A DNA stretch of 64,000 nt from Mycobacterium cookii (GTDB lineage Bacteria; Actinomycetota; Actinomycetes; Mycobacteriales; Mycobacteriaceae). The position numbers and the translations under genes are program-made. The notes beneath the pieces are model-generated. The model saw only the letters and a list, made by a program, of their open reading frames with translations. It was not told the origin of the DNA and did not search any database. Shown piece after piece: positions 1-64,000 of the stretch; positions within the stretch are counted from its first letter, which is position 1, and every line of letters begins with the position of its first letter. The stretch is taken from NCBI RefSeq assembly GCF_010727945.1, contig NZ_AP022569.1:3596001-3660000 (forward strand), given 5' to 3'.

Positions 1-863
1 TGGCGGGACGCGCGCGACAACCCAGAGACTATCGCCACCGGGGCGGCGAGCAGCAGCGGGCACGGAGTCGCCACCACGAGCACCGCGACCGCGCGCACCG
101 GTGACCCGCTCGCCAGCCACGCGGCACCGGCCACCAACAGCGTCACGGGCAAGAACCAGGCCGCGTACCGATCAGCCAGTCGCACCACCGGGGCGTTCTC
201 TGCTCCGGCCTGCGCGGCCAGTCGCACGATCTGGGCGTAGGTGCTGGCGGCAGCGACTGCGGTAGCTCGCAGCTCGAATGCGTTACCCGCGTTGACGACT
301 CCGCTGCGTACCGGCTCGCCGGCGGCGCGGTCGACTTGCAGCGGCTCCCCGGTCAGAACGGATTCGTCCAGCACCGCGGCCGTGCCGACAATGTGTCCGT
401 CCACCGGAACCACCTCGCCGGGGCCGACGACCAAGAGGTCGTCGACGCAGACTTCGTCCAGCGGGATCAGACACAGCTCCGACCCGGTGCGACGGCGCGC
501 GACCCGAGGCGCGTGCTCGAGCAGCGCACGCAGATCACGAGATGCACGGTGCTCGGCCGCCGCCTCGAGCGCCCGGCCACCGGCGAGCATCACGCCGATC
601 AACGCACCGGCAAGATATTCGTGCACGAGCAGCGTCCCGATCAACGACAACACCGCAATGAGGTCAACTCCGACCCGACCGGCGCGCATCGCCAGCGCCG
701 CCCACGTCAGGGCAGCGGGCACCGCGATCGCCGTGCCCGCGATCCAGCATCGATCGGCAACGGCCGGCGACCCTGCCAGCCAGGCGATCCCGCCGGCCGC
801 CAAAGCGCCTACCGTGGACGTGACCAAGGCAAGGTCGACGAGCCGCGATATCCGGGCTAGCAA
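1..863 (-). CDS. Heavy-metal P-type ATPase (P1B-like), C-terminus cut by window edge
   Basis: N-terminal 287 residues of a membrane cation pump. I read this frame from the reverse strand: four or more hydrophobic segments, then the actuator motif TGEP near residue 171 and the membrane metal-site motif TPCPL near residue 266, which takes the place of the CPC motif of classical P1B pumps. No N-terminal heavy-metal-binding domain is present. The start is TTG at 863 with GGAG six bases upstream; an in-frame stop lies a short way further up and no ATG is available. The phosphorylation domain would lie beyond base 1. It is divergent from the MgtA-type pump at 1074. The transported metal cannot be told from this part. 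Confidence 0.8.
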   Translation of the reverse strand, partial: MLARISRLVDLALVTSTVGALAAGGIAWLAGSPAVADRCWIAGTAIAVPAALTWAALAMRAGRVGVDLIAVLSLIGTLLVHEYLAGALIGVMLAGGRALEAAAEHRASRDLRALLEHAPRVARRRTGSELCLIPLDEVCVDDLLVVGPGEVVPVDGHIVGTAAVLDESVLTGEPLQVDRAAGEPVRSGVVNAGNAFELRATAVAAASTYAQIVRLAAQAGAENAPVVRLADRYAAWFLPVTLLVAGAAWLASGSPVRAVAVLVVATPCPLLLAAPVAIVSGLSRASR

Positions 864-1073
864 TCTGCACTCCGCACGTTGGCCACTGGCCGTACCATTC
901 GTTCCGGCAGTGGGTCGATCGCTAGCTTCGCGGGCTTTCTCGGCGTGGGCTAGGGCCAGGTGTCACCACTCGATCGTCGATGCAGGCGATGGGGCCTTTT
1001 TCCCCTACGGCGCGCGCGTCATTCTGTACCACGATGGCTGAGTGATCCTCGCTAGCACGCCCGCTCGCCATCT

Positions 1074-3728
1074 GTGGATCCCGGAATTCTGATGATCACG
1101 GGGACCGGCGTCACATCTGACGCCCCAGTGTTGACCGCGCCCAGAGTTGCGGCGGCTGCTGTCGAAGAGGTGATGGGCTGGCTGGCCACCTCGACCGACG
1201 GGCTCTCCAGTTCCGATGCGGCTGAACGTATCTCGCGATACGGCCACAATGCGGTCAGCACCCACCACGTCAGTGCGATTGCCGTGCTGGGGCGTCAATT
1301 GCGCAACGCGGTGCTCATCCTGCTTGCCGGTACGGCGATCGTGTCGTTCTTCCTCGGCGACGGCATGCAGGCGCTCATCATCGGTGTGATACTCGCGGCG
1401 AGCGTCGCGCTGGGCTTTGTCAACGAGTACCGGGCCGAGAAAGCCGCTGCCGCGCTGCATTCGGCCATGCGTCACAGTGCCGTCGTGCGCCGTGACGGAG
1501 GGTTCGTCAAGCTCGACGTCGTCGATCTGGTACCTGGAGACGTCATCCGGCTGTCGCTGGGCGAGGCGGTGCCTGCCGACGTGCGACTCGTCGAGGTCAG
1601 TGGCCTGGAATGCGACGAAAGCATTCTGACCGGCGAGTCGATGGGCGCGGAGAAATCACCCGAGCCGGTGCCGGCGGGAACGGTCTTGGCCGAGTCGAGC
1701 AGCGTGGCGTTCATGGGCACGATCATCAGCGCCGGCGAGGGTCTCGGAGTGGTGTACGCCACCGGCAGACAAGCTGAATTCGGTCGCATCGCAGCAGGTC
1801 TCGGACAGGCTCAGCCCGAGACCGAATTTCAGCAGGGCTTGCGCCGATTTTCCTACCTGCTTCTCCAGGTGGCCGCCGCGTTGGTGGTCATCATCTTGGC
1901 CAGCAACTTGTTGTTGCGAAAGCCCGTGATTGATTCGGTGCTGTTCTCGCTGGCTATTGCGGTCGGCATCACACCGCAACTGCTGCCCGCGGTGGTCAGT
2001 GCCAGCCTCGCGACCGGATCGCGCGAACTTGCCAAGCTGAAGGTATTGGTCAAACGGTTGGTGTGTATCGAGGACCTCGGCGATATCGACATCCTCATCA
2101 CGGACAAGACCGGCACGCTCACCCAGGGCCGAATCAGTTTGATCGACACGGTCGATCCCACCGGCGCGCACGACTCATCCGTCCAACGACTGGGGTTGCT
2201 CGCCACCGACGTCGATCTCCGATCCGGCGGTGCCAGCGCCAACCCGCTCGATACCGCGCTGTGGGCGGCGCCCCAAGCGCGCACGCTGGTAGGCGGGGCG
2301 GTGCGCCGCGCCCTCTTGCCGTTCGATCCCGATCGCCGGGCAACGTCGGCGCTGATCGACGACAACGGGAATCGGGTATTGGTGGTCAAAGGCGCTCCGG
2401 AACAGGTGCTGGCCCGATGCCGACTGTCGAGCGACGACGCAGCAGGAACTCTCGACGCCCTGTTTGACGCGGGGCGGCGGGTGGTGGCTGTAGCAGTGAG
2501 GTCCGCGCCCGAGTTGACCAGTATCACGCCCGATGCCGAATCCAACCTGGACCTGGCCGGCTTCCTGGTTTTCGCCGACGAGCCCAAAATCGCTGCACGC
2601 CAGTCACTTGATGATCTGGCCGCGCTGGGCATCGAGGTGAAGATCGCGACCGGGGACAACCCGCGGGTCGCTGAAAAGGTCTGTACTGACCTGGGTTTGC
2701 GATCGAAGGGCACGATCACCGGTACCGAGTTGGACAATCTCGGCGACGACGAGTTCGTCGAGGCCGTGAAAATTCACACCATTTTCGCGCGTATCTCGCC
2801 GGAGCAGAAAGCGCACCTCGTCGAATCAGCCCGCCGCGGTGGGCGATCCGTTGGATTCCTCGGTGACGGCGTCAACGACGCGCTGGCATTGCATGCCGCC
2901 GATGTGGGGATTTCGGTAGACAGTGCGACCGACGTCGCGAAAGACGCGGCTGATGTGGTGCTCCTGGAAAAGGATCTGGGTGTGCTTGCCACGGGTGTCG
3001 CCGCGGGCCGGCGCATCTTCGCCAACACCGTCAAGTACGTGTTGATGGGCACTTCCAGCAATTTCGGGAACATGTTCAGCGCAGCCGCCGCCTCGGCGTT
3101 GTTACCTTTCCTGCCGATGCTGCCGAGCCAGATCCTGCTGAACAACCTGCTTTACGACAGTTCACAGCTGGCCATTCCCACCGACAACGTCGACGTCGAC
3201 CAGCTGCAGGCGCCGTCGCATTGGGACGTCGCGTTCATCCGTCGGTTCATGCTGACGTTCGGGCCGATCAGTTCGCTGTTCGATTTTCTGACCTTCGGTT
3301 TGATGCTCGGCGTGCTGCACGCCGGCCCCACCGAATTCCGCACCGGCTGGTTCGTGGAATCGCTTGCCACGCAGACGTTGATCATTTTCGCCATCCGCAC
3401 CCGTAAGGTGCCGTTCTTTCGCAGCCGACCGAGCGCGTGGTTGACGTTGACCAGCCTTACCGTGGTCGCCTGCGGCGTAGTGCTGACGATCTCACCGGTG
3501 GCTCGGACATTGGGTTTCACCCCGTTGCCGTGGCCGTTCTTCGTGACACTGGCCGGGTTTGTCCTTGTGTATCTGATTCTGGTCGAGCTGGCGAAGAAGC
3601 TGTTCTATGCCGAGTCGGTGCGGCCGGTCGCGGCGTTGCGTCGCACTCGGGATCGGCGGCACCGTATCCGTAAGCGTGCTGCCCGGTTCAGTCGTAGCAA
3701 CGGCAACTCCGCGCACGTACCCGGCTAG
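1074..3728 (+). CDS. mgtA: MgtA-family Mg2+-importing P-type ATPase
   Basis: An 884-residue P-type ATPase of the P3B (MgtA/MgtB) class, expected to carry Mg2+ into the cell. Visible motifs: actuator TGES at 186-189, phosphorylation site DKTGTLT with Asp344, hinge GDGVND at 597-602, and six C-terminal hydrophobic segments. The fourth-helix motif reads TPQLLP (Gln302) where enterobacterial MgtA has TPEMLP. The tail is very basic. The start could be GTG 1074 or ATG 1092; neither has a strong ribosome binding site. The 3' end overlaps the convergent acyl-CoA dehydrogenase gene by four bases. Assignment to the family is firm; Mg2+ as substrate follows from the family. Confidence 0.88.
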   Translation: MDPGILMITGTGVTSDAPVLTAPRVAAAAVEEVMGWLATSTDGLSSSDAAERISRYGHNAVSTHHVSAIAVLGRQLRNAVLILLAGTAIVSFFLGDGMQALIIGVILAASVALGFVNEYRAEKAAAALHSAMRHSAVVRRDGGFVKLDVVDLVPGDVIRLSLGEAVPADVRLVEVSGLECDESILTGESMGAEKSPEPVPAGTVLAESSSVAFMGTIISAGEGLGVVYATGRQAEFGRIAAGLGQAQPETEFQQGLRRFSYLLLQVAAALVVIILASNLLLRKPVIDSVLFSLAIAVGITPQLLPAVVSASLATGSRELAKLKVLVKRLVCIEDLGDIDILITDKTGTLTQGRISLIDTVDPTGAHDSSVQRLGLLATDVDLRSGGASANPLDTALWAAPQARTLVGGAVRRALLPFDPDRRATSALIDDNGNRVLVVKGAPEQVLARCRLSSDDAAGTLDALFDAGRRVVAVAVRSAPELTSITPDAESNLDLAGFLVFADEPKIAARQSLDDLAALGIEVKIATGDNPRVAEKVCTDLGLRSKGTITGTELDNLGDDEFVEAVKIHTIFARISPEQKAHLVESARRGGRSVGFLGDGVNDALALHAADVGISVDSATDVAKDAADVVLLEKDLGVLATGVAAGRRIFANTVKYVLMGTSSNFGNMFSAAAASALLPFLPMLPSQILLNNLLYDSSQLAIPTDNVDVDQLQAPSHWDVAFIRRFMLTFGPISSLFDFLTFGLMLGVLHAGPTEFRTGWFVESLATQTLIIFAIRTRKVPFFRSRPSAWLTLTSLTVVACGVVLTISPVARTLGFTPLPWPFFVTLAGFVLVYLILVELAKKLFYAESVRPVAALRRTRDRRHRIRKRAARFSRSNGNSAHVPG

Positions 3729-5020
3729 CTGCGCGGAATTCCCGCGAGCTGGTCGGCGAACTTGGCTTCGGCCGCTTGACGAAGACGCAGCAGGTGCTCG
3801 GACGGGAACAGGCCAGGCGAGGGCTTGCAGTCTTTCAGCAGTTGTCGCGCCAAGGTGACCTTGTGTACCTCGGTCGGCCCGTCGGCCAGACCCAGCACGA
3901 ACGACTCGGTCAGATACTGCACGAACGGCATCTCGTGCGACGTCCCCAGCGAGCCATGCAGTTGCAGCGCCCGCGACGACACGTCGTGCAGCACCTTCTG
4001 CATCATCGCCTTGACTGCCGAGATGTCGGCGCGGACGGCCTTGTAGTCATTGTATTTGTCAATCTTCCAAGCGGTTTGGAGGGTCAGCAGCCGGAACGCC
4101 TCGATCTCCATCCACGAGTCGGCGATCATCTCCTGCACCATCTGCTTGTTCGCGAGCAGCTCGCCCTGCGTGTAGCGCGACACCGCGCGTTCGGTGAGCA
4201 TGTCGAAGATGCGCCGCACCAGGCCCACCGTCCGCATGGCGTGGTGGATACGGCCGCCGCCGAGACGTGTCTGCGCCACCACGAACGCGCCGCCGCGCGG
4301 GCCGAGCATATGGTCATCAGGCACGCGCACGTTCTCGTAGCGGACGTAGCCCTCCCGGCCACCGCCGAGCGGCTGGTAGCCGAGCCCGACGTCGCGCAGC
4401 ACGTTGATACCGGGTGTGTCGCCAGGCACGACGAACATCGAATACCGTTGATAAGGCGGCGCTTCGGGGTCGGTCATGGCCATCACGATGATGAACGACG
4501 CCATCGATGCGAACGACGAATACCACTTTTCGCCGTTGATCACCCAGTGGTCGCCATCCGGTGTGGCGGTCGTGGTGAACACCTTCGGATCGGCGCCGCC
4601 TTGCGGCTCGGTCATCGAGAAGCAGGAGATGATCCGGTTGTCCAGCAGCGGCTCCAGATAGCGCGCCTTCAGTTCCGGGGTGCCGTAGTGGGCGAGGATC
4701 TCGCTGTTGCCGGAATCCGGTGCCTGGGAACCGAATACGATCGGCGCGCATTCCGACCGGCCGAGAATCTCGTTGAGCAACGCCAATTTGACCTGGCCGT
4801 AGCCTGGCCCGCCCAGGTGCGGGCCCAGGTGCGTCGCCCACAACCCGCGCTCCTTGACGATGGCCTGCAGCGGAGGAATGAGCGCTTGGCGGACCGGGTC
4901 GTTGAGGTCGTGAGATTCCTTGACGATCAGGTCGATCGGTTCACATTCCGAGCGGACGAACTCGTCGACCCACGCGAGTTGTTCGGCCCATTGCGGGTCG
5001 GTCGAGAAGTCCCAAGCCAA
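3725..5020 (-). CDS. Acyl-CoA dehydrogenase (FadE, ACAD10/11-like)
   Basis: A 431-residue FAD enzyme that would introduce the alpha,beta double bond into an acyl-CoA. It shows the FAD/substrate stretch around SMTEPQGGADP, then NGEKWYSS, a long helical C-terminal domain and ADGPTEVHK, the ACAD10/11-type version of the catalytic loop. It is clearly paralogous to fadE1 at 46375-47664 in this window, sharing long identical stretches such as GQVKLALLNEILGRS. The start is TTG 5020, preceded by AAAGGAC. It lies 24 bases downstream of an enoyl-CoA hydratase on the same strand, so the two probably form a beta-oxidation pair transcribed from the divergent promoter at 5864-5931. Confidence 0.92.
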   Translation of the reverse strand: MAWDFSTDPQWAEQLAWVDEFVRSECEPIDLIVKESHDLNDPVRQALIPPLQAIVKERGLWATHLGPHLGGPGYGQVKLALLNEILGRSECAPIVFGSQAPDSGNSEILAHYGTPELKARYLEPLLDNRIISCFSMTEPQGGADPKVFTTTATPDGDHWVINGEKWYSSFASMASFIIVMAMTDPEAPPYQRYSMFVVPGDTPGINVLRDVGLGYQPLGGGREGYVRYENVRVPDDHMLGPRGGAFVVAQTRLGGGRIHHAMRTVGLVRRIFDMLTERAVSRYTQGELLANKQMVQEMIADSWMEIEAFRLLTLQTAWKIDKYNDYKAVRADISAVKAMMQKVLHDVSSRALQLHGSLGTSHEMPFVQYLTESFVLGLADGPTEVHKVTLARQLLKDCKPSPGLFPSEHLLRLRQAAEAKFADQLAGIPRS

Positions 5021-5044
5021 CGGTCGTCCTTTCGATACTGGTCG

Positions 5045-5863
5045 TTACGACGACCACGATTGCCGACGAGCTGCCGCTTCGTCAGTCGCATGGCTGAGCA
5101 CCTGGTTGCGGTTCTCCAGCTCCAGGGCTGCGTCCAGTCCGGCCGAGTCGACGTTGATCTGCAGCGCGCGTTTGGTCAGTTGCACCCCGAGCGGCGTGAG
5201 TTCGGCTATCCGGGCGGCCATTTCGATGGCGCGGCCGAGAAGGTCGTCGGGAGCGACCAGCTCGCTCACCAGTCCGCGGCGGTCGGCTTCCTCGGCCGAG
5301 ACGGTTCGGCCGGTCAGCATCCAGTCCGCGGCCACGCTGGTCCCGACGATGCGCGGCAGGAAGTAACTCATCCCCATCTCCGCACCGGACAGGCCGAGCA
5401 GGATCGCTGCATTACCGAATGTCGCTGCGGTCGAGCAGATTCTGACGTCGGCAGCCAGGCACAGCGCCAGGCCCGCGCCGACACAGGGTCCGTTCACCGC
5501 CGCGATCACCGGTTGCGGAATGACGCGGATCGCCTGCGGCAGCGCGGCCATCGTCTCCTGGAACCGGAGGCGCTCGATCGCCGGCGCCGTCGCCTCCGGT
5601 ACGCGAGGGCCGAAGTCGCGCATGTCGATGCCCGAGCAGAATCCGCGTCCCGCGCCGGTCAGCACGACGGCGTTGACCGAGCCGTCCGCTCCCAGGGCAG
5701 CAAGTGTCGAGCTGAGCTCGCCGACCATCGCGTCGTTGATCGCGTTGAGCTGCTTCGGCCGGTTCAGCTTCAGCACGGCCACACCGGCCTGCGGCCGTTG
5801 TACGGTCAGCGTATCGGTCACCGGCGGCCGAGCCCCCTTCGTCGCGAGCCCTGAGACATGCAT
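5045..5863 (-). CDS. Enoyl-CoA hydratase/isomerase (crotonase family)
   Basis: A 272-residue crotonase-fold protein, likely hydrating or otherwise processing an unsaturated acyl-CoA. Oxyanion-hole segments are visible at GAGRGFCSGIDM and GPCVGAGLAL; the later GAEMG segment carries a candidate catalytic Glu. The ATG at 5863 has no Shine-Dalgarno sequence and may give a nearly leaderless message; a GTG 42 bases inside is the alternative and would match the usual family start better. First gene of the operon with the downstream FadE, divergent from a second crotonase at 5932. Confidence 0.9.
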   Translation of the reverse strand: MHVSGLATKGARPPVTDTLTVQRPQAGVAVLKLNRPKQLNAINDAMVGELSSTLAALGADGSVNAVVLTGAGRGFCSGIDMRDFGPRVPEATAPAIERLRFQETMAALPQAIRVIPQPVIAAVNGPCVGAGLALCLAADVRICSTAATFGNAAILLGLSGAEMGMSYFLPRIVGTSVAADWMLTGRTVSAEEADRRGLVSELVAPDDLLGRAIEMAARIAELTPLGVQLTKRALQINVDSAGLDAALELENRNQVLSHATDEAAARRQSWSS

Positions 5864-5875
5864 TTGCAGATAACG

Positions 5876-5888
5876 AGAATGCTATTCT
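5876..5888. promoter_or_regulatory. Palindrome AGAAT-GCT-ATTCT, probable operator
   Basis: Perfect inverted repeat of five bases with a three-base spacer in the 68-base gap between the divergent crotonase genes. The same palindrome, with spacer CAT, occurs in the divergent promoter at 13433-13447; I did not notice it elsewhere in the window. On the plus strand it contains TATTCT (5883-5888), a plausible -10 element for the 5932 gene, so a bound protein would block transcription. The cognate regulator is unknown; the GntR gene at 10969-11709 is the nearest candidate. Confidence 0.65.
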
Positions 5889-5931
5889 TCGCCAGCGTAG
5901 ACCCGCAACGGGGTGGGGGATCGGAGGAGAC

Positions 5932-6666
5932 GTGACAGATCTCGAAACAGCCGACGGCGTCACGATCGTCCGATTCGACAACGCACCGGTCAACGCGCTC
6001 GACCTGGACCTGCTTGAAGTCATCATCGCGTCGATGCGCAGCGTCGAGGGACCGGTCGTCCTGACCGGTGCGGGCCGTAGCTTCTCGGCCGGTGTCGACC
6101 TGCGCGCCCTCGCCGACGGCGGCACCGACTACGCCGGTCGCTTCGTCACCGCGTTGTCGGAGGCCTTTCTCGCGATCTACGACCACCCGGCGCCGGTGGT
6201 CGCGGCGATCAACGGGCACGCGATCGCAGGCGGGTGCGTTCTGGCCATGTGCGCCGACGTGCGACTGATGTCCGGCGGGACGATCGGGCTCACCGAGCTC
6301 GCCGTCGGCGTCCCGTTTCCGGTGGCCGCTCTGGAGATCTGCCGCGACGCGATGGGGGTCACTGCGAGTCGCGCGGCGCTGCAGGCCAAGACGATCGACG
6401 CGGATACCGCGCTGGCCCGCGGGTGGCTCGACGCGGTCGTTCCCGGCGACGAGGTGGTCGCCCGGGCGGTGACCATCGCCGCAGAGCTGGGTCGATACTC
6501 GCCGGCCGCCTTTGCGGCCACCAAGAAGCAACTGCACCGGCCGGTACGCGCCGCGATCGATGCCGGCGCCGCGACCGACGCCGACGTGCGGGCCAGCTGG
6601 ATATCGGAGGACACCCGCGGCCGCATCAACGCGTTCCTCGAATCGCTCGCCCGCGGCCGCTCGTGA
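5932..6666 (+). CDS. Enoyl-CoA hydratase/isomerase family protein
   Basis: A 244-residue crotonase. GAGRSFSAGVDL and GHAIAGGCVLA form the two oxyanion-hole strands, and the Glu of GLTELAVG is at the catalytic position. It starts at GTG 5932 with a strong GGAGGAG just upstream. The stop overlaps the GTG of the next gene by four bases, so the two are translationally coupled. It is only distantly similar to the divergent crotonase at 5045-5863, so the two probably act at different steps. Confidence 0.9.
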   Translation: MTDLETADGVTIVRFDNAPVNALDLDLLEVIIASMRSVEGPVVLTGAGRSFSAGVDLRALADGGTDYAGRFVTALSEAFLAIYDHPAPVVAAINGHAIAGGCVLAMCADVRLMSGGTIGLTELAVGVPFPVAALEICRDAMGVTASRAALQAKTIDADTALARGWLDAVVPGDEVVARAVTIAAELGRYSPAAFAATKKQLHRPVRAAIDAGAATDADVRASWISEDTRGRINAFLESLARGRS

Positions 6667-7124
6667 GCCTCTGGATCGCCCACGCCGAACACACGCTGAG
6701 TGAGGAGATCCCGGCGCCGCCCGATCAGGTCCGGGATTTCTATGTCGACCTGGAGAACATCAAAGTCGTTCACCCGCTGGTGGTTTCGGTGCAGACGATC
6801 GCGCGCGAGGAAACCGCCGACGGTTATCACCAGACCTATCGCGTGCGTGACCGTATTCCGCTGGGGCCGTTGTCGATCGGGATCAGCTATCGGGCGAGTC
6901 TCGACGTGCCGGTGCACGGTGACGTGATCACCGAGGCTCGGCAGTTCCCGCGGGTGCGGCTGAACGGTGTCGTGTCGTTCGAGCCGATCGACTCAGGCAC
7001 TCGCCTCACCGAACGAATCCGGATCGCTGCCCCCCGACTGCTCGCCCCGATGACTGAGGGCGAAGCGGTCAAGGCGCACGCAGCGATGCTGGCCGGCATC
7101 CGCAGTCACTTCGAGAGTCGTTGA
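6663..7124 (+). CDS. SRPBCC/CoxG-like polyketide cyclase family protein
   Basis: A 153-residue single-domain protein of the START/SRPBCC type: an N-terminal strand and helix (IPAPPDQVRDFYVDLENIK), a run of beta strands, and a long C-terminal helix ([19 protein letters not shown]). Such domains bind hydrophobic ligands in a cavity and may carry or modify them. Start GTG 6663 overlaps the stop of the upstream crotonase. The 3' end overlaps the convergent acyl-CoA synthetase by 19 bases. Its specific role is unknown; context suggests a ligand of the surrounding catabolic pathway. Confidence 0.8.
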   Translation: MSLWIAHAEHTLSEEIPAPPDQVRDFYVDLENIKVVHPLVVSVQTIAREETADGYHQTYRVRDRIPLGPLSIGISYRASLDVPVHGDVITEARQFPRVRLNGVVSFEPIDSGTRLTERIRIAAPRLLAPMTEGEAVKAHAAMLAGIRSHFESR

Positions 7125-8584
7125 CGCAGATCCTTTTTCAGGACCTTGCCGTAGCTGTTCTTCGGCAGGTCGTCCACGGCCAGATACCGCTTAGGGCGTT
7201 TGAAGCGGGCAATCCGCTGCAGCAGATGAGCGTCGAGATCGGCTGTGCTGATCTCATCGGCTCCGCCGATGACGATGAAGGCGACGACGATCTCGCCCCA
7301 CTCGGCGTCGGGTGCCCCGACCACGCACGCTTCCGACACCGCGGGATGCTCGAGCAGGGCCTCCTCCACCTCGCGTGGATAGATGTTGGACCCGCCGCTG
7401 ATCACGACATCCTTCGAACGGTCGTGCAGCGTCAGGTACCCGCGCGCGTCGAACGAGCCCATGTCGCCGGTTCGCAGCCAGCCGCCGCGTAACGTCTCGC
7501 CAGTGGCCACCGGATTGCGCCAATAACCAGACATCACAACATCACCGCGACAAACGATCTCGCCGATCTCGCCCACCGCAGCCGGTGTGTCGTCGCCGCG
7601 CAGCACGGCGACTTCCATACCCGTCCGCGCCCGCCCGACCGACCCAAGGATCGCGTCGTCGGCGTCGTCGTAATCCGCGCGGCGCAATCCGGTGATCGTC
7701 ATCGGAGACTCGCCCTGGCCGTAGATCTGGGTGAACACCGGACCGAACGCGGCGAGCGCCTTTTTGATGCTGTCCACATACATCGGCCCGCCGCCGTAGA
7801 CGATGGTCTGCAGTGCGCTCGGCCGCGGGCGGCCTGTCGCGATGACGCGTTGCACCATCGTCGGCGCGAGGAAAGCGCTGGAGCCTGGATGATGCTCGCA
7901 AAGATCGAGGAATTCGGCCGGGTCGAATCCGCCGCCCTCGGGGATCACCTGGCGGGCGCCACGCACGACGTAGGCCGGGATGTAAAGCCCCGAGCCGTGC
8001 GACATCGGCGCCGCGTGAATCAGGCTGCACCGCTCATCGGGGCTGTCCATGTCTGCGAGATGAGCCACTGTCATCGCCATCAGGTTGCGGTGCGTGAGCA
8101 TGGCGCCCTTCGACCTGCCGGTTGTGCCGCTGGTGTAGAACAGCCAGGCCAGCGTCGACGGGTCGGTGGTCGGCGCTGCAACCGGGGCGCCGGTGAGCCA
8201 GTGTGAGTAGTCTTCTCCCTCAACGTTTTCCACCGGATAGCCGCTGTCCAGCTGGTCGGCAATCGCCTGCGACGCGAAGACGTGCGACACCGACGCATCG
8301 TCGAGGATCTGGGCCATCTCACGCGGATGCAGCTTGTAGTTGATCGGTACCGCGACGCATTCGGCGGCCCAGATCCCGTAGAGCAGCTCGACGATCTCTG
8401 GGCGGTTCTCGCTGGCGATCGCGATGCGTGCGCCGGCCGGGTACCGCCCGCGCAGGGCGCCCGCCAGTCGCAGCGCGCGGTCCCGCAGTTCCGACCAGGT
8501 GCTGCAGCGATGCCGGCCGTGATACACCGCGCCGCGGTCGGGAAACTGCCGCGCGGCCTGATCGAGCAGCGCGAACAGATTCAC
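7106..8584 (-). CDS. Acyl-CoA synthetase (FadD-like, ANL superfamily)
   Basis: A 492-residue adenylate-forming enzyme that would activate a carboxylic acid to its CoA thioester. It shows the P-loop [12 protein letters not shown], the A5 motif YGQGE, the A7/A8 region [11 protein letters not shown] to [12 protein letters not shown] and the A10 motif with the catalytic Lys (NSYGKVLKK). GTG 8584 is chosen as start because its GTGA overlaps the stop of the upstream SDR and the residues after it align with the family; a longer reading exists but would run far into the SDR. Last gene of the minus-strand operon starting at 13318. Confidence 0.9.
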
Positions 8585-9354
8585 TTGGCCGTCCACTCCG
8601 AGTTCAGGGCGAAGTTCGACAAATACTTGGTCGAGCTCCAGCCGCCGTCGACCACGATGGTCTGGCCGTTGATGAAACTGCCGCCCGGCGAACACAAGAA
8701 CGCGACCGTGCTGGCCACGTCGTCGACCGTGCCCAGACGCTGATGGGGAGTCATCTCGATCTGCATCCGGCGAAACCGCGGATCCTGCAGGCGCTCTTCG
8801 GTCATCGCTGTCTGGATCACGCCGGGAGCGACCGCGTTGCAGCGGATCCCGTGCGCGCCGTACTGGCAGGCGATGTGCGTGGTGAGCGCCGTGAGTCCGC
8901 CTTTGGCCGCCGAATACGGACCGCCGCGCAGGCCGCCGACGACGGCGAAGGTCGACGTGATGTTGATGATCGCCGAGCCGGCCTTCATGTGCGGCAATAC
9001 ATCTCGCGCTAGTCGAAACGGTGCGCGCAGCATCACGTTCAGGAAGTAGTCCAAGGTCTCGTCATCGGTGCCGTGCAGCGGGGTCGGATTACCCACTCCG
9101 GCGTTGTTGATCAGGAAGTCGACCCGGCCCCAACGTTCGACGGCCGCCGACACGATCCGGGCGGGCCCGTCGTCTGCCGTCACGTCGACCGCAATGGTCT
9201 CGACACGGTCGGGATCACCGATGGCTGAAGCCAACTCGGCCAGTCGCTGCTCGTTGCGGCCAGTAGCCAGCACCGCAATGCCTGCTTCGGCCAGCTTGGT
9301 CGCGCACCCGAACCCGATACCGCCGCTCGCGCCAGTCACGATCGCTACCTGCAT
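8581..9354 (-). CDS. Short-chain dehydrogenase/reductase (classical SDR)
   Basis: A 257-residue Rossmann oxidoreductase with cofactor motif [10 protein letters not shown], the NNAG motif (NNAGVG), active-site YSAAK and the C-terminal [10 protein letters not shown] typical of FabG-like SDRs. The substrate is probably a hydroxyacyl-CoA or cyclic alcohol given the FadD genes on both sides. It is separated by one base from the upstream FadD and overlaps the downstream FadD by four bases, so the three are co-transcribed. Confidence 0.9.
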
Positions 9355-9355
9355 G

Positions 9356-10951
9356 TCATCCGTCCGTTTTGGTCAGGGCCGACTGGATCTGGTGCTTGAG
9401 CACCTTGCCGGCGTCGTTTCTGGGCAGCGCCTGCCAAACCACAACCTGTTCAGGCGCTTTGAAGGTGGCGACGCCCCGGTCTTGCAGGAAGCCGCGCAGG
9501 CTCTCGACGTCGGGATGCGACTGGTCGGTGGGTACCACCACAGCGCAGGCCCGCTCCCCGGTGCGGGCATCGGGCAGACCGACGATCGCGATCTCCGCGA
9601 TACCGGGGTGGCCGATGAGGATGTCTTCGATCTCCTTGGGTGCGATGTTCTCGCCGTTGCGGATGATCACGTCTTTGGCCCTTCCGGTGACGACGAGATA
9701 ATCGTCGTCGACCCAGCGGGCCAGGTCGCCGGTGCGGAAATATCCGTCGGCGTCGAACGATTCGTCTTCGTCGTCGGGATGCAGGTAGCCGACCAGCATC
9801 TGCGGTCCGCGGGCGTGGATCTCACCGGCGGGCCCGCACAACCTGACCTGCGCGAACCCGGGCCGCCCGTCGGTGTCGGCGGCGTGGTCAGCGTCCAGCG
9901 GAGCGCCGACCGTCGTCACCGGGACCTCGGTCGACCCGTAAACGCGGGTCACCGCGGCATGCTCGAAATAGCCTGCGGCCCGGCGGATCAGCGACGGGGA
10001 CACCGATGCCCCACCACAGACGAAGAGTTTGAGTTCGGGCAGACGGGTGCCTGCGCGTTCGGCGGCCGCGAGTAGCTGCTCGAGGAACGGTGTCGCGCCG
10101 GCGATATGAGTGCAGCGGTGGGTGGTGATGAGCTCGACGGCGTCGTCGGCGTTCCAGCGATCCATCAGCACCGCGGAGGTGCCGAGCAACAGCGGGCACT
10201 CGAATGCGTAAATGGAGCCGCCGATATGCGCGATGGGCGATGGCACCAGGAACCGGTCACCGAGCTGCACCTGCCAGTGGTCGCGAAGCTGGCAGATCAG
10301 CGCGTGTAACGAATTATGGCTGTGCAGAACACCTTTCGGCCGACCCGTGGTCCCGGAGGTGTACAGGATCATCCGAATCGCGTCCGGATCGAGCGTCGGC
10401 AGCTCGGCCGGTGGGCCGTGCATCAAGGACCCGAAGCTGGTATGGCCGTCGGCCACATCGCCGCGCACCACGACGACCTCGGGCGGAGAGTCCAGTTCGG
10501 CGACGACCCGGGTCAGCATCGCCGCATAGTCATGCCGCCCGAAAACCGATGGCACGAATACCATTCGGGTGTTCGCGTCATCGAGGATGAAGCGCAGTTC
10601 ACGATCCCGCAGCGACGGCAGGATGGGGTTGACCACCATGCCGGCCATCGTCGCCGCCAGGTAGACGACGACCGCCTCGTGCCAATTGGGCAGCATGAAC
10701 GACACCACGCTGCCGGTGGGCATTCGGCTCAGCATCGCCTGGGCCAGCGCCGTCGCCTGGGCGTACAGATTTTCGCAGTCGACGTGATGGTCGCCGTCGA
10801 TCACGACCGTTCGTTGCGGGCTGTGCCGCGCGGCCTCGGCGAGCGACTCCGCCAGGGTGCCGTGCACCCACCAGCCACGCGCATAGGCTTCGGCGGCCCG
10901 CTCGTCGTCCCAGCGGACTCTTCGCCCACCGATCAGTCTGGTGTTGGACAT
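9356..10951 (-). CDS. Acyl-CoA synthetase (FadD-like, ANL superfamily)
   Basis: A 531-residue acid:CoA ligase, longer at the N-terminus than its neighbour at 7106. Motifs: [17 protein letters not shown], the A7/A8 segment GDLARW to [12 protein letters not shown], and NDAGKVLKH with the catalytic Lys. Start ATG 10951 gives the sequence [14 protein letters not shown], which matches the family; the frame stays open upstream into the GntR gene but that extension is not protein-like. It follows the GntR regulator by 17 bases. The two ligases of this operon share only the general fold and probably act on different acids. Confidence 0.9.
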
Positions 10952-10968
10952 GCTTGTTTCATCGCAGG

Positions 10969-11709
10969 TCAGCCGCGGACCCGTCGCATCGTCATCGAGT
11001 GACGGAAACGTGCCGCGGGATGCGTGTTGATCGTCACCTGGGCCACTTCGCAGTCCGAGGTGCTGTAGGTCCGGTGCACCTCGAGCGCCGGGGTCCCGGC
11101 GTCGACGCTGAGCTGGTCGGCCAGTTCGGTCGACACCAGCACCGCTGCGATCTCCTGGCGCACCCCGACGATGCTCAACCCGAAGAGGTCTTCGATCAGC
11201 GGGAAGATCGGACCGGTGTGCCGGGGCAGTAGTCGGCCGACCGCCGCGAATGCCCGGTTGATGTAGTACTCGGTCCGGCACACCGGGAATTCCGCGCCTT
11301 CGATCCGGCGAAAGCCCTTGACCACCAACCACTCTTCACCGCTGCCCAGGCCGGTTCGGGTGGCCAGTTCGTTGGTGATGCGGACCATTCCGGTGGATTC
11401 GATCGCGAACCGCGCACCGGTCGCGAAGGCCAGCAAGTCGTTGATCGACACCACGTCTTGGACGTAGGAGTCCGAGGAGGGCCGGGGCACCACCATCGTG
11501 CCGGCCCGTGGCCGGGATGCGACGAGGTTGTCGTCGCGCAGCCGCCGCAGCGCCTCCCGGACGGTGTATCGGCTGACCGAAAAGCGTTCACACAGTTGAT
11601 GTTCGGTGGGAAGGTGAGATCCCACCGGGTACACTCCGTCGACGATCTCTTTCCGCAGCGTCCGCGCCACCTGCAGGTAACGGTGGTCGGTGGTTTCGGT
11701 GTCAGCCAT
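10969..11709 (-). CDS. GntR-family transcriptional regulator (HutC type, UTRA domain)
   Basis: A 246-residue regulator. Residues 8-75 form a winged helix-turn-helix (LPTEHQLCERFSVSRYTVRE); the rest is a UTRA-like ligand-binding domain. Start ATG 11709 overlaps the stop of the upstream propeller gene by eight bases, and the residues from MADTETTDHRYLQ fit the family. Because it sits inside the catabolic operon it is the likely pathway-specific sensor. HutC regulators usually bind GT-N-TA-N-AC operators, which the AGAAT palindromes do not match, so it may act at another site or the palindromes may belong to a regulator elsewhere. Confidence 0.88.
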   Translation of the reverse strand: MADTETTDHRYLQVARTLRKEIVDGVYPVGSHLPTEHQLCERFSVSRYTVREALRRLRDDNLVASRPRAGTMVVPRPSSDSYVQDVVSINDLLAFATGARFAIESTGMVRITNELATRTGLGSGEEWLVVKGFRRIEGAEFPVCRTEYYINRAFAAVGRLLPRHTGPIFPLIEDLFGLSIVGVRQEIAAVLVSTELADQLSVDAGTPALEVHRTYSTSDCEVAQVTINTHPAARFRHSMTMRRVRG

Positions 11710-13318
11710 CGTGGCCGTCCCGTCGAAATGCGAGCACGCTGCCGTCGCCATCGGCCGACACGTACACGGTGCCGTCCGGTCCGGCGGCGATACCGGCGAA
11801 CGGTCCCTGCGGCCCAGAGAACGGCGGCATGCCCTTGAGCGGTTTGGGATTGACACCGGGTGGAGCGCCCACCGGCAGTCCGGTGGCGATGGTGTGCCGG
11901 CTGCCGTCTTCCAGGTCGACGGCGATCAACGCCTTGGCGTCGGCGTCGACGACATAGAGCTGCCTCCCGTCGACCAGGATGCCTTGCGGGCGGACCAATT
12001 CGGCGGCCACGGTGTGGACGCCGGATCCCTTGAGCCTGACCACCCGCCCGGCCCCGGCCTCCGAGACCAACCAGCCACCGTCGGGCGCGACCGCCACGCC
12101 GACCGGATCATTCAGTCCGGTCGCGACAACGTCGACCTGCCCGTGCCGGATGGACAACACCCGTCCCGTTCCGAGTTCGGCAGCCGCGATGGTGCCGTCG
12201 CCGTCGATCGCCACGCCGTACAGCTGGTCGAATCCGTCTGCCAACACCTCACTTTCGCACCTGGCCGGCCGGTACCGGGATACCTGTCCGCCCGAGGTGG
12301 TGACGACGAATTCGTCCGGGCCTGCCGGGGCCAGGCCACGGAGGAATCCCGGATAGCCCGGGCTGAACAGCATGCCCACCGTTTGCAACGAGCGATCGGG
12401 AAGCAGAACGTAGAAGTACGTCCCGTCGGCGACGTAGAGATTGCCGTCGAAGCCGACGGCCAGGTCCAGCGGCCAGTTCAGTCCACCCGGCAGCACGGTC
12501 CGGGTCGCGCCGCCGTCGAGGATCTCGGTGATCTCGCCGGTGAAGTTCGACACGAACAGGCGGTCGCCGACGAACGTGCAATTGTCCAGTCCCGCAGTCA
12601 GATCGGCCAGCACGGTCTGCTCGCCGCTGCGGGGGTCGATACGCAACACCTGTCCGCTATGCACCTGAGTCGAGACGATGCGGCCCGCCGAGTCGAACTT
12701 CACCGAATCGGGCACGCCGAGACCGGAGGCGACCGTCTCGGGCGTCCCGCCGTCCAGGCCGATGCGCCAGATCTCGTTGGCACCCATCACCGGGAAGTAC
12801 AGCAAGCCGTCCGGGCCGACCTCCATCGCGTTGGGCGACGGCACATTGTCCAGCAGCACCCGCGGCTCGCCGCCGTTCAGGTCGAGCTCCAGAAGCCTTC
12901 CGCCCTCCCGGCATTCACCGATGAACAACCGGCCGTGATGGACGGTGATGCCGTTGGCGGACGGTACGTCGCCGCGTAGCACCCGGGTCCGGCCGTCGGC
13001 GCCACGGACGCTGACCCGGCCGTCCATCACCTCGGTCGCGTAGAGGTCGCCGTGCGGGCCGAAGGCCACGTCGTCGGGGGCAATGATGTCGCCGCCCTTG
13101 GGGCTGATGGTCTCGAGTCGGCCGCTGTCGACGTCGAGCGCGCTGATCTGGCTACCGGTGACCTGTGCGATGTACACCCGGCCGTCGGGGCCGGTGCGCA
13201 GGCCGTTGGCGCCGAACAGCCGGCTCGGCGGGGTGAGCCGCTCCACGCGCCAGCCTTCGGCGAGGGTCGAATCCTCTTTGTCAAAGGCCGCACCTGCGCG
13301 GCCTTCTTGCAGCAACAT
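11702..13318 (-). CDS. SMP-30/NHL-like double beta-propeller protein
   Basis: A 538-residue soluble protein with no signal peptide. I count about twelve repeats of the form LxxGPDGxLYVADxxxGxVxRxD, for example near GPDGRVYIAQVTG, GPHGDLYATEVMDG, GPDGLLYFPVMG, AIDGDGTIAAAELG and GPDGTVYVSADGDG. A normal SMP-30 or gluconolactonase has one six-bladed propeller of about 300 residues, so this looks like two in tandem. Family members are metal-dependent lactonases or esterases, which would fit a Baeyer-Villiger lactone product, but activity is only inferred. First gene of the minus-strand operon; ATG 13318. Confidence 0.8.
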   Translation of the reverse strand: MLLQEGRAGAAFDKEDSTLAEGWRVERLTPPSRLFGANGLRTGPDGRVYIAQVTGSQISALDVDSGRLETISPKGGDIIAPDDVAFGPHGDLYATEVMDGRVSVRGADGRTRVLRGDVPSANGITVHHGRLFIGECREGGRLLELDLNGGEPRVLLDNVPSPNAMEVGPDGLLYFPVMGANEIWRIGLDGGTPETVASGLGVPDSVKFDSAGRIVSTQVHSGQVLRIDPRSGEQTVLADLTAGLDNCTFVGDRLFVSNFTGEITEILDGGATRTVLPGGLNWPLDLAVGFDGNLYVADGTYFYVLLPDRSLQTVGMLFSPGYPGFLRGLAPAGPDEFVVTTSGGQVSRYRPARCESEVLADGFDQLYGVAIDGDGTIAAAELGTGRVLSIRHGQVDVVATGLNDPVGVAVAPDGGWLVSEAGAGRVVRLKGSGVHTVAAELVRPQGILVDGRQLYVVDADAKALIAVDLEDGSRHTIATGLPVGAPPGVNPKPLKGMPPFSGPQGPFAGIAAGPDGTVYVSADGDGSVLAFRRDGHDG

Positions 13319-13432
13319 CGGTGTAGACCTCCGGGCCTAGGCGTCGCGGCGGTTCACGTTAGCAACCGCCCGTGGTCCAGACAATAGGCAGGCAAAGCTG
13401 AACCGACGGCACTTGACGCTCAGCCATTTGCA

Positions 13433-13447
13433 GAGAATCATATTCTC
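13433..13447. promoter_or_regulatory. Palindrome GAGAAT-CAT-ATTCTC, probable operator
   Basis: Perfect six-base inverted repeat with a three-base spacer in the 177-base divergent promoter between the propeller operon (minus) and the Rieske operon (plus). It shares the AGAAT-N3-ATTCT core with 5876-5888 and, as there, includes a TATTCT -10-like hexamer (13441-13446) on the plus strand. Both sites also have the ten-mer CATTTGCAGA nearby (13425-13434 and 5861-5870), although at different distances. Likely a repressor site for both operons. Confidence 0.65.
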
Positions 13448-13495
13448 AATTATGCACATTCAGCTATTTTGTCCGGACAATTAGGCGAATACATT

Positions 13496-14347
13496 TTGGC
13501 GTCGGATAACCTGCTCAGTCTCGAGCGGCGCGTGGTCATCGTGGCCGGCGCCGCGGGTGGCGGCATCGGCACCACCGTCACGCGGCTGGTCGCCGAAGCC
13601 GGCGCGACGGTTGTCGCCGTGAGCCGGTCCAAGGAGAACCTCGACGACCACATCATCCCGCTCGTGCAGCAGGGCCTGTCGATCGTTCCGGTCGCCGCTG
13701 ACATCGCGACCGAAGACGGTGTCGCCACCGCAATCGAGCAGGCCCAGCGGGTGGACGGTGACCTGCACGGCCTGGTCAACGTGGCGGGCGGGGCGGCGCC
13801 GGAAACCTGGATGCCTTCGACCCGGGTGACTCGTAGCAACTGGCGCGATCTGTTCACCCAGAATCTGGAAACCGCGTTCTTCATGAGCCAGGCCGTCGCC
13901 GCGGAATTGAAGGCGCACAACCGCCGCGGGTCGATCGTGTCGATCTCGTCGATCAGCGGCATGAACACCGCGCCGTTCCACATCGCCTACGGCACGGCCA
14001 AAGCGGCGGTCGCGGCGATGACGCGCACGATGGCCGTCGAATTGGCGCTCGACGACATCCGGGTCAATGCCGTCGCGCCCGGGGTGACCGCGACGCCGGC
14101 GTCGCTGACCTACGTCGGCGAGGACGCCGACCGCGACCGTCGCGCCATCGCGATGGGCCGGCGCGGCCGACCGGAGGAGATCGCCGGCGCCATTCTGTTC
14201 CTGCTGTCGGACCTGTCCAGCTACATCACCGGGCAGACCTTGCTGGTGGACGGCGGCCTGGACCTCAAATGGTCGCATCTGGACGCCGACAACACCTCGC
14301 TATTTCTCAAGGACGAGTCCTTCCGAGCGGCGATAAGGAGACCGTGA
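13496..14347 (+). CDS. Short-chain dehydrogenase/reductase
   Basis: A 283-residue SDR with GAAGGGIGT cofactor loop, a variant NVAGG motif, active-site YGTAK and a C-terminal GQTLLVDGGLD. It has a tail of some 30 residues after the usual end. The start is uncertain: TTG 13496 has AGGCGA upstream and gives a normal N-terminus, while TTG 13469 is in frame but lacks a binding site. First gene of the eight-gene plus-strand operon; its stop overlaps the ATG of the Rieske oxygenase by one base. Confidence 0.88.
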   Translation: MASDNLLSLERRVVIVAGAAGGGIGTTVTRLVAEAGATVVAVSRSKENLDDHIIPLVQQGLSIVPVAADIATEDGVATAIEQAQRVDGDLHGLVNVAGGAAPETWMPSTRVTRSNWRDLFTQNLETAFFMSQAVAAELKAHNRRGSIVSISSISGMNTAPFHIAYGTAKAAVAAMTRTMAVELALDDIRVNAVAPGVTATPASLTYVGEDADRDRRAIAMGRRGRPEEIAGAILFLLSDLSSYITGQTLLVDGGLDLKWSHLDADNTSLFLKDESFRAAIRRP

Positions 14348-15711
14348 TGACCGACATCAAAGTCGAAGCGCCCGAGCAGCTTTCCGCACCGGTGACGATC
14401 GGCGTCGAGGCGTATCTGTCCGAGGACTACGCCCGCGCCGAGCGAGACAGGCTGTGGCGCAAGGTGTGGCAGCACGTGGGCCGGGTGGAAGAACTGCCGG
14501 AAGTCGGCAGCTATCTGACCTACGACATCCTCGACGACTCGATCATCGTGGTGCGCAGCGGCGACAACGAATTTCGGGCCCACCACAACGTCTGCATGCA
14601 CCGCGGCCGACGACTGATCGATACCCCCGACGGTGCCAAGAACGCCTGCGGCCGGGCTCGCAAGTCGTTCGTCTGCGGCTTTCACGGCTGGACCTACGGC
14701 CTGGATGGTGCGTGCACGCATATTCGCGAACAGCAGGACTGGCGGGAAGCGCTGAACCCCGACAACACCCACCTGCGGGCAGTCAACGTCGACACCTGGG
14801 GCGGCTGGCTGTGGATCAACATGGATCCCGACTGCGAGCCGCTGGCCGACTATCTGTTTCCGGCCGCAAAGATTCTCGACCCGTTCGGTTTGGAAAACAT
14901 GCGCTTCAAGTGGCGCAAATGGCTGAATTTCGACTGCAATTGGAAAGTGGCGCTGGAGGCCTTCAACGAGACCTACCACGTTTTCACGACGCACCCGGAG
15001 TTCAACAAGTTCGGCGAATTCAAAGGCTGGGCCAAGGCGCAGGGCAAGCACAGCAACATCGGCTATGACGCTCCAAAAGACTTGGAAGCCACCAAGTCCA
15101 AGATCCGGCTCGGCACAGGCGCCGATCCCCGCGTCTCGACCGCGCAGATGCAGGTGTACACGATGGAGGAAACCAACGCCACCACCACCCAGACGCTGGT
15201 CAACGCCGCCAAGCGACTGGTCGACGAATTGCCCGAGGGCACACCGGCCGACAAGGTTCTCGAGCATTGGCTCGCGTCGGCGCGCCGCGACGATGAGGCA
15301 CGCGGTGTCATCTGGCCGACGATCCCGGCCGACATCCTCGGACAGGCCGGCACCGCGTGGCAGGTGTTCCCGAACTTCCAGATCGGCCAAGGCCTGACCA
15401 GCGCGCTGTGCTATGGCGCGCGGCCAGACCCGAGCTACAACCCCGACAAGTGCATCTTCGAAGTCTCGGTATTCGAGTTGTACCCGAAAGATGAAGAGCC
15501 CGAGACGGATTGGGAATACACCCCGGTGGGTGATCCCCGGTGGCGCTCAGTACTACCGCAGGACTTCTCCAACATGGCCGCGGTGCAGCAGGGCATGAAA
15601 TCACTCGGCTTCCCCGGCACCAAGCCCAACCCCTACCGCGAACGAAGCACGGTCAACCTGCACTACCAACTGTCGAAATACATGGGCACCGGCGAACCAC
15701 AGGAGCTTTGA
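14347..15711 (+). CDS. Rieske non-heme iron oxygenase, alpha subunit
   Basis: A 454-residue terminal oxygenase. The Rieske 2Fe-2S ligands are Cys83, His85, Cys110 and His113; the loop between His85 and Cys110 has 24 residues, longer than the 16-17 common in this class. The mononuclear iron site shows in NETYHVFTTHPE with His211 and His216. It would hydroxylate a ring or alkyl carbon using O2. No beta subunit, ferredoxin or reductase gene is in the operon, so electrons must come from elsewhere; a reductase with its own 2Fe-2S domain is at 50986 but belongs to a desaturase unit. Confidence 0.92.
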   Translation: MTDIKVEAPEQLSAPVTIGVEAYLSEDYARAERDRLWRKVWQHVGRVEELPEVGSYLTYDILDDSIIVVRSGDNEFRAHHNVCMHRGRRLIDTPDGAKNACGRARKSFVCGFHGWTYGLDGACTHIREQQDWREALNPDNTHLRAVNVDTWGGWLWINMDPDCEPLADYLFPAAKILDPFGLENMRFKWRKWLNFDCNWKVALEAFNETYHVFTTHPEFNKFGEFKGWAKAQGKHSNIGYDAPKDLEATKSKIRLGTGADPRVSTAQMQVYTMEETNATTTQTLVNAAKRLVDELPEGTPADKVLEHWLASARRDDEARGVIWPTIPADILGQAGTAWQVFPNFQIGQGLTSALCYGARPDPSYNPDKCIFEVSVFELYPKDEEPETDWEYTPVGDPRWRSVLPQDFSNMAAVQQGMKSLGFPGTKPNPYRERSTVNLHYQLSKYMGTGEPQEL

Positions 15712-15716
15712 GACAG

Positions 15717-17582
15717 ATGACCCAGTTGGATGGGCGGCCTGACACCTGCGGGCCCACCGATGTACCGCAGGACGTCGACATAGACGCGATGCGGGCCAAG
15801 TACGCCCAGGAGCGCGAGAAGCGCCTCCGCAAGGACGGCGGCGCGCAGTACCTCGAACTCGACGGTGACCTGGCCGACCTCTACGAGGTAGACCCGTACA
15901 CCCCGGTGGCCGACCGCGCCCCGATCGACGAGGACATCGAGGTGGTCGTCCTCGGGGGCGGGTTCGCCGGATTGTTGTCGGGCGCATACCTGAAAAAGGC
16001 CGGCGTGCAAGATGTTCGGGTCATCGACATGGCCGGGGACTTCGGCGGAGTGTGGTACTGGAACCGCTTCCCGGGCATCCAGTGCGACAACGATGCCTAC
16101 TGCTACATCCCGATGCTCGAGGAACTCAGCTTCTTGCCGAGCAAGAAGTTCGCCGACGGCGCCGAGATCTTCGCGCACTGCCAGGCCATGGGCAAACACT
16201 TCGACCTCTACGACGGCGCGATCTTCTCCACCCAGGTCGAGACCATGCGCTGGGACGAGGAGATCAAGCGCTGGCGGCTGACCACCAACCGCGGTGACGA
16301 CATCCGCGCGCGGTTCGTGGTGATGGCGCAGGGCTCGTACAACAAGCCCAAGTTGCCCGGTATCCCCGGTATCAAGGAGTACCTGGACGCCGGCGGCCAC
16401 GCGTTCCATTCCGCGCGCTGGGATTACGACTACACCGGCGGGGATGCCGGCGGCGGCCTGCACAAGCTGGCCGACAAGCGGGTCGCACTCGTCGGCACGG
16501 GGGCTACCGGCGTCCAGTTGGTGCCACATCTCGGCCGGGATGCCCAGCAGCTCTTCGTGTTCCAGCGCACCCCGTCGTCGGTGGACATGCGCGCCAACAC
16601 GCCCACCGACCCAGCCTGGGCGGCGACCCTGCAGCCCGGGTGGCAGGAGGAGCGCAAGCGTAACTTCCACAACTGGTCACCGTTTGTCGGGGTGGTCTTC
16701 GGCGAACCGGATCTGGTGTGCGACTTCTGGACCGAATTAGGCCGCAACATGACCGCCCGGATTGCCGCCAGCCCGGATCCCGCCTCGCTGGGGATCGAGC
16801 AGATGATGCTGATCCGGGAAGAAGAGGACTACAAGATCATGGAGCGGCTGCGGCGGCGGGTGGCCGCCCTGGTCGCCGACCCCGACACCGCCGAGGCGCT
16901 CAAGCCGTACTACCGCTTCATGTGCAAGCGGCCGTGTTCGAGCGAGACGTACCTGCCGGCGTTCAACCTGTCCAACGTGACGTTGGTGGACGTGTCGGAA
17001 TCCAAAGGCGTGGAACGTCTGACGGAGAAGGGCATTGTCGCCAACGGCGTCGAGTACGAGGTCAATTGCGTCGTATTCGCCAGCGGGTTCGAGATCTCCA
17101 CGGAGATCAGTCGGCGCTTCGCGGTCGACGTCATCGAGGGCCGAGGCGGGCAGTCGCTGTTCGACTACTGGCACGACAGGTACCAGACGCTGCACGGCAT
17201 GACCACCCGCGGATTCCCCAACCAGTTCTTCACCGGCTTCATCCAGGGCGGCGTCTCGGCCAACACCACTGCGATGTTCGAGCAACAGGCCGAGCACATC
17301 GCCTACATCATCGCCGAGGCGCAGAACCGCGGCGCGACCACCGTCGAACCCAGTCAGGAGGGTCAGGACGGCTGGGTCGCAGCGGTCGCCGAACTCGCAA
17401 TCGACAACTCGGCCTTCGAGATGTCCTGCACCCCTGGCTATTACAACAACGAGGGTCAGGGTGGCGCCAAAGACAATGGTGCGTTCCTCGGTGATTTCTA
17501 CTCGCCGGGCTTCTACGCTTTCGGCGACCTGATCGCCGAGTGGCGCGCCAGGGGTGACCTGGAAGGCCTTGAGCTTTCGTGA
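15717..17582 (+). CDS. Flavin-containing Baeyer-Villiger-type monooxygenase
   Basis: A 621-residue FAD/NADPH monooxygenase. It has two Rossmann fingerprints, LGGGFAG near residue 80 and VGTGATG near residue 260, and between them a Baeyer-Villiger-like signature FHSARWD with His231 and Trp235. The N-terminal 70 residues and the long C-terminal part are typical of cyclic-ketone or steroid monooxygenases of this size. It would insert oxygen next to a ketone, giving a lactone or ester. ATG 15717 lies five bases after the Rieske stop; its 3' end overlaps the next SDR by four bases. Confidence 0.9.
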   Translation: MTQLDGRPDTCGPTDVPQDVDIDAMRAKYAQEREKRLRKDGGAQYLELDGDLADLYEVDPYTPVADRAPIDEDIEVVVLGGGFAGLLSGAYLKKAGVQDVRVIDMAGDFGGVWYWNRFPGIQCDNDAYCYIPMLEELSFLPSKKFADGAEIFAHCQAMGKHFDLYDGAIFSTQVETMRWDEEIKRWRLTTNRGDDIRARFVVMAQGSYNKPKLPGIPGIKEYLDAGGHAFHSARWDYDYTGGDAGGGLHKLADKRVALVGTGATGVQLVPHLGRDAQQLFVFQRTPSSVDMRANTPTDPAWAATLQPGWQEERKRNFHNWSPFVGVVFGEPDLVCDFWTELGRNMTARIAASPDPASLGIEQMMLIREEEDYKIMERLRRRVAALVADPDTAEALKPYYRFMCKRPCSSETYLPAFNLSNVTLVDVSESKGVERLTEKGIVANGVEYEVNCVVFASGFEISTEISRRFAVDVIEGRGGQSLFDYWHDRYQTLHGMTTRGFPNQFFTGFIQGGVSANTTAMFEQQAEHIAYIIAEAQNRGATTVEPSQEGQDGWVAAVAELAIDNSAFEMSCTPGYYNNEGQGGAKDNGAFLGDFYSPGFYAFGDLIAEWRARGDLEGLELS

Positions 17583-18502
17583 GCGAGTTGCGGTTTGACG
17601 ACCGGGTGGCCGTGGTGACCGGTGCCGGACGCGGGCTGGGATGCGCTTACGCCCGCCTGCTCGCCGAGCGTGGAGCGAAGGTCGTCGTCAACGACGTCGG
17701 CGGCAGCCTGGCCGGCCACGGGGTCGACGCCGGGCCGGCCGAGCAGGTCGTCGATGCGATCAGGGCAGCCGGGGGAGAAGCCGTCGCCTGCACCGCGTCG
17801 GTCGCCACCCGCGACGGCGCCGAGGCCATCGTGCAGACCGCGATCGAGCGCTACGGCCGCATCGACATCCTGATCCACAACGCCGGCAACGTGCGGCGGG
17901 GAACGCTGAAGGAGATGAGCTACGACGACTTCGACGCGGTGCTCGACGTGCACTTGCGCGGCGCATTCAGCGTTGTGCGGCAGTCATTTCCAGTAATGTG
18001 TGCGGCCGGATACGGGCGGATCGTGCTGACCTCGTCGATCGGCGGCCTGTACGGCAACCACGGCGTCGCCAACTATGCGGCAGCCAAGGCCGGCATCATC
18101 GGGCTCTCGGCTGTCGCAGCTCTCGAGGGCGCCGCCGAGGGCGTGAAGTCGAACGTGATCGTGCCGGCCGCGGTCACCAGGATGGCCGAGGGGATCGACA
18201 CGTCGGCCTATCCGCCGATGGGCCCCGAGCTCGTCGCACCGGTGGTGGGCTGGCTGGCACACGAATCCTGTTCGGTGAGCGGCGAAATGTTCATCGCGCT
18301 GGCGGGCCGGGTGGCCCGGGCGGTCTTCGCCGAGAGCCCCGGTGTGCACCGTCCGTCCTGGACAGTCGACGACGTGGGTGAGCATCTCGACTCGATTCGA
18401 AACATCGAGGCGCCGTTGGTTTTTCCTGTCTTGCCTGACGGGCACAACGACCACATCCGGTACAGCTTCGGCATGGCCGCCCAACAGGCCCACCATGCCT
18501 AG
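17579..18502 (+). CDS. SDR, HSD17B4-type hydroxyacyl-CoA dehydrogenase-like
   Basis: A 307-residue SDR starting at GTG 17579. It has TGAGRGLGCAYA followed by a VNDVGG segment and an HNAG motif, with active-site NYAAAKAG. The length and the C-terminal region resemble the (3R)-hydroxyacyl-CoA dehydrogenase domain of multifunctional enzyme type 2 (17-beta-HSD type 4). It would oxidise a 3-hydroxyacyl-CoA or a related ring alcohol. Overlaps of four and eight bases with its neighbours show tight coupling. Confidence 0.88.
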   Translation: MSELRFDDRVAVVTGAGRGLGCAYARLLAERGAKVVVNDVGGSLAGHGVDAGPAEQVVDAIRAAGGEAVACTASVATRDGAEAIVQTAIERYGRIDILIHNAGNVRRGTLKEMSYDDFDAVLDVHLRGAFSVVRQSFPVMCAAGYGRIVLTSSIGGLYGNHGVANYAAAKAGIIGLSAVAALEGAAEGVKSNVIVPAAVTRMAEGIDTSAYPPMGPELVAPVVGWLAHESCSVSGEMFIALAGRVARAVFAESPGVHRPSWTVDDVGEHLDSIRNIEAPLVFPVLPDGHNDHIRYSFGMAAQQAHHA

Positions 18503-19658
18503 CGGACCGCTGGCCGGGGTGCGGGTGATCGACCTCACCGCGATGGTGATGGGGCCGTATTGCACGCAGATCATGGCAGACATGGGCGCTGACGTGATCA
18601 AAGTCGAACCGCCACAAGGTGATGACACGCGTTACGTCTCGGTCGGCCCGGTGCCGGGCATGAGCGGCGTTTTCGTCAACGTCAACCGCGGCAAGCGCAG
18701 CGTGGTGCTGGACCTGCAGACCGACCCCGGAACACGGGCGCTGCGCGCACTTCTCGAGACCGCGGACGTGTTCATCCACTCGATGCGCGCCAGGGCCATC
18801 GCCAAACTCGGCTTCGGCTACGACGACGTGGCGGCGATCAACCCCGGGATCGTCTACACCAACTGCTACGGATACGGGCGCCGTGGACCCGACCGCGACC
18901 GACCCGCCTACGACGACACCATCCAGGCCGAATGCGGCCTGCCGGCGGTCCAACAGCAACTGACCGGCGAAGCTGATTACGTCGGAACGATCATCGCCGA
19001 CAAGGTCACCGGGCTCACCGCGCTGTATGCCACGACCATGGCGCTATTCCACCGTGAACGCACCGGGGAGGGCCAGGAAGTCGAGGTCGCCATGTTCGAA
19101 ACCATGGCGTCGTTCATGCTCGTCGAGCACGCCAACGGCGCACTGTTCGACCCGCCCCTGGGACCCGCGATGTATCCGCGCACCGTGGCGCCCAACCGGC
19201 GTCCCTACCGCACCAGCGACGGCCACATCGCCGCGCTGATCTACAACGACAAGCATTGGAATGCGTTCGTCGACGCCGTCCGCCCGCCGTGGGCGAACGA
19301 GAGCTACGCCACGCTCGCGCAGCGTGCCGGTCAGATAGACATCATCTACGGGCTGCTGGCCGAGACGATGAAACAACGCTCGACGCAGGAATGGCTGGAT
19401 CTGCTGCGCGAACTCGAGATACCGGCCGCACCGTTGAACACGCCCGGTGCGCTGTTCGACGATCCACACCTCAACGCCGTCGGCATGTTCGAAACGGTGG
19501 ATACCCCGTACGGACCGGTGCGCTTCCCGGGCGTACCCACCTGGTTCTCGCACACGCCGGGCCGGGTCGCAGGGCCGGCGCCGGAACTCGGCGCAGACAC
19601 CGCGGCGATCCTCGACGAGCTGGGCCTGGCGGTCGACGGTGTGGCGGGCTCGGGATAG
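18495..19658 (+). CDS. CaiB/BaiF family CoA-transferase
   Basis: A 387-residue class III CoA-transferase. The N-terminal GVRVIDLTAMVMGPYCTQIMADMGADVIKVE pattern and the RGKRSVVLDLQ segment are diagnostic; the family's acyl-anhydride Asp would be near residue 150-160, and DD is present in RPAYDDTIQAE. It moves CoA between two carboxylic acids, or acts with a CoA-ester lyase as formyl-CoA transferase does with oxalyl-CoA decarboxylase. The next gene is a ThDP enzyme, which makes that comparison attractive. ATG 18495 overlaps the SDR stop by eight bases. Confidence 0.9.
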   Translation: MPSGPLAGVRVIDLTAMVMGPYCTQIMADMGADVIKVEPPQGDDTRYVSVGPVPGMSGVFVNVNRGKRSVVLDLQTDPGTRALRALLETADVFIHSMRARAIAKLGFGYDDVAAINPGIVYTNCYGYGRRGPDRDRPAYDDTIQAECGLPAVQQQLTGEADYVGTIIADKVTGLTALYATTMALFHRERTGEGQEVEVAMFETMASFMLVEHANGALFDPPLGPAMYPRTVAPNRRPYRTSDGHIAALIYNDKHWNAFVDAVRPPWANESYATLAQRAGQIDIIYGLLAETMKQRSTQEWLDLLRELEIPAAPLNTPGALFDDPHLNAVGMFETVDTPYGPVRFPGVPTWFSHTPGRVAGPAPELGADTAAILDELGLAVDGVAGSG

Positions 19659-19702
19659 CGCTTACCCAACGAAATATATTGCTAACGAAGGAGCTTCGAA
19701 CA

Positions 19703-21415
19703 ATGGCCGTTCCGGTCTACAAGCGCATACTCGACTTGTTCGAGGCCGAGGGCGTCAACACGCTGTTCGGCATCCCGGACCCGAACTTCGTGCACATGTT
19801 CGCAGAGGCCGACGCTCGCGGGTGGTCGGTGGTGGCGCCGCATCACGAACTGAGCGCGGGATTCATGGCCGAGGCGGCGTCACGCATGACGGGCAAGCCC
19901 GGCTTGTGCATCGGCACGCTCGGCCCGGGCATGGCCAATATCGCCGGGGCGATTCAGTGCGCGCTCGTCGAGAACTCACCGGTGATCTTCCTCGGTGGGC
20001 AGCGGGCCCGCGTCACCGAGCGCCGGGTGCGGCGCGGCCGTATCCAATTCGTCCAGCAGGAACCGCTTTTCGCCGCATCGGTGAAGTACAGCAGCTCGAT
20101 CGAGTACGCCGACCAGACCGACGAGATCATCCACGAGGCCATCCGCAGGGCGATGTCCGGCACTCCGGGGCCGTCCTACGTCGAGTTCCCGTCGCACGTG
20201 ATCCTCGAGGAGCTCGATGTCGCCGAGGCGCCGAGCCCGTCGAGTTACCGGCTGGTCAGCCAGGGCGCCGGTACCCGCGAGGTGGCCGAGGCGGTCAAGC
20301 TGATCCGCGAGGCCAAGAGCCCGATCCTGCTGGTGGGCCACGGCGTGCACACCTCACGTACCCAACAGGAGGTCAAGGAGCTGGCCGAGCTGATGGCCTG
20401 CCCGGTGATTCAGACCTCCGGCGGGACCTCGTTCATTCCGGGATTGCAGGAGCGGACGTTCCCCTACCTGTTCTCACCGGCCGCCAACGAGGCAGTCGAG
20501 GAATCCGACCTGTGCGTTGCGCTGGGTACTGAACTCGGTGAGCCGATGCACTACGGCCGGACCCAGCATTGGGCCGGCAACGACGCGAACCGCAAATGGG
20601 TGTACGTGGAGCAGGACCCGACCGCCATCGGCGTCAACCGCCGGTTCGACGTGGCGCTGGTCGGCGATCTGCGCGGTGTGGTGCCGCAGCTGGTCGAGGC
20701 GCTCAAGGATGCTCCGCGCAAACCCGCACCCGCGCTGCAGGTCCTGATCGAAAAGGATGCGAAAGAGCTTGCGGACATGGCGGAATCGGCGCCGTCCGGA
20801 CGCTCACCGATCCACCCGGCGCGCTACGTCGTCGAGGCCACCAAGGCGTTCAACGAACTCGAGCACGGCATCTTGGTGCGCGACGGCGGCGCGACCGTGA
20901 TCTTCCAGTGGACCTATTCGCAGTCCAAGCCGCGCGACGTCATCTGGAACCAGAACTTCGGCCACCTCGGCACCGGCCTGCCGTACGCGGTCGGGGCATC
21001 GGTGGCCGAGGGCGGTAAGCGCCCGGTGATGCTGTTGACCAGCGATTCGGCGTTCCTTTTCCATATCGCCGAGCTGGAAACCGCTGCGCGCCAGAATCTT
21101 CCGCTGGTGTGCGTGGTCGGCGTGGACCACCAGTGGGGCCTCGAGGTGGGTGTGTACAAGCGCACCTTCACCCAGCCGTCGCCGCAGCCCGGTGTGCACT
21201 GGAGCAAGGACGTCCGGATGGACAAGGTCGCCGAGGGCTTCGGTTGCCACGGTGAGTACGTCGAGAAGGAAGAGGAGATCGTCCCGGCGATCGCCCGCGC
21301 CTACGCCAGTGGCAAAGTCGGGGTGGTGCACGTGTGCATCGACCCGAAGGCCAACTCCGAGGAAATGCCCAAGTACGACCGATTCCGGACCTGGTACGCC
21401 GAAGGCACCCAGTAA
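19703..21415 (+). CDS. Thiamine-diphosphate enzyme (acetolactate synthase/oxalyl-CoA decarboxylase family)
   Basis: A 570-residue protein with the three-domain layout of ThDP-dependent decarboxylases and lyases. The cofactor-activating Glu is Glu49 in HHELSAGF. The Mg/ThDP motif is altered: where GDG is expected the sequence is SDS (447-449), and 27 residues after Asp448 the expected Asn is Asp475 (GVDHQWG). ATG 19703 has GAAGGAG upstream. A 44-base gap separates it from the CaiB gene. It could be a 2-hydroxyacyl-CoA lyase or a decarboxylase; the changed metal site leaves even the cofactor use to be tested. Confidence 0.85.
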   Translation: MAVPVYKRILDLFEAEGVNTLFGIPDPNFVHMFAEADARGWSVVAPHHELSAGFMAEAASRMTGKPGLCIGTLGPGMANIAGAIQCALVENSPVIFLGGQRARVTERRVRRGRIQFVQQEPLFAASVKYSSSIEYADQTDEIIHEAIRRAMSGTPGPSYVEFPSHVILEELDVAEAPSPSSYRLVSQGAGTREVAEAVKLIREAKSPILLVGHGVHTSRTQQEVKELAELMACPVIQTSGGTSFIPGLQERTFPYLFSPAANEAVEESDLCVALGTELGEPMHYGRTQHWAGNDANRKWVYVEQDPTAIGVNRRFDVALVGDLRGVVPQLVEALKDAPRKPAPALQVLIEKDAKELADMAESAPSGRSPIHPARYVVEATKAFNELEHGILVRDGGATVIFQWTYSQSKPRDVIWNQNFGHLGTGLPYAVGASVAEGGKRPVMLLTSDSAFLFHIAELETAARQNLPLVCVVGVDHQWGLEVGVYKRTFTQPSPQPGVHWSKDVRMDKVAEGFGCHGEYVEKEEEIVPAIARAYASGKVGVVHVCIDPKANSEEMPKYDRFRTWYAEGTQ

Positions 21416-21430
21416 GAGAAGGATGATCCA

Positions 21431-22852
21431 ATGCGCGAATACCTGAAGTTCTACATCGACGGACAGTGGGTCGACCCGTTGCGGCCCAACACTTTTGACG
21501 TCGACAACCCGGTGACCGAGCAGGTATCCGGAAAGATCTCGCTGGGGTCGGCGGCCGATGTCGACCTGGCGGTCCAAGCCGCCCGGCGAGCCTTCGCGAG
21601 TTGGTCGCAAAGCACCCGCGAGCAGCGCCTGGACCTGCTGCAGGCCATCCTCGCCGAATACCAGAAGCGCGCCGACGATCTCGCCGAGGCGGTCACCGAG
21701 GAAATCGGGGCGCCGCCTTCGTTGGCGGCCGGACCGCAGGTCTTTCTCGGGATCGCGCATCTCAACACGGCCATCGACGTGCTGAAGAACTTTCCGTTCG
21801 AGGAGCACCACGGTCAGACCCTGATCGCCAAAGAGCCGATCGGCGTCTGCGGTTTGATCACGCCCTGGAACTGGCCGATCAACCAGGTCGCGGTCAAGGT
21901 CTACCCGGCGTTGGCGACCGGTTGCACCGTGATCCTGAAACCATCAGAAGTTGCGCCGTATTCGCCCTACATCTTCGCCGAGATCCTGGACGCCGCAGGT
22001 GTGCCGGCCGGGGTGTTCAACCTCGTCAACGGTGACGGCGCGGGCGTGGGTGTGGCGCTGGCGAGCCATCCCGACATCGACATGGTGTCGTTCACCGGCT
22101 CCACCCGCGCCGGTGTCGAGGTGGCCAAGAATGCCGCCTCGACGGTGAAGCGAGTAACCCAAGAACTCGGCGGCAAGAGCCCCAACATCGTCCTCGACGA
22201 CAGTGGCTTTGCTCAGAGTGTCAGCGCCGGTGTGGCCAACATGATGCCGAACTCCGGGCAGAGTTGTAACGCGCCATCACGCATGCTGGTCCCGAATTCG
22301 CGTATGGACGAAGCCATGACGATCGCTCGCGAGGCCGCCCAGAAGGTCAAGGTTGGTGGCGACGATGCGACCGCGATCGGGCCGGTCGCGTCGAAGGCCC
22401 AATTCGACAAGGTGCAGGGACTGATCCAGAAAGGCATCGACGAGGGCGCGACCGTGGTCGCCGGCGGTCCGGGACGACCCGCCGGGTTGGACACCGGGTA
22501 CTACGTCAAGCCGACCGTCTTCGCGAACGTCACCAACGACATGACGATTGCGCGCGAGGAGATCTTCGGGCCGGTGTTGTGCATCCTCGGTTACGACGAT
22601 CTCGACCAGGCCGTCGAGATCGCCAACGATACCGAATACGGTTTGGCCGGTTACGTTTCGGGGGCCGACCTCGAGAAAGCTCGCGACATTGCCCGCAAGA
22701 TCCGGGCCGGGTGGGTGACGATCAACCATGCTTTCGACCTGAACGCGCCGTTCGGCGGCTACAAGCGCAGCGGCAACGGTCGGGAGTGGAGTGAGGCCGG
22801 CTTCCAGGAGTACTTAGAGGTCAAGAGCACATTGGGATACGCGCCCGAATAG
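21431..22852 (+). CDS. NAD(P)-dependent aldehyde dehydrogenase
   Basis: A 473-residue ALDH-superfamily enzyme oxidising an aldehyde to its acid. The general base is Glu245 in QELGGKSP and the nucleophile is Cys279 in NSGQSCNAPS; ITPWNWP and NPFGG-like (NAPFGGYKRSGNGRE) motifs are also present. ATG 21431 is preceded by GAAGGA and lies 15 bases after the ThDP gene. If the ThDP enzyme releases an aldehyde, this would be the next step. Confidence 0.93.
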   Translation: MREYLKFYIDGQWVDPLRPNTFDVDNPVTEQVSGKISLGSAADVDLAVQAARRAFASWSQSTREQRLDLLQAILAEYQKRADDLAEAVTEEIGAPPSLAAGPQVFLGIAHLNTAIDVLKNFPFEEHHGQTLIAKEPIGVCGLITPWNWPINQVAVKVYPALATGCTVILKPSEVAPYSPYIFAEILDAAGVPAGVFNLVNGDGAGVGVALASHPDIDMVSFTGSTRAGVEVAKNAASTVKRVTQELGGKSPNIVLDDSGFAQSVSAGVANMMPNSGQSCNAPSRMLVPNSRMDEAMTIAREAAQKVKVGGDDATAIGPVASKAQFDKVQGLIQKGIDEGATVVAGGPGRPAGLDTGYYVKPTVFANVTNDMTIAREEIFGPVLCILGYDDLDQAVEIANDTEYGLAGYVSGADLEKARDIARKIRAGWVTINHAFDLNAPFGGYKRSGNGREWSEAGFQEYLEVKSTLGYAPE

Positions 22853-22876
22853 CCGCAGCCACCAAGGGAGATCGCT

Positions 22877-24037
22877 ATGAAGTGTCGTGCTGCAGTGCTG
22901 CGCGGGGTCGGGCAGGACTGGGAGATCCGCGAGGTCGATCTCGATCCGCCGCACGCCGGTGAAGTCCTGGTGCGGATGGTCGTTGCCGGCATCTGCCACT
23001 CCGATGACCACCTTGTCACCGGCGACGTGTTGCCGACCCCCGAGGTGCGGGCCTCAACCGGTATCCCCGAGCCGGACTGGTTTCCGATGCTCGGTGGTCA
23101 CGAGGGCGCTGGTGTCGTCGAAGAAGTCGGCCCGGGCGTGACGACGCTGCAGCCGGGGGACCACGTGGCGATGTCGTTCATTCCGGCCTGCGGCAGTTGC
23201 CGGTTCTGTGTGAACGGTCAGAGCTACATCTGCGACGCCGGCGCAAGCTTGTTCTCCAGGGAGATGCCCACCGACGGAACCTGTCGTCGTCATCTCGGCG
23301 ACGAAAACCTGATGGCTTACGGTCAACTCGGCACCTTCGCGGAGTACGCGGTGCTCACCGAACGGTCGGTCATCAAGATCGACGACGCGATCCCGTTCCA
23401 TGCGGCCTCGCTGGTGTCGTGCGGCGTCAGCACCGGCTGGGGCTCCGCAACGGTGTCGGCGGGCACCGAGCCCGGTGACACCGTCGTCGTCATCGGTACC
23501 GGTGGTGTCGGGATGAATGCGCTGCAAGGCGCGCGCGCGGCCGGCGCGACGTATGTCGTCGCGGTGGACCCGGTTGAGTCCAAGCGGGATTCGGCGAAGA
23601 TCTTCGGCGCCACGCACACCGCCGTCTCTGCGCAGGAGGCGATACCGGTGGTCACCGACATCACCGCCGGCGTGATGGCCGACCGCGTCATCTTGACGCC
23701 TGGTGTTCTGCACGCGGACTTGATCCCGTTGGCCATGCGGCTGCTTCGCAAGGGCGGAACCTGCGTGGTCACCGGCATCACCCCCTACACCGAGCCGGTG
23801 GTTCCGCTGATCCTGCAGGAGATGGTGCTGTCGTCCAAGCAACTCAAGGGTGCGCTCTACGGCGGGATGAATCCGCGCACGAGCGTGCCGTTGCTGTTGT
23901 CGATGTATCAGGCGGGTGCATTGAAGCTCGACGAGCTGGTGACCCGCCACTACGAGCTGGACCAGATCAACGAGGCGTTCCTTGACCTGCGTGAAGGCCG
24001 CAACATTCGCGGCATCATCGATTTCGCCGGGCTCTAA
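22877..24037 (+). CDS. Zinc alcohol dehydrogenase, NDMA-dependent (mycofactocin-type) family
   Basis: A 386-residue medium-chain dehydrogenase. Catalytic zinc ligands include Cys40 and His75 (GGHEGAG); structural zinc ligands are Cys105, Cys108, Cys111 and Cys119; the nucleotide site is GTGGVGMNA. The overall sequence fits the actinobacterial NDMA-dependent alcohol dehydrogenases, which hold NAD tightly and are thought to pass electrons to the redox peptide mycofactocin. That link is from family knowledge. Last gene of the operon, followed by a hairpin at 24037. Confidence 0.9.
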   Translation: MKCRAAVLRGVGQDWEIREVDLDPPHAGEVLVRMVVAGICHSDDHLVTGDVLPTPEVRASTGIPEPDWFPMLGGHEGAGVVEEVGPGVTTLQPGDHVAMSFIPACGSCRFCVNGQSYICDAGASLFSREMPTDGTCRRHLGDENLMAYGQLGTFAEYAVLTERSVIKIDDAIPFHAASLVSCGVSTGWGSATVSAGTEPGDTVVVIGTGGVGMNALQGARAAGATYVVAVDPVESKRDSAKIFGATHTAVSAQEAIPVVTDITAGVMADRVILTPGVLHADLIPLAMRLLRKGGTCVVTGITPYTEPVVPLILQEMVLSSKQLKGALYGGMNPRTSVPLLLSMYQAGALKLDELVTRHYELDQINEAFLDLREGRNIRGIIDFAGL

Positions 24038-24081
24038 AGCCGAAGTGGCATAGCCGATTCGCGGCTGCATTCTTTCGGCTT
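24037..24081 (+). terminator. Nested hairpin after the Rieske operon
   Basis: Outer stem AAGCCGAA (24037-24044) with TTCGGCTT (24074-24081), and inside it a second stem AGCCG/CGGCT (24052-24066). It begins at the stop codon of the alcohol dehydrogenase gene. There is no long T-run, as is usual in mycobacteria. Likely the end of the catabolic transcript. Confidence 0.5.
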
Positions 24082-24174
24082 CGGCCGCGCCGTGTCTGCG
24101 GCTGATGGGGCTGCTGTGACCCTAAACTGACCCGTGAAATCAGTAGGGAGGGGCACCGCAGTATCGCCGGCAAA

Positions 24175-26313
24175 ATGGGCGCCGACCAGGACATTGGTCG
24201 CAGCGCTGGGAAGGTGAGCAGTCAACCGGCCGGGGCGTTCCCCGCGCCGGTTCCTTCTGCTCGGCGACCACGGTGGATCGCCCCGCCGCCCGCATTTCGG
24301 TCCACCTCACGCCGGACATCTGACACCACAGGTCGACGTCCGGGGATCCGCGCACTGGACGGCGTACGCGCCTTGGCGGTCGCGCTGGTGCTCGCCGATC
24401 ACGGCGGCGTGGCCGGCATGACGGGGGGATTCCTCGGCGTCGACGTCTTCTTCGTGCTCAGCGGTTTCCTGATCACGTCGTTGCTGCTGGACGAATTGGG
24501 TCGCACCGGCCGCATCGATCTGGCCAACTTCTGGATTCGGCGGGCCCGGCGGCTGCTGCCGGCATTGGTGTTGATGGTGCTGACCGTCGCCGTCGGGCGG
24601 CAGTTCTTCTCGCCCGAAGCCGTCGCCCGGTTGCGCGATGACGCCGTGGCCGCGTTCTTCTGGGCGGCCAACTGGATGTTCGTCGCCGACAAGACCGACT
24701 ACTTCACCCGGGGTGCTCCGCCGTCGCCGCTGCAGCACGCCTGGTCGCTCGGCGTGGAGGAGCAGTACTACCTGGTCTGGCCGCTGCTGCTGGTCGCGGT
24801 GGCGGTGGGGTTGGCGAGGCGGGCGCGTCGCCGGAACACCCGCGCCACCCTGGGCGGCGTCCGGTTGACAGTGTTCGTGCTGGCCACGCTGGGGGCGGCG
24901 GGCTCCGCCGCGGCCGCCATCCTGCTGGCCACCGATGCCACCCGCGACCGGGTCTACTTCGGCACCGACACCCGGGCCCAGGCGCTGCTGGTGGGTGCGG
25001 CGGCGTCGGCGTTGCTGGTGGGCGATTGGTCGTCGCTGAACCGTGGCTGGTCGCTGATCCGGTCGCGGACCGGGAAATGGGTGGCCCGACTACTGCCGGT
25101 CATCGGGCTGGCGATGTTGGGGGCGGCCGCGCATTACGCCACCGGCAGCGCCGGTGAGTTCCGCGGCGGCCTGCTGATCGTGGTCGCGATCGCGGCGGTG
25201 CTGGTGATCGCCCCGGTGGCGCTGGATCAGCGTGGTCCCGTCGCCGCCGTGCTGGCCTGGGGCCCGCTGGCGTGGCTGGGCACCATCTCCTACGGCGTCT
25301 ACCTGTGGCACTGGCCGATCTTCCTGGTGCTCAACGGCCAGCGGACCGGTTGGTCGGGACTGCCGCTGTTCGCCGTTCGGTGCGCCGCCACACTGGCGGT
25401 GTCGACGGTGTCGTGGTGGGCGATCGAACAGCCGATCCGGAAATGGCGTCCGGTGCGGGTGCCGCTGCTGCCGCTGGCCGGTGCCACCGTGGCGACCGCC
25501 GCCGCGGTGACGATGCTGGTCGTCCCCGTGGTCCCCAAGATCAGCGGTCCACTGGCCAGCAGCTTGCCTCCCGGCGTGTCGCCGGTCGCGGTCGTCTCGC
25601 CGTCACCTCCGCAGGGCGTGCGGCCCGCGGGCGCCGTCGGGCACCGAGACCCGCACCGGCCGTTCACCGTCTCGGTATTCGGCGACTCGATCGGCTGGAC
25701 GTTGATGCACTTCCTGCCGGCGACGCCGGGATTCCAATTCATCGACCACACCGTCATCGGCTGCAGCCTGGTGCGCGGCGGCCCCTACCGCTACCTCGAC
25801 GAGACCCTCGATCAGAAGAACGAATGCGAATCGTGGCCGGGCCGATGGGCATCGCAGGTCGCCATCGACCAACCGGACGCCGTGCTGTTGGTCGTCGGTC
25901 GCTGGGAGACGGTGGACCGGGTCAACGAAGGCAAGTGGACCCACATCGGCGACCCGGCCTTCGATTCCTACATTGCCGGCGAACTGCGGCGGGCAGTGGA
26001 CATCCTCAGCTTCGGCGGTGCGCCGTTGACCGTCACCAACCTGCCCTACAGCAGGCGCGGTGAACGACCCAACGGGAGCCTGTACCCCGAGGACGACCCG
26101 CACCGGGTCGACGAATGGAACACGTTGCTGGGCAGGACCATTGGCAACCGTCCGGACGTCAAGATATTGGACTTCAAGAAGAAGCTCTGCCCGGACGGCG
26201 TCTACACCGCCAAGGTCGACGACATCCCGGTCCGCAGCGACGGCGTCCACCTCACCGATGAAGGCGTCAAGTGGCTGACGCCGTGGCTCGAACAGTCGCT
26301 GCGCACGAAGTGA
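24175..26313 (+). CDS. Membrane acyltransferase with SGNH domain (OafA/YrhL type)
   Basis: A 712-residue polytopic protein. After about 55 polar, proline-rich residues comes an Acyltransferase_3 domain (RALDGVRALAVALVLADHGG onwards, ten or so membrane helices, to about residue 450), then an extracytoplasmic SGNH hydrolase-like domain with GDS (Ser505) and the D-x-x-H pair Asp689/His692. Such fusions O-acylate surface sugars or lipids. ATG 24175 is used; GTG 24214 is an in-frame alternative. It stands alone after the catabolic operon, convergent with the methyltransferase. Confidence 0.9.
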   Translation: MGADQDIGRSAGKVSSQPAGAFPAPVPSARRPRWIAPPPAFRSTSRRTSDTTGRRPGIRALDGVRALAVALVLADHGGVAGMTGGFLGVDVFFVLSGFLITSLLLDELGRTGRIDLANFWIRRARRLLPALVLMVLTVAVGRQFFSPEAVARLRDDAVAAFFWAANWMFVADKTDYFTRGAPPSPLQHAWSLGVEEQYYLVWPLLLVAVAVGLARRARRRNTRATLGGVRLTVFVLATLGAAGSAAAAILLATDATRDRVYFGTDTRAQALLVGAAASALLVGDWSSLNRGWSLIRSRTGKWVARLLPVIGLAMLGAAAHYATGSAGEFRGGLLIVVAIAAVLVIAPVALDQRGPVAAVLAWGPLAWLGTISYGVYLWHWPIFLVLNGQRTGWSGLPLFAVRCAATLAVSTVSWWAIEQPIRKWRPVRVPLLPLAGATVATAAAVTMLVVPVVPKISGPLASSLPPGVSPVAVVSPSPPQGVRPAGAVGHRDPHRPFTVSVFGDSIGWTLMHFLPATPGFQFIDHTVIGCSLVRGGPYRYLDETLDQKNECESWPGRWASQVAIDQPDAVLLVVGRWETVDRVNEGKWTHIGDPAFDSYIAGELRRAVDILSFGGAPLTVTNLPYSRRGERPNGSLYPEDDPHRVDEWNTLLGRTIGNRPDVKILDFKKKLCPDGVYTAKVDDIPVRSDGVHLTDEGVKWLTPWLEQSLRTK

Positions 26314-26973
26314 CTATGCTTCGGCGTAGCTGCTGATCTCCATGCTGTCGCTCTCCCGGACGGCGAAATTGGCGCTCACATAGCCATTCTCGACGTCGCG
26401 CACGTGATCGAGGTAGGGCCCGATGCTCTCGGTCGAGGCGTTGTCGGCGACCACCAGAGCGCCGGGTGAGAGCCGGCCCTCCAGCAACTTGATGACCGGC
26501 AGGTACAGCTCTTTCCACCCGTCCAGCAACACGAAATCGACTGGCCCGTCCAGGCTTTCCAGCGTGGCGAGGGCGTCGCCTTCGAGCACGGTGATCAGGT
26601 CGTCGAGCCCGGTATCGATGAACGTCTGCTTGGCGGCGGCGATCTTGGTTTCGCTGATCTCGGTGGTGATTACCCGGCCGGTGCCGTTGTCGCGCACTGC
26701 CGACGCCAGGTGTAGCGCCGAAATACCAAAGGACATACCGAATTCCACGATGGTCGCCGGACGGGCAGCGCGCACCAGGGAGTACAGCAGCCGACCGGCT
26801 TCGGGCGTCACCGGGATGTAGAAATCGCTCATCGCGTCGGCGCGCTCTTTGACGGTCCGTGCCGCGGACATGTCGGGTGCCCGCTCACGCAGCTGCGACA
26901 TCTGGGCCTGCGATGCGGCGTACATCCGGTCCAGGACGTCGGCGACCCGTGGATCTTGCAATGTGATGGTCAT
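26314..26973 (-). CDS. Class I SAM-dependent O-methyltransferase
   Basis: A 219-residue methyltransferase of the catechol/caffeoyl-CoA O-methyltransferase kind. The SAM motif I is VEFGMSFGISALHLA, motif II near TTEISETKIAAAK, and the metal-binding segment is DFVLLDGWKELYLPV. It ends one base after the convergent acyltransferase stop. The substrate is unknown; a phenol, catechol or sugar lipid is possible. Confidence 0.88.
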   Translation of the reverse strand: MTITLQDPRVADVLDRMYAASQAQMSQLRERAPDMSAARTVKERADAMSDFYIPVTPEAGRLLYSLVRAARPATIVEFGMSFGISALHLASAVRDNGTGRVITTEISETKIAAAKQTFIDTGLDDLITVLEGDALATLESLDGPVDFVLLDGWKELYLPVIKLLEGRLSPGALVVADNASTESIGPYLDHVRDVENGYVSANFAVRESDSMEISSYAEA

Positions 26974-27017
26974 GATCTCCAGCCTAGGCGTTAATGAACG
27001 CCCGCGGGCACTTCCCT

Positions 27018-27950
27018 TCAGGGCAGCAAAACGATCTTGCCGTGGGTGTGCCGCTGTTCGAGCTCTTCGTAAGCGTCGGCGACGCGGTCCAGCGGGTAGC
27101 TCGCCGCGACGTCGAAATCGACTGCGCCAGAAACGATCAGCCCGGCGATCTCGCTGAGCACGGCGGGTGTCGAGGCCTCCGCGCTGCCCTCGGTCTTCGC
27201 GCCGACTTCAGCGGCCTTCGCGAAGGAGATGATGGTGTTGATCCGGTCGGGTGGCACGCCGAGATCGACCGCCAGTTGCACGTAGTCCGGTCCGAACAAG
27301 TCAATGAACGCATCGATGCCCTCCGGCGCGGCCTGCCGCAGCCGGTCGGCCAGCCCGTCGCCGTATTCGACCGGTACGACACCGTGGGCGCGCAGCCACT
27401 CGGCGTTGCCCGCCGATGCGATGCCCAGTACCCGCACGTCGCGCAGGGCCAACAGTTGCACGACCAGGCTTCCGACGCCGCCGGCCGCCGCGGACACCGC
27501 GACGGTCTCGCCGGCCTGCGGGGCCACGGCGCGAACGGCGGCGTAGGCCGTCGCACCGACCACGTACAGCGATCCCGCGGTCTCCCAACTCAGTTCGGCC
27601 GGTTTGCGAGTCAGCTGATCGACCGGGACATTCGTATGCGTCGCGTGGCTGGATCGCTGGAAGCTGAATCCGAGTACCTCGTCGCCGACGGCGAATTCGT
27701 CGACCCCGTCACCGACCTCGAGGACGACACCGGCCAGGTCGCTGCCCTCGCCGGAGGGAAAGGCGGTCGGGAACTGCTCGTGCAGCGCGCCGCTGCGGAT
27801 GGCGGCCTCACCCGGGTTGATCCCGGCGGCCCGGACCTCGACGAGCACCTCGCCGGCGCCGGGCACCGGTCGGTCGATCTCGGCCACGTACAACACGTCA
27901 CGCCCGCCGTATCGATCGAAACGAACCGCTCGTGCCGGTGAAGGTGTCAT
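27018..27950 (-). CDS. NADPH:quinone reductase-like MDR oxidoreductase
   Basis: A 310-residue medium-chain dehydrogenase without the zinc-binding cysteine lobe, as in quinone reductase or zeta-crystallin. The N-terminal GroES-like part contains AAGINPGEAAIRSG and GSDLAGVVLEVGDGV, and the nucleotide site is SAAAGGVGSLVVQLL. It would reduce a quinone or enone with NADPH. It lies 44 bases upstream of the methyltransferase on the same strand and could be co-transcribed. Confidence 0.88.
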   Translation of the reverse strand: MTPSPARAVRFDRYGGRDVLYVAEIDRPVPGAGEVLVEVRAAGINPGEAAIRSGALHEQFPTAFPSGEGSDLAGVVLEVGDGVDEFAVGDEVLGFSFQRSSHATHTNVPVDQLTRKPAELSWETAGSLYVVGATAYAAVRAVAPQAGETVAVSAAAGGVGSLVVQLLALRDVRVLGIASAGNAEWLRAHGVVPVEYGDGLADRLRQAAPEGIDAFIDLFGPDYVQLAVDLGVPPDRINTIISFAKAAEVGAKTEGSAEASTPAVLSEIAGLIVSGAVDFDVAASYPLDRVADAYEELEQRHTHGKIVLLP

Positions 27951-28009
27951 GCACGCCGCAACTCGGCCTCGCGCGGATGTATTCCGCGGATGGCTTTACG
28001 AATCGGACG

Positions 28010-28765
28010 TCAGGCCACCACGTTGATGGGGTCGCCGATGTGGACGGTGTCGAAGTACCACGCGGCATTGTCCGGGCTGAGATTGATGCAGCCGTGGCTG
28101 ACGTTCGCATAGCCCTGAGAGTCCACCGACCATGGCGCCGAATGCACATACACGCCGCTCCACGTCACCCGCACGGCGTACTGCGCGGTGATCTTGTAGC
28201 CGTCCGAGGACTCGAGCGGGATGCCGATGGTGCGCGAATCCATCACCACCGTGCGCTCTTTGGACAGTGCGGAGTAGTTGCCCATCGGTGTCGGGCGACT
28301 GGGCTTGCCCATCGACGCCGGCATCGTGCGCAGCACCTCGCCGTTCTGGCTGACGGTGAAGGTGTGCGCGGAGATGCTGGCAACGCCGACCACTTCGTCG
28401 CCGGTGCCGAAACCCGTTGACAACGCGTGCACCTGGACGCCGACGTGGCTGTGGGCCGGCCAGTAGCCGTCCGGCTTCCACTGCACCACGTTGGGCTCGA
28501 CCCACTCGAATCGCCCGGTCATGTGGTTCGGCGGAGCGATCTTGATCGCCCGCTCAGCCGCCGCCCGGTCGCCGACCGGCGCAGCGAAGGTGACGATAAC
28601 CGGGTGGGCGACGCCGACAACGGCGCCGTTGGCCGGCTGGATCGACGCGACGCTGTCGGTGTTTATCGGCGGTGCGATTGCCGCCACGCCTGGGGCGCCG
28701 GATGCCGCCACGGCCAGGACACCTATCAATACCGCGAGGCCCACACATCGCATCGTTCTACCCAC
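28010..28765 (-). CDS. ldtA: L,D-transpeptidase (LdtMt1-like)
   Basis: A 251-residue secreted cell-wall enzyme that makes 3-3 crosslinks in peptidoglycan. It has an N-terminal signal or anchor (VGLAVLIGVLAVAA), one Ig-like domain (PANGAVVGVAHPVIVTF) and a YkuD catalytic domain with HGCINL; the nucleophile is Cys226. I place the start at GTG 28765 because GGAGG lies nine bases upstream; this gives the same length and catalytic Cys number I recall for LdtMt1 (Rv0116c). GTG 28774 is possible but abuts the GGAGG. It opens the run of genes syntenic with Rv0116c-Rv0139. Confidence 0.93.
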   Translation of the reverse strand: MGRTMRCVGLAVLIGVLAVAASGAPGVAAIAPPINTDSVASIQPANGAVVGVAHPVIVTFAAPVGDRAAAERAIKIAPPNHMTGRFEWVEPNVVQWKPDGYWPAHSHVGVQVHALSTGFGTGDEVVGVASISAHTFTVSQNGEVLRTMPASMGKPSRPTPMGNYSALSKERTVVMDSRTIGIPLESSDGYKITAQYAVRVTWSGVYVHSAPWSVDSQGYANVSHGCINLSPDNAAWYFDTVHIGDPINVVA

Positions 28766-28988
28766 GGTGTTCACCCTCCGAAATGATGCAAGCCGGTAGC
28801 GCTCACATTCTGTTTCTCTAATATGTACCTTATCGAGCTTTCAGCAAACTGACTGAATATTGCCCAAGTCGTGATGAATTCGCCGAAATGATGACCACTT
28901 CAGCTGGTAGAGGGCATGATCCCGGGCTGGGTGTGACCCTGAATTCTTTGCATCGGGTTTGGTGTGGCAAGCGAACAACGATGCAGTT

Positions 28989-31127
28989 TCAGTCGGCGGA
29001 CGTCACCCGGGATGCGGCGGACTCCGGCATCGGCTCGTATCTGGCGAACGAGCGGGTGAACGAGGCCGCGCCATGGGAGAGCGAGCGTAGGTCGATCGCG
29101 TAGCGGGTCAATTCGACCTGCGGCACTTCGGATTTCACCAGCGTCCGATCGTTGCCCGCGGTGTCGGTCCCGAGCACCCGGCCGCGGCGTCCGGACAGGT
29201 CGCCCATCACGGCGCCGACCAGATCGTCGGGTATCAGCACGGCGATTTCGTCGATCGGTTCGAGCAGCTTGATCTTCGCCGCTGCGGCCGCCTCCTTCAA
29301 CGCCGCCGAACCGGCCATCTGAAAGGCGAAATCCGACGAATCCACGCTGTGGGCCTTGCCGTCAAGCAGCGTCACCCGGATGTCGACGACCGGATAACCG
29401 GCGTGCACGCCCCGTTCCATCTGGGCGCGCACCCCCTTTTCCACGCTCGGGATGAACTGACGAGGCACCGCGCCACCGACCACCTTGTCGACGAACTCGA
29501 ATCCCGACCCCTCCGGCAGCGGTTCCACCTCGATGTCGCAGACCGCATACTGACCGTGCCCGCCGGACTGCTTGACGTGCCGGCCATGGCCTTTCGCCTT
29601 GCCGCCGAATGTTTCTCGCAGCGGCACTCGCAGCTCGACGGTGTCAACGGTGACGCCGTAGCGGTTGGTCAACGCGTCGAGCACCACACCGGCGTGTGCT
29701 TCGCCCATGCACCACAGCACCACCTGGTGGGTCTCCGGGTTCTGCTCGATCCGCAGAGTCGGGTCCTCGGCCGCAAGCCGGGCCAACCCAACCGACAGCT
29801 TGTCCTCGTCGGTCTTGGCGTGCGCCTGAATCGCCACCGGCAGCAGCGATTCCGGCATCACCCACGGCTTGAGCACCAGCGGTTGAGCTTTATCGGACAG
29901 GGTGTCGCCGGTTTCGGCCCGGCTCAGGCGGCCGATCGCGCACATGTCACCGGGCAGCACGACGGATGCGGGTCGCTGCTGCTTGCCCAGCGGAAAGGAC
30001 AGCGCCCCGATGCGTTCGTCCTCGTCGTGGTCGGCATGACTGGAGCCGTTGGATCCGAAAAATGACGAAAAATGGCCCGACACATGGACTGTCGTGTCGG
30101 GCATGATGGTCCCGGAGAACACCCGGACCAGACTGAGCCGGCCCACATAGGGGTCGGACGTCGTCTTCACCACCTCGGCCAGCAGCGGTGAGTCGGAGCC
30201 GCAGGCAACTTTGGTGAAGGCGGCGCCCTGCGGTGTGAAGACTTCCGGCAGTGGATGTTCGCGCGGCGACGGGAATCCGCGAGTGGCGACCTCGAGCAGT
30301 TCCAGCGTGCCGACACCGGTGCTGCTGCAGACCGGGATCACCGGGAAGAAGGAGCCACGCGCCACCGCCTTCTCCAGGTCGTCGATCAACACCGCCTCAT
30401 CGATCTTCTCGCCGCCGAGATAACGTTCCATCAACGATTCGTCTTCGGATTCCTCGATGATTCCCTCGATGAGCGTGCCGCGGGCATCCTCGATCTGGTC
30501 GGCGTACGACGAGTCCGGCGTGCGGGTGGTCCGGTTGCCGTCGGCGTACACATAGTGCGTCTGCGACAACAATCCGATCAGGCCGTCGTCTGCGGGCAGA
30601 TAGAGCGGTAACACCTTGTCGCCGAACGCATGCTGCGCCCCGGTCAGCGTTTCCTGGTAGTTGGCCCTGGCGTGGTCGAGTTTGGTGATCACCACCGCCC
30701 GCGGCATCCCCACCTGGCTGCACTCCTGCCACAGCGACTTCGTCGGTTCGTCGACGCCTTCGTTGGCCGCGATCACGAACAAGGCGCAGTCCGCCGCGCG
30801 CAACCCGGCCCGCAGCTCCCCGACGAAGTCGGCGTAGCCGGGAGTGTCGACGAGGTTGACCTTGATGCCGTCGTGGGCCAGCGACGCCAGCGCCAGACTG
30901 ACCGAACGCTGCTGGCGGATCTCGGCGTCGTCGTGGTCGCAGACCGTGGTGCCGTCGGCGATGCAGCCGGGCCGGGACAACACGCCGGAAGCCACCAGCA
31001 GCGCGTCCACCAGGGTTGTCTTGCCGCCGCCGGACGGGCCCACCAGGACCACGTTCCGGACGGCGGCCGGATCGGCTACGGCGGGTGCGGCTCCTGCGCC
31101 TTGCGAACCGTGGGATTTGTCAGCCAT
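28989..31127 (-). CDS. fusA2: Elongation factor G-like protein FusA2
   Basis: A 712-residue translational GTPase homolog. The P-loop reads GPSGGGKTT, unlike GHVDAGKTT of true EF-G; G3 is DTPGYADF and G4 is TKLD instead of NKxD. Domains II-V follow, with the domain IV KAKGHGRHVKQSGGHGQYAV segment. It is the mycobacterial EF-G paralog whose role is not settled. ATG 31127 fits the family; a longer reading frame exists upstream but is not protein-like. The 223 bases between this gene and ldtA are relatively AT-rich and hold no convincing gene. Confidence 0.93.
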   Translation of the reverse strand: MADKSHGSQGAGAAPAVADPAAVRNVVLVGPSGGGKTTLVDALLVASGVLSRPGCIADGTTVCDHDDAEIRQQRSVSLALASLAHDGIKVNLVDTPGYADFVGELRAGLRAADCALFVIAANEGVDEPTKSLWQECSQVGMPRAVVITKLDHARANYQETLTGAQHAFGDKVLPLYLPADDGLIGLLSQTHYVYADGNRTTRTPDSSYADQIEDARGTLIEGIIEESEDESLMERYLGGEKIDEAVLIDDLEKAVARGSFFPVIPVCSSTGVGTLELLEVATRGFPSPREHPLPEVFTPQGAAFTKVACGSDSPLLAEVVKTTSDPYVGRLSLVRVFSGTIMPDTTVHVSGHFSSFFGSNGSSHADHDEDERIGALSFPLGKQQRPASVVLPGDMCAIGRLSRAETGDTLSDKAQPLVLKPWVMPESLLPVAIQAHAKTDEDKLSVGLARLAAEDPTLRIEQNPETHQVVLWCMGEAHAGVVLDALTNRYGVTVDTVELRVPLRETFGGKAKGHGRHVKQSGGHGQYAVCDIEVEPLPEGSGFEFVDKVVGGAVPRQFIPSVEKGVRAQMERGVHAGYPVVDIRVTLLDGKAHSVDSSDFAFQMAGSAALKEAAAAAKIKLLEPIDEIAVLIPDDLVGAVMGDLSGRRGRVLGTDTAGNDRTLVKSEVPQVELTRYAIDLRSLSHGAASFTRSFARYEPMPESAASRVTSAD

Positions 31128-31215
31128 GACGTGCCACTCCTCATGCCCAGGGAACGTGATGCAGGTCACTTTTCTCCTGGCGGACGCCGAGCACAAGAGC
31201 CGATGGCGGCGATGC

Positions 31216-31623
31216 TCAGGCGTGCCAGCTGATCCACCGCCCGACCGTGACCGCCACGACGGCACCGTCCAACGAAACAGACTGGTACTGGGCGTATTTC
31301 GCGCGGAGCAGGTCGCGTCCGTGCTGCATCGCGGCGCCGTCGTAGTGGATCTCGGCGATGCCGTCGGCGCGAACCCACCACAGCTGCGTCCAGTCCTGGT
31401 CATAGTGATCGACCAGCAGACTCACCCGCGGGTTGGCTGCGATATTGGCCAACCGGCGCAACCGTCGGGTTGTTTTCGGCTTGGCGTCGACTGCGGTGTA
31501 GACGATCTCGGCGTCGACGGCGAACACCACCGGCACCAGATGCGGCCCGCCGTCGGGCGCGACGGTCGCCAGGCGGGCAACCTGTGCCTGCGCGAAGCGA
31601 GTCGTAGCGTCGAAGTCGGTCAC
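31216..31623 (-). CDS. PPOx-class F420-dependent oxidoreductase
   Basis: A 135-residue split-barrel flavin/deazaflavin-binding protein similar to Rv0121c. The features are an N-terminal [26 protein letters not shown], then [28 protein letters not shown] and a C-terminal VTVGRWISW. Members of this class use F420H2 or bind related cofactors; the substrate is unknown. It starts five bases after the stop of the upstream SDR, so the two are likely co-transcribed. Confidence 0.88.
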
Positions 31624-31628
31624 GAGGC

Positions 31629-32390
31629 TCAGGTGATGGTGAGGCCGCCGTCGACGGTGATGGTCTGGCCGGTGACGTAGCCGCCGGCCGCCGACGCCAG
31701 CCAGACCGCGGTGGCGGCGAGTTCACGTCCGTCGCCCAGCCTGCCGAGGATCAGGCGATGCGCCTGGCTCTCCAGGTATCCCGGCTTGTATTCGTCGGTC
31801 ATCTCGGTCTTGAAAAAGCCCGGCGCCAATGCGTTGACCCGAATGCCTTTTCGCGCTCCCCACTGCTGTGCCAGATCGCGGGTGAGCCCGATGATCCCCG
31901 CCTTGCTGGCGCTGTAGGCCGCCTGCGGCAGTCCTGCGGTGGTGATGCCGAGAACGCTGGCGACGTTGATGATCGAGCTGCCCGGTTGCATGACGCGCCC
32001 GCAGGCCTGAGCCACCCAGTACGCACCGTTGAGGTTGACGTCGATCACCGAGCGGAACTGCTCGGGCGTCTCACGGGTTGCCGGATGAGCGGTCCCCACG
32101 CCGGCATTGTTGATCAGTACGTCGACCCGGCCGAACGTCTGCATCGCAGCATCCACCAGGGCCTGGCACTGCTCGGGCACCGCGACGTCGGTGGCGACCG
32201 TCAGCGCTTTGCGCCCGGCGGCCTCGACGAGCCCGGCTGTCTCGGCCAGTCGGTCGACGCGGCGTGCACCCAGCACGACGTCGGCGCCGGCCTCGGCGAA
32301 CGCCTGGGCGAATGACACGCCCAGCCCGGACGACGCGCCGGTGACCACCACGACTTTGTCGTCCAGTCGGAAAGAATCGAGCACGCTCAT
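31629..32390 (-). CDS. Short-chain dehydrogenase/reductase
   Basis: A 253-residue classical [22 protein letters not shown], active-site YSASK, C-terminal [10 protein letters not shown]. It is divergent from pepA with a 206-base gap and leads the PPOx gene. Similar to gluconate or glucose dehydrogenase-like SDRs; the substrate is unknown. I do not recall it between Rv0121c and pepA in M. tuberculosis, so it may be a local addition. Confidence 0.88.
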
Positions 32391-32419
32391 GGAAAAGACA
32401 CCTTTGCTGTCGAGTGGCC

Positions 32420-32431
32420 GTCCGGCCGGAC
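32420..32431. promoter_or_regulatory. Perfect 12-base palindrome upstream of the SDR
   Basis: GTCCGGCCGGAC lies 30 bases upstream of the SDR start in the divergent gap with pepA. A second inverted repeat, GCTACC-N8-GGTAGC, follows at 32441-32460. Either may be an operator, but GC-rich palindromes arise easily in this genome, so support is weak. Confidence 0.3.
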
Positions 32432-32596
32432 GCTAATGAAGCTACCTAACGGCTGGTAGCGGGCGAGAACCCGACGTTGATATGCCCGTTCGAACAACGC
32501 AAGCTACGGTTGAGTACACAAAGTTGTGCCGTCAACGTAAATATGTTGTGGCAATTCCAGCCCGATACGGGTGGAACCTATCCGGGAGGTGACGGG

Positions 32597-33622
32597 ATGA
32601 GCGGATCGCACCGCCGTGTACCGCGACGGTCGCTGCGCTTGCTCAGTCTGCTGGCAGCAATGGCGTTGGGGGTGGCCACGGCGCCCGTGCACGCATCACC
32701 CTCGATACCGCCGGCGCCACGAGACGCCGCAGCAGCCGCCGCCCAGGTCGGTCCGCAAATCGTCGACATCGACGCCAAGCTGGGCTACCAGAGCGCGATC
32801 GGCGCCGGCACCGGCATCGTGATCGACGGGGGCGGTGTCGTCCTGACGAACAATCACGTGGTCGCTGGTGCTACCGACCTCACCGCGCGGTCCATAGGCA
32901 CCGGCCAGACTTATCCGGCCACGGTGATCGGCTACGACCGCCAGCACGACATCGCCGTGCTGCAGCTTGCCGGCGGCGGACTGCCGGTCGCCAATATCGG
33001 CAACTCCGACTCAATCAGCGTGGGCGAGCCGGTGGTGTCACTGGGTAACGCCGGCGGTGCCGGCGGGGCGCCCAGCGTCGAGCCGGGCCGCATCTCGGCA
33101 CTGAACCAGACCGTGTCGGCGAACGACGCGCTGACCGGCAGCACCGAGACGCTGAACGGCCTGATCCAGGTCGATGCGAATATCCGACCCGGGGACTCCG
33201 GCGGACCGACCGTCAACAGCGCCAACCAGGTGATCGGCATGAACACCGCAGCCTCGCAGAACTACCACCTGGGCCGCGGTCAGGGTTTCGCGATTCCGAT
33301 CAACGAGGCCATGGCCATCGCCGGGCAGATCAGGTCCGGTGGCGGCTCGCCGACGGTGCACATCGGCCCGACCGCGTTCCTCGGTGTCGGCGTCAACGAC
33401 GCCCCCGGCGGTGCCATTGTTCGCCAGGTGATTCCGGGCGGCCCGGCCGCCGGGGCCGGCATCAGTCCCGGTGACGTGATCACCGCCATCAACGGTCAGC
33501 CGGTCAACTCCGCGACCGCGCTGACCAATATCCTCGACCAGCACCACCCCGGCGACAGTGTCAACGTGGGACTGGGCGGACGGGACGCCAACGTGACCTT
33601 GGCGGGCGGTCCGCCGGGCTGA
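32597..33622 (+). CDS. pepA: Secreted HtrA-like serine protease PepA
   Basis: A 341-residue trypsin-like protease with a C-terminal PDZ domain. A signal peptide covers residues 1-35 (cleavage near VHASPS). The triad is His87 (NNHVV), Asp118 (HDIAVL) and Ser201 (GDSGGP); the PDZ domain starts near residue 260 (AFLGVGVNDAP). ATG 32597 has GGGAGGTGA upstream. It sits upstream of treS as Rv0125 does upstream of Rv0126. Exported; a housekeeping or antigenic protease. Confidence 0.93.
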   Translation: MSGSHRRVPRRSLRLLSLLAAMALGVATAPVHASPSIPPAPRDAAAAAAQVGPQIVDIDAKLGYQSAIGAGTGIVIDGGGVVLTNNHVVAGATDLTARSIGTGQTYPATVIGYDRQHDIAVLQLAGGGLPVANIGNSDSISVGEPVVSLGNAGGAGGAPSVEPGRISALNQTVSANDALTGSTETLNGLIQVDANIRPGDSGGPTVNSANQVIGMNTAASQNYHLGRGQGFAIPINEAMAIAGQIRSGGGSPTVHIGPTAFLGVGVNDAPGGAIVRQVIPGGPAAGAGISPGDVITAINGQPVNSATALTNILDQHHPGDSVNVGLGGRDANVTLAGGPPG

Positions 33623-33671
33623 TCCCAACGCCGCAGCTACCGATGCTGTGGCCAATTCGTTTGGCGGGCAA

Positions 33672-33696
33672 GGTTTTCGATCGTGTGCCTAGGGTA
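33672..33696 (+). promoter_or_regulatory. SigF-type promoter upstream of treS
   Basis: GGTTT (33672-33676), a 15-base spacer and GGGTA (33692-33696) match the mycobacterial SigF consensus GGTTT-N15-17-GGGTA. Transcription would start near 33703, only some five bases before the GTG of treS, giving a nearly leaderless message. This fits the known link between SigF and trehalose metabolism in fast-growing mycobacteria. Confidence 0.7.
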
Positions 33697-33707
33697 CGTG
33701 TAAAATC

Positions 33708-35479
<1,772 letters not shown>

Positions 35480-35483
<4 letters not shown>

Positions 35484-36799
35484 ATCTGCCGTGGTCGGAA
35501 TGGCTGCCGCAGCAACGCTGGTATGCCGGCCGCAGCCGCGAGCTGGCCACCGCCGAGGCGGGCCATGTCGTTGCGCTGCGCGACGGTCTGGACCTGGCGC
35601 TGGTGGACGTCGCCTACACCGACGGCTCAACCGAGCGCTACCAGGTGCTGGTCGGCTGGGATTCCGAGCCGCCGGCCGAGTACAGCACTGTCGCGACCAT
35701 CGGAGCCGACGGCGACCGCGTCGGCTACGACGCGCTGTACGACCCGGCCGCGGCGTCGTTCCTGCTGTCGTTGATCGACTCGTCGGAGACGCGTGACGAC
35801 GTGTCGTTCGCCAAGGAGCCGGACGTGACGCTGCCGGTGGGTGCCTATCCGCGGGTGTCGGACGCCGAACAGAGCAACACCAGCGTGATCTTCGAGCGTG
35901 ACGCCATCGTGAAGGTCTTCCGCCGGGTCAGCCCGGGTATCAACCCCGACATCGAGCTCAACCGGGTGCTGGGCCGGGCTGGGAACCCGCATGTGGCGCG
36001 GCTGCTGGGCGGCTACGAGCTGACCGCGCAGGACGCTGCCACCAGCAGCCCGCTTGGCATGGCGACGGAATACGAGGCCAACGCGGCCGAAGGCTGGGCG
36101 ATGGCCACGGCCAGCGTGCGCGACCTGTTCGCCGAGGGTGATCTGTATGCCTATGAGGTCGGCGGCGACTTCGCCGGCGAGTCCTACCGCCTGGGCGAGG
36201 CCGTCGCGTCCGTGCACGCCGGGCTCGCCGACGCCCTGGGCACCTCGCAGGCGCCGTTCCCGGTCGACACCATGCTGGCGCGGTTGGCGGCGGCGACCGG
36301 CGCGGTTGCCGAGCTCGAGCAGTACGCGGCGAGCATCGAGGAGCGCTTCCAGAAGCTGGCTGAGGAGACCGTCACCGTGCAGCGAGTGCACGGGGACCTG
36401 CACCTGGGTCAGGTGCTGCGCACACCGGAGACCTGGCTGCTGATCGACTTCGAAGGCGAGCCGGGTCAGCCGCTGGAGGAGCGGCGGGCGCCGGATTCGC
36501 CGCTACGGGACGTGGCGGGCGTGCTGCGGTCATTCGAGTACGCCGCATTCGGGCCGCTGGTGGATCAGTCGGCCGACAAGCAACTCGCGGCGCGTGCGCG
36601 AGAGTGGGTGCTGCGCAATCGAACCGCGTTCTGCGATGGCTACGCCGCGGCATCCGGTGTCGATCCGCGGGATTCGGCGCTGATCTTGGCGGCCTACGAA
36701 TTGGACAAGGCGGTGTATGAGGCCGGCTACGAATCGCGGCACCGGCCCGGGTGGTTGCCCATTCCGCTGCGATCGATCGCCAAGTTGATAGCAAATTGA
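35480..36799 (+). CDS. mak: Maltokinase (Mak/Pep2)
   Basis: A 439-residue kinase making maltose 1-phosphate for GlgE. The N-terminal cap domain ([19 protein letters not shown]) is typical of Mak; the aminoglycoside-phosphotransferase-like core has [11 protein letters not shown] with the catalytic Asp and LLIDFEGEP as the metal-binding segment. ATG 35480 overlaps the treS stop by four bases, so translation is coupled. TreS and Mak form a known complex in mycobacteria. Confidence 0.96.
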
Positions 36800-36866
36800 T
36801 GTGAGTCTCGCCTGAATCGCTGTCCCCGCCCTGCCGTCTTCTTTGCTGCGGTGCAAGCATTGAGCC

Positions 36867-37547
36867 ATGCTTCGGGAGACATTCGACAGTGAAGCGCGGT
36901 TGTCGTACGTGCTGGCGGGGTTGGCCGGCATCCTGGGCGCGACCGCCTTCACCCACTCGGCGGGGTACTTCGTCACGTTCATGACCGGCAACGCGCAGCG
37001 CGCGGCCCTGGGCTACTTCCGCGACGATGTGACCTTGTCGGTGAGCGCCGGCCTGCTGATCGTCGCGTTCGTGTCGGGCGTGTTGGTGGCGTCGGTGTGC
37101 AGGCGGCACTTCTGGGTGGCACACCCGCACGGGCCGACCGTGCTGACCACGGTCAGCCTCATTGCGGCGACCGTCGTCGACGTCTTCGACCTGGGCTGGT
37201 ACCAGAACGAGTTGGACTTCCCGCCGATCTTCCTGGTGGCCTTCGGTATTGGCGCGCTGAACACCTCGTTCGTCAAGGACGGCGAAGTGTCGGTGCCGCT
37301 CAGTTATGTGACCGGCACGCTGGTGAAGATGGGCCAGGGCATCGAACGTCACATCGCCGGGGGAGAGCTGTCGGACTGGCTCGGCTACTTTCTGTTGTTC
37401 GCGAGCTTCACCCTGGGTGCCACCGCGGGTGGTGCCATCAGCCTGGTCGTCAACGGCACCGGCATGCTGGTCGTGGCCTCTGCGGTGTGCGCGGTAACGA
37501 CCGCATACACCTACTTTCATCAAGACCGCCGCGCGTTGCTGAAATAG
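36867..37547 (+). CDS. DUF1275 (YoaK) family membrane protein
   Basis: A 226-residue protein with about six hydrophobic segments and the two family motifs HSAGYFVTFMTGN near residue 30 and SYVTGTLVKMGQ near residue 145. Function is unknown; some relatives are suggested transporters. It takes the place of Rv0128 between mak and fbpC. The 67-base gap after mak allows co-transcription. A strong hairpin follows it. Confidence 0.85.
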   Translation: MLRETFDSEARLSYVLAGLAGILGATAFTHSAGYFVTFMTGNAQRAALGYFRDDVTLSVSAGLLIVAFVSGVLVASVCRRHFWVAHPHGPTVLTTVSLIAATVVDVFDLGWYQNELDFPPIFLVAFGIGALNTSFVKDGEVSVPLSYVTGTLVKMGQGIERHIAGGELSDWLGYFLLFASFTLGATAGGAISLVVNGTGMLVVASAVCAVTTAYTYFHQDRRALLK

Positions 37548-37561
37548 CTCTCCGGACAAGA

Positions 37562-37600
37562 ACATCGGCAGCAGCGCGGGGGGTGCGCTGCTGCCGATGT
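37562..37600. terminator. Perfect 16-bp hairpin between convergent genes
   Basis: The stem 37562-37577 pairs without mismatch to 37585-37600, with a seven-base loop. It lies between the stop of the DUF1275 gene (37547) and that of fbpC (37615), so it can end transcription from both sides. Confidence 0.75.
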
Positions 37601-37614
37601 GTTGGGGGGATCTA

Positions 37615-38628
<1,014 letters not shown>

Positions 38629-38773
38629 TCATATGCCGCACGATGCGGTCGAATAGCTGTCTGTGGCAGTCAAACACGGAACGAACCACACGCTTGTGAC
38701 TCGCCTCGGGGTGGGGGATCGCGGTTCGCTAACGATTGAGGCTCGCAGCGTTACCTGACGATAACGAATCGAA

Positions 38774-38810
38774 AACGCCCCCTGCCGAGGCGAATTCGGC
38801 AGGGGGCGTT
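38774..38810 (-). terminator. Perfect 14-bp hairpin ending the ABC exporter operon
   Basis: The stem 38774-38787 pairs exactly with 38797-38810 around a nine-base loop. On the minus strand it is followed by TTTTC. It lies between the permease stop (38824) and the upstream region of fbpC, so it most likely terminates the minus-strand MarR/ABC operon and insulates fbpC. Confidence 0.75.
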
Positions 38811-38823
38811 ATGTATTCGTGAT

Positions 38824-39636
38824 CTAGGCGACGAGGCGTCGCAAAAGCATTGACGCAGTTGCAATTCCGAGCAGCGCCGCGGCCAGCAACACCACGATGT
38901 CCAGAGCGCTGAACGGGGTGCCGATCAGCGCCGCCCGCAGCGCGTGGACCTCGTAGCTCAGCGGATTGACCGTGCTCAGCCCGTGTAGCCAGGACGGCAT
39001 CACGTCGACCGGGTAGAGCGCGTTGGACGCGAAGAACAGCGGCATGGTGATGGCCTGACCGATTCCCATCAACCGGTCGCGGCTACGCACCAGTCCGGCC
39101 AGCGTCATCGACAGGCAGGCGAAGAACGCCGAGCCGAGCATGACGATCGCCATCGCGGCCGCGATACGCAGCGGGTTGATCGTCATACCAATACCCATGA
39201 CGTAGGCCAGCGCCAGCACCCCGACGACCTGGGCGACCGACCGGACGCCCGCCGCGAAGGCCTTGCCGGTGATCAACGCCGACGCGGGCGCCGGTGTCAC
39301 CATCAGCTTGGCCAGCACACCGGCGTCGCGGTCCCAGATGATCTGGATGCCATAAAAGATCGAGATGAACAACGCCGACTGAGCGATGATCCCCGGGGCC
39401 AGGAAGGCCAGATACGACACCGGCCCGGTGTTGATCACGCGCAACTTGCTGAACGTGGTGCCGAAGATCAGCAGCCAGAGCGCGGGCTGCACCATCCGGG
39501 TGACGAGTTCGGTGCGGTCGTGCCGCAGCTTCTGCATCTCGACGATCGCGAACGCACCGACCCGGCCGAATGTCGAGGGGAAGCGCTGCCAGCCGCGCGG
39601 AGCGGAGGACAAGGCTATGGCACTGTCAACCGACAC
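38824..39636 (-). CDS. ABC-2 type exporter permease (DrrB-like)
   Basis: A 270-residue integral membrane protein with six hydrophobic segments and the ABC-2 signature region around NPLSYEVHALRAAL. It pairs with the ATPase whose gene overlaps it. I choose GTG 39636, eleven bases inside the end of the ATPase gene, because AAAGG lies nine bases upstream; a longer in-frame extension into the ATPase gene is possible but less likely. Substrate unknown; daunorubicin-type exporters carry lipids or drugs. Confidence 0.85.
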   Translation of the reverse strand: MSVDSAIALSSAPRGWQRFPSTFGRVGAFAIVEMQKLRHDRTELVTRMVQPALWLLIFGTTFSKLRVINTGPVSYLAFLAPGIIAQSALFISIFYGIQIIWDRDAGVLAKLMVTPAPASALITGKAFAAGVRSVAQVVGVLALAYVMGIGMTINPLRIAAAMAIVMLGSAFFACLSMTLAGLVRSRDRLMGIGQAITMPLFFASNALYPVDVMPSWLHGLSTVNPLSYEVHALRAALIGTPFSALDIVVLLAAALLGIATASMLLRRLVA

Positions 39637-40447
39637 GACTGGCAACCTTTCTGCTGGAACGGATTTCACGGAAGGACTCGGACGCCTCGGCCTGACTCGA
39701 CAAGTCGGATGAGGCGTAGTGCCGGAAGACATCTTCCAGCGTCGCGCTCGGCGACACCGTCGACTTCAGCGTTGCGGGCGTTCCGACCGCGCGCAGCGTG
39801 CCGTGATGCATGAGCGCCACCCGGTCGCACAACGCGTCGGCCTCCTCCATGTAGTGAGTGGTCAGCAACACGGTCATGCCGAACAGGGCCTGCATCTTCA
39901 GCACCTGGGCCCACACGCGGTCGCGTGCGATCGGATCCAGCCCCACGGTCGGCTCGTCGAGCACCAGCAGCGACGGGCGGTTCACCAGCGCCTGCGCCAC
40001 CTCCAGGCGACGCACCATCCCGCCGGAATACGTGCCCGCCGGCCGGTCGGCGACGTCGAGCAACTCCATCGCGTCGAGGGCCTCGTCCACCCGCTCTGAC
40101 CGCTGGCTTCGGGGCACGCCGTACAGCCGCGCGAACCAGGCCACGTTCTGCCGGCCCGTCAACGCAGGCTCGATCGAAAGTTGTTGGGGGACATAACCGA
40201 TATTGCTGCGGATGTCCACGGTTCGGTCGCGGGCGTCCAGGCCGAAGATGCGAAGCTCGCCGTGCTGGACCGGGGTCAACGTGGTCAGCATGCGTACCAC
40301 CGTCGTCTTGCCCGCGCCGTTGGGGCCGAGTAGCCCCATCGTCTCGCCCGGCCGCACCTGCAACGTCACGTCGTCGACGGCGGTGAACTTGCCGTAGCGG
40401 TGGGTCAGGTTCCGGCCGTCGACCGCCATCGGCAGTGATCCGCTCAT
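39626..40447 (-). CDS. ABC exporter ATP-binding protein (DrrA-like)
   Basis: A 273-residue ATPase with Walker A GPNGAGKTT, signature YSGGMVRRLEVA, Walker B LLVLDEPTVGLD and the H-loop THYMEEAD. The C-terminal extension is that of the daunorubicin-resistance ATPases. ATG 40447 overlaps the stop of the upstream MarR gene by four bases. Energises export by the permease at 38824. Confidence 0.92.
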   Translation of the reverse strand: MSGSLPMAVDGRNLTHRYGKFTAVDDVTLQVRPGETMGLLGPNGAGKTTVVRMLTTLTPVQHGELRIFGLDARDRTVDIRSNIGYVPQQLSIEPALTGRQNVAWFARLYGVPRSQRSERVDEALDAMELLDVADRPAGTYSGGMVRRLEVAQALVNRPSLLVLDEPTVGLDPIARDRVWAQVLKMQALFGMTVLLTTHYMEEADALCDRVALMHHGTLRAVGTPATLKSTVSPSATLEDVFRHYASSDLSSQAEASESFREIRSSRKVASRVG

Positions 40448-40896
40448 TGTCGTCGCTCCTGTAATCGTCGGGTCATAGTGTCGAGGACCGCCAAACCCCT
40501 TGCCAGCGAGTCGATCTGGTCGCTGTCGAGTTCGTTGATCACCTCAGCGAGCACCGCTCGCCGCGCCGCGCGTGATGAATCGACCACCTGCTGGGCGGCC
40601 CCGGCGAGACGCAACCGGCCGACACGCCGATCGGTTTCACCGGCGGTCCGGACGAGTAAGCCCCTGGCCACCAGCTTGGAGACCAGCGTCGAGGCGGTGT
40701 TAGCCATCAGCCCCAACTCCGCGGCGGCAGCGCTGACCGAGATGCCCGGTTGCCGGCCGACCAGCCAGAGCAACTCCGACTGCGACTCGGTGAGCCGTGC
40801 CGAGTCGAAGCCACGCCCGGCCGATCGGCGGAGTTCACGGCGGAATCTGCCGACGACGCGCGACAACTCGGTGACGGGGTCGATGAGAGTGTCCAC
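40444..40896 (-). CDS. MarR-family transcriptional regulator
   Basis: A 150-residue winged-helix regulator: the recognition region is GISVSAAAAELGLMANTASTLVSKLVARGLL, and the wing GETDRRVGRLRLA. It is the first gene of the operon with the ABC exporter and so is probably an autoregulator that responds to the exported compound. The start GTG 40896 is weakly supported. A short TTTA-N5-TAAA repeat at 40906-40918 could be its operator. Confidence 0.88.
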   Translation of the reverse strand: MDTLIDPVTELSRVVGRFRRELRRSAGRGFDSARLTESQSELLWLVGRQPGISVSAAAAELGLMANTASTLVSKLVARGLLVRTAGETDRRVGRLRLAGAAQQVVDSSRAARRAVLAEVINELDSDQIDSLARGLAVLDTMTRRLQERRQ

Positions 40897-40952
40897 TTGT
40901 CTCTGTTTACGAGCTAAATATGTGTGGACGCTATGCCTGGGCTAGCAGCGAG

Positions 40953-41450
40953 CTACTTTCCGAGCCGATGCAAGACGACGTCGGTCAGGGTGCCGTCGAC
41001 GACGTGTGCGGTCATGTACGTGCAGAACGGTTGCCTGCGGCGATCGGTCGGCGACCCGGGATTCAGCAGTCGCAGACCGGTGCTGGTCGTGGTGTCCCAC
41101 GGGATGTGGCTGTGGCCGAACACCAGCACATCGGTGTCGGGGTAGCAGCGCGACATCCGGGCCTCGCGGCCGGCCGACCCGCCGGTCTCGTGGACGACGC
41201 TGAAGTGCAGCCCGCCCAGGACCACGTCGGCACGTTCGGGCAAGCGTGAGCGCAGTTCCGGCCCGTCGTTGTTGCCCCAGCACGCCACAAGCCGCGCGGA
41301 CCTGGTCGTCAAGTCGTCGAGCAAGTCAGGCACAACCCAGTCGCCGGCGTGGATGACGACGTCGGCGTCGGCCACTTCCTCCCAGACCTGAGCGGGCAGA
41401 TCGCGCGCACGTCGCGGGACGTGGGTGTCGGCGATCAACAGCAGTTTCAC
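40953..41450 (-). CDS. Calcineurin-like metallophosphoesterase (YfcE/MJ0936 type)
   Basis: A 165-residue phosphodiesterase with the metal motifs in order: IADTHVP, HAGDWV, GNNDG and FGHSH. GTG 41450 is chosen because GGAAG lies eight bases upstream and the protein then begins KLLLIADTH as the family does; GTG 41465 is in frame just above. The substrate is probably a small phosphodiester. A stand-alone gene 15-27 bases before a small conserved protein on the same strand. Confidence 0.88.
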   Translation of the reverse strand: MKLLLIADTHVPRRARDLPAQVWEEVADADVVIHAGDWVVPDLLDDLTTRSARLVACWGNNDGPELRSRLPERADVVLGGLHFSVVHETGGSAGREARMSRCYPDTDVLVFGHSHIPWDTTTSTGLRLLNPGSPTDRRRQPFCTYMTAHVVDGTLTDVVLHRLGK

Positions 41451-41477
41451 CCGGCCATCTTCCACCCGGACCGACCG

Positions 41478-41663
41478 CTATTCGTCCTTACTGCTGTCGA
41501 TCCGGCGCGCTTCGGCGCCGGTCTCGCCGACGTCGAGGGCGTCGTCGGTGCCGATGGTCCGCCCGACGTAGCTGCCGTCCTGGTCGCGCCCTTTGCGGGA
41601 CCAGGCCATATCGGTGTCGTCGTGAACGGATGATTCGGTCTTGTGGCCCTTCGGGTCAGCCAT
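41478..41663 (-). CDS. Small hydrophilic protein, likely stress-induced
   Basis: A 61-residue, highly charged protein with no cysteine and no hydrophobic core, likely disordered. ATG 41663 has AAGGAG eight or so bases upstream. A SigF-type promoter lies at 41704-41729, giving a leader of about 34 bases. No function is recognised. It could be co-transcribed with the metallophosphoesterase. Confidence 0.72.
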   Translation of the reverse strand: MADPKGHKTESSVHDDTDMAWSRKGRDQDGSYVGRTIGTDDALDVGETGAEARRIDSSKDE

Positions 41664-41703
41664 GCTCGGCTCCTTCCGGTGCCATTGATTGATCAAGCGT
41701 GGT

Positions 41704-41729
41704 TACCCGGGCTTGATTCCAGCCGAAAC
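41704..41729 (-). promoter_or_regulatory. SigF-type promoter for the 61-residue protein
   Basis: Read on the minus strand: GTTT (41729-41726), a 17-base spacer and GGGTA (41708-41704). It lacks only the first G of the consensus GGTTT-N15-17-GGGTA. The predicted start is near 41697. Confidence 0.6.
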
Positions 41730-41819
41730 ATCCCGGTGGCGTGGCCGGGGTGGCGCAGTGGCATGCTGCTTAGCAGCGCGGCCCCCATCGCCGTCGGGCC
41801 GAGACACAGGAGACAATCA

Positions 41820-42275
41820 ATGCGCACCTTCGAATCAGTCGCCGACCTCTCCGCGATCCAGGGGCAAACCATCGGCGAGAGCGACTGGGTGACGATCAGC
41901 CAGGAAGACGTCAACCTGTTCGCCGACGCGACCGGTGATCACCAGTGGATCCACGTCGACCCTGAGCGGGCGGCCAAGGGTCCGTTCGGCACGACGATCG
42001 CCCACGGATTCATGACGCTGGCGCTGCTGCCGCGGCTACAGCATCAGATGTACACCGTCAAAGGCATCAAGCTGGCAATCAACTACGGCCTCAACAAGGT
42101 TCGCTTCCCCGCGCCGGTTCCCGTCGGCTCGCGGGTGCGCGCCAAGAGCACACTGGTCGGCGTCGAGGACCTCGGTAACGGTGCAACGCAGGCGACCGTG
42201 TCGACCACCGTGGAGGTCGAAGGCTCGGATAAACCGGCCTGCGTGGCTGAGAGCGTCGTTCGCTACATCTCCTAG
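41820..42275 (+). CDS. htdZ: MaoC-like (R)-hydratase HtdZ
   Basis: A 151-residue hot-dog-fold (R)-specific enoyl-CoA/ACP hydratase, equal in length to Rv0130. The hydratase motif is in ADATGDHQWIHVD, with the catalytic Asp and His, followed by GPFGTTIAHGFMTLAL. ATG 41820 is preceded by AGGAGACA. It lies downstream of fbpC in the same relative order as in M. tuberculosis, but here a five-gene insertion separates the two. Confidence 0.94.
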   Translation: MRTFESVADLSAIQGQTIGESDWVTISQEDVNLFADATGDHQWIHVDPERAAKGPFGTTIAHGFMTLALLPRLQHQMYTVKGIKLAINYGLNKVRFPAPVPVGSRVRAKSTLVGVEDLGNGATQATVSTTVEVEGSDKPACVAESVVRYIS

Positions 42276-42283
42276 GCGAGCGC

Positions 42284-43183
42284 ATGGACGCCGAACTGGC
42301 ATCGTGGCTGGACGCCGGACAGCACTTCGACTATCTCGGCTTCGACATCTTCTACCGGGTGGAGGGCAGTGGCCCGCCGCTGTTGCTGATCCACGGTTAC
42401 CCGTTCAATTCCTTTGACTGGGAACCGATCTGGCCGACGCTGACTCAGCGGTTCACCGTCATAGCGCCGGACATGATGGGGATGGGCTTCTCCGCGAAAC
42501 CGTTCGCCTACGAATACTCGGTGCACGACCACGCCGACATGCACGAAGCGCTGCTGAATCACCTCGGCATCGGCAACGCACACATCCTGGCCCACGACAT
42601 CGGCGACTCGGTGGGCCAGGAACTGTTGGCGCGTCACGAGTTTCGCCAGCACGTCTATGGCGCGCTGCGCATCGATTCGATCACCTGGCTCAACGGCGGC
42701 ATGTTCGTCGAGACCTACACGCCGCGCGCCGCGCAGAAGCTGATGTCGGCGACCCCGTTGGGCGACATCCTCAGCCCGGTGCAGAACAGCGCCCTGTCAC
42801 GCCGCGTATTGGAGCCGACGATCCGGGAGATGTTCGGCCCCAATACCAAACCGACGCCGCACATGATGGGTGTGTTCAACCAGATCCTGGATTACAACGA
42901 CGGTCGCCGGGTGCTGCACAAGGTCGGCCGATTCATCAAAGACCGGTATACGCACCGGAATCGGTGGGTGCGGGCCATGCGGGAGACCGAGGTCCCGATG
43001 CGGCTGATCGACGGACCGATCGACCCCAACTCCGGTGCGCACATGGCCCGTCGCTATGCCGAGGTGATCCCCGACGCCGATGTCGTGATGCTGGCCGACG
43101 ACATCGGGCACTGGCCGCAACTCGAGGCACCGGATGCGGTGCTGACCCACTTCCTGGCCCACGTCGACCGCGTCAGCGGTTAG
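42284..43183 (+). CDS. Alpha/beta hydrolase, haloalkane dehalogenase-like
   Basis: A 299-residue alpha/beta hydrolase. HGYPFNSFDWEP forms the oxyanion loop, and the nucleophile elbow reads LAHDIGDSVGQE, so the nucleophile is Asp as in dehalogenases and epoxide hydrolases. The C-terminal His is in ADDIGHWPQLEAP. Eight bases after htdZ, so probably the same transcript. The substrate is unknown; the Asp argues against a simple esterase. Confidence 0.85.
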   Translation: MDAELASWLDAGQHFDYLGFDIFYRVEGSGPPLLLIHGYPFNSFDWEPIWPTLTQRFTVIAPDMMGMGFSAKPFAYEYSVHDHADMHEALLNHLGIGNAHILAHDIGDSVGQELLARHEFRQHVYGALRIDSITWLNGGMFVETYTPRAAQKLMSATPLGDILSPVQNSALSRRVLEPTIREMFGPNTKPTPHMMGVFNQILDYNDGRRVLHKVGRFIKDRYTHRNRWVRAMRETEVPMRLIDGPIDPNSGAHMARRYAEVIPDADVVMLADDIGHWPQLEAPDAVLTHFLAHVDRVSG

Positions 43184-44442
43184 GCAGGGCGCGCACGCGG
43201 ATCCGGTGGACAGTCCAGCAGACCGGACTGCGTCAGGGCATCACGCACAAATCCCTGTACCGGTCGCGAGCGAAAGAACCCGATGTGGCCGCCGGGATAC
43301 CACATGATCTGCGGTCTGCCCCAATGCTCCCAGAGCCGGATCACTTGTTCGCGTGGATGCACCAGCCGATCGGCGACGCCGGCATAGATGAAACGGCCCA
43401 GCGGGGGCACCAGGGGAGTAAGTGACAGCGGCGACACCATTCGGCCCAGCGGCGCAGCCAATTCCAACGTGCGACGGCGGGGATCGTTGTGGGCGAGACC
43501 AGCATGGTGCGACAACACGTCGACCACGTCGGCTACCGGCACGCCGAGAATCGCACAGGTGAGACCACTCTCGAGGCTGGCGACCAAACCCGCGATGTAG
43601 CCTCCCAGCGACAGACTGTTCAAGCCGATCTGCGACTGCGGCTCTTGCGAACGTATCCAGCCCAACAGCCGCCGGATGTCCCAGACCGCCTGCGCCGTCG
43701 CGTGCACGTCATCGAGGATGTCCTCACCCGGAAATACGGCTCCCTTCGGTAGTCCCCGGGCGCGAGGGCCGTGCATCGGCAGGACGGGCATGACGACGTT
43801 CAGGCCGAATTCGTCGTGCAACTGCCAAGCGCGAAACGCCGTGAGATCAAATGCCGCGCGGCCCATTTCAGTTCCGTGCACGCACACCAGCCACGGTCGC
43901 GGCTCCGGATGCCGCAATAACAGTGCATACTCGCGGTCGTTGGCGGTATACCCCAGCCACCGCTCCCGACCGGGCTCACCCGGACGCGGTGCATAGCCGC
44001 TCCGAAAGTCGATGCGCTGAAAGTCGTGCCGGCCTCCCTTCACCTGGCTGACGGTGACATCCTTAGGCGCGGGGGGCTTTGCGAAGAATCCTCGCGGGCT
44101 GTCCAGCCATCCGTTGTCTTCGTAGAACTTCAATGCCGCGATCACTTCGCGGTTGATTCGTGCGAACGCGCGCGGTGCACTGACGGGGCGGCGTACCTTC
44201 AGTCCCCTCAGGACGACCTCGTCGCGGAGAGCTTGTCCCGCCAGCGCGAGCGTAGGCCGGGCGATCGGAAGCTCATCCGATTGGTCATAAGGGGATTTCA
44301 GCCACGGTTGAGCAACGAAGCGAGCGGTTCGCAGCAGCGGACGGATCGCACCATCCAACGCCGTACCGGGCTGGCTCCGCTGTTGGGGTCGCCGCGCGCC
44401 GTCGCCGGAAGGGGTGGCCATGGTGGCTGACGCTAAGACCAT
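43180..44442 (-). CDS. Alpha/beta hydrolase with long N-terminal extension
   Basis: A 420-residue protein. The hydrolase core begins near residue 180 (WLVCVHGTEMG); the nucleophile elbow is GLNSLSLGGYIAG with Ser, and the His is in YPGGHIGFFRS. The preceding 180 residues are mostly helical and not recognised. Start ATG 44442, or ATG 44421 (MATPSGDG). A DosR-like box, GGGGCTTACGTCCC, lies 17-30 bases upstream. The 3' end overlaps the neighbouring hydrolase by four bases. Confidence 0.82.
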   Translation of the reverse strand: MVLASATMATPSGDGARRPQQRSQPGTALDGAIRPLLRTARFVAQPWLKSPYDQSDELPIARPTLALAGQALRDEVVLRGLKVRRPVSAPRAFARINREVIAALKFYEDNGWLDSPRGFFAKPPAPKDVTVSQVKGGRHDFQRIDFRSGYAPRPGEPGRERWLGYTANDREYALLLRHPEPRPWLVCVHGTEMGRAAFDLTAFRAWQLHDEFGLNVVMPVLPMHGPRARGLPKGAVFPGEDILDDVHATAQAVWDIRRLLGWIRSQEPQSQIGLNSLSLGGYIAGLVASLESGLTCAILGVPVADVVDVLSHHAGLAHNDPRRRTLELAAPLGRMVSPLSLTPLVPPLGRFIYAGVADRLVHPREQVIRLWEHWGRPQIMWYPGGHIGFFRSRPVQGFVRDALTQSGLLDCPPDPRARPA

Positions 44443-44458
44443 TTCGCAGGTCGTAGTA

Positions 44459-44472
44459 GGGGCTTACGTCCC
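44459..44472. promoter_or_regulatory. DosR-like box upstream of the hydrolase
   Basis: GGGGCTTACGTCCC differs from the dormancy box GGGACTWWAGTCCC at about two positions and is itself nearly palindromic. It lies just upstream of the minus-strand hydrolase start and about 140 bases upstream of the plus-strand gene at 44614. Confidence 0.4.
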
Positions 44473-44535
44473 GCCGAAGGTCACCAGGCAGTGGTTGTGA
44501 CGCAGCCTCATGAGTGCCGAACAGTGTTGTCATGC

Positions 44536-44549
44536 AGGACTTTAGGCAC
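44536..44549 (+). promoter_or_regulatory. Weak DosR-like box upstream of the 86-residue protein
   Basis: AGGACTTTAGGCAC matches 11 of 14 positions of GGGACTTTAGTCCC. It is 65 bases upstream of the ATG at 44614, a usual distance for DosR sites. Confidence 0.4.
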
Positions 44550-44613
44550 TCGTGGCAGCCAAGGCCCGGTCATAAAGTCGAGGTGTCAACACAATCGAAC
44601 AAGGAGACAGATC

Positions 44614-44874
44614 ATGACGCAAGCGCCACAGAAAAACGAGCCACGCTGGGCTGAACTCTCCGACGATGTCCTCGGATCGCTTGAGGCCGGCCGTAAGAGA
44701 GGTATCGAGGCCGTCCGCAAGTTCGTCGACGAGGTGACTCCGGCGGTTGACGAAGAGTCGCGGCGTAAGTCCGTCATCGACGCTGCGCTGGAGTTGGCAG
44801 AGGAACTCGTCACTACGCAGATCGAATTTTTCCGCGACGTGGTACGCAGTGCCGGCCAGGCTGCCAGCAAGTAG
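44614..44874 (+). CDS. Small helical protein of unknown function
   Basis: An 86-residue protein with strong AAGGAGACAG binding site before ATG 44614. It is rich in charged residues and predicted to form two long amphipathic helices (SLEAGRKRGIEAVRKFVDEV and IDAALELAEELVTTQIEFFRDVV). No family is recognised; the pattern resembles small mycobacterial stress proteins. It precedes a hairpin and faces a DUF1918 gene. Confidence 0.8.
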   Translation: MTQAPQKNEPRWAELSDDVLGSLEAGRKRGIEAVRKFVDEVTPAVDEESRRKSVIDAALELAEELVTTQIEFFRDVVRSAGQAASK

Positions 44875-44895
44875 TACGAAGGCTCGGACCCAGGC

Positions 44896-44927
44896 GGCCG
44901 TCCACAGTCTTCTAGCTGTGGGCGGCC
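44896..44927. terminator. 12-bp hairpin between convergent small genes
   Basis: GGCCGTCCACAG (44896-44907) pairs with CTGTGGGCGGCC (44916-44927) with one G-T wobble around an eight-base loop. It lies between the ends of the 86-residue gene and the DUF1918 gene and can serve both. Confidence 0.65.
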
Positions 44928-44939
44928 ACCATCTTCGGC

Positions 44940-45200
44940 TTATCGGGTGTGGGAGATAGCCGACTGAACGACGCCGAATCGATGCCGCGCCCGCTCATCG
45001 GCCGCATTCTGTTCCTCGGCGCTGACGACCAAGGCGTCCGGGCCGGGAAACACCGTCGTTTCATGGTCGGTCTGGAGCCACCGCACCACATAGGGCGGCG
45101 AACCATCCGAGGAGTGGACTTCGGTGATCAGTCCACGCTGGTCGGGCTTATCGACCGTGGTGCCTTTCAGAACCAGCCAGTCGCCAACCTGAGCCTTCAT
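44940..45200 (-). CDS. DUF1918 protein, Rv0569-like, dormancy associated
   Basis: An 86-residue protein beginning MKAQVGDWLVLKG and containing GLITEVHSSDGSPPYVVRWLQTDHETTVFPGPDA. This is the DUF1918 family; the closest protein I recall is Rv0569 (paralog Rv2302), a DosR-regulon member in M. tuberculosis. ATG 45200 has GGAAAGGGG upstream. Two GGGACTTTCG boxes lie about 80-110 bases upstream, spaced 20 bases apart. Function unknown; an SH3-like fold is expected from relatives. Confidence 0.9.
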   Translation of the reverse strand: MKAQVGDWLVLKGTTVDKPDQRGLITEVHSSDGSPPYVVRWLQTDHETTVFPGPDALVVSAEEQNAADERARHRFGVVQSAISHTR

Positions 45201-45277
45201 GAACACCCCTTTCCTCGCACGCTCAATGGTGCAGGTGGCCGGCCTGCCCGGGGGAGGGCATGAGGGCCCGAACTGCG

Positions 45278-45292
45278 GTGGCCGAAAGTCCC
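45278..45292 (-). promoter_or_regulatory. DosR-like box 1 of the DUF1918 promoter
   Basis: Minus strand GGGACTTTCGGCCAC. It agrees with the GGGACTTTNGNCC form of the DosR box. It is the nearer of two boxes to the DUF1918 start at 45200. Confidence 0.6.
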
Positions 45293-45297
45293 TCCGG

Positions 45298-45312
45298 GTG
45301 GCGAAAGTCCCC
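45298..45312 (-). promoter_or_regulatory. DosR-like box 2 of the DUF1918 promoter
   Basis: Minus strand GGGACTTTCGCCAC, exactly 20 bases upstream of box 1, that is two helical turns, so two regulator dimers could bind on one face of the DNA. Confidence 0.58.
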
Positions 45313-45320
45313 GAACACCC

Positions 45321-45333
45321 GGGACTTCGGCGA
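45321..45333 (+). promoter_or_regulatory. DosR-like half box facing the 45444 gene
   Basis: GGGACTTCGGCGA on the plus strand within the 236-base divergent gap. It is oriented toward the small gene at 45444 and forms an inverted pair with box 2. Confidence 0.42.
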
Positions 45334-45443
45334 GGTCGACCCGACCGCTAAAGGCCCCCGATGCATTGGCTTTGCACTCTAGGGGCACTGTGCGTACGGA
45401 TGGTCGAATCGGCTACGCAGCGTCGTTCGACGAGGAGGCCATC

Positions 45444-45740
45444 ATGGGTTCGACATCTCGGAGCGAAGGCAGACATTCATGGTCGTTGGGGCACTATCTG
45501 CATCGGCGCGCCGCGCTGTCACCGACAATCCTCTATCACGTGACGGATCGCCTGCACGAGGGACGCACCGTCTGCGTGCCGGGCAACGCAATTCGTCCGA
45601 CCGTGTCGGCGTGGCTGGCTGAACTGGGCGCCGACAGCCCGCTGGTCGACGATCTCGCGGAAGCTGTCCGGGCCGGTGACTGGCCGGCCGCACATGCCGT
45701 CGGCGAGCATCTATCGGTCTACGTGGCGGTCGCGGCCTGA
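45444..45740 (+). CDS. Small protein of unknown function in the stress island
   Basis: A 98-residue protein starting at ATG 45444 with GAGGAGGCC upstream. It has a basic, histidine-rich N-terminal third (SEGRHSWSLGHYLHRR) and an acidic helical C-terminal half. No known family is recognised. It is divergent from the DUF1918 gene across DosR-like boxes and convergent with the next gene after 16 bases. Low-oxygen or stress control is likely from context. Confidence 0.72.
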   Translation: MGSTSRSEGRHSWSLGHYLHRRAALSPTILYHVTDRLHEGRTVCVPGNAIRPTVSAWLAELGADSPLVDDLAEAVRAGDWPAAHAVGEHLSVYVAVAA

Positions 45741-45756
45741 GCCCTTCGCTCGAATA

Positions 45757-46143
45757 TCAACCGGCAAGAGCCGCAACGGATGGTCCGCTGGACAGCGGAC
45801 TTCTCGCGTAACGGGTCTGGGTGTCTGCGCCCACCAGCAGCCACCGGCCTCGCTGTTCGATCAACCCGAACCGCACATCCAACGGCGGCGCGTATTCGAA
45901 GCTCAGCGTCGCGGTGATCCACCACCGCTCGGCGTCCACATGGACATCCCGGAAATCGCTCACGCTTATCGAGCCGTGCTGACATCTGTCGGCCGCGAGT
46001 TGGGCCGCCAGCACCGAGGTCTGCTCGATCGAGAATTGTTCGTGCAGAACGCCACACGTCATGTGACGCAGTTCGCCGATGTCAGCTTCCTGCACTGCGC
46101 GGGCATATCTCCTGACGGCGTCGTGCACGCTCGACATCTCCAC
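45757..46143 (-). CDS. SnoaL/NTF2-like small protein
   Basis: A 128-residue protein whose pattern (HDAVRRYARAVQEADIGELRHM, later FSIEQTSVLAAQ and a beta-rich C-terminal half with RWWITATLSFEYAPP and RGRWLLVGADTQ) fits a cone-shaped NTF2-like fold. GTG 46143 has AGGAG five bases upstream; ATG 46137 is the alternative. A near-perfect SigF promoter precedes it. No catalytic residues can be assigned. Confidence 0.72.
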   Translation of the reverse strand: MEMSSVHDAVRRYARAVQEADIGELRHMTCGVLHEQFSIEQTSVLAAQLAADRCQHGSISVSDFRDVHVDAERWWITATLSFEYAPPLDVRFGLIEQRGRWLLVGADTQTRYARSPLSSGPSVAALAG

Positions 46144-46178
46144 TGCGGCTCCTCTGCGGCCTCCGGAACGCCGTTGTT

Positions 46179-46205
46179 TACCCCACGCGACCGAGGGAGT
46201 AAACC
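46179..46205 (-). promoter_or_regulatory. SigF-type promoter for the SnoaL-like gene
   Basis: Minus strand GGTTT (46205-46201), 17 bases, GGGTA (46183-46179): a full match to the mycobacterial SigF consensus. The start would be near 46171, giving a leader of some 28 bases. The same bases form an inverted repeat, GTTTACCCC with GGAGTAAAC. Confidence 0.72.
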
Positions 46206-46374
46206 AATGCAGGCCGTTCGACGCTAGAACCGCGTGAATAGGACGCCGTCGGGGCATTCGTCCCCTGATCGGGTCGCCTTTGGACCCCTTGGCGGGCGTG
46301 GGCTGTGACTGGCATCAAACGTCTGCCGGCGACCTGGACACCGGAACGCAACAACACTCGTTGAGGAGCGCCCG

Positions 46375-47664
46375 TCAGAACTCGGCGACCGCGTGCTCGA
46401 GGCGTTCGGCCAGCCTGGCCTGCGCCGCAGCGCGCCGGGTCGGCAGATGCTGCGACGGGAAAGGCGTTGACACCGGCTGATATTCACGCAACGTACGACG
46501 GGCGACGGTCATCTTGTGCAGTTCGGTCGCGCCGTCGGCGATGCCCAGCGACTCCGCGGCGATCATCATCTTGACGAACGGCATCTCGTTGGAGACACCG
46601 AGCGCACCGTGCAGATGCATGGCCCGCTGCACAACGTCGTGCAGCACCTGCGGCATCGCCACCTTGACCGCGGCGATGTCGCGCCGCACCTTTTGGTAGT
46701 CGTGATGCTTGTCGATCAGCCAGGCGGTGCGCAGCACCAACAGCCGGAACTGCTCGATCTGAATCCAGCTGTCGGCGATCTTCTCCTGCGTCATCTGGAA
46801 ATTCGACAACGGGCCCATCCGGGTCTGGCGCGACACCGCGCGCTCGCACATCATGTCGAAGGCCCGCCGCGCCAACGCGATGGTCCGCATGGCGTGGTGG
46901 ATGCGGCCGCCGCCCAGCCGGGTCTGCGCGATCGCGAAGGCCTGCCCCTCGCCGCCGAGGATGTTCTCGGCCGGCACTCGGACATCGGCGTAGCGCACGT
47001 AGCCGTGGGTGGCGTTCGATTCCGTGCCGACTCCCACGTTGCGGATGATCTCGAGGCCCGGTGTGCCGGCGGGAACGATGAACAGCGACATCTTGTCGCG
47101 GGTCCGTGCGTCGGGGTTGGTGACGGCCATGACGATGAAGAACGTCGCGTGCCGGGCATTGGTGGAAAACCACTTCTCGCCGTTGATCACCCAGCTGTCG
47201 CCGTCGCGCTCGGCGCGGGTCACGAACAGGCCCGGATCCGAGCCGCCCTGCGGCTCGGTCATCGAATAGCAGGACGTGATCTCGCCGTCGAGCAGCGGCC
47301 GCAGATAACGTGTCTTCTGGTCGTCGGTCCCGAACAGGGCCAGGATCTCGGCATTGCCGGAGTCGGGGGCCTGCGAGCCGAACACCGACGGGGCCCACCG
47401 CGACCGGCCCAGTATTTCGTTGAGCAGCGCCAGCTTCACCTGGCCGTAGCCCTGACCACCGAGCTCCGGTTTGAGGTGCGCCGCCCACAGCCCGTGATCC
47501 TTTACCTGCTGCTGCAGCGGCCGCAGCGTTGCCATCGTCTCGGCGTTCTGCTTGTCGTAGGGATCGAGTGCCACCAAGTCGAGTGGCTCGAGCTCGTTGA
47601 CCATGAACTCTTCGACCCAGTCCAGCTTCTCCTGGTACTCGGGGTCCGTTTCGAAGTCCCACAC
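46375..47664 (-). CDS. fadE1: Acyl-CoA dehydrogenase FadE1
   Basis: A 429-residue FAD-dependent acyl-CoA dehydrogenase placed as Rv0131c is, next to htdZ and the GNAT gene. Motifs: SMTEPQGGSDP, NGEKWFSTNARH, TRLGGGRIHHAMRT and the loop IADGATELHK. It is a paralog of the FadE at 3725-5020, and the two align over their whole length. GTG 47664 is the start; only 29 bases separate it from the divergent GNAT gene, so the promoters must overlap or the messages be leaderless. Confidence 0.94.
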   Translation of the reverse strand: MWDFETDPEYQEKLDWVEEFMVNELEPLDLVALDPYDKQNAETMATLRPLQQQVKDHGLWAAHLKPELGGQGYGQVKLALLNEILGRSRWAPSVFGSQAPDSGNAEILALFGTDDQKTRYLRPLLDGEITSCYSMTEPQGGSDPGLFVTRAERDGDSWVINGEKWFSTNARHATFFIVMAVTNPDARTRDKMSLFIVPAGTPGLEIIRNVGVGTESNATHGYVRYADVRVPAENILGGEGQAFAIAQTRLGGGRIHHAMRTIALARRAFDMMCERAVSRQTRMGPLSNFQMTQEKIADSWIQIEQFRLLVLRTAWLIDKHHDYQKVRRDIAAVKVAMPQVLHDVVQRAMHLHGALGVSNEMPFVKMMIAAESLGIADGATELHKMTVARRTLREYQPVSTPFPSQHLPTRRAAAQARLAERLEHAVAEF

Positions 47665-47693
47665 GACTTCCGACGCTACTACTCTGGCGGCCG

Positions 47694-48308
47694 ATGACCA
47701 TCACAACGCGTCCCGGGCGCAAAGCCGACGTCAGCGAGTTGTCGCACGCCCTCGGCCGCGCCTTCTACGACGACCCGGTGTCGGTGTGGATCATGCCTGA
47801 CGACAAAGTCCGGGCAGCGCACCTGCGGAAGTTCTTCGCGACCGTCACCCGACACCACCACCTCGCCGGCGGCGGTGTCGAGGTGGCCACCGACGGGTCC
47901 ACGATCGGCGCGGCCGCGCTCTGGGATCCGCCCGGCCGGTGGAAGCAGTCGACGCGCGAACAAGTGATGATGCTGCCGTCGTTCATCGTCGGGTTCGGGC
48001 CGCGGCTGTCGTTCGGCCGCAAACTCAGCGGACTGCTCGAGCAGATGAAGTCGCAGCACCCGGAGGAGCCGCACTGGTATCTCGCGGTGATCGGCAGCGA
48101 CCCCTCGGTGCGCGGCAAAGGCTACGGGCAGGCGCTGATGAGCTCTCGCCTCGACCGCGTCGACGCCGAGCACGCGCCCGCTTATCTGGAATCCAGCAAG
48201 GCGGAAAACGTGCCGTACTACGAACGATTCGGTTTCGAAGTCACCGGCGAGATCGTGATTCCCGACGGCGGCCCCACCCTGTGGCCGATGTGGCGTAGGC
48301 CGCGGTAA
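47694..48308 (+). CDS. GNAT-family N-acetyltransferase
   Basis: A 204-residue acetyltransferase corresponding in position to Rv0133. The acetyl-CoA-binding motif is VRGKGYGQALMSSRL and the following beta-alpha unit is PAYLESSKAENVPYYERFGF. The acceptor is unknown. In M. tuberculosis fgd2 (Rv0132c) lies between fadE1 and this gene; it is missing here. Confidence 0.9.
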   Translation: MTITTRPGRKADVSELSHALGRAFYDDPVSVWIMPDDKVRAAHLRKFFATVTRHHHLAGGGVEVATDGSTIGAAALWDPPGRWKQSTREQVMMLPSFIVGFGPRLSFGRKLSGLLEQMKSQHPEEPHWYLAVIGSDPSVRGKGYGQALMSSRLDRVDAEHAPAYLESSKAENVPYYERFGFEVTGEIVIPDGGPTLWPMWRRPR

Positions 48309-48345
48309 GTGGTTAGCGTTCGAAGAAAAGGAGAACCGAACCGCT

Positions 48346-48639
48346 ATGCCTGATGACGACACCTTGAGCCCGAGCGAGTCCACCGATTCCGACGAGGTGC
48401 GCAACGACGACGGCGACATCGTCGTCGACCCGCCTGACGACTGGAGCGAGGCCAACAAGTTCGGCATGACAGCGCGCGAAGAGCTTGAGGGCGAATCGCT
48501 GGACTACAAACTGAGTGCCGAGGAACCCGACGTGCTGCCCAACGCCGGGCCACCTGCCGAACGACCCGATCGTGTTCATCGCGGCCAGATCGACGGAACC
48601 CCCGAGGACGGCGACTCACTGTTCAACGTCGACAGGTGA
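48346..48639 (+). CDS. Small acidic protein, DUF5709-like
   Basis: A 97-residue, strongly acidic protein with MTAREELEGESLDYKLSAEEPDV, close to the pattern I know from DUF5709 proteins. AAGGAG lies upstream of ATG 48346. Likely disordered; function unknown. Its last 24 bases overlap the end of the convergent DUF427 gene. Confidence 0.72.
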   Translation: MPDDDTLSPSESTDSDEVRNDDGDIVVDPPDDWSEANKFGMTAREELEGESLDYKLSAEEPDVLPNAGPPAERPDRVHRGQIDGTPEDGDSLFNVDR

Positions 48640-49425
48640 CCAGTGCGTCACCGGCCGTTCGCGGCGATGACCGTCGACGACGATGTCCACCCGCTCGTTG
48701 AAGAACGACACGTAGTCCCGGATGGGTTCGGCTTCGCGCAGCGGGTCGGGGTAGGTCCACGCCACGTCGGCGGGCCCGCCCGGGATCGACAGGTATGACG
48801 CCCGCCCTTTGTAGGCGCAGTAGCTGATGGTGTCGCTCGGTTCGAGGTCGGCGACGATGTCAGCACGCGGGAGATAGAACCGCACCGGCAGCAGCGTCTC
48901 GAACAACAACAGCGGACGCGTCGACTCGGCCAGTAGCCGGCCGTCCCACTCGACGCGAACCCGTCGGCTGCTGGCCAGGATGTCGACGCGCTTGAACGGA
49001 TCATGCGGGTGGGCGACGACCGGCTCGTCTTCTTCGAGCCAGTCGAACGCGCTGAAATCGAACGACACGTAGCCGGCCAGATCGGGGTGGTCGGGCCGGA
49101 ACCCTGCCGACGGGAGCCGCACGTCGCCGACGACCACATCGAACATCTCGCCGGTGCAGCTATGCGTGGCGAACGGCTGGTTCGGAAACAGCAGCGATGA
49201 ATCGGGCAGATCGTCGATCCGGCCGGCAGATTCCAGCGTCGCCGTGACGTCGGAGTCGGGCACCGCGTACGTCGGGACCAGGCGCCGCGGCTCCCACACC
49301 AGCAGGCCGCTGACGGTGTCGGCGACCGGCTCGCCGTCCAGGTCAATCCGCAGACGTTTCTCGCACGCCTCATAGCGCAGCGAGGTCAGCGCGCTGCCGA
49401 GCAGCTCTCGCATCGTGGTGGCCAT
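48616..49425 (-). CDS. Tandem DUF427 domain protein
   Basis: A 269-residue protein with two copies of the DUF427 fold: residues about 25-120 and 150-255. The second copy has the typical VRVEWDGRLLAES, RFYLPRADI, YCAYKGRASYLS and VAWTYPDPL elements. Function is unknown; the domain is common in actinobacteria. In M. tuberculosis Rv0140 is a single-domain member in the same general area. Confidence 0.85.
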   Translation of the reverse strand: MATTMRELLGSALTSLRYEACEKRLRIDLDGEPVADTVSGLLVWEPRRLVPTYAVPDSDVTATLESAGRIDDLPDSSLLFPNQPFATHSCTGEMFDVVVGDVRLPSAGFRPDHPDLAGYVSFDFSAFDWLEEDEPVVAHPHDPFKRVDILASSRRVRVEWDGRLLAESTRPLLLFETLLPVRFYLPRADIVADLEPSDTISYCAYKGRASYLSIPGGPADVAWTYPDPLREAEPIRDYVSFFNERVDIVVDGHRRERPVTHWSPVDVEQ

Positions 49426-49432
49426 CGCTCCA

Positions 49433-49759
49433 TCATGGCGCGGAATGCACCGACTCGACCGTGTAGAGATGCGGCTCGAAGCCGTCGGCCACCTCCGCGC
49501 AGCGCGCCATGTGTTCGCGGGCGGCGGGGTTCTGCTGCATTGCCTGCATCGCCTCGGCGCTGCGCCACTGCGCGTAGTTGACCACGCGGGTGCCGTCGGT
49601 GCTGACGTGAATGTTCGCCGAGATGAACCCGTCGATGTGCTGCATCACGTCCTCGGTGGCCGCGGTCAGCAGATCGGCGAGCTCCTGTGCCCGCTCGGGT
49701 TGCACGGTGAAGACATTGATCAGCGTGGCGTGGTCGGCGTGCGCGGTGATGGTCGACAT
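49433..49759 (-). CDS. Antibiotic biosynthesis monooxygenase (ABM) domain protein
   Basis: A 108-residue dimeric ferredoxin-like-fold protein: VFTVQPERAQELADLLTAATEDV, then SANIHVSTDGTRVVNYAQWRSAEAMQAM. Relatives are cofactor-free quinol monooxygenases or heme-degrading enzymes. AAGGAGAACACC precedes ATG 49759. It is divergent from a MarR gene with a palindromic site in between and is its likely target. Confidence 0.88.
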   Translation of the reverse strand: MSTITAHADHATLINVFTVQPERAQELADLLTAATEDVMQHIDGFISANIHVSTDGTRVVNYAQWRSAEAMQAMQQNPAAREHMARCAEVADGFEPHLYTVESVHSAP

Positions 49760-49772
49760 GGTGTTCTCCTTT

Positions 49773-49786
49773 GTCAGGTTCCTGAC
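49773..49786. promoter_or_regulatory. MarR operator GTCAGG-TT-CCTGAC
   Basis: Perfect six-base inverted repeat in the 54-base gap between the ABM and MarR genes. A second, partial copy (AGGTTCCTGTCAT, 49803-49815) overlaps the MarR start codon. Both suit autoregulation by the MarR protein and control of the ABM gene. Confidence 0.72.
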
Positions 49787-49813
49787 TCAAACCATAGGTG
49801 TAAGGTTCCTGTC

Positions 49814-50245
49814 ATGCAACCCTCGGACGCCGAACGCTCGGTCGGGTATCTGGTGAAACGGGTGCAGCAGGGCCTGCGCCGCCGATGCGACAGCGCGCTG
49901 AAGTCCACCGGTCTGTCGATGGCGCAGTACTCGACGCTGCGGGCACTGCATGAACACCCGGATGCCTCGGCCGCGGAGTTGGCGCGGCTGTGTTTCGTGA
50001 CGCGGCAGTCGCTGCAGGACGTGTTGGCCGGCTTACGCGCTGACGGCCTGATCGAGACCGCCGCCGCGCCGCCGCGCGGTCGGTCGCGGTCGCTGGCACT
50101 GACCCGTCTGGGCTCGCGCCGGCTCAATGCCGCGCACGACGCGGTTTTCGGCGTGGAAGCTGACATGCTGCAAGGGATTTCGTCGCGAGACCGACAGAAA
50201 ATCGCCGAGCTGCTGATTCGGTGTGCGGAGAACGTCGAGGGCTAG
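49814..50245 (+). CDS. MarR-family transcriptional regulator
   Basis: A 143-residue winged-helix protein: SMAQYSTLRALHEHPDASAAELARLCFVTRQSLQDVLAGL is the DNA-binding region and RGRSRSLALT the wing. ATG 49814 has no Shine-Dalgarno site, so the message may be leaderless. Ends overlapping the convergent TetR gene by four bases. Likely senses a quinone, phenol or oxidant related to the ABM protein. Confidence 0.88.
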   Translation: MQPSDAERSVGYLVKRVQQGLRRRCDSALKSTGLSMAQYSTLRALHEHPDASAAELARLCFVTRQSLQDVLAGLRADGLIETAAAPPRGRSRSLALTRLGSRRLNAAHDAVFGVEADMLQGISSRDRQKIAELLIRCAENVEG

Positions 50246-50916
50246 GGCTTACTACGCCAACCGGTGACGCCGACGACGATCATCCGCAGTTGCTTGACGG
50301 CGGTGATCCGGATCTCCTCGATCGCCTCGGCGCTCTGCGCGTCTTCGAGGGCCTCAGCGATGACGATCATCGAGTTGACGAACAGGGTGGCCAGGATGTT
50401 GAGGTCGTCGGTGCTCCACTCGTTCAGCCCCGGGAACCGGGCCAGGTCGGTGGCCAACTCTGACGTGAGAAGCCGGAATTCGGTCCGAATCGCGTAACGC
50501 AACACGGTGACGCCGCTGGAGCGTTCGCGGCCGATGAAACGCCAATGCTCGCGGCCTTCGGTGACGCTCGCGACGACGATCTCGACCGACGACTCGATGA
50601 CCCGGTTGGGGTCGAGCTTGCCGGCGCGGGCGCCGCGCAACATGTCCCGCAGGGTGCGAAAGGACTCGTCGATCAGGACCAGCCCGAGGGCCTCCATCGA
50701 CTCGAAGTGGCGGTAGAACGCCGCCGGGACGATCCCGGCTTCCCGGGTCACCTCCCGCAGGCTCAGGCCACTGAAACTGTGTTCGTCGAGCAGCTTGAGC
50801 GCCGCCGCGACAATGGCCCGCCGGGTCACCTCTTTGCGTTCCTCACGGGACGGGCCCTCGCTCCTGCGACCGCGCCCCGATCGGTGCGGATGTGAGCTAG
50901 GAGTACGACTGTTCAC
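50242..50916 (-). CDS. TetR-family regulator of the desaturase unit
   Basis: A 224-residue regulator with a basic 25-residue N-terminal tail, a TetR helix-turn-helix (FSGLSLREVTREAGIVPAAFYRHFESMEAL) and a ligand-binding helical domain. GTG 50916 is the best start; the frame stays open further up. It is divergent from the reductase/desaturase pair. In Pseudomonas, TetR protein DesT controls an acyl-CoA desaturase and its reductase in response to acyl-CoA pools, which is a good model here. Confidence 0.88.
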   Translation of the reverse strand: MNSRTPSSHPHRSGRGRRSEGPSREERKEVTRRAIVAAALKLLDEHSFSGLSLREVTREAGIVPAAFYRHFESMEALGLVLIDESFRTLRDMLRGARAGKLDPNRVIESSVEIVVASVTEGREHWRFIGRERSSGVTVLRYAIRTEFRLLTSELATDLARFPGLNEWSTDDLNILATLFVNSMIVIAEALEDAQSAEAIEEIRITAVKQLRMIVVGVTGWRSKP

Positions 50917-50918
50917 CG

Positions 50919-50934
50919 TGTGAAGGCTATCACA
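50919..50934. promoter_or_regulatory. Inverted repeat TGTGA-N6-TCACA next to the TetR start
   Basis: Perfect five-base repeat immediately upstream of the TetR GTG at 50916. A probable autoregulatory site. Confidence 0.45.
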
Positions 50935-50977
50935 GCGCTGGGAAAACCCTTGACGAACTGGGGCAAACCAGAGGACT

Positions 50978-50993
50978 GTGTACACATGTTCAC
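50978..50993. promoter_or_regulatory. Operator-like repeat GTGTACA-CA-TGTTCAC over the reductase start
   Basis: Seven-base arms with one mismatch and a two-base spacer; the site covers the ATG at 50986. A TTGACG -35-like hexamer lies at 50950. The GTGAAC arm recalls the half-sites of DesT-type desaturase regulators. The likely target of the TetR protein. Confidence 0.6.
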
Positions 50994-52041
50994 TCAAACT
51001 TTGAAACGGCGGGTGCTAGGTTCTGACCTGGTCAACCTGCTGACCGGTCCGCACGGCGTCGACCGGTACACCGAGCTGGTCGCACCGACCTGGACGCTGG
51101 CCGAGGGCCGCGCCAAGGTCGTCGACGTGCGGCGCAACACCTCACGCAGTGTCACGCTCGTCCTGGCGCCCAACGACGCCTTCACCGGCACCGTCAAGGC
51201 GGGGCAGTACGTCAACGTCAGCGTCGAGATCGACGGGCGCCGCCACACCCGCTGCTACTCGCCGGCCAACGCCGAAGGCTCCGCGCAGATCGAATTGACG
51301 ATCGGACACCACGACGGCGGCCTGGTCTCGACATTCCTGTACGAGCGGGCACGGCGCGGCATGGTGGTCGGACTCGGCGCGGTCGGCGGCGACTTCACCC
51401 TGCCGGCGCAACGGCCGCGACGGATCCTGTTCGTCTCGGGTGGCAGCGGGATCACGCCCGTCATGGCGATGCTGCGCACCCTTGTCCGGGACGGCCACGA
51501 CGGCGAGATCACGTTCGTCCACTACGCACGCAACCGGGCCGAAGCGCCCTACCGCGACGAGCTCGCGGCGATGCCCGGTGTGCGGGTGCTGCACGGCTAC
51601 ACCCGGTCGACGGGCGGCGACCTCGACGGCCGGTTCGGCCGCGAACACCTGGCGGCGGCGATGCCGACACCAGATGCCGTGTTCGTCTGTGGTCCAACAG
51701 CTTTGGTCGACGCGGTCCGCGAGCATTGCGACAATGTGCACTCGGAGAGCTTTGTGGCGCCGGCACTGGAGTCGCCGGCCAAGCCGTCCGGCGGGCGAGT
51801 GACGTTCTCGGACAGCAGCGTTGACGTCGTCGACGATGGCCGCCCGCTGCTCGAGCAGGCCGAGTCGGCAGGCCTCAACCCAAAGAGCGGATGCCGGATG
51901 GGCATCTGCCACACCTGCACCCGCCGCAAGACCAGCGGTGTCGTGCGCAGCCTGACCACCGGTGCGGTGTCGACCGTCGCGGGCGAGGACGTGCAGATCT
52001 GCGTGTCCGTTCCCGTCGGCGACGTCGACATTGCGCTCTAG
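50986..52041 (+). CDS. Ferredoxin-NAD(P) reductase with C-terminal 2Fe-2S domain (Rv3230c-like)
   Basis: A 351-residue three-domain electron-transfer protein: FAD domain (RCYSPAN, the FAD-binding RxYS motif), NAD(P) domain (FVSGGSGITPVMAMLR, VFVCGPTAL) and a plant-type ferredoxin domain with cysteines in SGCRMGICHTC and QICV. It hands electrons to the desaturase encoded 19 bases downstream; Rv3230c and DesA3 are the known pair in M. tuberculosis. ATG 50986 lies inside the operator-like repeat. Confidence 0.93.
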   Translation: MFTQTLKRRVLGSDLVNLLTGPHGVDRYTELVAPTWTLAEGRAKVVDVRRNTSRSVTLVLAPNDAFTGTVKAGQYVNVSVEIDGRRHTRCYSPANAEGSAQIELTIGHHDGGLVSTFLYERARRGMVVGLGAVGGDFTLPAQRPRRILFVSGGSGITPVMAMLRTLVRDGHDGEITFVHYARNRAEAPYRDELAAMPGVRVLHGYTRSTGGDLDGRFGREHLAAAMPTPDAVFVCGPTALVDAVREHCDNVHSESFVAPALESPAKPSGGRVTFSDSSVDVVDDGRPLLEQAESAGLNPKSGCRMGICHTCTRRKTSGVVRSLTTGAVSTVAGEDVQICVSVPVGDVDIAL

Positions 52042-52060
52042 AGACACAGGAGACATCACG

Positions 52061-53158
52061 ATGACACAGACCAAGATCACTCTGACACCCGAGCAGGCCG
52101 ACGCATTCGGCCGCGAACTCGACGCCATCAAAGAACGTGTTATGGCCGACCTCGGCCAGCGCGACGCCGACTACATCCGCCGCGTCATCAAGGCGCAGCG
52201 CGCACTCGAAGTGGGTGGCCGCGCCCTGCTGTACTTCCCGCCGGCGTGGTTGGCCGGAACCGCAATGTTGGGGATCTCGAAGATCCTGGACAACATGGAG
52301 ATCGGCCACAACATCATGCACGGCCAGTACGACTGGATGCGTGATCCGACCATCCGCGGCGGCGAGTTCGAATGGGACACCGCCTGCCCAGCCGACCAGT
52401 GGAGGCACTCGCACAACTACATGCACCACACCCACACCAACATCGTGGGCATGGACCGCGACATCGGCTACGGCATCTTGCGGATGAGCGAAGACCAGCG
52501 CTGGAGCCCCTACTTCCTCGGCAACCCGCTCTATGCATTCCTGCTGATGGTGCTGTTCCAGTACGGCGTCGCATTGCACGAGTTGGAGACCGAGCGCATC
52601 CGCGCCGGCGAGATCTCGGTGGCCGACAAGCGGGAGGTCCTACAGGCGATCTGGCAGAAGACCCGCAAGCAGGTGCTGAAGGACTACGTCGCCTTCCCGC
52701 TGCTGGCCGGGCCGTTTGCGCCGTTCGTCTTCAGCGGCAACCTGACCGCCAACCTGATGCGCAACGTGTGGTCCTACATGATCATCTTCTGCGGCCACTT
52801 CCCCGACGGCACACAGGAATTCACCGTCGAAGAGACACAGGGTGAGTCGCGCGGCATGTGGTACTTCCGCCAGGTCCTCGGCTCGGCGAACCTGACCGGC
52901 GGCAAGCTGTTTCACATCCTCTCGGGTCACTTGTCGCACCAGATCGAGCACCACCTGTTCCCGGACATCCCGGCTCAGCGCTACTCCGAGATCGCCGGCG
53001 AGGTCGAAGAGATCTGCCGTCGTTACGGCATCCCCTACAACAAGGGCCCGCTGCTGCGGCAGTTCGGCACGGTGGTGCGCAAGATCGTCAAACTCGCGCT
53101 GCCGCCGAAGGATCGCGCCGAGACCACACCGAAGGATCGTGAGCGGGTCGCCGCGTAA
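52061..53158 (+). CDS. desA3: Acyl-CoA delta-9 desaturase (DesA3-like)
   Basis: A 365-residue membrane di-iron desaturase making oleic acid from stearoyl-CoA. The histidine boxes are HNIMH (83-87), HSHNYMHH (116-123, of the wider H-x-H-x3-HH form) and HQIEHH (293-298). ATG 52061 has AGGAGACA upstream. Coupled to its reductase. In M. tuberculosis these genes are at Rv3229c-Rv3230c, far from ephF, so this unit is transposed or inserted here. Confidence 0.93.
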   Translation: MTQTKITLTPEQADAFGRELDAIKERVMADLGQRDADYIRRVIKAQRALEVGGRALLYFPPAWLAGTAMLGISKILDNMEIGHNIMHGQYDWMRDPTIRGGEFEWDTACPADQWRHSHNYMHHTHTNIVGMDRDIGYGILRMSEDQRWSPYFLGNPLYAFLLMVLFQYGVALHELETERIRAGEISVADKREVLQAIWQKTRKQVLKDYVAFPLLAGPFAPFVFSGNLTANLMRNVWSYMIIFCGHFPDGTQEFTVEETQGESRGMWYFRQVLGSANLTGGKLFHILSGHLSHQIEHHLFPDIPAQRYSEIAGEVEEICRRYGIPYNKGPLLRQFGTVVRKIVKLALPPKDRAETTPKDRERVAA

Positions 53159-53185
53159 GCACGGCACATCGGCTACCTTGCACCC

Positions 53186-54070
53186 ATGGTTCCTCTGCCC
53201 GCGCTGGACGGTGTCGATCACAAGTTCGTCGATCTGGGTGGCGGGGTGACGATCCATGTCGCCGACGCCGGGCCCGCCGAGGGACCGCCGGTGATGCTGG
53301 TGCACGGCTTCCCGGAGAACTGGTGGGAATGGCACGAACTGATCGGCCCACTGGCCGCCGACGGCTACCGGGTGCTCTGCCCCGACCTGCGCGGTGCGGG
53401 CTGGAGTTCGGCGCCAAGATCCCGATACCTCAAGAACGATATGGCCGACGACCTGGCGGCCGTGCTCGACCGGTTGGGCGTCGGCCCGGTGAAACTGGTG
53501 GCGCACGACTGGGGTGGGCCCGTCGCATTCATCATGATGCTGCGCCATCCGGAGAAGGTGACCGGCTTTTTCGGGTTGAACACCGCGGCGCCCTACGTGC
53601 AGCGCGATCTGTCGGCGATCCGTAACATCTGGCGTTTCTGGTATCAGATTCCGATGCTGCTGCCGGTCATCGGGCCGCGGTTGATCGCCGACCGTAAGGC
53701 CCGCTATTTCAGGATGCTGGCGTCGTGGGTGGGCGGCGGATTCCGGGTTCCCGATGACGACGTCGCACTGTACGTCGAGTGCATGCGCCAACCCGGCCAC
53801 GCCGTCGCCGGCTCGCGGTGGTACCGGACTTTTCAGAGCACCGAGATGATGCGTTGGCTGCGAGGCGAATTCGACGATGTGCCCGTCGATGTCCCGGTGC
53901 GCTGGCTGAGCGGCACCCAAGACCCGGTGCTCACGCCCGACCTGATCGACGGGTATGCCTCGCATGTCCGTGATTTCGACGTCGAGTTGGTCGACGGCGT
54001 CGGCCATTGGATCGTCGAGCAGCGTCCCGATCTGGTGCTCGACCGGCTGCGGGCGTTCCTCGCGCTCTAG
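53186..54070 (+). CDS. ephF: Epoxide hydrolase EphF-like
   Basis: A 294-residue alpha/beta hydrolase corresponding to Rv0134. HGFPENWWEW is the oxyanion HGxP motif, Asp108 in AHDWGG is the nucleophile, and GVGHWIVEQRP carries the His. The HGxP plus Asp nucleophile supports epoxide hydrolase over dehalogenase. It starts at ATG 53186, 27 bases after desA3, and overlaps the convergent TetR gene by four bases. Confidence 0.9.
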   Translation: MVPLPALDGVDHKFVDLGGGVTIHVADAGPAEGPPVMLVHGFPENWWEWHELIGPLAADGYRVLCPDLRGAGWSSAPRSRYLKNDMADDLAAVLDRLGVGPVKLVAHDWGGPVAFIMMLRHPEKVTGFFGLNTAAPYVQRDLSAIRNIWRFWYQIPMLLPVIGPRLIADRKARYFRMLASWVGGGFRVPDDDVALYVECMRQPGHAVAGSRWYRTFQSTEMMRWLRGEFDDVPVDVPVRWLSGTQDPVLTPDLIDGYASHVRDFDVELVDGVGHWIVEQRPDLVLDRLRAFLAL

Positions 54071-54684
54071 TGGCGGTACCCGAGCATCGCCACCGATGCC
54101 TCGACCGCGGGTTCGACGATGTCGCGCACGCTGTGCCCGTCTTCGACTGCCAGAGCAGTCAATTCACGCAGACCGCCGATCAGGATGACCGCCTTGGGCC
54201 GAGTCAGCGGCGGCAGGCCGGCCTTCTGAAAGCCCGGGTTGTCGCTGAGGTTCACCAGCAGGCTGGTCAGTAGCTGCATGCCGCGTCGCTGGAACGGCCG
54301 CGCCGCGGCGTCCAGCGAGGGCAGCTCGCGGATCCAACTGAGCGTCAGCGCCGGCCGGGCGTCGATGTGGTCGACGTACGCCTCGACGGCCTGACGGATC
54401 TGGGTCTGCCAGTCGCCGTCGCGATCGACGGCGTCACGAATGTTCTCGGCCAGTTTCCCGACGTCGGCGTGCAGGAGTTCGAGGAAGCACTGTTCCTTGC
54501 TCGGGAACTGGTCGTAGAAGGTGCGCTTGGAGGTGCGGGCGTGCCGGACGATGTCGGCAACGGTGCTGGCGCGGTAACCCCGCTCGGTGATCGAGGCGGC
54601 CAGCCCGTCGAGCAGCCGTTGCCGAAACGTGTCGGCATCGGAAGGCGCGCTCGAAGCCGCATCGTCAGCGACGGTCGCCTTCAC
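54067..54684 (-). CDS. TetR-family regulator (Rv0135c-like)
   Basis: A 205-residue repressor: the helix-turn-helix is YRASTVADIVRHARTSKRTFYDQFPSKEQCFLE. GTG 54684 is preceded by GAAGGAGG. It is divergent from cyp138, with a cluster of GGTAC repeats between, as Rv0135c is from cyp138 in M. tuberculosis. Probably represses cyp138 and itself; the inducer is unknown. Confidence 0.92.
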   Translation of the reverse strand: MKATVADDAASSAPSDADTFRQRLLDGLAASITERGYRASTVADIVRHARTSKRTFYDQFPSKEQCFLELLHADVGKLAENIRDAVDRDGDWQTQIRQAVEAYVDHIDARPALTLSWIRELPSLDAAARPFQRRGMQLLTSLLVNLSDNPGFQKAGLPPLTRPKAVILIGGLRELTALAVEDGHSVRDIVEPAVEASVAMLGYRH

Positions 54685-54718
54685 CGCGCCTCCTTCGGTC
54701 CGACCCTTGCCAGCACTT

Positions 54719-54768
54719 GGTACCAGACGGTACCGTACCGGAATGAGTCGCGGTACGGCGCGGTACCG
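54719..54768. promoter_or_regulatory. Cluster of GGTAC repeats, TetR operator
   Basis: Within 50 bases there are GGTACC at 54719 and 54729, the palindrome CGGTACCGTACCG at 54728-54740, CGGTAC at 54751 and CGGTACCG at 54761. These overlapping inverted and direct repeats fill the promoter gap between the TetR gene and cyp138 and are most simply multiple repressor sites. Confidence 0.75.
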
Positions 54769-54792
54769 CATCGAAATTGGGAGTGCACAGTT

Positions 54793-56121
54793 GTGAGCAC
54801 CGTCGAAACGCCCGCCGCCCCGGCGCCGCCCGCCATCTCGTTGCCCCCGGGACCTCGGATTCCAAAACCATTGCAGGGTGCCGCTTTCGCGTTCGGCAGG
54901 CGACCGTTCATGTTCAAGATGGCGGACCGCTACGGCGACGCATTCTCGCTGCATGTGCCGATCTATGGCCCGTTGGTCGTGGTGGCCGACCCGAAACTGG
55001 CCAAGCAGGTGTTCACCGCCGCGCCAGATGTGCTCGGCAACATTCAGCCGAACCTGAGCAGACTGCTCGGGTCCGGGTCGGTGTTCGCGCTGGACAACGA
55101 CGAACACCGGCAGCGGCGCAGGCTGCTGGCACCGCCGTTCCACGGAAAGAGCATCAAGAATTACGAGTCGATCATCGAAGAGGAGACGCTGCGCGAGATC
55201 GCCGAGTGGCCGCAGGGCACCGCGTTTCCCACCCTGCCGTCGACGATGCGCATCACGCTCAACGCGATCCTGCGTGCGGTCTTCGGCGCCGAGGGTGCCG
55301 CGCTCGACGAGTTGCGCCGCATCATTCCGCCGTGGGTCACGCTGGGATCGCGGATGGCTATGATACCCAACCCTTCTCGAACATTTGGTCGTTATTCGCC
55401 GTGGGGCCGGCTGGTCGAGTACCGGCGGCGCTACGATGCGATCGTCGACACGCTGATCGCAAACGAACGAGCTGACCCGGACTTCGAGAATCGGACCGAC
55501 GTGCTTGCGCTGATGCTGCGCAGCACGTACGAGGACGGTTCGGCTATGTCGCGCAAGGACATCGGCGACGAACTGCTCACCCTGCTGGCGGCCGGACACG
55601 AGACGACGGCGTCCACGCTGGGCTGGGCATTCGAACGGCTCAGTCGGCACCCTGACGTACTGACGGCGTTGGTGGCCGAGGCCGAAACCGGCGACAACGA
55701 GCTGCGTCAGGCCACGATCCTCGAGGTGCAGCGACAACGAACGGTCATCGACGCCGCCGGCCGGCACGTCCACGCGCCGGCCTTCGATCTCGGCGACTGG
55801 TCCATCCCGCACGGGTACAGCATCATCGTCAGCATCGCGCGGCTACACACCGACGCGGAGCTGTTCGCGAACCCGGATCGTTTCGACCCCCAGCGCTTCG
55901 TCGGCACCAAACCGCCCAGCTTCGGTTGGCTGCCTTACGGTGGTGGCGCCCGGCGTTGTGTGGGCGCGGTGTTCGCGAACATGGAGATGGACGTGGTGCT
56001 ACGAACGGTGTTGCGCCACTTCACGATCGAAACCACAGATGCCCCGGGGGAGAAGTATCATTCGCGCGGTGTGGCCTACACCCCGAAGGACGGCGGACGG
56101 ATCGCGGTCCGTCGACGTTGA
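54793..56121 (+). CDS. cyp138: Cytochrome P450 CYP138-like
   Basis: A 442-residue soluble P450. I-helix AGHETT, K-helix ExxR in EVQRQR, and heme loop PYGGGARRCVGA with Cys389. The type resembles membrane-class P450s without the anchor, as CYP138 does. GTG 54793 follows the operator cluster directly; a longer open frame upstream is spurious. Substrate unknown. Confidence 0.94.
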   Translation: MSTVETPAAPAPPAISLPPGPRIPKPLQGAAFAFGRRPFMFKMADRYGDAFSLHVPIYGPLVVVADPKLAKQVFTAAPDVLGNIQPNLSRLLGSGSVFALDNDEHRQRRRLLAPPFHGKSIKNYESIIEEETLREIAEWPQGTAFPTLPSTMRITLNAILRAVFGAEGAALDELRRIIPPWVTLGSRMAMIPNPSRTFGRYSPWGRLVEYRRRYDAIVDTLIANERADPDFENRTDVLALMLRSTYEDGSAMSRKDIGDELLTLLAAGHETTASTLGWAFERLSRHPDVLTALVAEAETGDNELRQATILEVQRQRTVIDAAGRHVHAPAFDLGDWSIPHGYSIIVSIARLHTDAELFANPDRFDPQRFVGTKPPSFGWLPYGGGARRCVGAVFANMEMDVVLRTVLRHFTIETTDAPGEKYHSRGVAYTPKDGGRIAVRRR

Positions 56122-56194
56122 AGTGGCGCGAAACAGCAGTGAGGGTCGTTATCGGGCGCAAATCGCAGCCCTGGCTGCCGTCTCGCGACACTGG

Positions 56195-57025
56195 CTACCC
56201 GGCGATCGCGACGGCTTGGATCAGCCGCACGCGGTCTTCCCGGGCATTCGCGAGCAGGTTTGCGACCTTGGTGTTGATGTCGGGGACGACCAGTTGAAGC
56301 CCGAGCGGATCCACGGGCGCCGCCAATATCGGGGCCATGGCCTCGACGGTGAACTCGGTCAGGTCGTTCCACACCTCCAGCGCGAATCCGGCATTCTGCA
56401 GCGCGGTGGCGAGCTCATCGGACGTGACGAGGTGGCTGCGTTCGGGGACGTCGGCCCACGGCACCGGGAAAACGAGGGGCTGGCGGGATCCCGCGGTGAC
56501 ATCCCAGATCGCAAGACGCCCGCCGGCGCGCAGAACGCGGCGGGCTTCGCTGTACAGTCGCGTTTTGTCCGCGATGTTCATCTGAACGTGTTGGCTGACA
56601 ACCAGATCGAAGCTTGCGTCCGGCAATGGTAGATCGGTGACGTCTGCTTCAATCACGTCAATGCGGTCGTTGAGGTTTACCAGGCCGTTCAGCCACCGCG
56701 CGGTGTCGCAGTACTCAGCCGTGAAATCGACCGCGGTCACGCGGCAGCCGTGTTCAGCGGCAAGCAGGCGGGAGGTACCTCCGATACTGCTGCCGGCGTC
56801 GAGAACACGGTCGGCCGCTGTGACATGCGCGGCCTCCAGCAGCGCCACGGTGCCCAGACGGCCGAGGGAGTGGAAGTGCTCGAACGAGGCCAAACCGGCT
56901 GCCAGGTCGGCGGGCGTCAGCGTAGCCAAATCCTTTCCAGTGGAGCGCAATGCGGCTTCGATGCGCTGACGTACTCCCCCGGTGGCGTATTGCGCCGCGG
57001 CGCCGGCAGCTGGCGCGGCGGTCAT
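56195..57025 (-). CDS. Class I SAM-dependent methyltransferase
   Basis: A 276-residue small-molecule methyltransferase. Motif I is VLDAGSSIGGTSRLLA, motif II AVDFTAEY, and FDLVVSQHVQMNIADKTRLYSEARRVLRAGGRLAIWDV covers motifs IV-VI, in the style of sterol or ubiquinone/menaquinone methyltransferases. ATG 57025 overlaps the upstream NmrA stop (ATGA). Part of an inserted block between cyp138 and msrA. Confidence 0.9.
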   Translation of the reverse strand: MTAAPAAGAAAQYATGGVRQRIEAALRSTGKDLATLTPADLAAGLASFEHFHSLGRLGTVALLEAAHVTAADRVLDAGSSIGGTSRLLAAEHGCRVTAVDFTAEYCDTARWLNGLVNLNDRIDVIEADVTDLPLPDASFDLVVSQHVQMNIADKTRLYSEARRVLRAGGRLAIWDVTAGSRQPLVFPVPWADVPERSHLVTSDELATALQNAGFALEVWNDLTEFTVEAMAPILAAPVDPLGLQLVVPDINTKVANLLANAREDRVRLIQAVAIAG

Positions 57026-58131
57026 CGTGCGACCGCCGGCATCGCGCTGATCCGCGGCCGCTGCGCATTGAGTGCCCGGCTGGGGTCGTGAGTGGCCTGC
57101 CATTGCTCGGAGTCGATCGACAGTGTCCCGATGGCCGCGCCGTCCTGGAAGGTGCGCAGGTATTGCTTGCGATTCGGAGCCGGGGCGACGATCGATCTCG
57201 CGAGCAGGCGCATTGCGCGGGCCATTCCCGAGGGTCCGCGTTTGGTGCCCGGCATGGTCGTGAGATAGCGGCGGGCGATCGTCTCCATGTCCTCAGGCGG
57301 CCGGCCGGTGAGCCGTTGCACGACATCGGTCGGCGCATGAACGGCGAAGGTGCCGCGTTTGAGTTCGTCGATGTACCAGTGCAACTGGTTGAGGGTGTAC
57401 TCATCGAAACCGATCGAACGAGCCGACTTGGCCAGCAACGTAAATGGAATGTCGACGTATCGGATCGTGCGTCCGAACACTCGGCCGAGTATCTCGGCGT
57501 AATCGCTGGGGCTGATCAATTCTGGGCCGGTGGGACGGTAGCTGAGTCCCAGGTGCGGTCCGGGATCTGCGAGCAGCGCGCTCGCGACGGCGGCAATGTC
57601 CTCATTAGACGGCGGGGCATTGAGCCCGTCGCCGAAGGGAACCGTCAACACACCGAACTGCGCCACCGTGTCCAGCGTGTAGGTGTAATTCTCCGCGAAG
57701 AACCCGGGGTTGACGGTGATCGCGCCGACGCTCGGCATCCAGTCGAACACCCGATCGGCAAGCCACGTGGCGCGGGTCTGTGCCGACAGGTGACCGGGAT
57801 CGGCCAGCCATTGACTCATCGCCACAACAACTTCCAGCCGTTCCTCCTCGGCGATCGCGGCGAAGAGGGTGGCGGCCTCCAGCGCGCTCGGTACCCCGGG
57901 GGCAGCCCAGTAGGCACGCTGCACGCCGTGCAGCGCGGCGCGGACATCGTTCACGTCGCTGACGTTCCCGACGACGACTTCGGCTCCCCGTTGCCGCAAC
58001 GCCGCCGATCGGGCGTCGTCGCGATGCACCATCGCGCGAACCGGAAAGCCACGCGACAGCAGCGATAGGGCAGTATGGCGGCCTGTCTTGCCCGCCGCAG
58101 CGGTCACCAAGATGGTTGGCAGTGCGCTCAT
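57022..58131 (-). CDS. NmrA-like NAD(P)-binding protein
   Basis: A 369-residue atypical SDR. The cofactor motif is VTAAAGKTGRHTA; the sequence then follows the NmrA/isoflavone-reductase pattern (YWAAPG, FFAENY) with no YxxxK visible. Such proteins are redox sensors or quinone reductases. The C-terminal 80 residues are rich in Arg and Pro and unusual. ATG 58131 has AAAGGAG upstream. Confidence 0.85.
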   Translation of the reverse strand: MSALPTILVTAAAGKTGRHTALSLLSRGFPVRAMVHRDDARSAALRQRGAEVVVGNVSDVNDVRAALHGVQRAYWAAPGVPSALEAATLFAAIAEEERLEVVVAMSQWLADPGHLSAQTRATWLADRVFDWMPSVGAITVNPGFFAENYTYTLDTVAQFGVLTVPFGDGLNAPPSNEDIAAVASALLADPGPHLGLSYRPTGPELISPSDYAEILGRVFGRTIRYVDIPFTLLAKSARSIGFDEYTLNQLHWYIDELKRGTFAVHAPTDVVQRLTGRPPEDMETIARRYLTTMPGTKRGPSGMARAMRLLARSIVAPAPNRKQYLRTFQDGAAIGTLSIDSEQWQATHDPSRALNAQRPRISAMPAVAR

Positions 58132-58184
58132 GAGGGATGCTCCTTTGACTTGTGATTGTGGGAAATGCGTTGTACTGCAGCTTG

Positions 58185-59759
58185 TTACGTGGTGACTGAC
58201 TCTGGCTGGGCCTGCTCGGTGATCTCGGACGCCGATCGGTGTGCTCGCGCAGGCAGCACAACCGCGACCACGACGGCCGCGGCCAGCGCGATAGCGGCGC
58301 AGACCAGGGAGCCGATCTGCAAGCCGCCGAGGAACGCATGGTCGACGGCGCCGCGCACACTGGCCGCCTGGGCGGCGGGCAACTGTCCGATGACGCGGTA
58401 GGCGGCGGCCATCGAGCTTGTCATCGTGGACCGGACGTCCGCCGGGAGCGTCGTCAGAGCCGCCGCCGCGCCGAGCCGGCCGGAGTAGACGGATGCGAAC
58501 ACGCTGCCGACGATCGCGACACCCAGCGTGCCGCCCAACTCTCGGGTGGTGTCGTTGACGGCCGAACCGATCCCGGCCTTGCTGGCAGACAGTGAGCCCA
58601 TGATCGCCTCGGTCGCCGGCGCTGTCGTCAAGCCGAGGCCGCCGCCAAGCAGAACCATCTGTTCGGCGATCTGCAGGTACGGCGTGGCTGCATCGGCGGT
58701 GGATGCCCATGCCAGCCCAGCCGCGAAAAGGGTCAAGCCCGCCGCGACGACCGCCGTGCTGCCCACTCGCTCGACAATGCGCGGACCCAGCACGCTGGCG
58801 ACGGCGATAGAGACCGCGACCGGCAACAGTCGCACACCTGCCTCGAATGCGCTGTAGCCCTTGATGAATTGGAAATACTGGGTGATGACGAAGATGAAGC
58901 CGAACAGCGTGAGGAAGCCCGCCGTCACCGCCAGGCTGCCGCCGGAGAATCGCCGGTTCGCGAACACTGAGACGTCGAGCATCGGGTGCGAACTGCGCCG
59001 CTCCCAGAGCGCGAAGGCGCCGAGAACGACCACGGCGATGCCGAAGCCTGCCACGGCTCGCGCGCTACCCCATCCCCAATTCGGCGCTTCGATGACCGTG
59101 TAAATAAGGGCGGTCACCCCAGTGCAGGACAGCAGCAGCCCGGGTATGTCGACCTTCGGTGCGGCCGGATCACGCGATGTAGGAACGCACAGCACTCCGC
59201 CTACGATGGCCGTCGCGGCGACCGGGACGTTCACCAGAAAGATTGAGCCCCAGGCGAAGTGCTCAAGCAGCCAGCCGCCGGTGATCGGGCCGGCGGCAAC
59301 GCCGACACCGACCATCGCCGCCCACACGCCGATCGCCTTGGCCCGCGTGGCCGCATCGGTGAAGATATTCGTGATCAGGCCAAGCGTGGTCGGGAAGATC
59401 ACCGCGGCGCCAACGCCCATCGCGGCGCGGGCCGCGATCAGGGATTCCGCCGAATGTGCCTGCGCCGCAACGGCGGAAGTCACGGCGAACACGGCAAGTC
59501 CGCCGCTGAGCCATCCGCGCCGGCCATATCGGTCGCTGAGGCTTCCCACCGATAGCAGCAGGCCGGCCATGACGAGCGTGTAGGCGTCGACAATCCATTG
59601 CAGCTGCGCGGTGTCAGCGTTCAGATCGCGAGACAGCGTGGGCAGAGCGACGTTGACGATGGTGGCATCGACGCTGATGACGAAGACGCTCAAGCAAATC
59701 ACGGCCAGAGCGGCGATCGGATGGCCAGGGAACGCCGTGCGGCGGACGTCGATGCTCAT
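58185..59759 (-). CDS. MFS exporter, DHA2 (EmrB/QacA) family
   Basis: A 524-residue drug:proton antiporter with 14 predicted helices. Diagnostic motifs: SVDATIVNVALPTL in helix 1, LQWIVDAYTLVMAGLL, and motif A GSLSDRYGRRGW. ATG 59759 is used. It leads the minus-strand operon with NmrA and the methyltransferase, divergent from the HxlR regulator. Confidence 0.93.
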   Translation of the reverse strand: MSIDVRRTAFPGHPIAALAVICLSVFVISVDATIVNVALPTLSRDLNADTAQLQWIVDAYTLVMAGLLLSVGSLSDRYGRRGWLSGGLAVFAVTSAVAAQAHSAESLIAARAAMGVGAAVIFPTTLGLITNIFTDAATRAKAIGVWAAMVGVGVAAGPITGGWLLEHFAWGSIFLVNVPVAATAIVGGVLCVPTSRDPAAPKVDIPGLLLSCTGVTALIYTVIEAPNWGWGSARAVAGFGIAVVVLGAFALWERRSSHPMLDVSVFANRRFSGGSLAVTAGFLTLFGFIFVITQYFQFIKGYSAFEAGVRLLPVAVSIAVASVLGPRIVERVGSTAVVAAGLTLFAAGLAWASTADAATPYLQIAEQMVLLGGGLGLTTAPATEAIMGSLSASKAGIGSAVNDTTRELGGTLGVAIVGSVFASVYSGRLGAAAALTTLPADVRSTMTSSMAAAYRVIGQLPAAQAASVRGAVDHAFLGGLQIGSLVCAAIALAAAVVVAVVLPARAHRSASEITEQAQPESVTT

Positions 59760-59801
59760 AGACTGAACCGTAAACTCGATAGACAAGAAAATCAAGCAAT
59801 A

Positions 59802-59814
59802 GTTTTATTAAAAC
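59802..59814. promoter_or_regulatory. Palindrome GTTTTA-T-TAAAAC, HxlR operator
   Basis: Perfect six-base inverted repeat around one base in the AT-rich 78-base gap between the MFS exporter and HxlR genes. It stands out against the GC-rich surroundings and is the likely HxlR dimer site controlling both directions. Confidence 0.68.
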
Positions 59815-59837
59815 GTCGATACGCTAGACTCGCTGGT

Positions 59838-60515
59838 GTGGCCGGTCGCAAGAGTTACCACCAGAACTGCCCGATTGCGCGCGGGCTCGACGTCCTCGGC
59901 GAGCGGTGGACGCTGCTGATCCTGCGCGAGCTCATCGGGGGCGCACGCCGCTACGGCGATATGCGCGCAGCACTTCCGGGCATCGCCACCAACTTGCTCG
60001 CCGACCGGTTGCGCGAGCTCGAAGAAGCCGGGCTGATCTGCCGGACCGAATTGCCTCCGCCGGTAGCGCGCACCGTCTACACCCTGAGCGAAGAGGGCTG
60101 GCGCAAAGTGCCGCCGGTGATCCGGGCGGTCGCCACGTTCGGACTGGCTCTGCTCGAGCCCAGCGACAGCGCACTGACCCCGTTGAACGGCTTCCTGGCG
60201 GGCATCCTGCTCGGCTTCGACCCGGCCCGGGCATCGGATCGCTCCACGTCCTACCGCATCGAAATCGACGGTCGCCGTTTCGAATTCGCAGCCACCAAGG
60301 ACGGCCTGACCGCTGCTCGGGAGACGCCGGCCGTCACCGTGACCGCGACCGCGGGCGATCTGATCACCGCGCGTCTCGGTGGAACCGCCGCCGAGCGGAA
60401 GGCCGCGCTGCGGCGCTGCACTTTCGATGGCGACGACACCGCCGTGCAGGCGATGCGCACGGCGTTTCAGTTGGCGGCAGATCCCGGGCTGGCACCCGCC
60501 GCCTCACGAAACTAG
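59838..60515 (+). CDS. HxlR-family regulator with C-terminal SCP2-like domain
   Basis: A 225-residue protein. Residues 1-105 are the HxlR winged helix ([40 protein letters not shown]), including the conserved N-terminal Cys11. The remaining 110 residues ([17 protein letters not shown] onwards) resemble an SCP2 sterol/lipid carrier domain, which could bind the inducer. GTG 59838. Probably controls the divergent MFS operon. Confidence 0.85.
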
Positions 60516-61030
60516 CGGTCGGCGGCGGCCCGTCGCGGCAACTTCCAGCCAGGCCGGATGAAGTGGCAGGTGTACCCGTTCGGGTAGTGCAGCAGGTAGT
60601 CCTGGTGCTCGGGTTCGGCTTGCCAGAAGTCGCCGGCCGGGCTGACTTCGGTGACCACCTTGCCGGGCCACAGCCCGGACGCTTCGACGTCGGCGATGGT
60701 GTCCTCGGCGACGCGCTTCTGGTCTTCGTCGAGGTAGAAGATCGCCGAGCGGTAGCTGGGCCCGAGGTCGTTGCCCTGACGGTTCTTCGTGGTCGGGTCG
60801 TGAATCTGGAAGAAGAACTCCAGCATGGTCCGATAGTCGGTGATCGCCGGGTCGTAGACGATCTCGATGGCCTCGGCGTGGTTTCCGTGATTGCGATACG
60901 TCGCGTGGGGCACGCTCGGGTCGCCGGTGTAGCCGACCCTGGTCGAGACGACGCCGGGCTGCTTGCGGATCAGGTCCTGCATCCCCCAGAAGCAGCCGCC
61001 GGCCAGTATTGCCTTCTTGTAGTCCGTCAT
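60512..61030 (-). CDS. msrA: Peptide methionine (S)-S-oxide reductase
   Basis: A 172-residue MsrA repairing methionine sulfoxide in proteins. The catalytic motif is GCFWG with Cys13, and the substrate pocket segments GYTGD and YHPNG-like ([10 protein letters not shown]) follow. ATG 61030 is the family-like start. It corresponds to Rv0137c and overlaps the convergent HxlR gene by four bases. Confidence 0.94.
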
Positions 61031-61064
61031 CTTGTCGATTATCCACGTGCTCGACAAACCGCAG

Positions 61065-61078
61065 TAGAACGTGTTCTA
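61065..61078. promoter_or_regulatory. KstR-like box TAGAACGTGTTCTA
   Basis: Fourteen-base perfect palindrome that fits the KstR consensus TnnAACnnGTTnnA at every fixed position. KstR is the TetR repressor of cholesterol catabolism. The site is ten bases upstream of the GTG of the SnoaL-like gene and 34 bases upstream of the divergent msrA. Either gene may be controlled; the plus-strand operon is the more likely target. Confidence 0.68.
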
Positions 61079-61087
61079 GTTTCCTGC

Positions 61088-61603
61088 GTGAGCCAGGTTT
61101 TCAGCCGCGACGAACTCGCCGCCGCGTTCGCGCGTTTCGAGCAGACCGTCGACGCGGCCGCGCAGGCCAAGAACTGGGACGACTGGGTGCAGCACTACAC
61201 CCCGGACGTCGACTACATCGAACACGCCGCCGGCACCATGAAGGGCCGCGACGAGGTGCGCGCCTGGATCCGCAAGACGATGACGACCTTTCCGGGCAGC
61301 CACATGACCGCGTTTCCGTCGCTGTGGTCCGTGATCGACGAACCCACCGGTCGGATCATCTGCGAACTGGACAACCCGATGGTCGACCCGGGTGACGGCA
61401 CCATCATCAGCGCCACCAATATCTCGATCATCACCTACGCCGGCGACGGCCAATGGTCCCGGCAGGAAGACATCTACAACCCGCTGCGCTTCGTGCAGGC
61501 GGCCGTGAAGTGGTGCAAGAAGGCCGAGAAGCTGGGCACGCTCGACGACGACGCCGCCCGCTGGATGCAGACATACGGCAGGTCTTTTGGAGGAACACAG
61601 TGA
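61088..61603 (+). CDS. SnoaL-like domain protein (Rv0138-like)
   Basis: A 171-residue NTF2/SnoaL-fold protein: RFEQTVDAAAQAKNWDDWVQHYTPDVDYIEH is the typical N-terminal helix and first strands. Relatives include ketosteroid isomerases and ligand-binding proteins. GTG 61088; a longer open frame upstream is spurious. The stop overlaps the GTG of the epimerase gene, so the two are coupled. Confidence 0.88.
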   Translation: MSQVFSRDELAAAFARFEQTVDAAAQAKNWDDWVQHYTPDVDYIEHAAGTMKGRDEVRAWIRKTMTTFPGSHMTAFPSLWSVIDEPTGRIICELDNPMVDPGDGTIISATNISIITYAGDGQWSRQEDIYNPLRFVQAAVKWCKKAEKLGTLDDDAARWMQTYGRSFGGTQ

Positions 61604-62619
61604 GCGCGCCCAAGCTCGTCATCGGGGCCAACGGCTTTCTGGGTTCGCACGTCACCCGACAGCTCGTCGCCGACGGCGCCGACGTGCGCGTGATGGTGCG
61701 CGAGGGCGCCAACACCCGCAGCATCGACGACCTGGACGTCACCCGCTTCCACGGCGACGTCTTCGACACCGCCACCGTGCGCGAGGCGATGGACGGCTGC
61801 GACCAGGTGTACTACTGCGTGGTCGACACCCGCGCCTGGCTACAGGACCCGGCGCCACTGTTCCACACCAACGTCGAGGGACTACGCAACGTGCTGGACA
61901 TCGCGAAAGATGCTGGTCTGCAACGCTTCGTCTTCACCAGCACCTACGCGACGGTCGACCGCCGGCACGGCCACATCGCGACCGAAGCGGACCGGATCGG
62001 TAACCGGCGGGTCAGCCCCTACGTCCAGTCTCGGGTGCAGGCCGAGGATCTGGTCATGCGCTACGTCGCCGACCACGGCCTGCCCGCCGTCGCCATGTGC
62101 GTCTCGACGACGTACGGCACCGGCGACTGGGGCAGGACCCCGCACGGCGCGTTCATCGCCGGCGCGGTCTACGGCAAGCTGCCGTTCCTGATGAATGGCA
62201 TCCAGTTAGAGGTCGTCGGTGTCGACGATGCGGCCCGCGCGATGATCTTGGCCGCCGAGCGTGGCCGCGACGGCGAGAAGTACCTGATCTCCGAACGGAT
62301 GATGCCGCTGAAGGAGGTCGTCAGGATCGCGGCCGATGAGGCCGGGGTGCGGGCGCCGCAGCGGGCGATCTCGGTGCCGGTGCTGTACGCCCTGGGCGCG
62401 CTGGGCAGCCTGCGAGCCAAACTGACCGGCAAAGATGCCGAGCTCAGCCTCGAGTCAGTGCGCATGATGCGGGCCGAAGCGCCGGTCGACCACAGCAAGG
62501 CCGTGCGTGAATTGGGTTGGCAGCCAAGGCCGACCGAAGAGTCGATCCGCGAGGCGGCGAGGTTCTGGGCCAACCTGAAGAACGCCAAGCGGGACAGTAG
62601 GTCCGCTCCGGCCGATTAA
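61600..62619 (+). CDS. NAD-dependent epimerase/dehydratase, 3-beta-HSD-like (Rv0139-like)
   Basis: A 339-residue extended SDR. The cofactor motif is IGANGFLGSHV. The active-site YxxxK is altered: YVQSR has Arg where Lys is expected. The 3-beta-hydroxysteroid dehydrogenase-like pattern (VEGLRNVLDIAKDAGLQRFVFTSTYAT) and the upstream KstR-like box suggest a sterol or related substrate. GTG 61600 has GGAGGAAC upstream. Confidence 0.9.
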   Translation: MSAPKLVIGANGFLGSHVTRQLVADGADVRVMVREGANTRSIDDLDVTRFHGDVFDTATVREAMDGCDQVYYCVVDTRAWLQDPAPLFHTNVEGLRNVLDIAKDAGLQRFVFTSTYATVDRRHGHIATEADRIGNRRVSPYVQSRVQAEDLVMRYVADHGLPAVAMCVSTTYGTGDWGRTPHGAFIAGAVYGKLPFLMNGIQLEVVGVDDAARAMILAAERGRDGEKYLISERMMPLKEVVRIAADEAGVRAPQRAISVPVLYALGALGSLRAKLTGKDAELSLESVRMMRAEAPVDHSKAVRELGWQPRPTEESIREAARFWANLKNAKRDSRSAPAD

Positions 62620-62733
62620 GGGCGCTGCACGTTACCCGCGTGTCTGATGTAGCTGAAGTGATTTTTGTTAGATAGTGTGACGCATGGTGAACTCGGCGCG
62701 CCATCGCGCTGACGCATGTCTCCGGAGACAACG

Positions 62734-63537
62734 ATGACCACGGCGACGCCGACCGGGCTCGTCGGCTATGTCCGCGACCAGCTCGAGCCGCCGCTGGCTA
62801 CCGTCGGCGGGTTCGCCCGGATGTGCGTGCTGACCGGAAAAGCGTTGTTCAGACGGCCATTTCACTGGGGCGAATTCATCGTCCAAACCTGGTTCATCAC
62901 CCGCGTCGCCCTGCTGCCCACGATCGCCGTCTCGATCCCACTGACTGTGCTGATCGTCTTCACCCTTAACACCTTGCTGGCCGCCTTCGGCGCCGCCGAC
63001 ATCTCAGGTGCGGGCGCCGCGTTGGGGGCGGTCACCCAACTCGGACCGCTGACCACCGTCTTGGTTGTGGCCGGCGCCGGATCCACGGCGATCTGCGCCG
63101 ATCTGGGCGCACGCACCATTCGCGAAGAAATCGACGCGATGGAGGTGCTGGGTATCGACCCGATCCACCGGCTGGTGGTGCCCCGGGTGGTGGCGGCGAC
63201 GGTCGTCGCAACGCTGCTCAACGGAACCGTCATCACCATCGGGCTGGTCGGCGGCTTCCTGTTCGGCGTCAACCTCCAAAACGTCTCGGGCGGTGCGTAT
63301 CTCGCCACGCTGACCCTGGTGACCGGGCTGCCCGAGGTCGTCATCGCGACGATCAAGGCCGCGATTTTCGGGACAATCGCCGGGCTGGTCGGCTGCTATC
63401 GCGGCCTGACCACCAAAGGCGGTCCGAAAGGCGTCGGTGTCGCGGTCAACGAAACGCTGGTGCTGTGTGTCCTCGCACTGTTCGCCGTCAACGTCGTCCT
63501 GACCACCATCGGCGTCCGGTTCGGGACGGGCCGCTGA
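62734..63537 (+). CDS. YrbEA, MlaE-family permease of an Mce locus
   Basis: A 267-residue integral membrane protein of the MlaE/YrbE family, the permease component of Mce lipid importers. The family signature is AICADLGARTIREEIDAMEVLGIDPI. ATG 62734 has GGAGACAACG upstream; ATG 62716 is in frame but poorly placed. It follows a 114-base gap with a TTAGATAGT-like -10 region. It resembles YrbE4A in several stretches, but no KstR box is seen before it, so the Mce type is open. Confidence 0.93.
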   Translation: MTTATPTGLVGYVRDQLEPPLATVGGFARMCVLTGKALFRRPFHWGEFIVQTWFITRVALLPTIAVSIPLTVLIVFTLNTLLAAFGAADISGAGAALGAVTQLGPLTTVLVVAGAGSTAICADLGARTIREEIDAMEVLGIDPIHRLVVPRVVAATVVATLLNGTVITIGLVGGFLFGVNLQNVSGGAYLATLTLVTGLPEVVIATIKAAIFGTIAGLVGCYRGLTTKGGPKGVGVAVNETLVLCVLALFAVNVVLTTIGVRFGTGR

Positions 63538-63538
63538 C

Positions 63539-64000
63539 ATGTCGACCGCGGCCGTCGTCCGCGCGCGTTTTCCGCGCACCGTCGCCAACGTCAACCAGTA
63601 CGGCGGCGGCGCGATCCGGGGTCTCAACAAGGCCGGTCACCTCACCCGGTTCGCCATCACCAGCGGCTGGTCGGTCGGCTGGGCGGTGCACCGCTACCGC
63701 AGGGAGACGCTACGACTGATCGCCCAAATCGGAATGGGCACCGGGGCAATGGCCGTCGTCGGTGGCACCGCGGCGATCGTTGGCTTCGTGACGCTGTCCG
63801 GCGGATCGCTGATCGCCATCCAGGGTTTCGCGTCGCTGGGCAACATCGGCGTCGAGGCCTTCACCGGGTTTTTCGCGGCCCTGGCCAACGTCCGGGTGGT
63901 CACCGCGGTGGTGACGGGCGTCGCGCTGGCGGCCACCGTCGGTGCGGGAGCCACCGCGGAGCTTGGCGCGATGCGGATCAGTGAGGAGATCGACGCGCTC
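63539..64000 (+). CDS. YrbEB, second MlaE-family permease (cut by window end)
   Basis: The first 154 residues of the partner permease: a basic N-terminal part, hydrophobic segments from about residue 65 and the start of the EEIDAL signature (GATAELGAMRISEEIDAL). ATG 63539 lies one base after the YrbEA stop. In known loci six mce genes follow, beyond this window. Confidence 0.92.
   Translation, partial: MSTAAVVRARFPRTVANVNQYGGGAIRGLNKAGHLTRFAITSGWSVGWAVHRYRRETLRLIAQIGMGTGAMAVVGGTAAIVGFVTLSGGSLIAIQGFASLGNIGVEAFTGFFAALANVRVVTAVVTGVALAATVGAGATAELGAMRISEEIDAL

Follow-up and report, generated by a model that had tools for sequence, protein, structure and literature searches.

A 17-gene oxygenase and CoA-pathway block of Mycobacterium cookii that seems to form one module of a larger steroid-degradation-type gene set

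The window, the whole 64,000-nt stretch of Mycobacterium cookii DNA analyzed here, carries a compact block of genes for a Rieske oxygenase, a Baeyer-Villiger monooxygenase (BVMO), dehydrogenases, and CoA-dependent enzymes (Table 1). The 17 genes that the initial annotation had placed between positions 3725 and 24037 were borne out by ORF, Pfam, and NCBIfam analysis, and its four-operon layout stood up to the same ORF and profile analysis. Several listed ORFs begin too far upstream, and their probable starts were re-set. The protein families named earlier were right, with refinements for the BVMO, the MDR dehydrogenase, the propeller, and the regulator; assignment of the SRPBCC-like protein to PF10604 is weak (23.6 bits, cut-off 27.4).

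Table 1. Genes and promoter palindromes of the block. Loci columns give occurrence among 70 full-length named mycobacterial loci (within the best 80 of 298) and 19 other-genus loci.
Feature	Position	Strand	Operon	Family or remark	Named loci	Other-genus loci
FadE-type acyl-CoA dehydrogenase	3725..5020	-	1	PF00441/PF02770/PF02771	1/70	
ECH1, crotonase	5045..5863	-	1	PF00378	1/70	
Operator GAGAAT-N3-ATTCTC-like, one mismatch	5875..5889	+		ECH1/ECH2 divergent promoter; identical in place and letters in locus L046		
ECH2, crotonase	5932..6666	+	2	PF00378	1/70	
SRPBCC-like protein	6663..7124	+	2	PF10604 under cut-off; GTG start 6663	33/70	
FadD1, acyl-CoA synthetase	7106..8596	-	3	PF00501; start 8596 or 8584	55/70	
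SDR1	8581..9354	-	3	PF13561	70/70	
FadD2, acyl-CoA synthetase	9356..10951	-	3	PF00501; ATG 10951	70/70	
GntR/UTRA regulator	10969..11709	-	3	PF00392, PF07702; ATG 11709	70/70	
Double beta-propeller, ScyD/ScyE family	11702..13318	-	3	NF033206, PF08450, PF24684	70/70	18/19
First GntR-type palindrome TGGTCCAGACAA	13373..13384	+		Kept in 75/75 aligned intergenic regions		
Operator GAGAATCATATTCTC, perfect	13433..13447	+		Propeller/SDR2 divergent promoter		
Second GntR-type palindrome TTGTCCGGACAA	13469..13480	+		Conserved promoter palindrome		
SDR2	13496..14347	+	4	PF13561; probable TTG start 13496	70/70	19/19
Rieske oxygenase alpha subunit	14347..15711	+	4	PF00355, PF00848	70/70	19/19
Type I BVMO, PtlE-like branch	15717..17582	+	4		70/70	19/19
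SDR3	17579..18502	+	4	PF00106	70/70	19/19
CaiB, class III CoA-transferase	18495..19658	+	4	PF02515	70/70	1/19
ThDP enzyme	19703..21415	+	4	Acetolactate synthase / oxalyl-CoA decarboxylase / 2-hydroxyacyl-CoA lyase group	66/70	18/19
Aldehyde dehydrogenase (ALDH)	21431..22852	+	4	PF00171	38/70	16/19
NDMA-dependent alcohol dehydrogenase (ADH)	22877..24037	+	4	TIGR03989	34/70	

Profile scores placed the enzymes with differing precision. The MDR protein scored 502.5 bits against TIGR03989 (cut-off 440), and the propeller passed the ScyD/ScyE model with 137.9 bits (cut-off 80); we infer a possible role for the latter as a lactone-opening enzyme. Although PtlE (neopentalenolactone D synthase) and 5mq6 provided the best model and the best PDB match for the BVMO, respectively, it differs from both types in its score below the equivalog cut-off (NF045818, 659.1 bits against 1100) and in its catabolic-looking neighborhood. 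Similarly, the nearest PDB match and NCBIfam model of the Rieske protein were among carnitine and glycine-betaine monooxygenases, and the Glu preceding an iron-binding His aligned with that of carnitine monooxygenase. Unlike CntA and GbcA, however, it resembles these relatives mostly in the N-terminal half and scored 119.6 bits against the GbcA model NF058607, far under the cut-off of 670. Among the best 120 of 3449 matches to the Rieske protein (8000 scored candidates), one at 70% identity was named from a Rhodospirillaceae metagenome-assembled genome.

Nine genes (SDR1, FadD2, GntR, propeller, SDR2, Rieske, BVMO, SDR3, and CaiB) each had a match of at least 60% identity in all 70 full-length named loci among the best 80 of 298 mycobacterial ones, which is more than chance. 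A seven-gene core, comprising the propeller, an SDR, the Rieske oxygenase, the BVMO, a further SDR, the ThDP enzyme, and ALDH, was found again in 16 of 19 loci from other genera. Hence, the co-conservation check set by the initial annotation, run as synteny across loci, was passed for the core. The ALDH count in named loci was taken over 10-kb flanks that often stop short of this gene. Among 396 sampled genomes of the phylum, the Rieske protein (E<=1e-120) was detected in 10, all within the family, and a TetR regulator described below (E<=1e-50) in 12, one of which (G275, 59% identity) belongs to another family. The system is therefore mainly one of the family Mycobacteriaceae at the thresholds used.

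Two kinds of palindrome recur in the promoters of the block. Counted in the window alone, GAGAAT-N3-ATTCTC was a weak signal (3 sites against 0.91 expected, equaled in 3 of 100 shuffles). Genome-wide, it occupied 11 places, 10 of them perfect, and its reversed control none; two of the 11 were the divergent promoters of the cluster, and 7 of the 10 perfect copies sat in a remote region at 2558-2656 kb. The operator was present in 50 of 60 genomes of the genus, with no control match in any of the 60; of 20 stretches from four other genomes, 18 had it in front of relatives, matched as BLAST best hits, of the genes that it precedes here. In 102 loci, the surroundings of the core held 10 sites with at most one mismatch; eight lay upstream of the propeller gene, including sites in 6 of the 19 other-genus loci, and the remaining 13 of these 19 had no site within one mismatch. 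With a relaxed pattern, the 75 aligned propeller/SDR2 regions held a perfect GAGAAT site in two cases (the window and L046), one mismatch in 17, two in 44, and three in 12. The two GntR-type palindromes were present in all 75 regions and perfect in 71, and this motif occurred at eight places in the genome, two of them in the window cluster.

One perfect operator copy lies 57 bp before the gene for a TetR regulator. Using BLAST best hits, TetR was found in 46 of 201 family genomes, including all 31 that carry the Rieske gene, and the operator occurred in 45 of the 46 TetR genomes versus 12 of the other 155, counts that apply to the family sample and ignore phylogeny. The reversed-pattern control matched once across the family genome scan, in G187. 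Among the sites listed, those of 11 genomes lay 57-87 bp upstream of their matched TetR gene; in G152, the nearest listed site was on the 3' side of the gene, and in G098 TetR was present and the operator absent. Rieske was missing from 15 of the 46 TetR genomes; the regulon can therefore exist without the window module. Judged by sequence, a palindromic operator thus sits just upstream of both the regulator gene and its target operons, the arrangement of a TetR-autoregulated regulon, and operator conservation predicts that TetR binds and represses at GAGAAT-N3-ATTCTC. No description of this TetR regulon and no paper on the operator were found in the literature searched, a search with most subscription journals outside its scope.

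Gene lists for the remote region came from a crude GC3-based ORF caller, with Pfam assignments for 39 proteins of this region and two outlying sites and BLAST matches for the remainder. It encodes mce genes, P450s, paired acyl-CoA dehydrogenases, a KstD-like flavoprotein, ChsH2-like and FAD_binding_3 proteins, a LigB dioxygenase, and a Rieske-type reductase. By BLAST best hits, the core was embedded among relatives of remote-region genes in two genomes (G174 and G031); in one genome, of another genus, the stretch shared by the core and such relatives spans 180 kb.

Given these features, the block seems to be one module of a much larger steroid-degradation-type gene set and not to stand alone, with one genetic switch probably governing both. 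The initially annotated oxygenase/CoA pathway, catabolic in type, is supported, and an alicyclic, terpenoid- or steroid-like substrate is plausible. Our best explanation, held with moderate confidence, is a module for oxidative ring opening and CoA activation that would form an outlying part of a larger TetR regulon directed at a polycyclic substrate resembling steroids or terpenoids, the module itself presumably acting on an alicyclic alcohol or ketone. The Rieske oxygenase, fed by the remote-region reductase, would hydroxylate an unactivated C-H, SDR2 would form the ketone, and oxygen insertion by the BVMO would produce a lactone or an ester that may be opened by the propeller protein. Removal or trimming of a carbon piece, as aldehyde and then acid, would fall to the ThDP enzyme and ALDH, and CaiB and the FadDs would make CoA esters for beta-oxidation by FadE, ECH, and SDR3. 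Operator conservation suggests that GntR/UTRA acts on the two TTGTCYRGACAA sites; TetR, encoded about 1 Mb away, would act on GAGAAT-N3-ATTCTC in the cluster and the remote region, the latter contributing mce uptake, P450s, KstD-like dehydrogenation, aromatic hydroxylation, and meta-cleavage.

Tentatively, and with less than even confidence, this could extend to a super-pathway in many mycobacteria and related genera, with about 100 genes, that acts on polycyclic terpenoids other than sterols, such as triterpenoids, hopanoids, or diterpenoids. It would have its own TetR switch with the GAGAAT-N3-ATTCTC operator, an mce importer, a KstD-like/flavin hydroxylase/LigB aromatize-and-cleave operon paralleling the steroid one with other enzyme families, and, in the cluster of the window, a Rieske-BVMO-ThDP module opening a second ring via a lactone. 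Sterol breakdown holds a central place in mycobacterial biology, and a second regulon of comparable design, if true, would imply that mycobacteria possess the equipment for a further class of polycyclic natural products. A search for the substrate could start directly from the operator, the regulator, or the short conserved core, and the latter would provide a new Rieske-BVMO-ThDP set for biocatalysis.

The block had initially been described as self-contained, which is now doubtful. We consider it unlikely that it handles a single small compound, alicyclic or monoterpenoid, on its own under its own GntR, with the GAGAAT sites a lineage-specific add-on or coincidence, even though the GntR gene is found in every named locus and its palindromes are kept in every aligned region, where GAGAAT is mostly degenerate. 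By Pfam, none of the 17 genes encodes a Rieske reductase, and FadE, ECH1, and ECH2 recur in only one of the 70 full-length named loci. Moreover, the operator of two promoters is common to the remote 100-kb region, TetR accompanies Rieske in all 31 genomes, the six other-genus loci with the operator before the propeller gene have it without GntR, and the core is surrounded by remote-region relatives in G174 and G031.

The larger gene set invites comparison with known steroid systems, among them the KstR and KstR2 cholesterol regulons of mycobacteria and rhodococci. Shared traits include a TetR-type regulator whose palindromic operator lies close to its own gene and in divergent promoters, as well as mce, P450s, paired acyl-CoA dehydrogenases, KstD-like dehydrogenation, and a Rieske protein with reductase (documented in part in PMC3068626 and PMC6678751). 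That the block belongs to an already characterized actinobacterial cholesterol, bile acid, or estrogen system, and is new by annotation only, is nevertheless quite unlikely. The KstD-like flavoprotein, mce, ChsH2-like protein, and paired FadE genes of the co-regulated region fit such a system, as does the use of alpha2-beta2 acyl-CoA dehydrogenases in actinobacterial sterol degradation (PMC6678751). In contrast, the conserved promoter palindromes here are GAGAAT-N3-ATTCTC and TTGTCYRGACAA, unlike the KstR2 operator AnCAAGnnCTTGnT (PMC3068626), a comparison made on those palindromes. The window Rieske protein matches PF00848, not KshA, and the five KshA-type matches in the genome (PF19298) lie outside both the window cluster and 2558-2656 kb, the nearest at 2795 and 2851 kb. 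Unlike KstR/KstR2 systems, the core combines a BVMO, a ThDP enzyme, and a propeller, and ring cleavage in the remote region would involve FAD_binding_3 and LigB proteins. The actinobacterial estrogen (aed) cluster of the 4,5-seco pathway, comprising the P450 AedA, AedB, AedGHJ, and beta-oxidation enzymes, likewise uses a P450, meta-cleavage, and CoA-dependent steps, in Rhodococcus and its relatives, to attack a polycyclic compound; set apart by description only, it differs in that its review names neither Rieske nor Baeyer-Villiger enzymes in the main text (PMC12507874). A bile-acid review, also compared by description only, does not mention Baeyer (PMC8399759). The initial annotation did not recognize the gene set as any described cholesterol, camphor, or limonene cluster; a characterized cluster carrying it was not found in the literature searched either, most subscription journals being outside its scope.

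The ThDP-ALDH-CaiB part could instead be an alpha-oxidation branch, a variant reading of the catabolic module that appears improbable. Here a 2-hydroxyacyl-CoA lyase would yield formyl-CoA and an aldehyde, CaiB would recycle CoA, and the BVMO and Rieske oxygenase would act on side chains, not rings. The ThDP enzyme scored 184 bits to oxalyl-CoA decarboxylase and 2-hydroxyacyl-CoA lyase/synthase structures versus 186 to an ancestral acetolactate synthase, and the best PDB match of CaiB is annotated as a formyl-CoA transferase. However, CaiB lies near the core in just one of the 19 other-genus loci, and the ThDP enzyme fails the actinobacterial 2-hydroxyacyl-CoA lyase model NF058623 (162.4 bits, cut-off 600), although a looser functional likeness may hold. 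A seeming absence of the Mg-binding Asn from the ThDP enzyme was considered and set aside: the Asp found there is spaced as in catabolic acetolactate synthases, and the alignment is compatible with this.

Apart from a weak SRPBCC assignment, Pfam and NCBIfam scans upheld the gene families named by the initial annotation, and, together with ORF listing and codon-position composition, confirmed its cluster of 17 genes in four operons. Judged from probable starts, the genes are tightly packed: the last base of SDR2 is the first base of the Rieske start, five bases separate the Rieske stop from the start of the Baeyer-Villiger-type monooxygenase (BVMO), and the CaiB start overlaps the SDR3 end by 8 bases. 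Sequence evidence suggests that the cluster is part of a TetR regulon that is steroid-like in design and has the operator GAGAAT-N3-ATTCTC; no description of such a regulon was found in the literature searched, mostly outside subscription journals.

Rieske relatives scoring at least 669 bits occurred in 31 of 201 family genomes and eight genera, including 13 of 15 genomes within the genus, the window's own among them (G044, with a 208-bit match, was left out). A named-species scan returned 298 Rieske relatives, of which the best 80 were used; their titles were all Mycobacterium, Mycolicibacterium, or Mycobacteriaceae. Gene presence was scored at ≥60% identity in 70 full-flank loci, missing genes past the 10-kb flank. 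SDR1, FadD2, GntR, propeller, SDR2, Rieske, BVMO, SDR3, and CaiB were each present in all 70, followed by ThDP (66), FadD1 (55), ALDH (38), ADH (34), and SRPBCC (33), while FadE, ECH1, and ECH2 were found in one (L046). Outside the genus, 19 loci in 18 genomes remained after L133, a 50%-identical Rieske paralogue from a genome within it, was removed from 20 regions; all carried SDR2, Rieske, BVMO, and SDR3; propeller and ThDP genes were present in 18, ALDH in 16, CaiB in one, and the complete seven-gene core (propeller, SDR2, Rieske, BVMO, SDR3, ThDP enzyme, and ALDH) in 16. Given these counts, the core is, as judged from gene content, a unit around which CoA-ligase and β-oxidation genes vary; co-conservation thus held for the core and failed for FadE, ECH1, and ECH2. 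Paired acyl-CoA dehydrogenases replace the variable β-oxidation genes in other loci. Many Mycolicibacterium-type loci (L066, L069, L105, and others) have acyl-CoA dehydrogenase genes, apparently paired, between CaiB and ThDP, and in M. kyorinense (L109) and M. celatum (L110) gene order differs, with ThDP and ALDH between propeller and SDR2. Core versions also occur on two annotated plasmids, from M. branderi (L136) and a Rhodococcus (L137). The former (864 kb) bears ThDP-ALDH-Rieske-BVMO-SDR3-CaiB as well as P450s, a MobF relaxase, and a mycofactocin-coupled SDR, so plasmids can carry part of the module. A 70%-identical Rieske protein (P0111) bears the source name of a Rhodospirillaceae MAG, reflecting transfer or misbinning.

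Eleven copies of the operator GAGAAYNNNATTCTY were located in the genome, 10 of them perfect palindromes, and its reversed control has no match there. The case for an operator rests on this whole-genome pattern, with whole-window counts little above chance for both the GAGAAT motif (3 found vs 0.91 expected) and the GntR-type motif (4 vs 3.96). Across the genus, the strict palindrome was present in 50 of 60 genomes and the control in none of the 60. The operator adjoins relatives of the same genes in 18 of 20 stretches, chosen around listed sites in four other genomes; in L164 and L170 it had no recognised neighbour. The TetR protein encoded in the remote region is, from sequence, a candidate master regulator. 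Strong orthologs (best match ≥299 bits; G044, at 98 bits, left out) were found in 46 of 201 family genomes, comprising all 31 Rieske genomes and 15 without Rieske (Fisher p ~2e-25, ignoring phylogeny). Perfect operators were present in 45 of these 46 genomes, with at least two copies in 39 and none in G098, and as single copies in 12 of the 155 other genomes. Where an upstream site was read (11 genomes), it lay 57 to 87 bp before the matched part of the TetR gene.

Propeller/SDR2 intergenic regions were aligned for the window and 74 of 102 loci (genes divergent, within 600 bases). Two TTGTCYRGACAA-like sites (≤2 mismatches) occurred in all 75, the best copy being perfect in 71 and one mismatch away in four; 1 of 375 shuffled regions came equally close. 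This palindrome is presumably of the kind expected of a GntR/UTRA regulator, and a GntR/UTRA gene is co-conserved with the sites. Between them sits the GAGAAT element, which is less well kept: GAGAAYNNNRTTCTC was perfect in two regions (window and L046), with one mismatch in 17, two in 44, and three in 12, compared with two mismatches in 13 of 375 shuffles and fewer in none.

Scanning the 102 loci (2.06 Mb) for sites within one mismatch placed ten around the core. Eight lie upstream of the propeller gene, in L046, L056, and six of the 19 other-genera loci (the remaining 13 have no such site); L046 has a further one in its ECH1/ECH2 promoter, and the last, inside a BVMO gene, was taken as chance. 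By best hit at ≥55%, 42 distinct remote-region genes have relatives in the G174 stretch that contains the core, and 16 such relatives lie in the 120 kb around the core of G031; loci ~1 Mb apart in M. cookii are therefore neighbours elsewhere. In G187, of the same genus, Rieske, TetR, and five operators lie within 38 kb on one contig. The original description of the system as self-contained is unsupported, given the linkage in G174 and G031 and that no reductase turned up in the 17-gene set. Because of the latter, the operator-controlled remote reductase is the natural candidate partner of the Rieske protein.

Positions of the cluster, operators, remote-region genes, and related loci (M. cookii genome unless stated)
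Feature	Position	Remarks
Window	3596001-3660000	single-contig genome, 5.32 Mb
Cluster	window 3725-24037	
Cluster neighbours	window 1074-3728, 24175-26313, 28010-28774, 28989-31403	all ordinary by Pfam: P-type cation ATPase, acyltransferase-3/SGNH protein, L,D-transpeptidase, EF-G-like GTPase
Operators, cluster	window 5875, 13433	two divergent promoters
Operators, remote region	2558-2656 kb	seven; spread over a catabolic region of 100 kb
Operator, outlier (3100 kb)	3100012	between histidine-phosphatase and APH-type genes; arrangement recurs in G205
Operator, outlier (3697 kb)	3697125	precedes acyl-CoA thioesterase-like gene
Remote region as fetched (L152-L157)	2548001-2668000	
TetR gene	2615290-2616009 (L155:7290-8009)	divergent from FadE gene; operator 57 bp upstream
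mce-type operon	remote region	two members checked by Pfam: MlaE, Mce4_CUP1/MlaD
Eight P450-like genes	remote region	one by Pfam, seven by BLAST
Paired acyl-CoA dehydrogenases	remote region	
Amidohydrolases	remote region	
Second Rieske oxygenase	remote region	
Reductase (Fer2, FAD, NAD domains)	remote region, directly behind operator	best PDB match benzoate dioxygenase reductase
Two FAD_binding_2 flavoproteins	remote region	one compared: best PDB matches 3-oxosteroid dehydrogenases (KstD-like)
FAD_binding_3 hydroxylase	remote region	
LigB dioxygenase	remote region	
Alpha/beta hydrolase	remote region	
ChsH2-like/thiolase fusion	remote region	
Core in G174	6392-6402 kb	within fetched stretch 6340-6520 kb
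L133 (Rieske paralogue)	G197 contig 1, 3677300-3697200	GntR (55%) and FadE (57%) relatives; other core genes absent; perhaps a sister pathway

The remote flavoprotein-hydroxylase-dioxygenase-hydrolase set presumably resembles the way steroid ring A is aromatised, hydroxylated, and cleaved, but uses other enzyme families; the genome's five KshA_C matches fall outside both cluster and remote region. An operator lies beside this set in two other genomes (L166, L177), and a perfect copy is absent there in M. cookii.

The [2Fe-2S] and iron-binding motifs are intact in the Rieske protein, which also has a Glu at the position of that in carnitine monooxygenase, kept in at least 95% of each of the two ortholog groups and taken to be the bridging residue. 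The BVMO is closest to the PtlE-like branch and PDB 5mq6, presumably enzymes of bulky ketones. The Rieske enzyme would hydroxylate the substrate, SDR2 would oxidize the hydroxyl to a ketone, the BVMO would form a lactone, and the propeller protein would open it. The ThDP enzyme could be a 2-hydroxyacyl-CoA lyase instead of acting, as we favor, with ALDH to trim the opened product. With trimming followed by CoA-dependent β-oxidation as the last stage, the predicted order fits the gene set, and the system probably catabolises an alicyclic compound, as first proposed.
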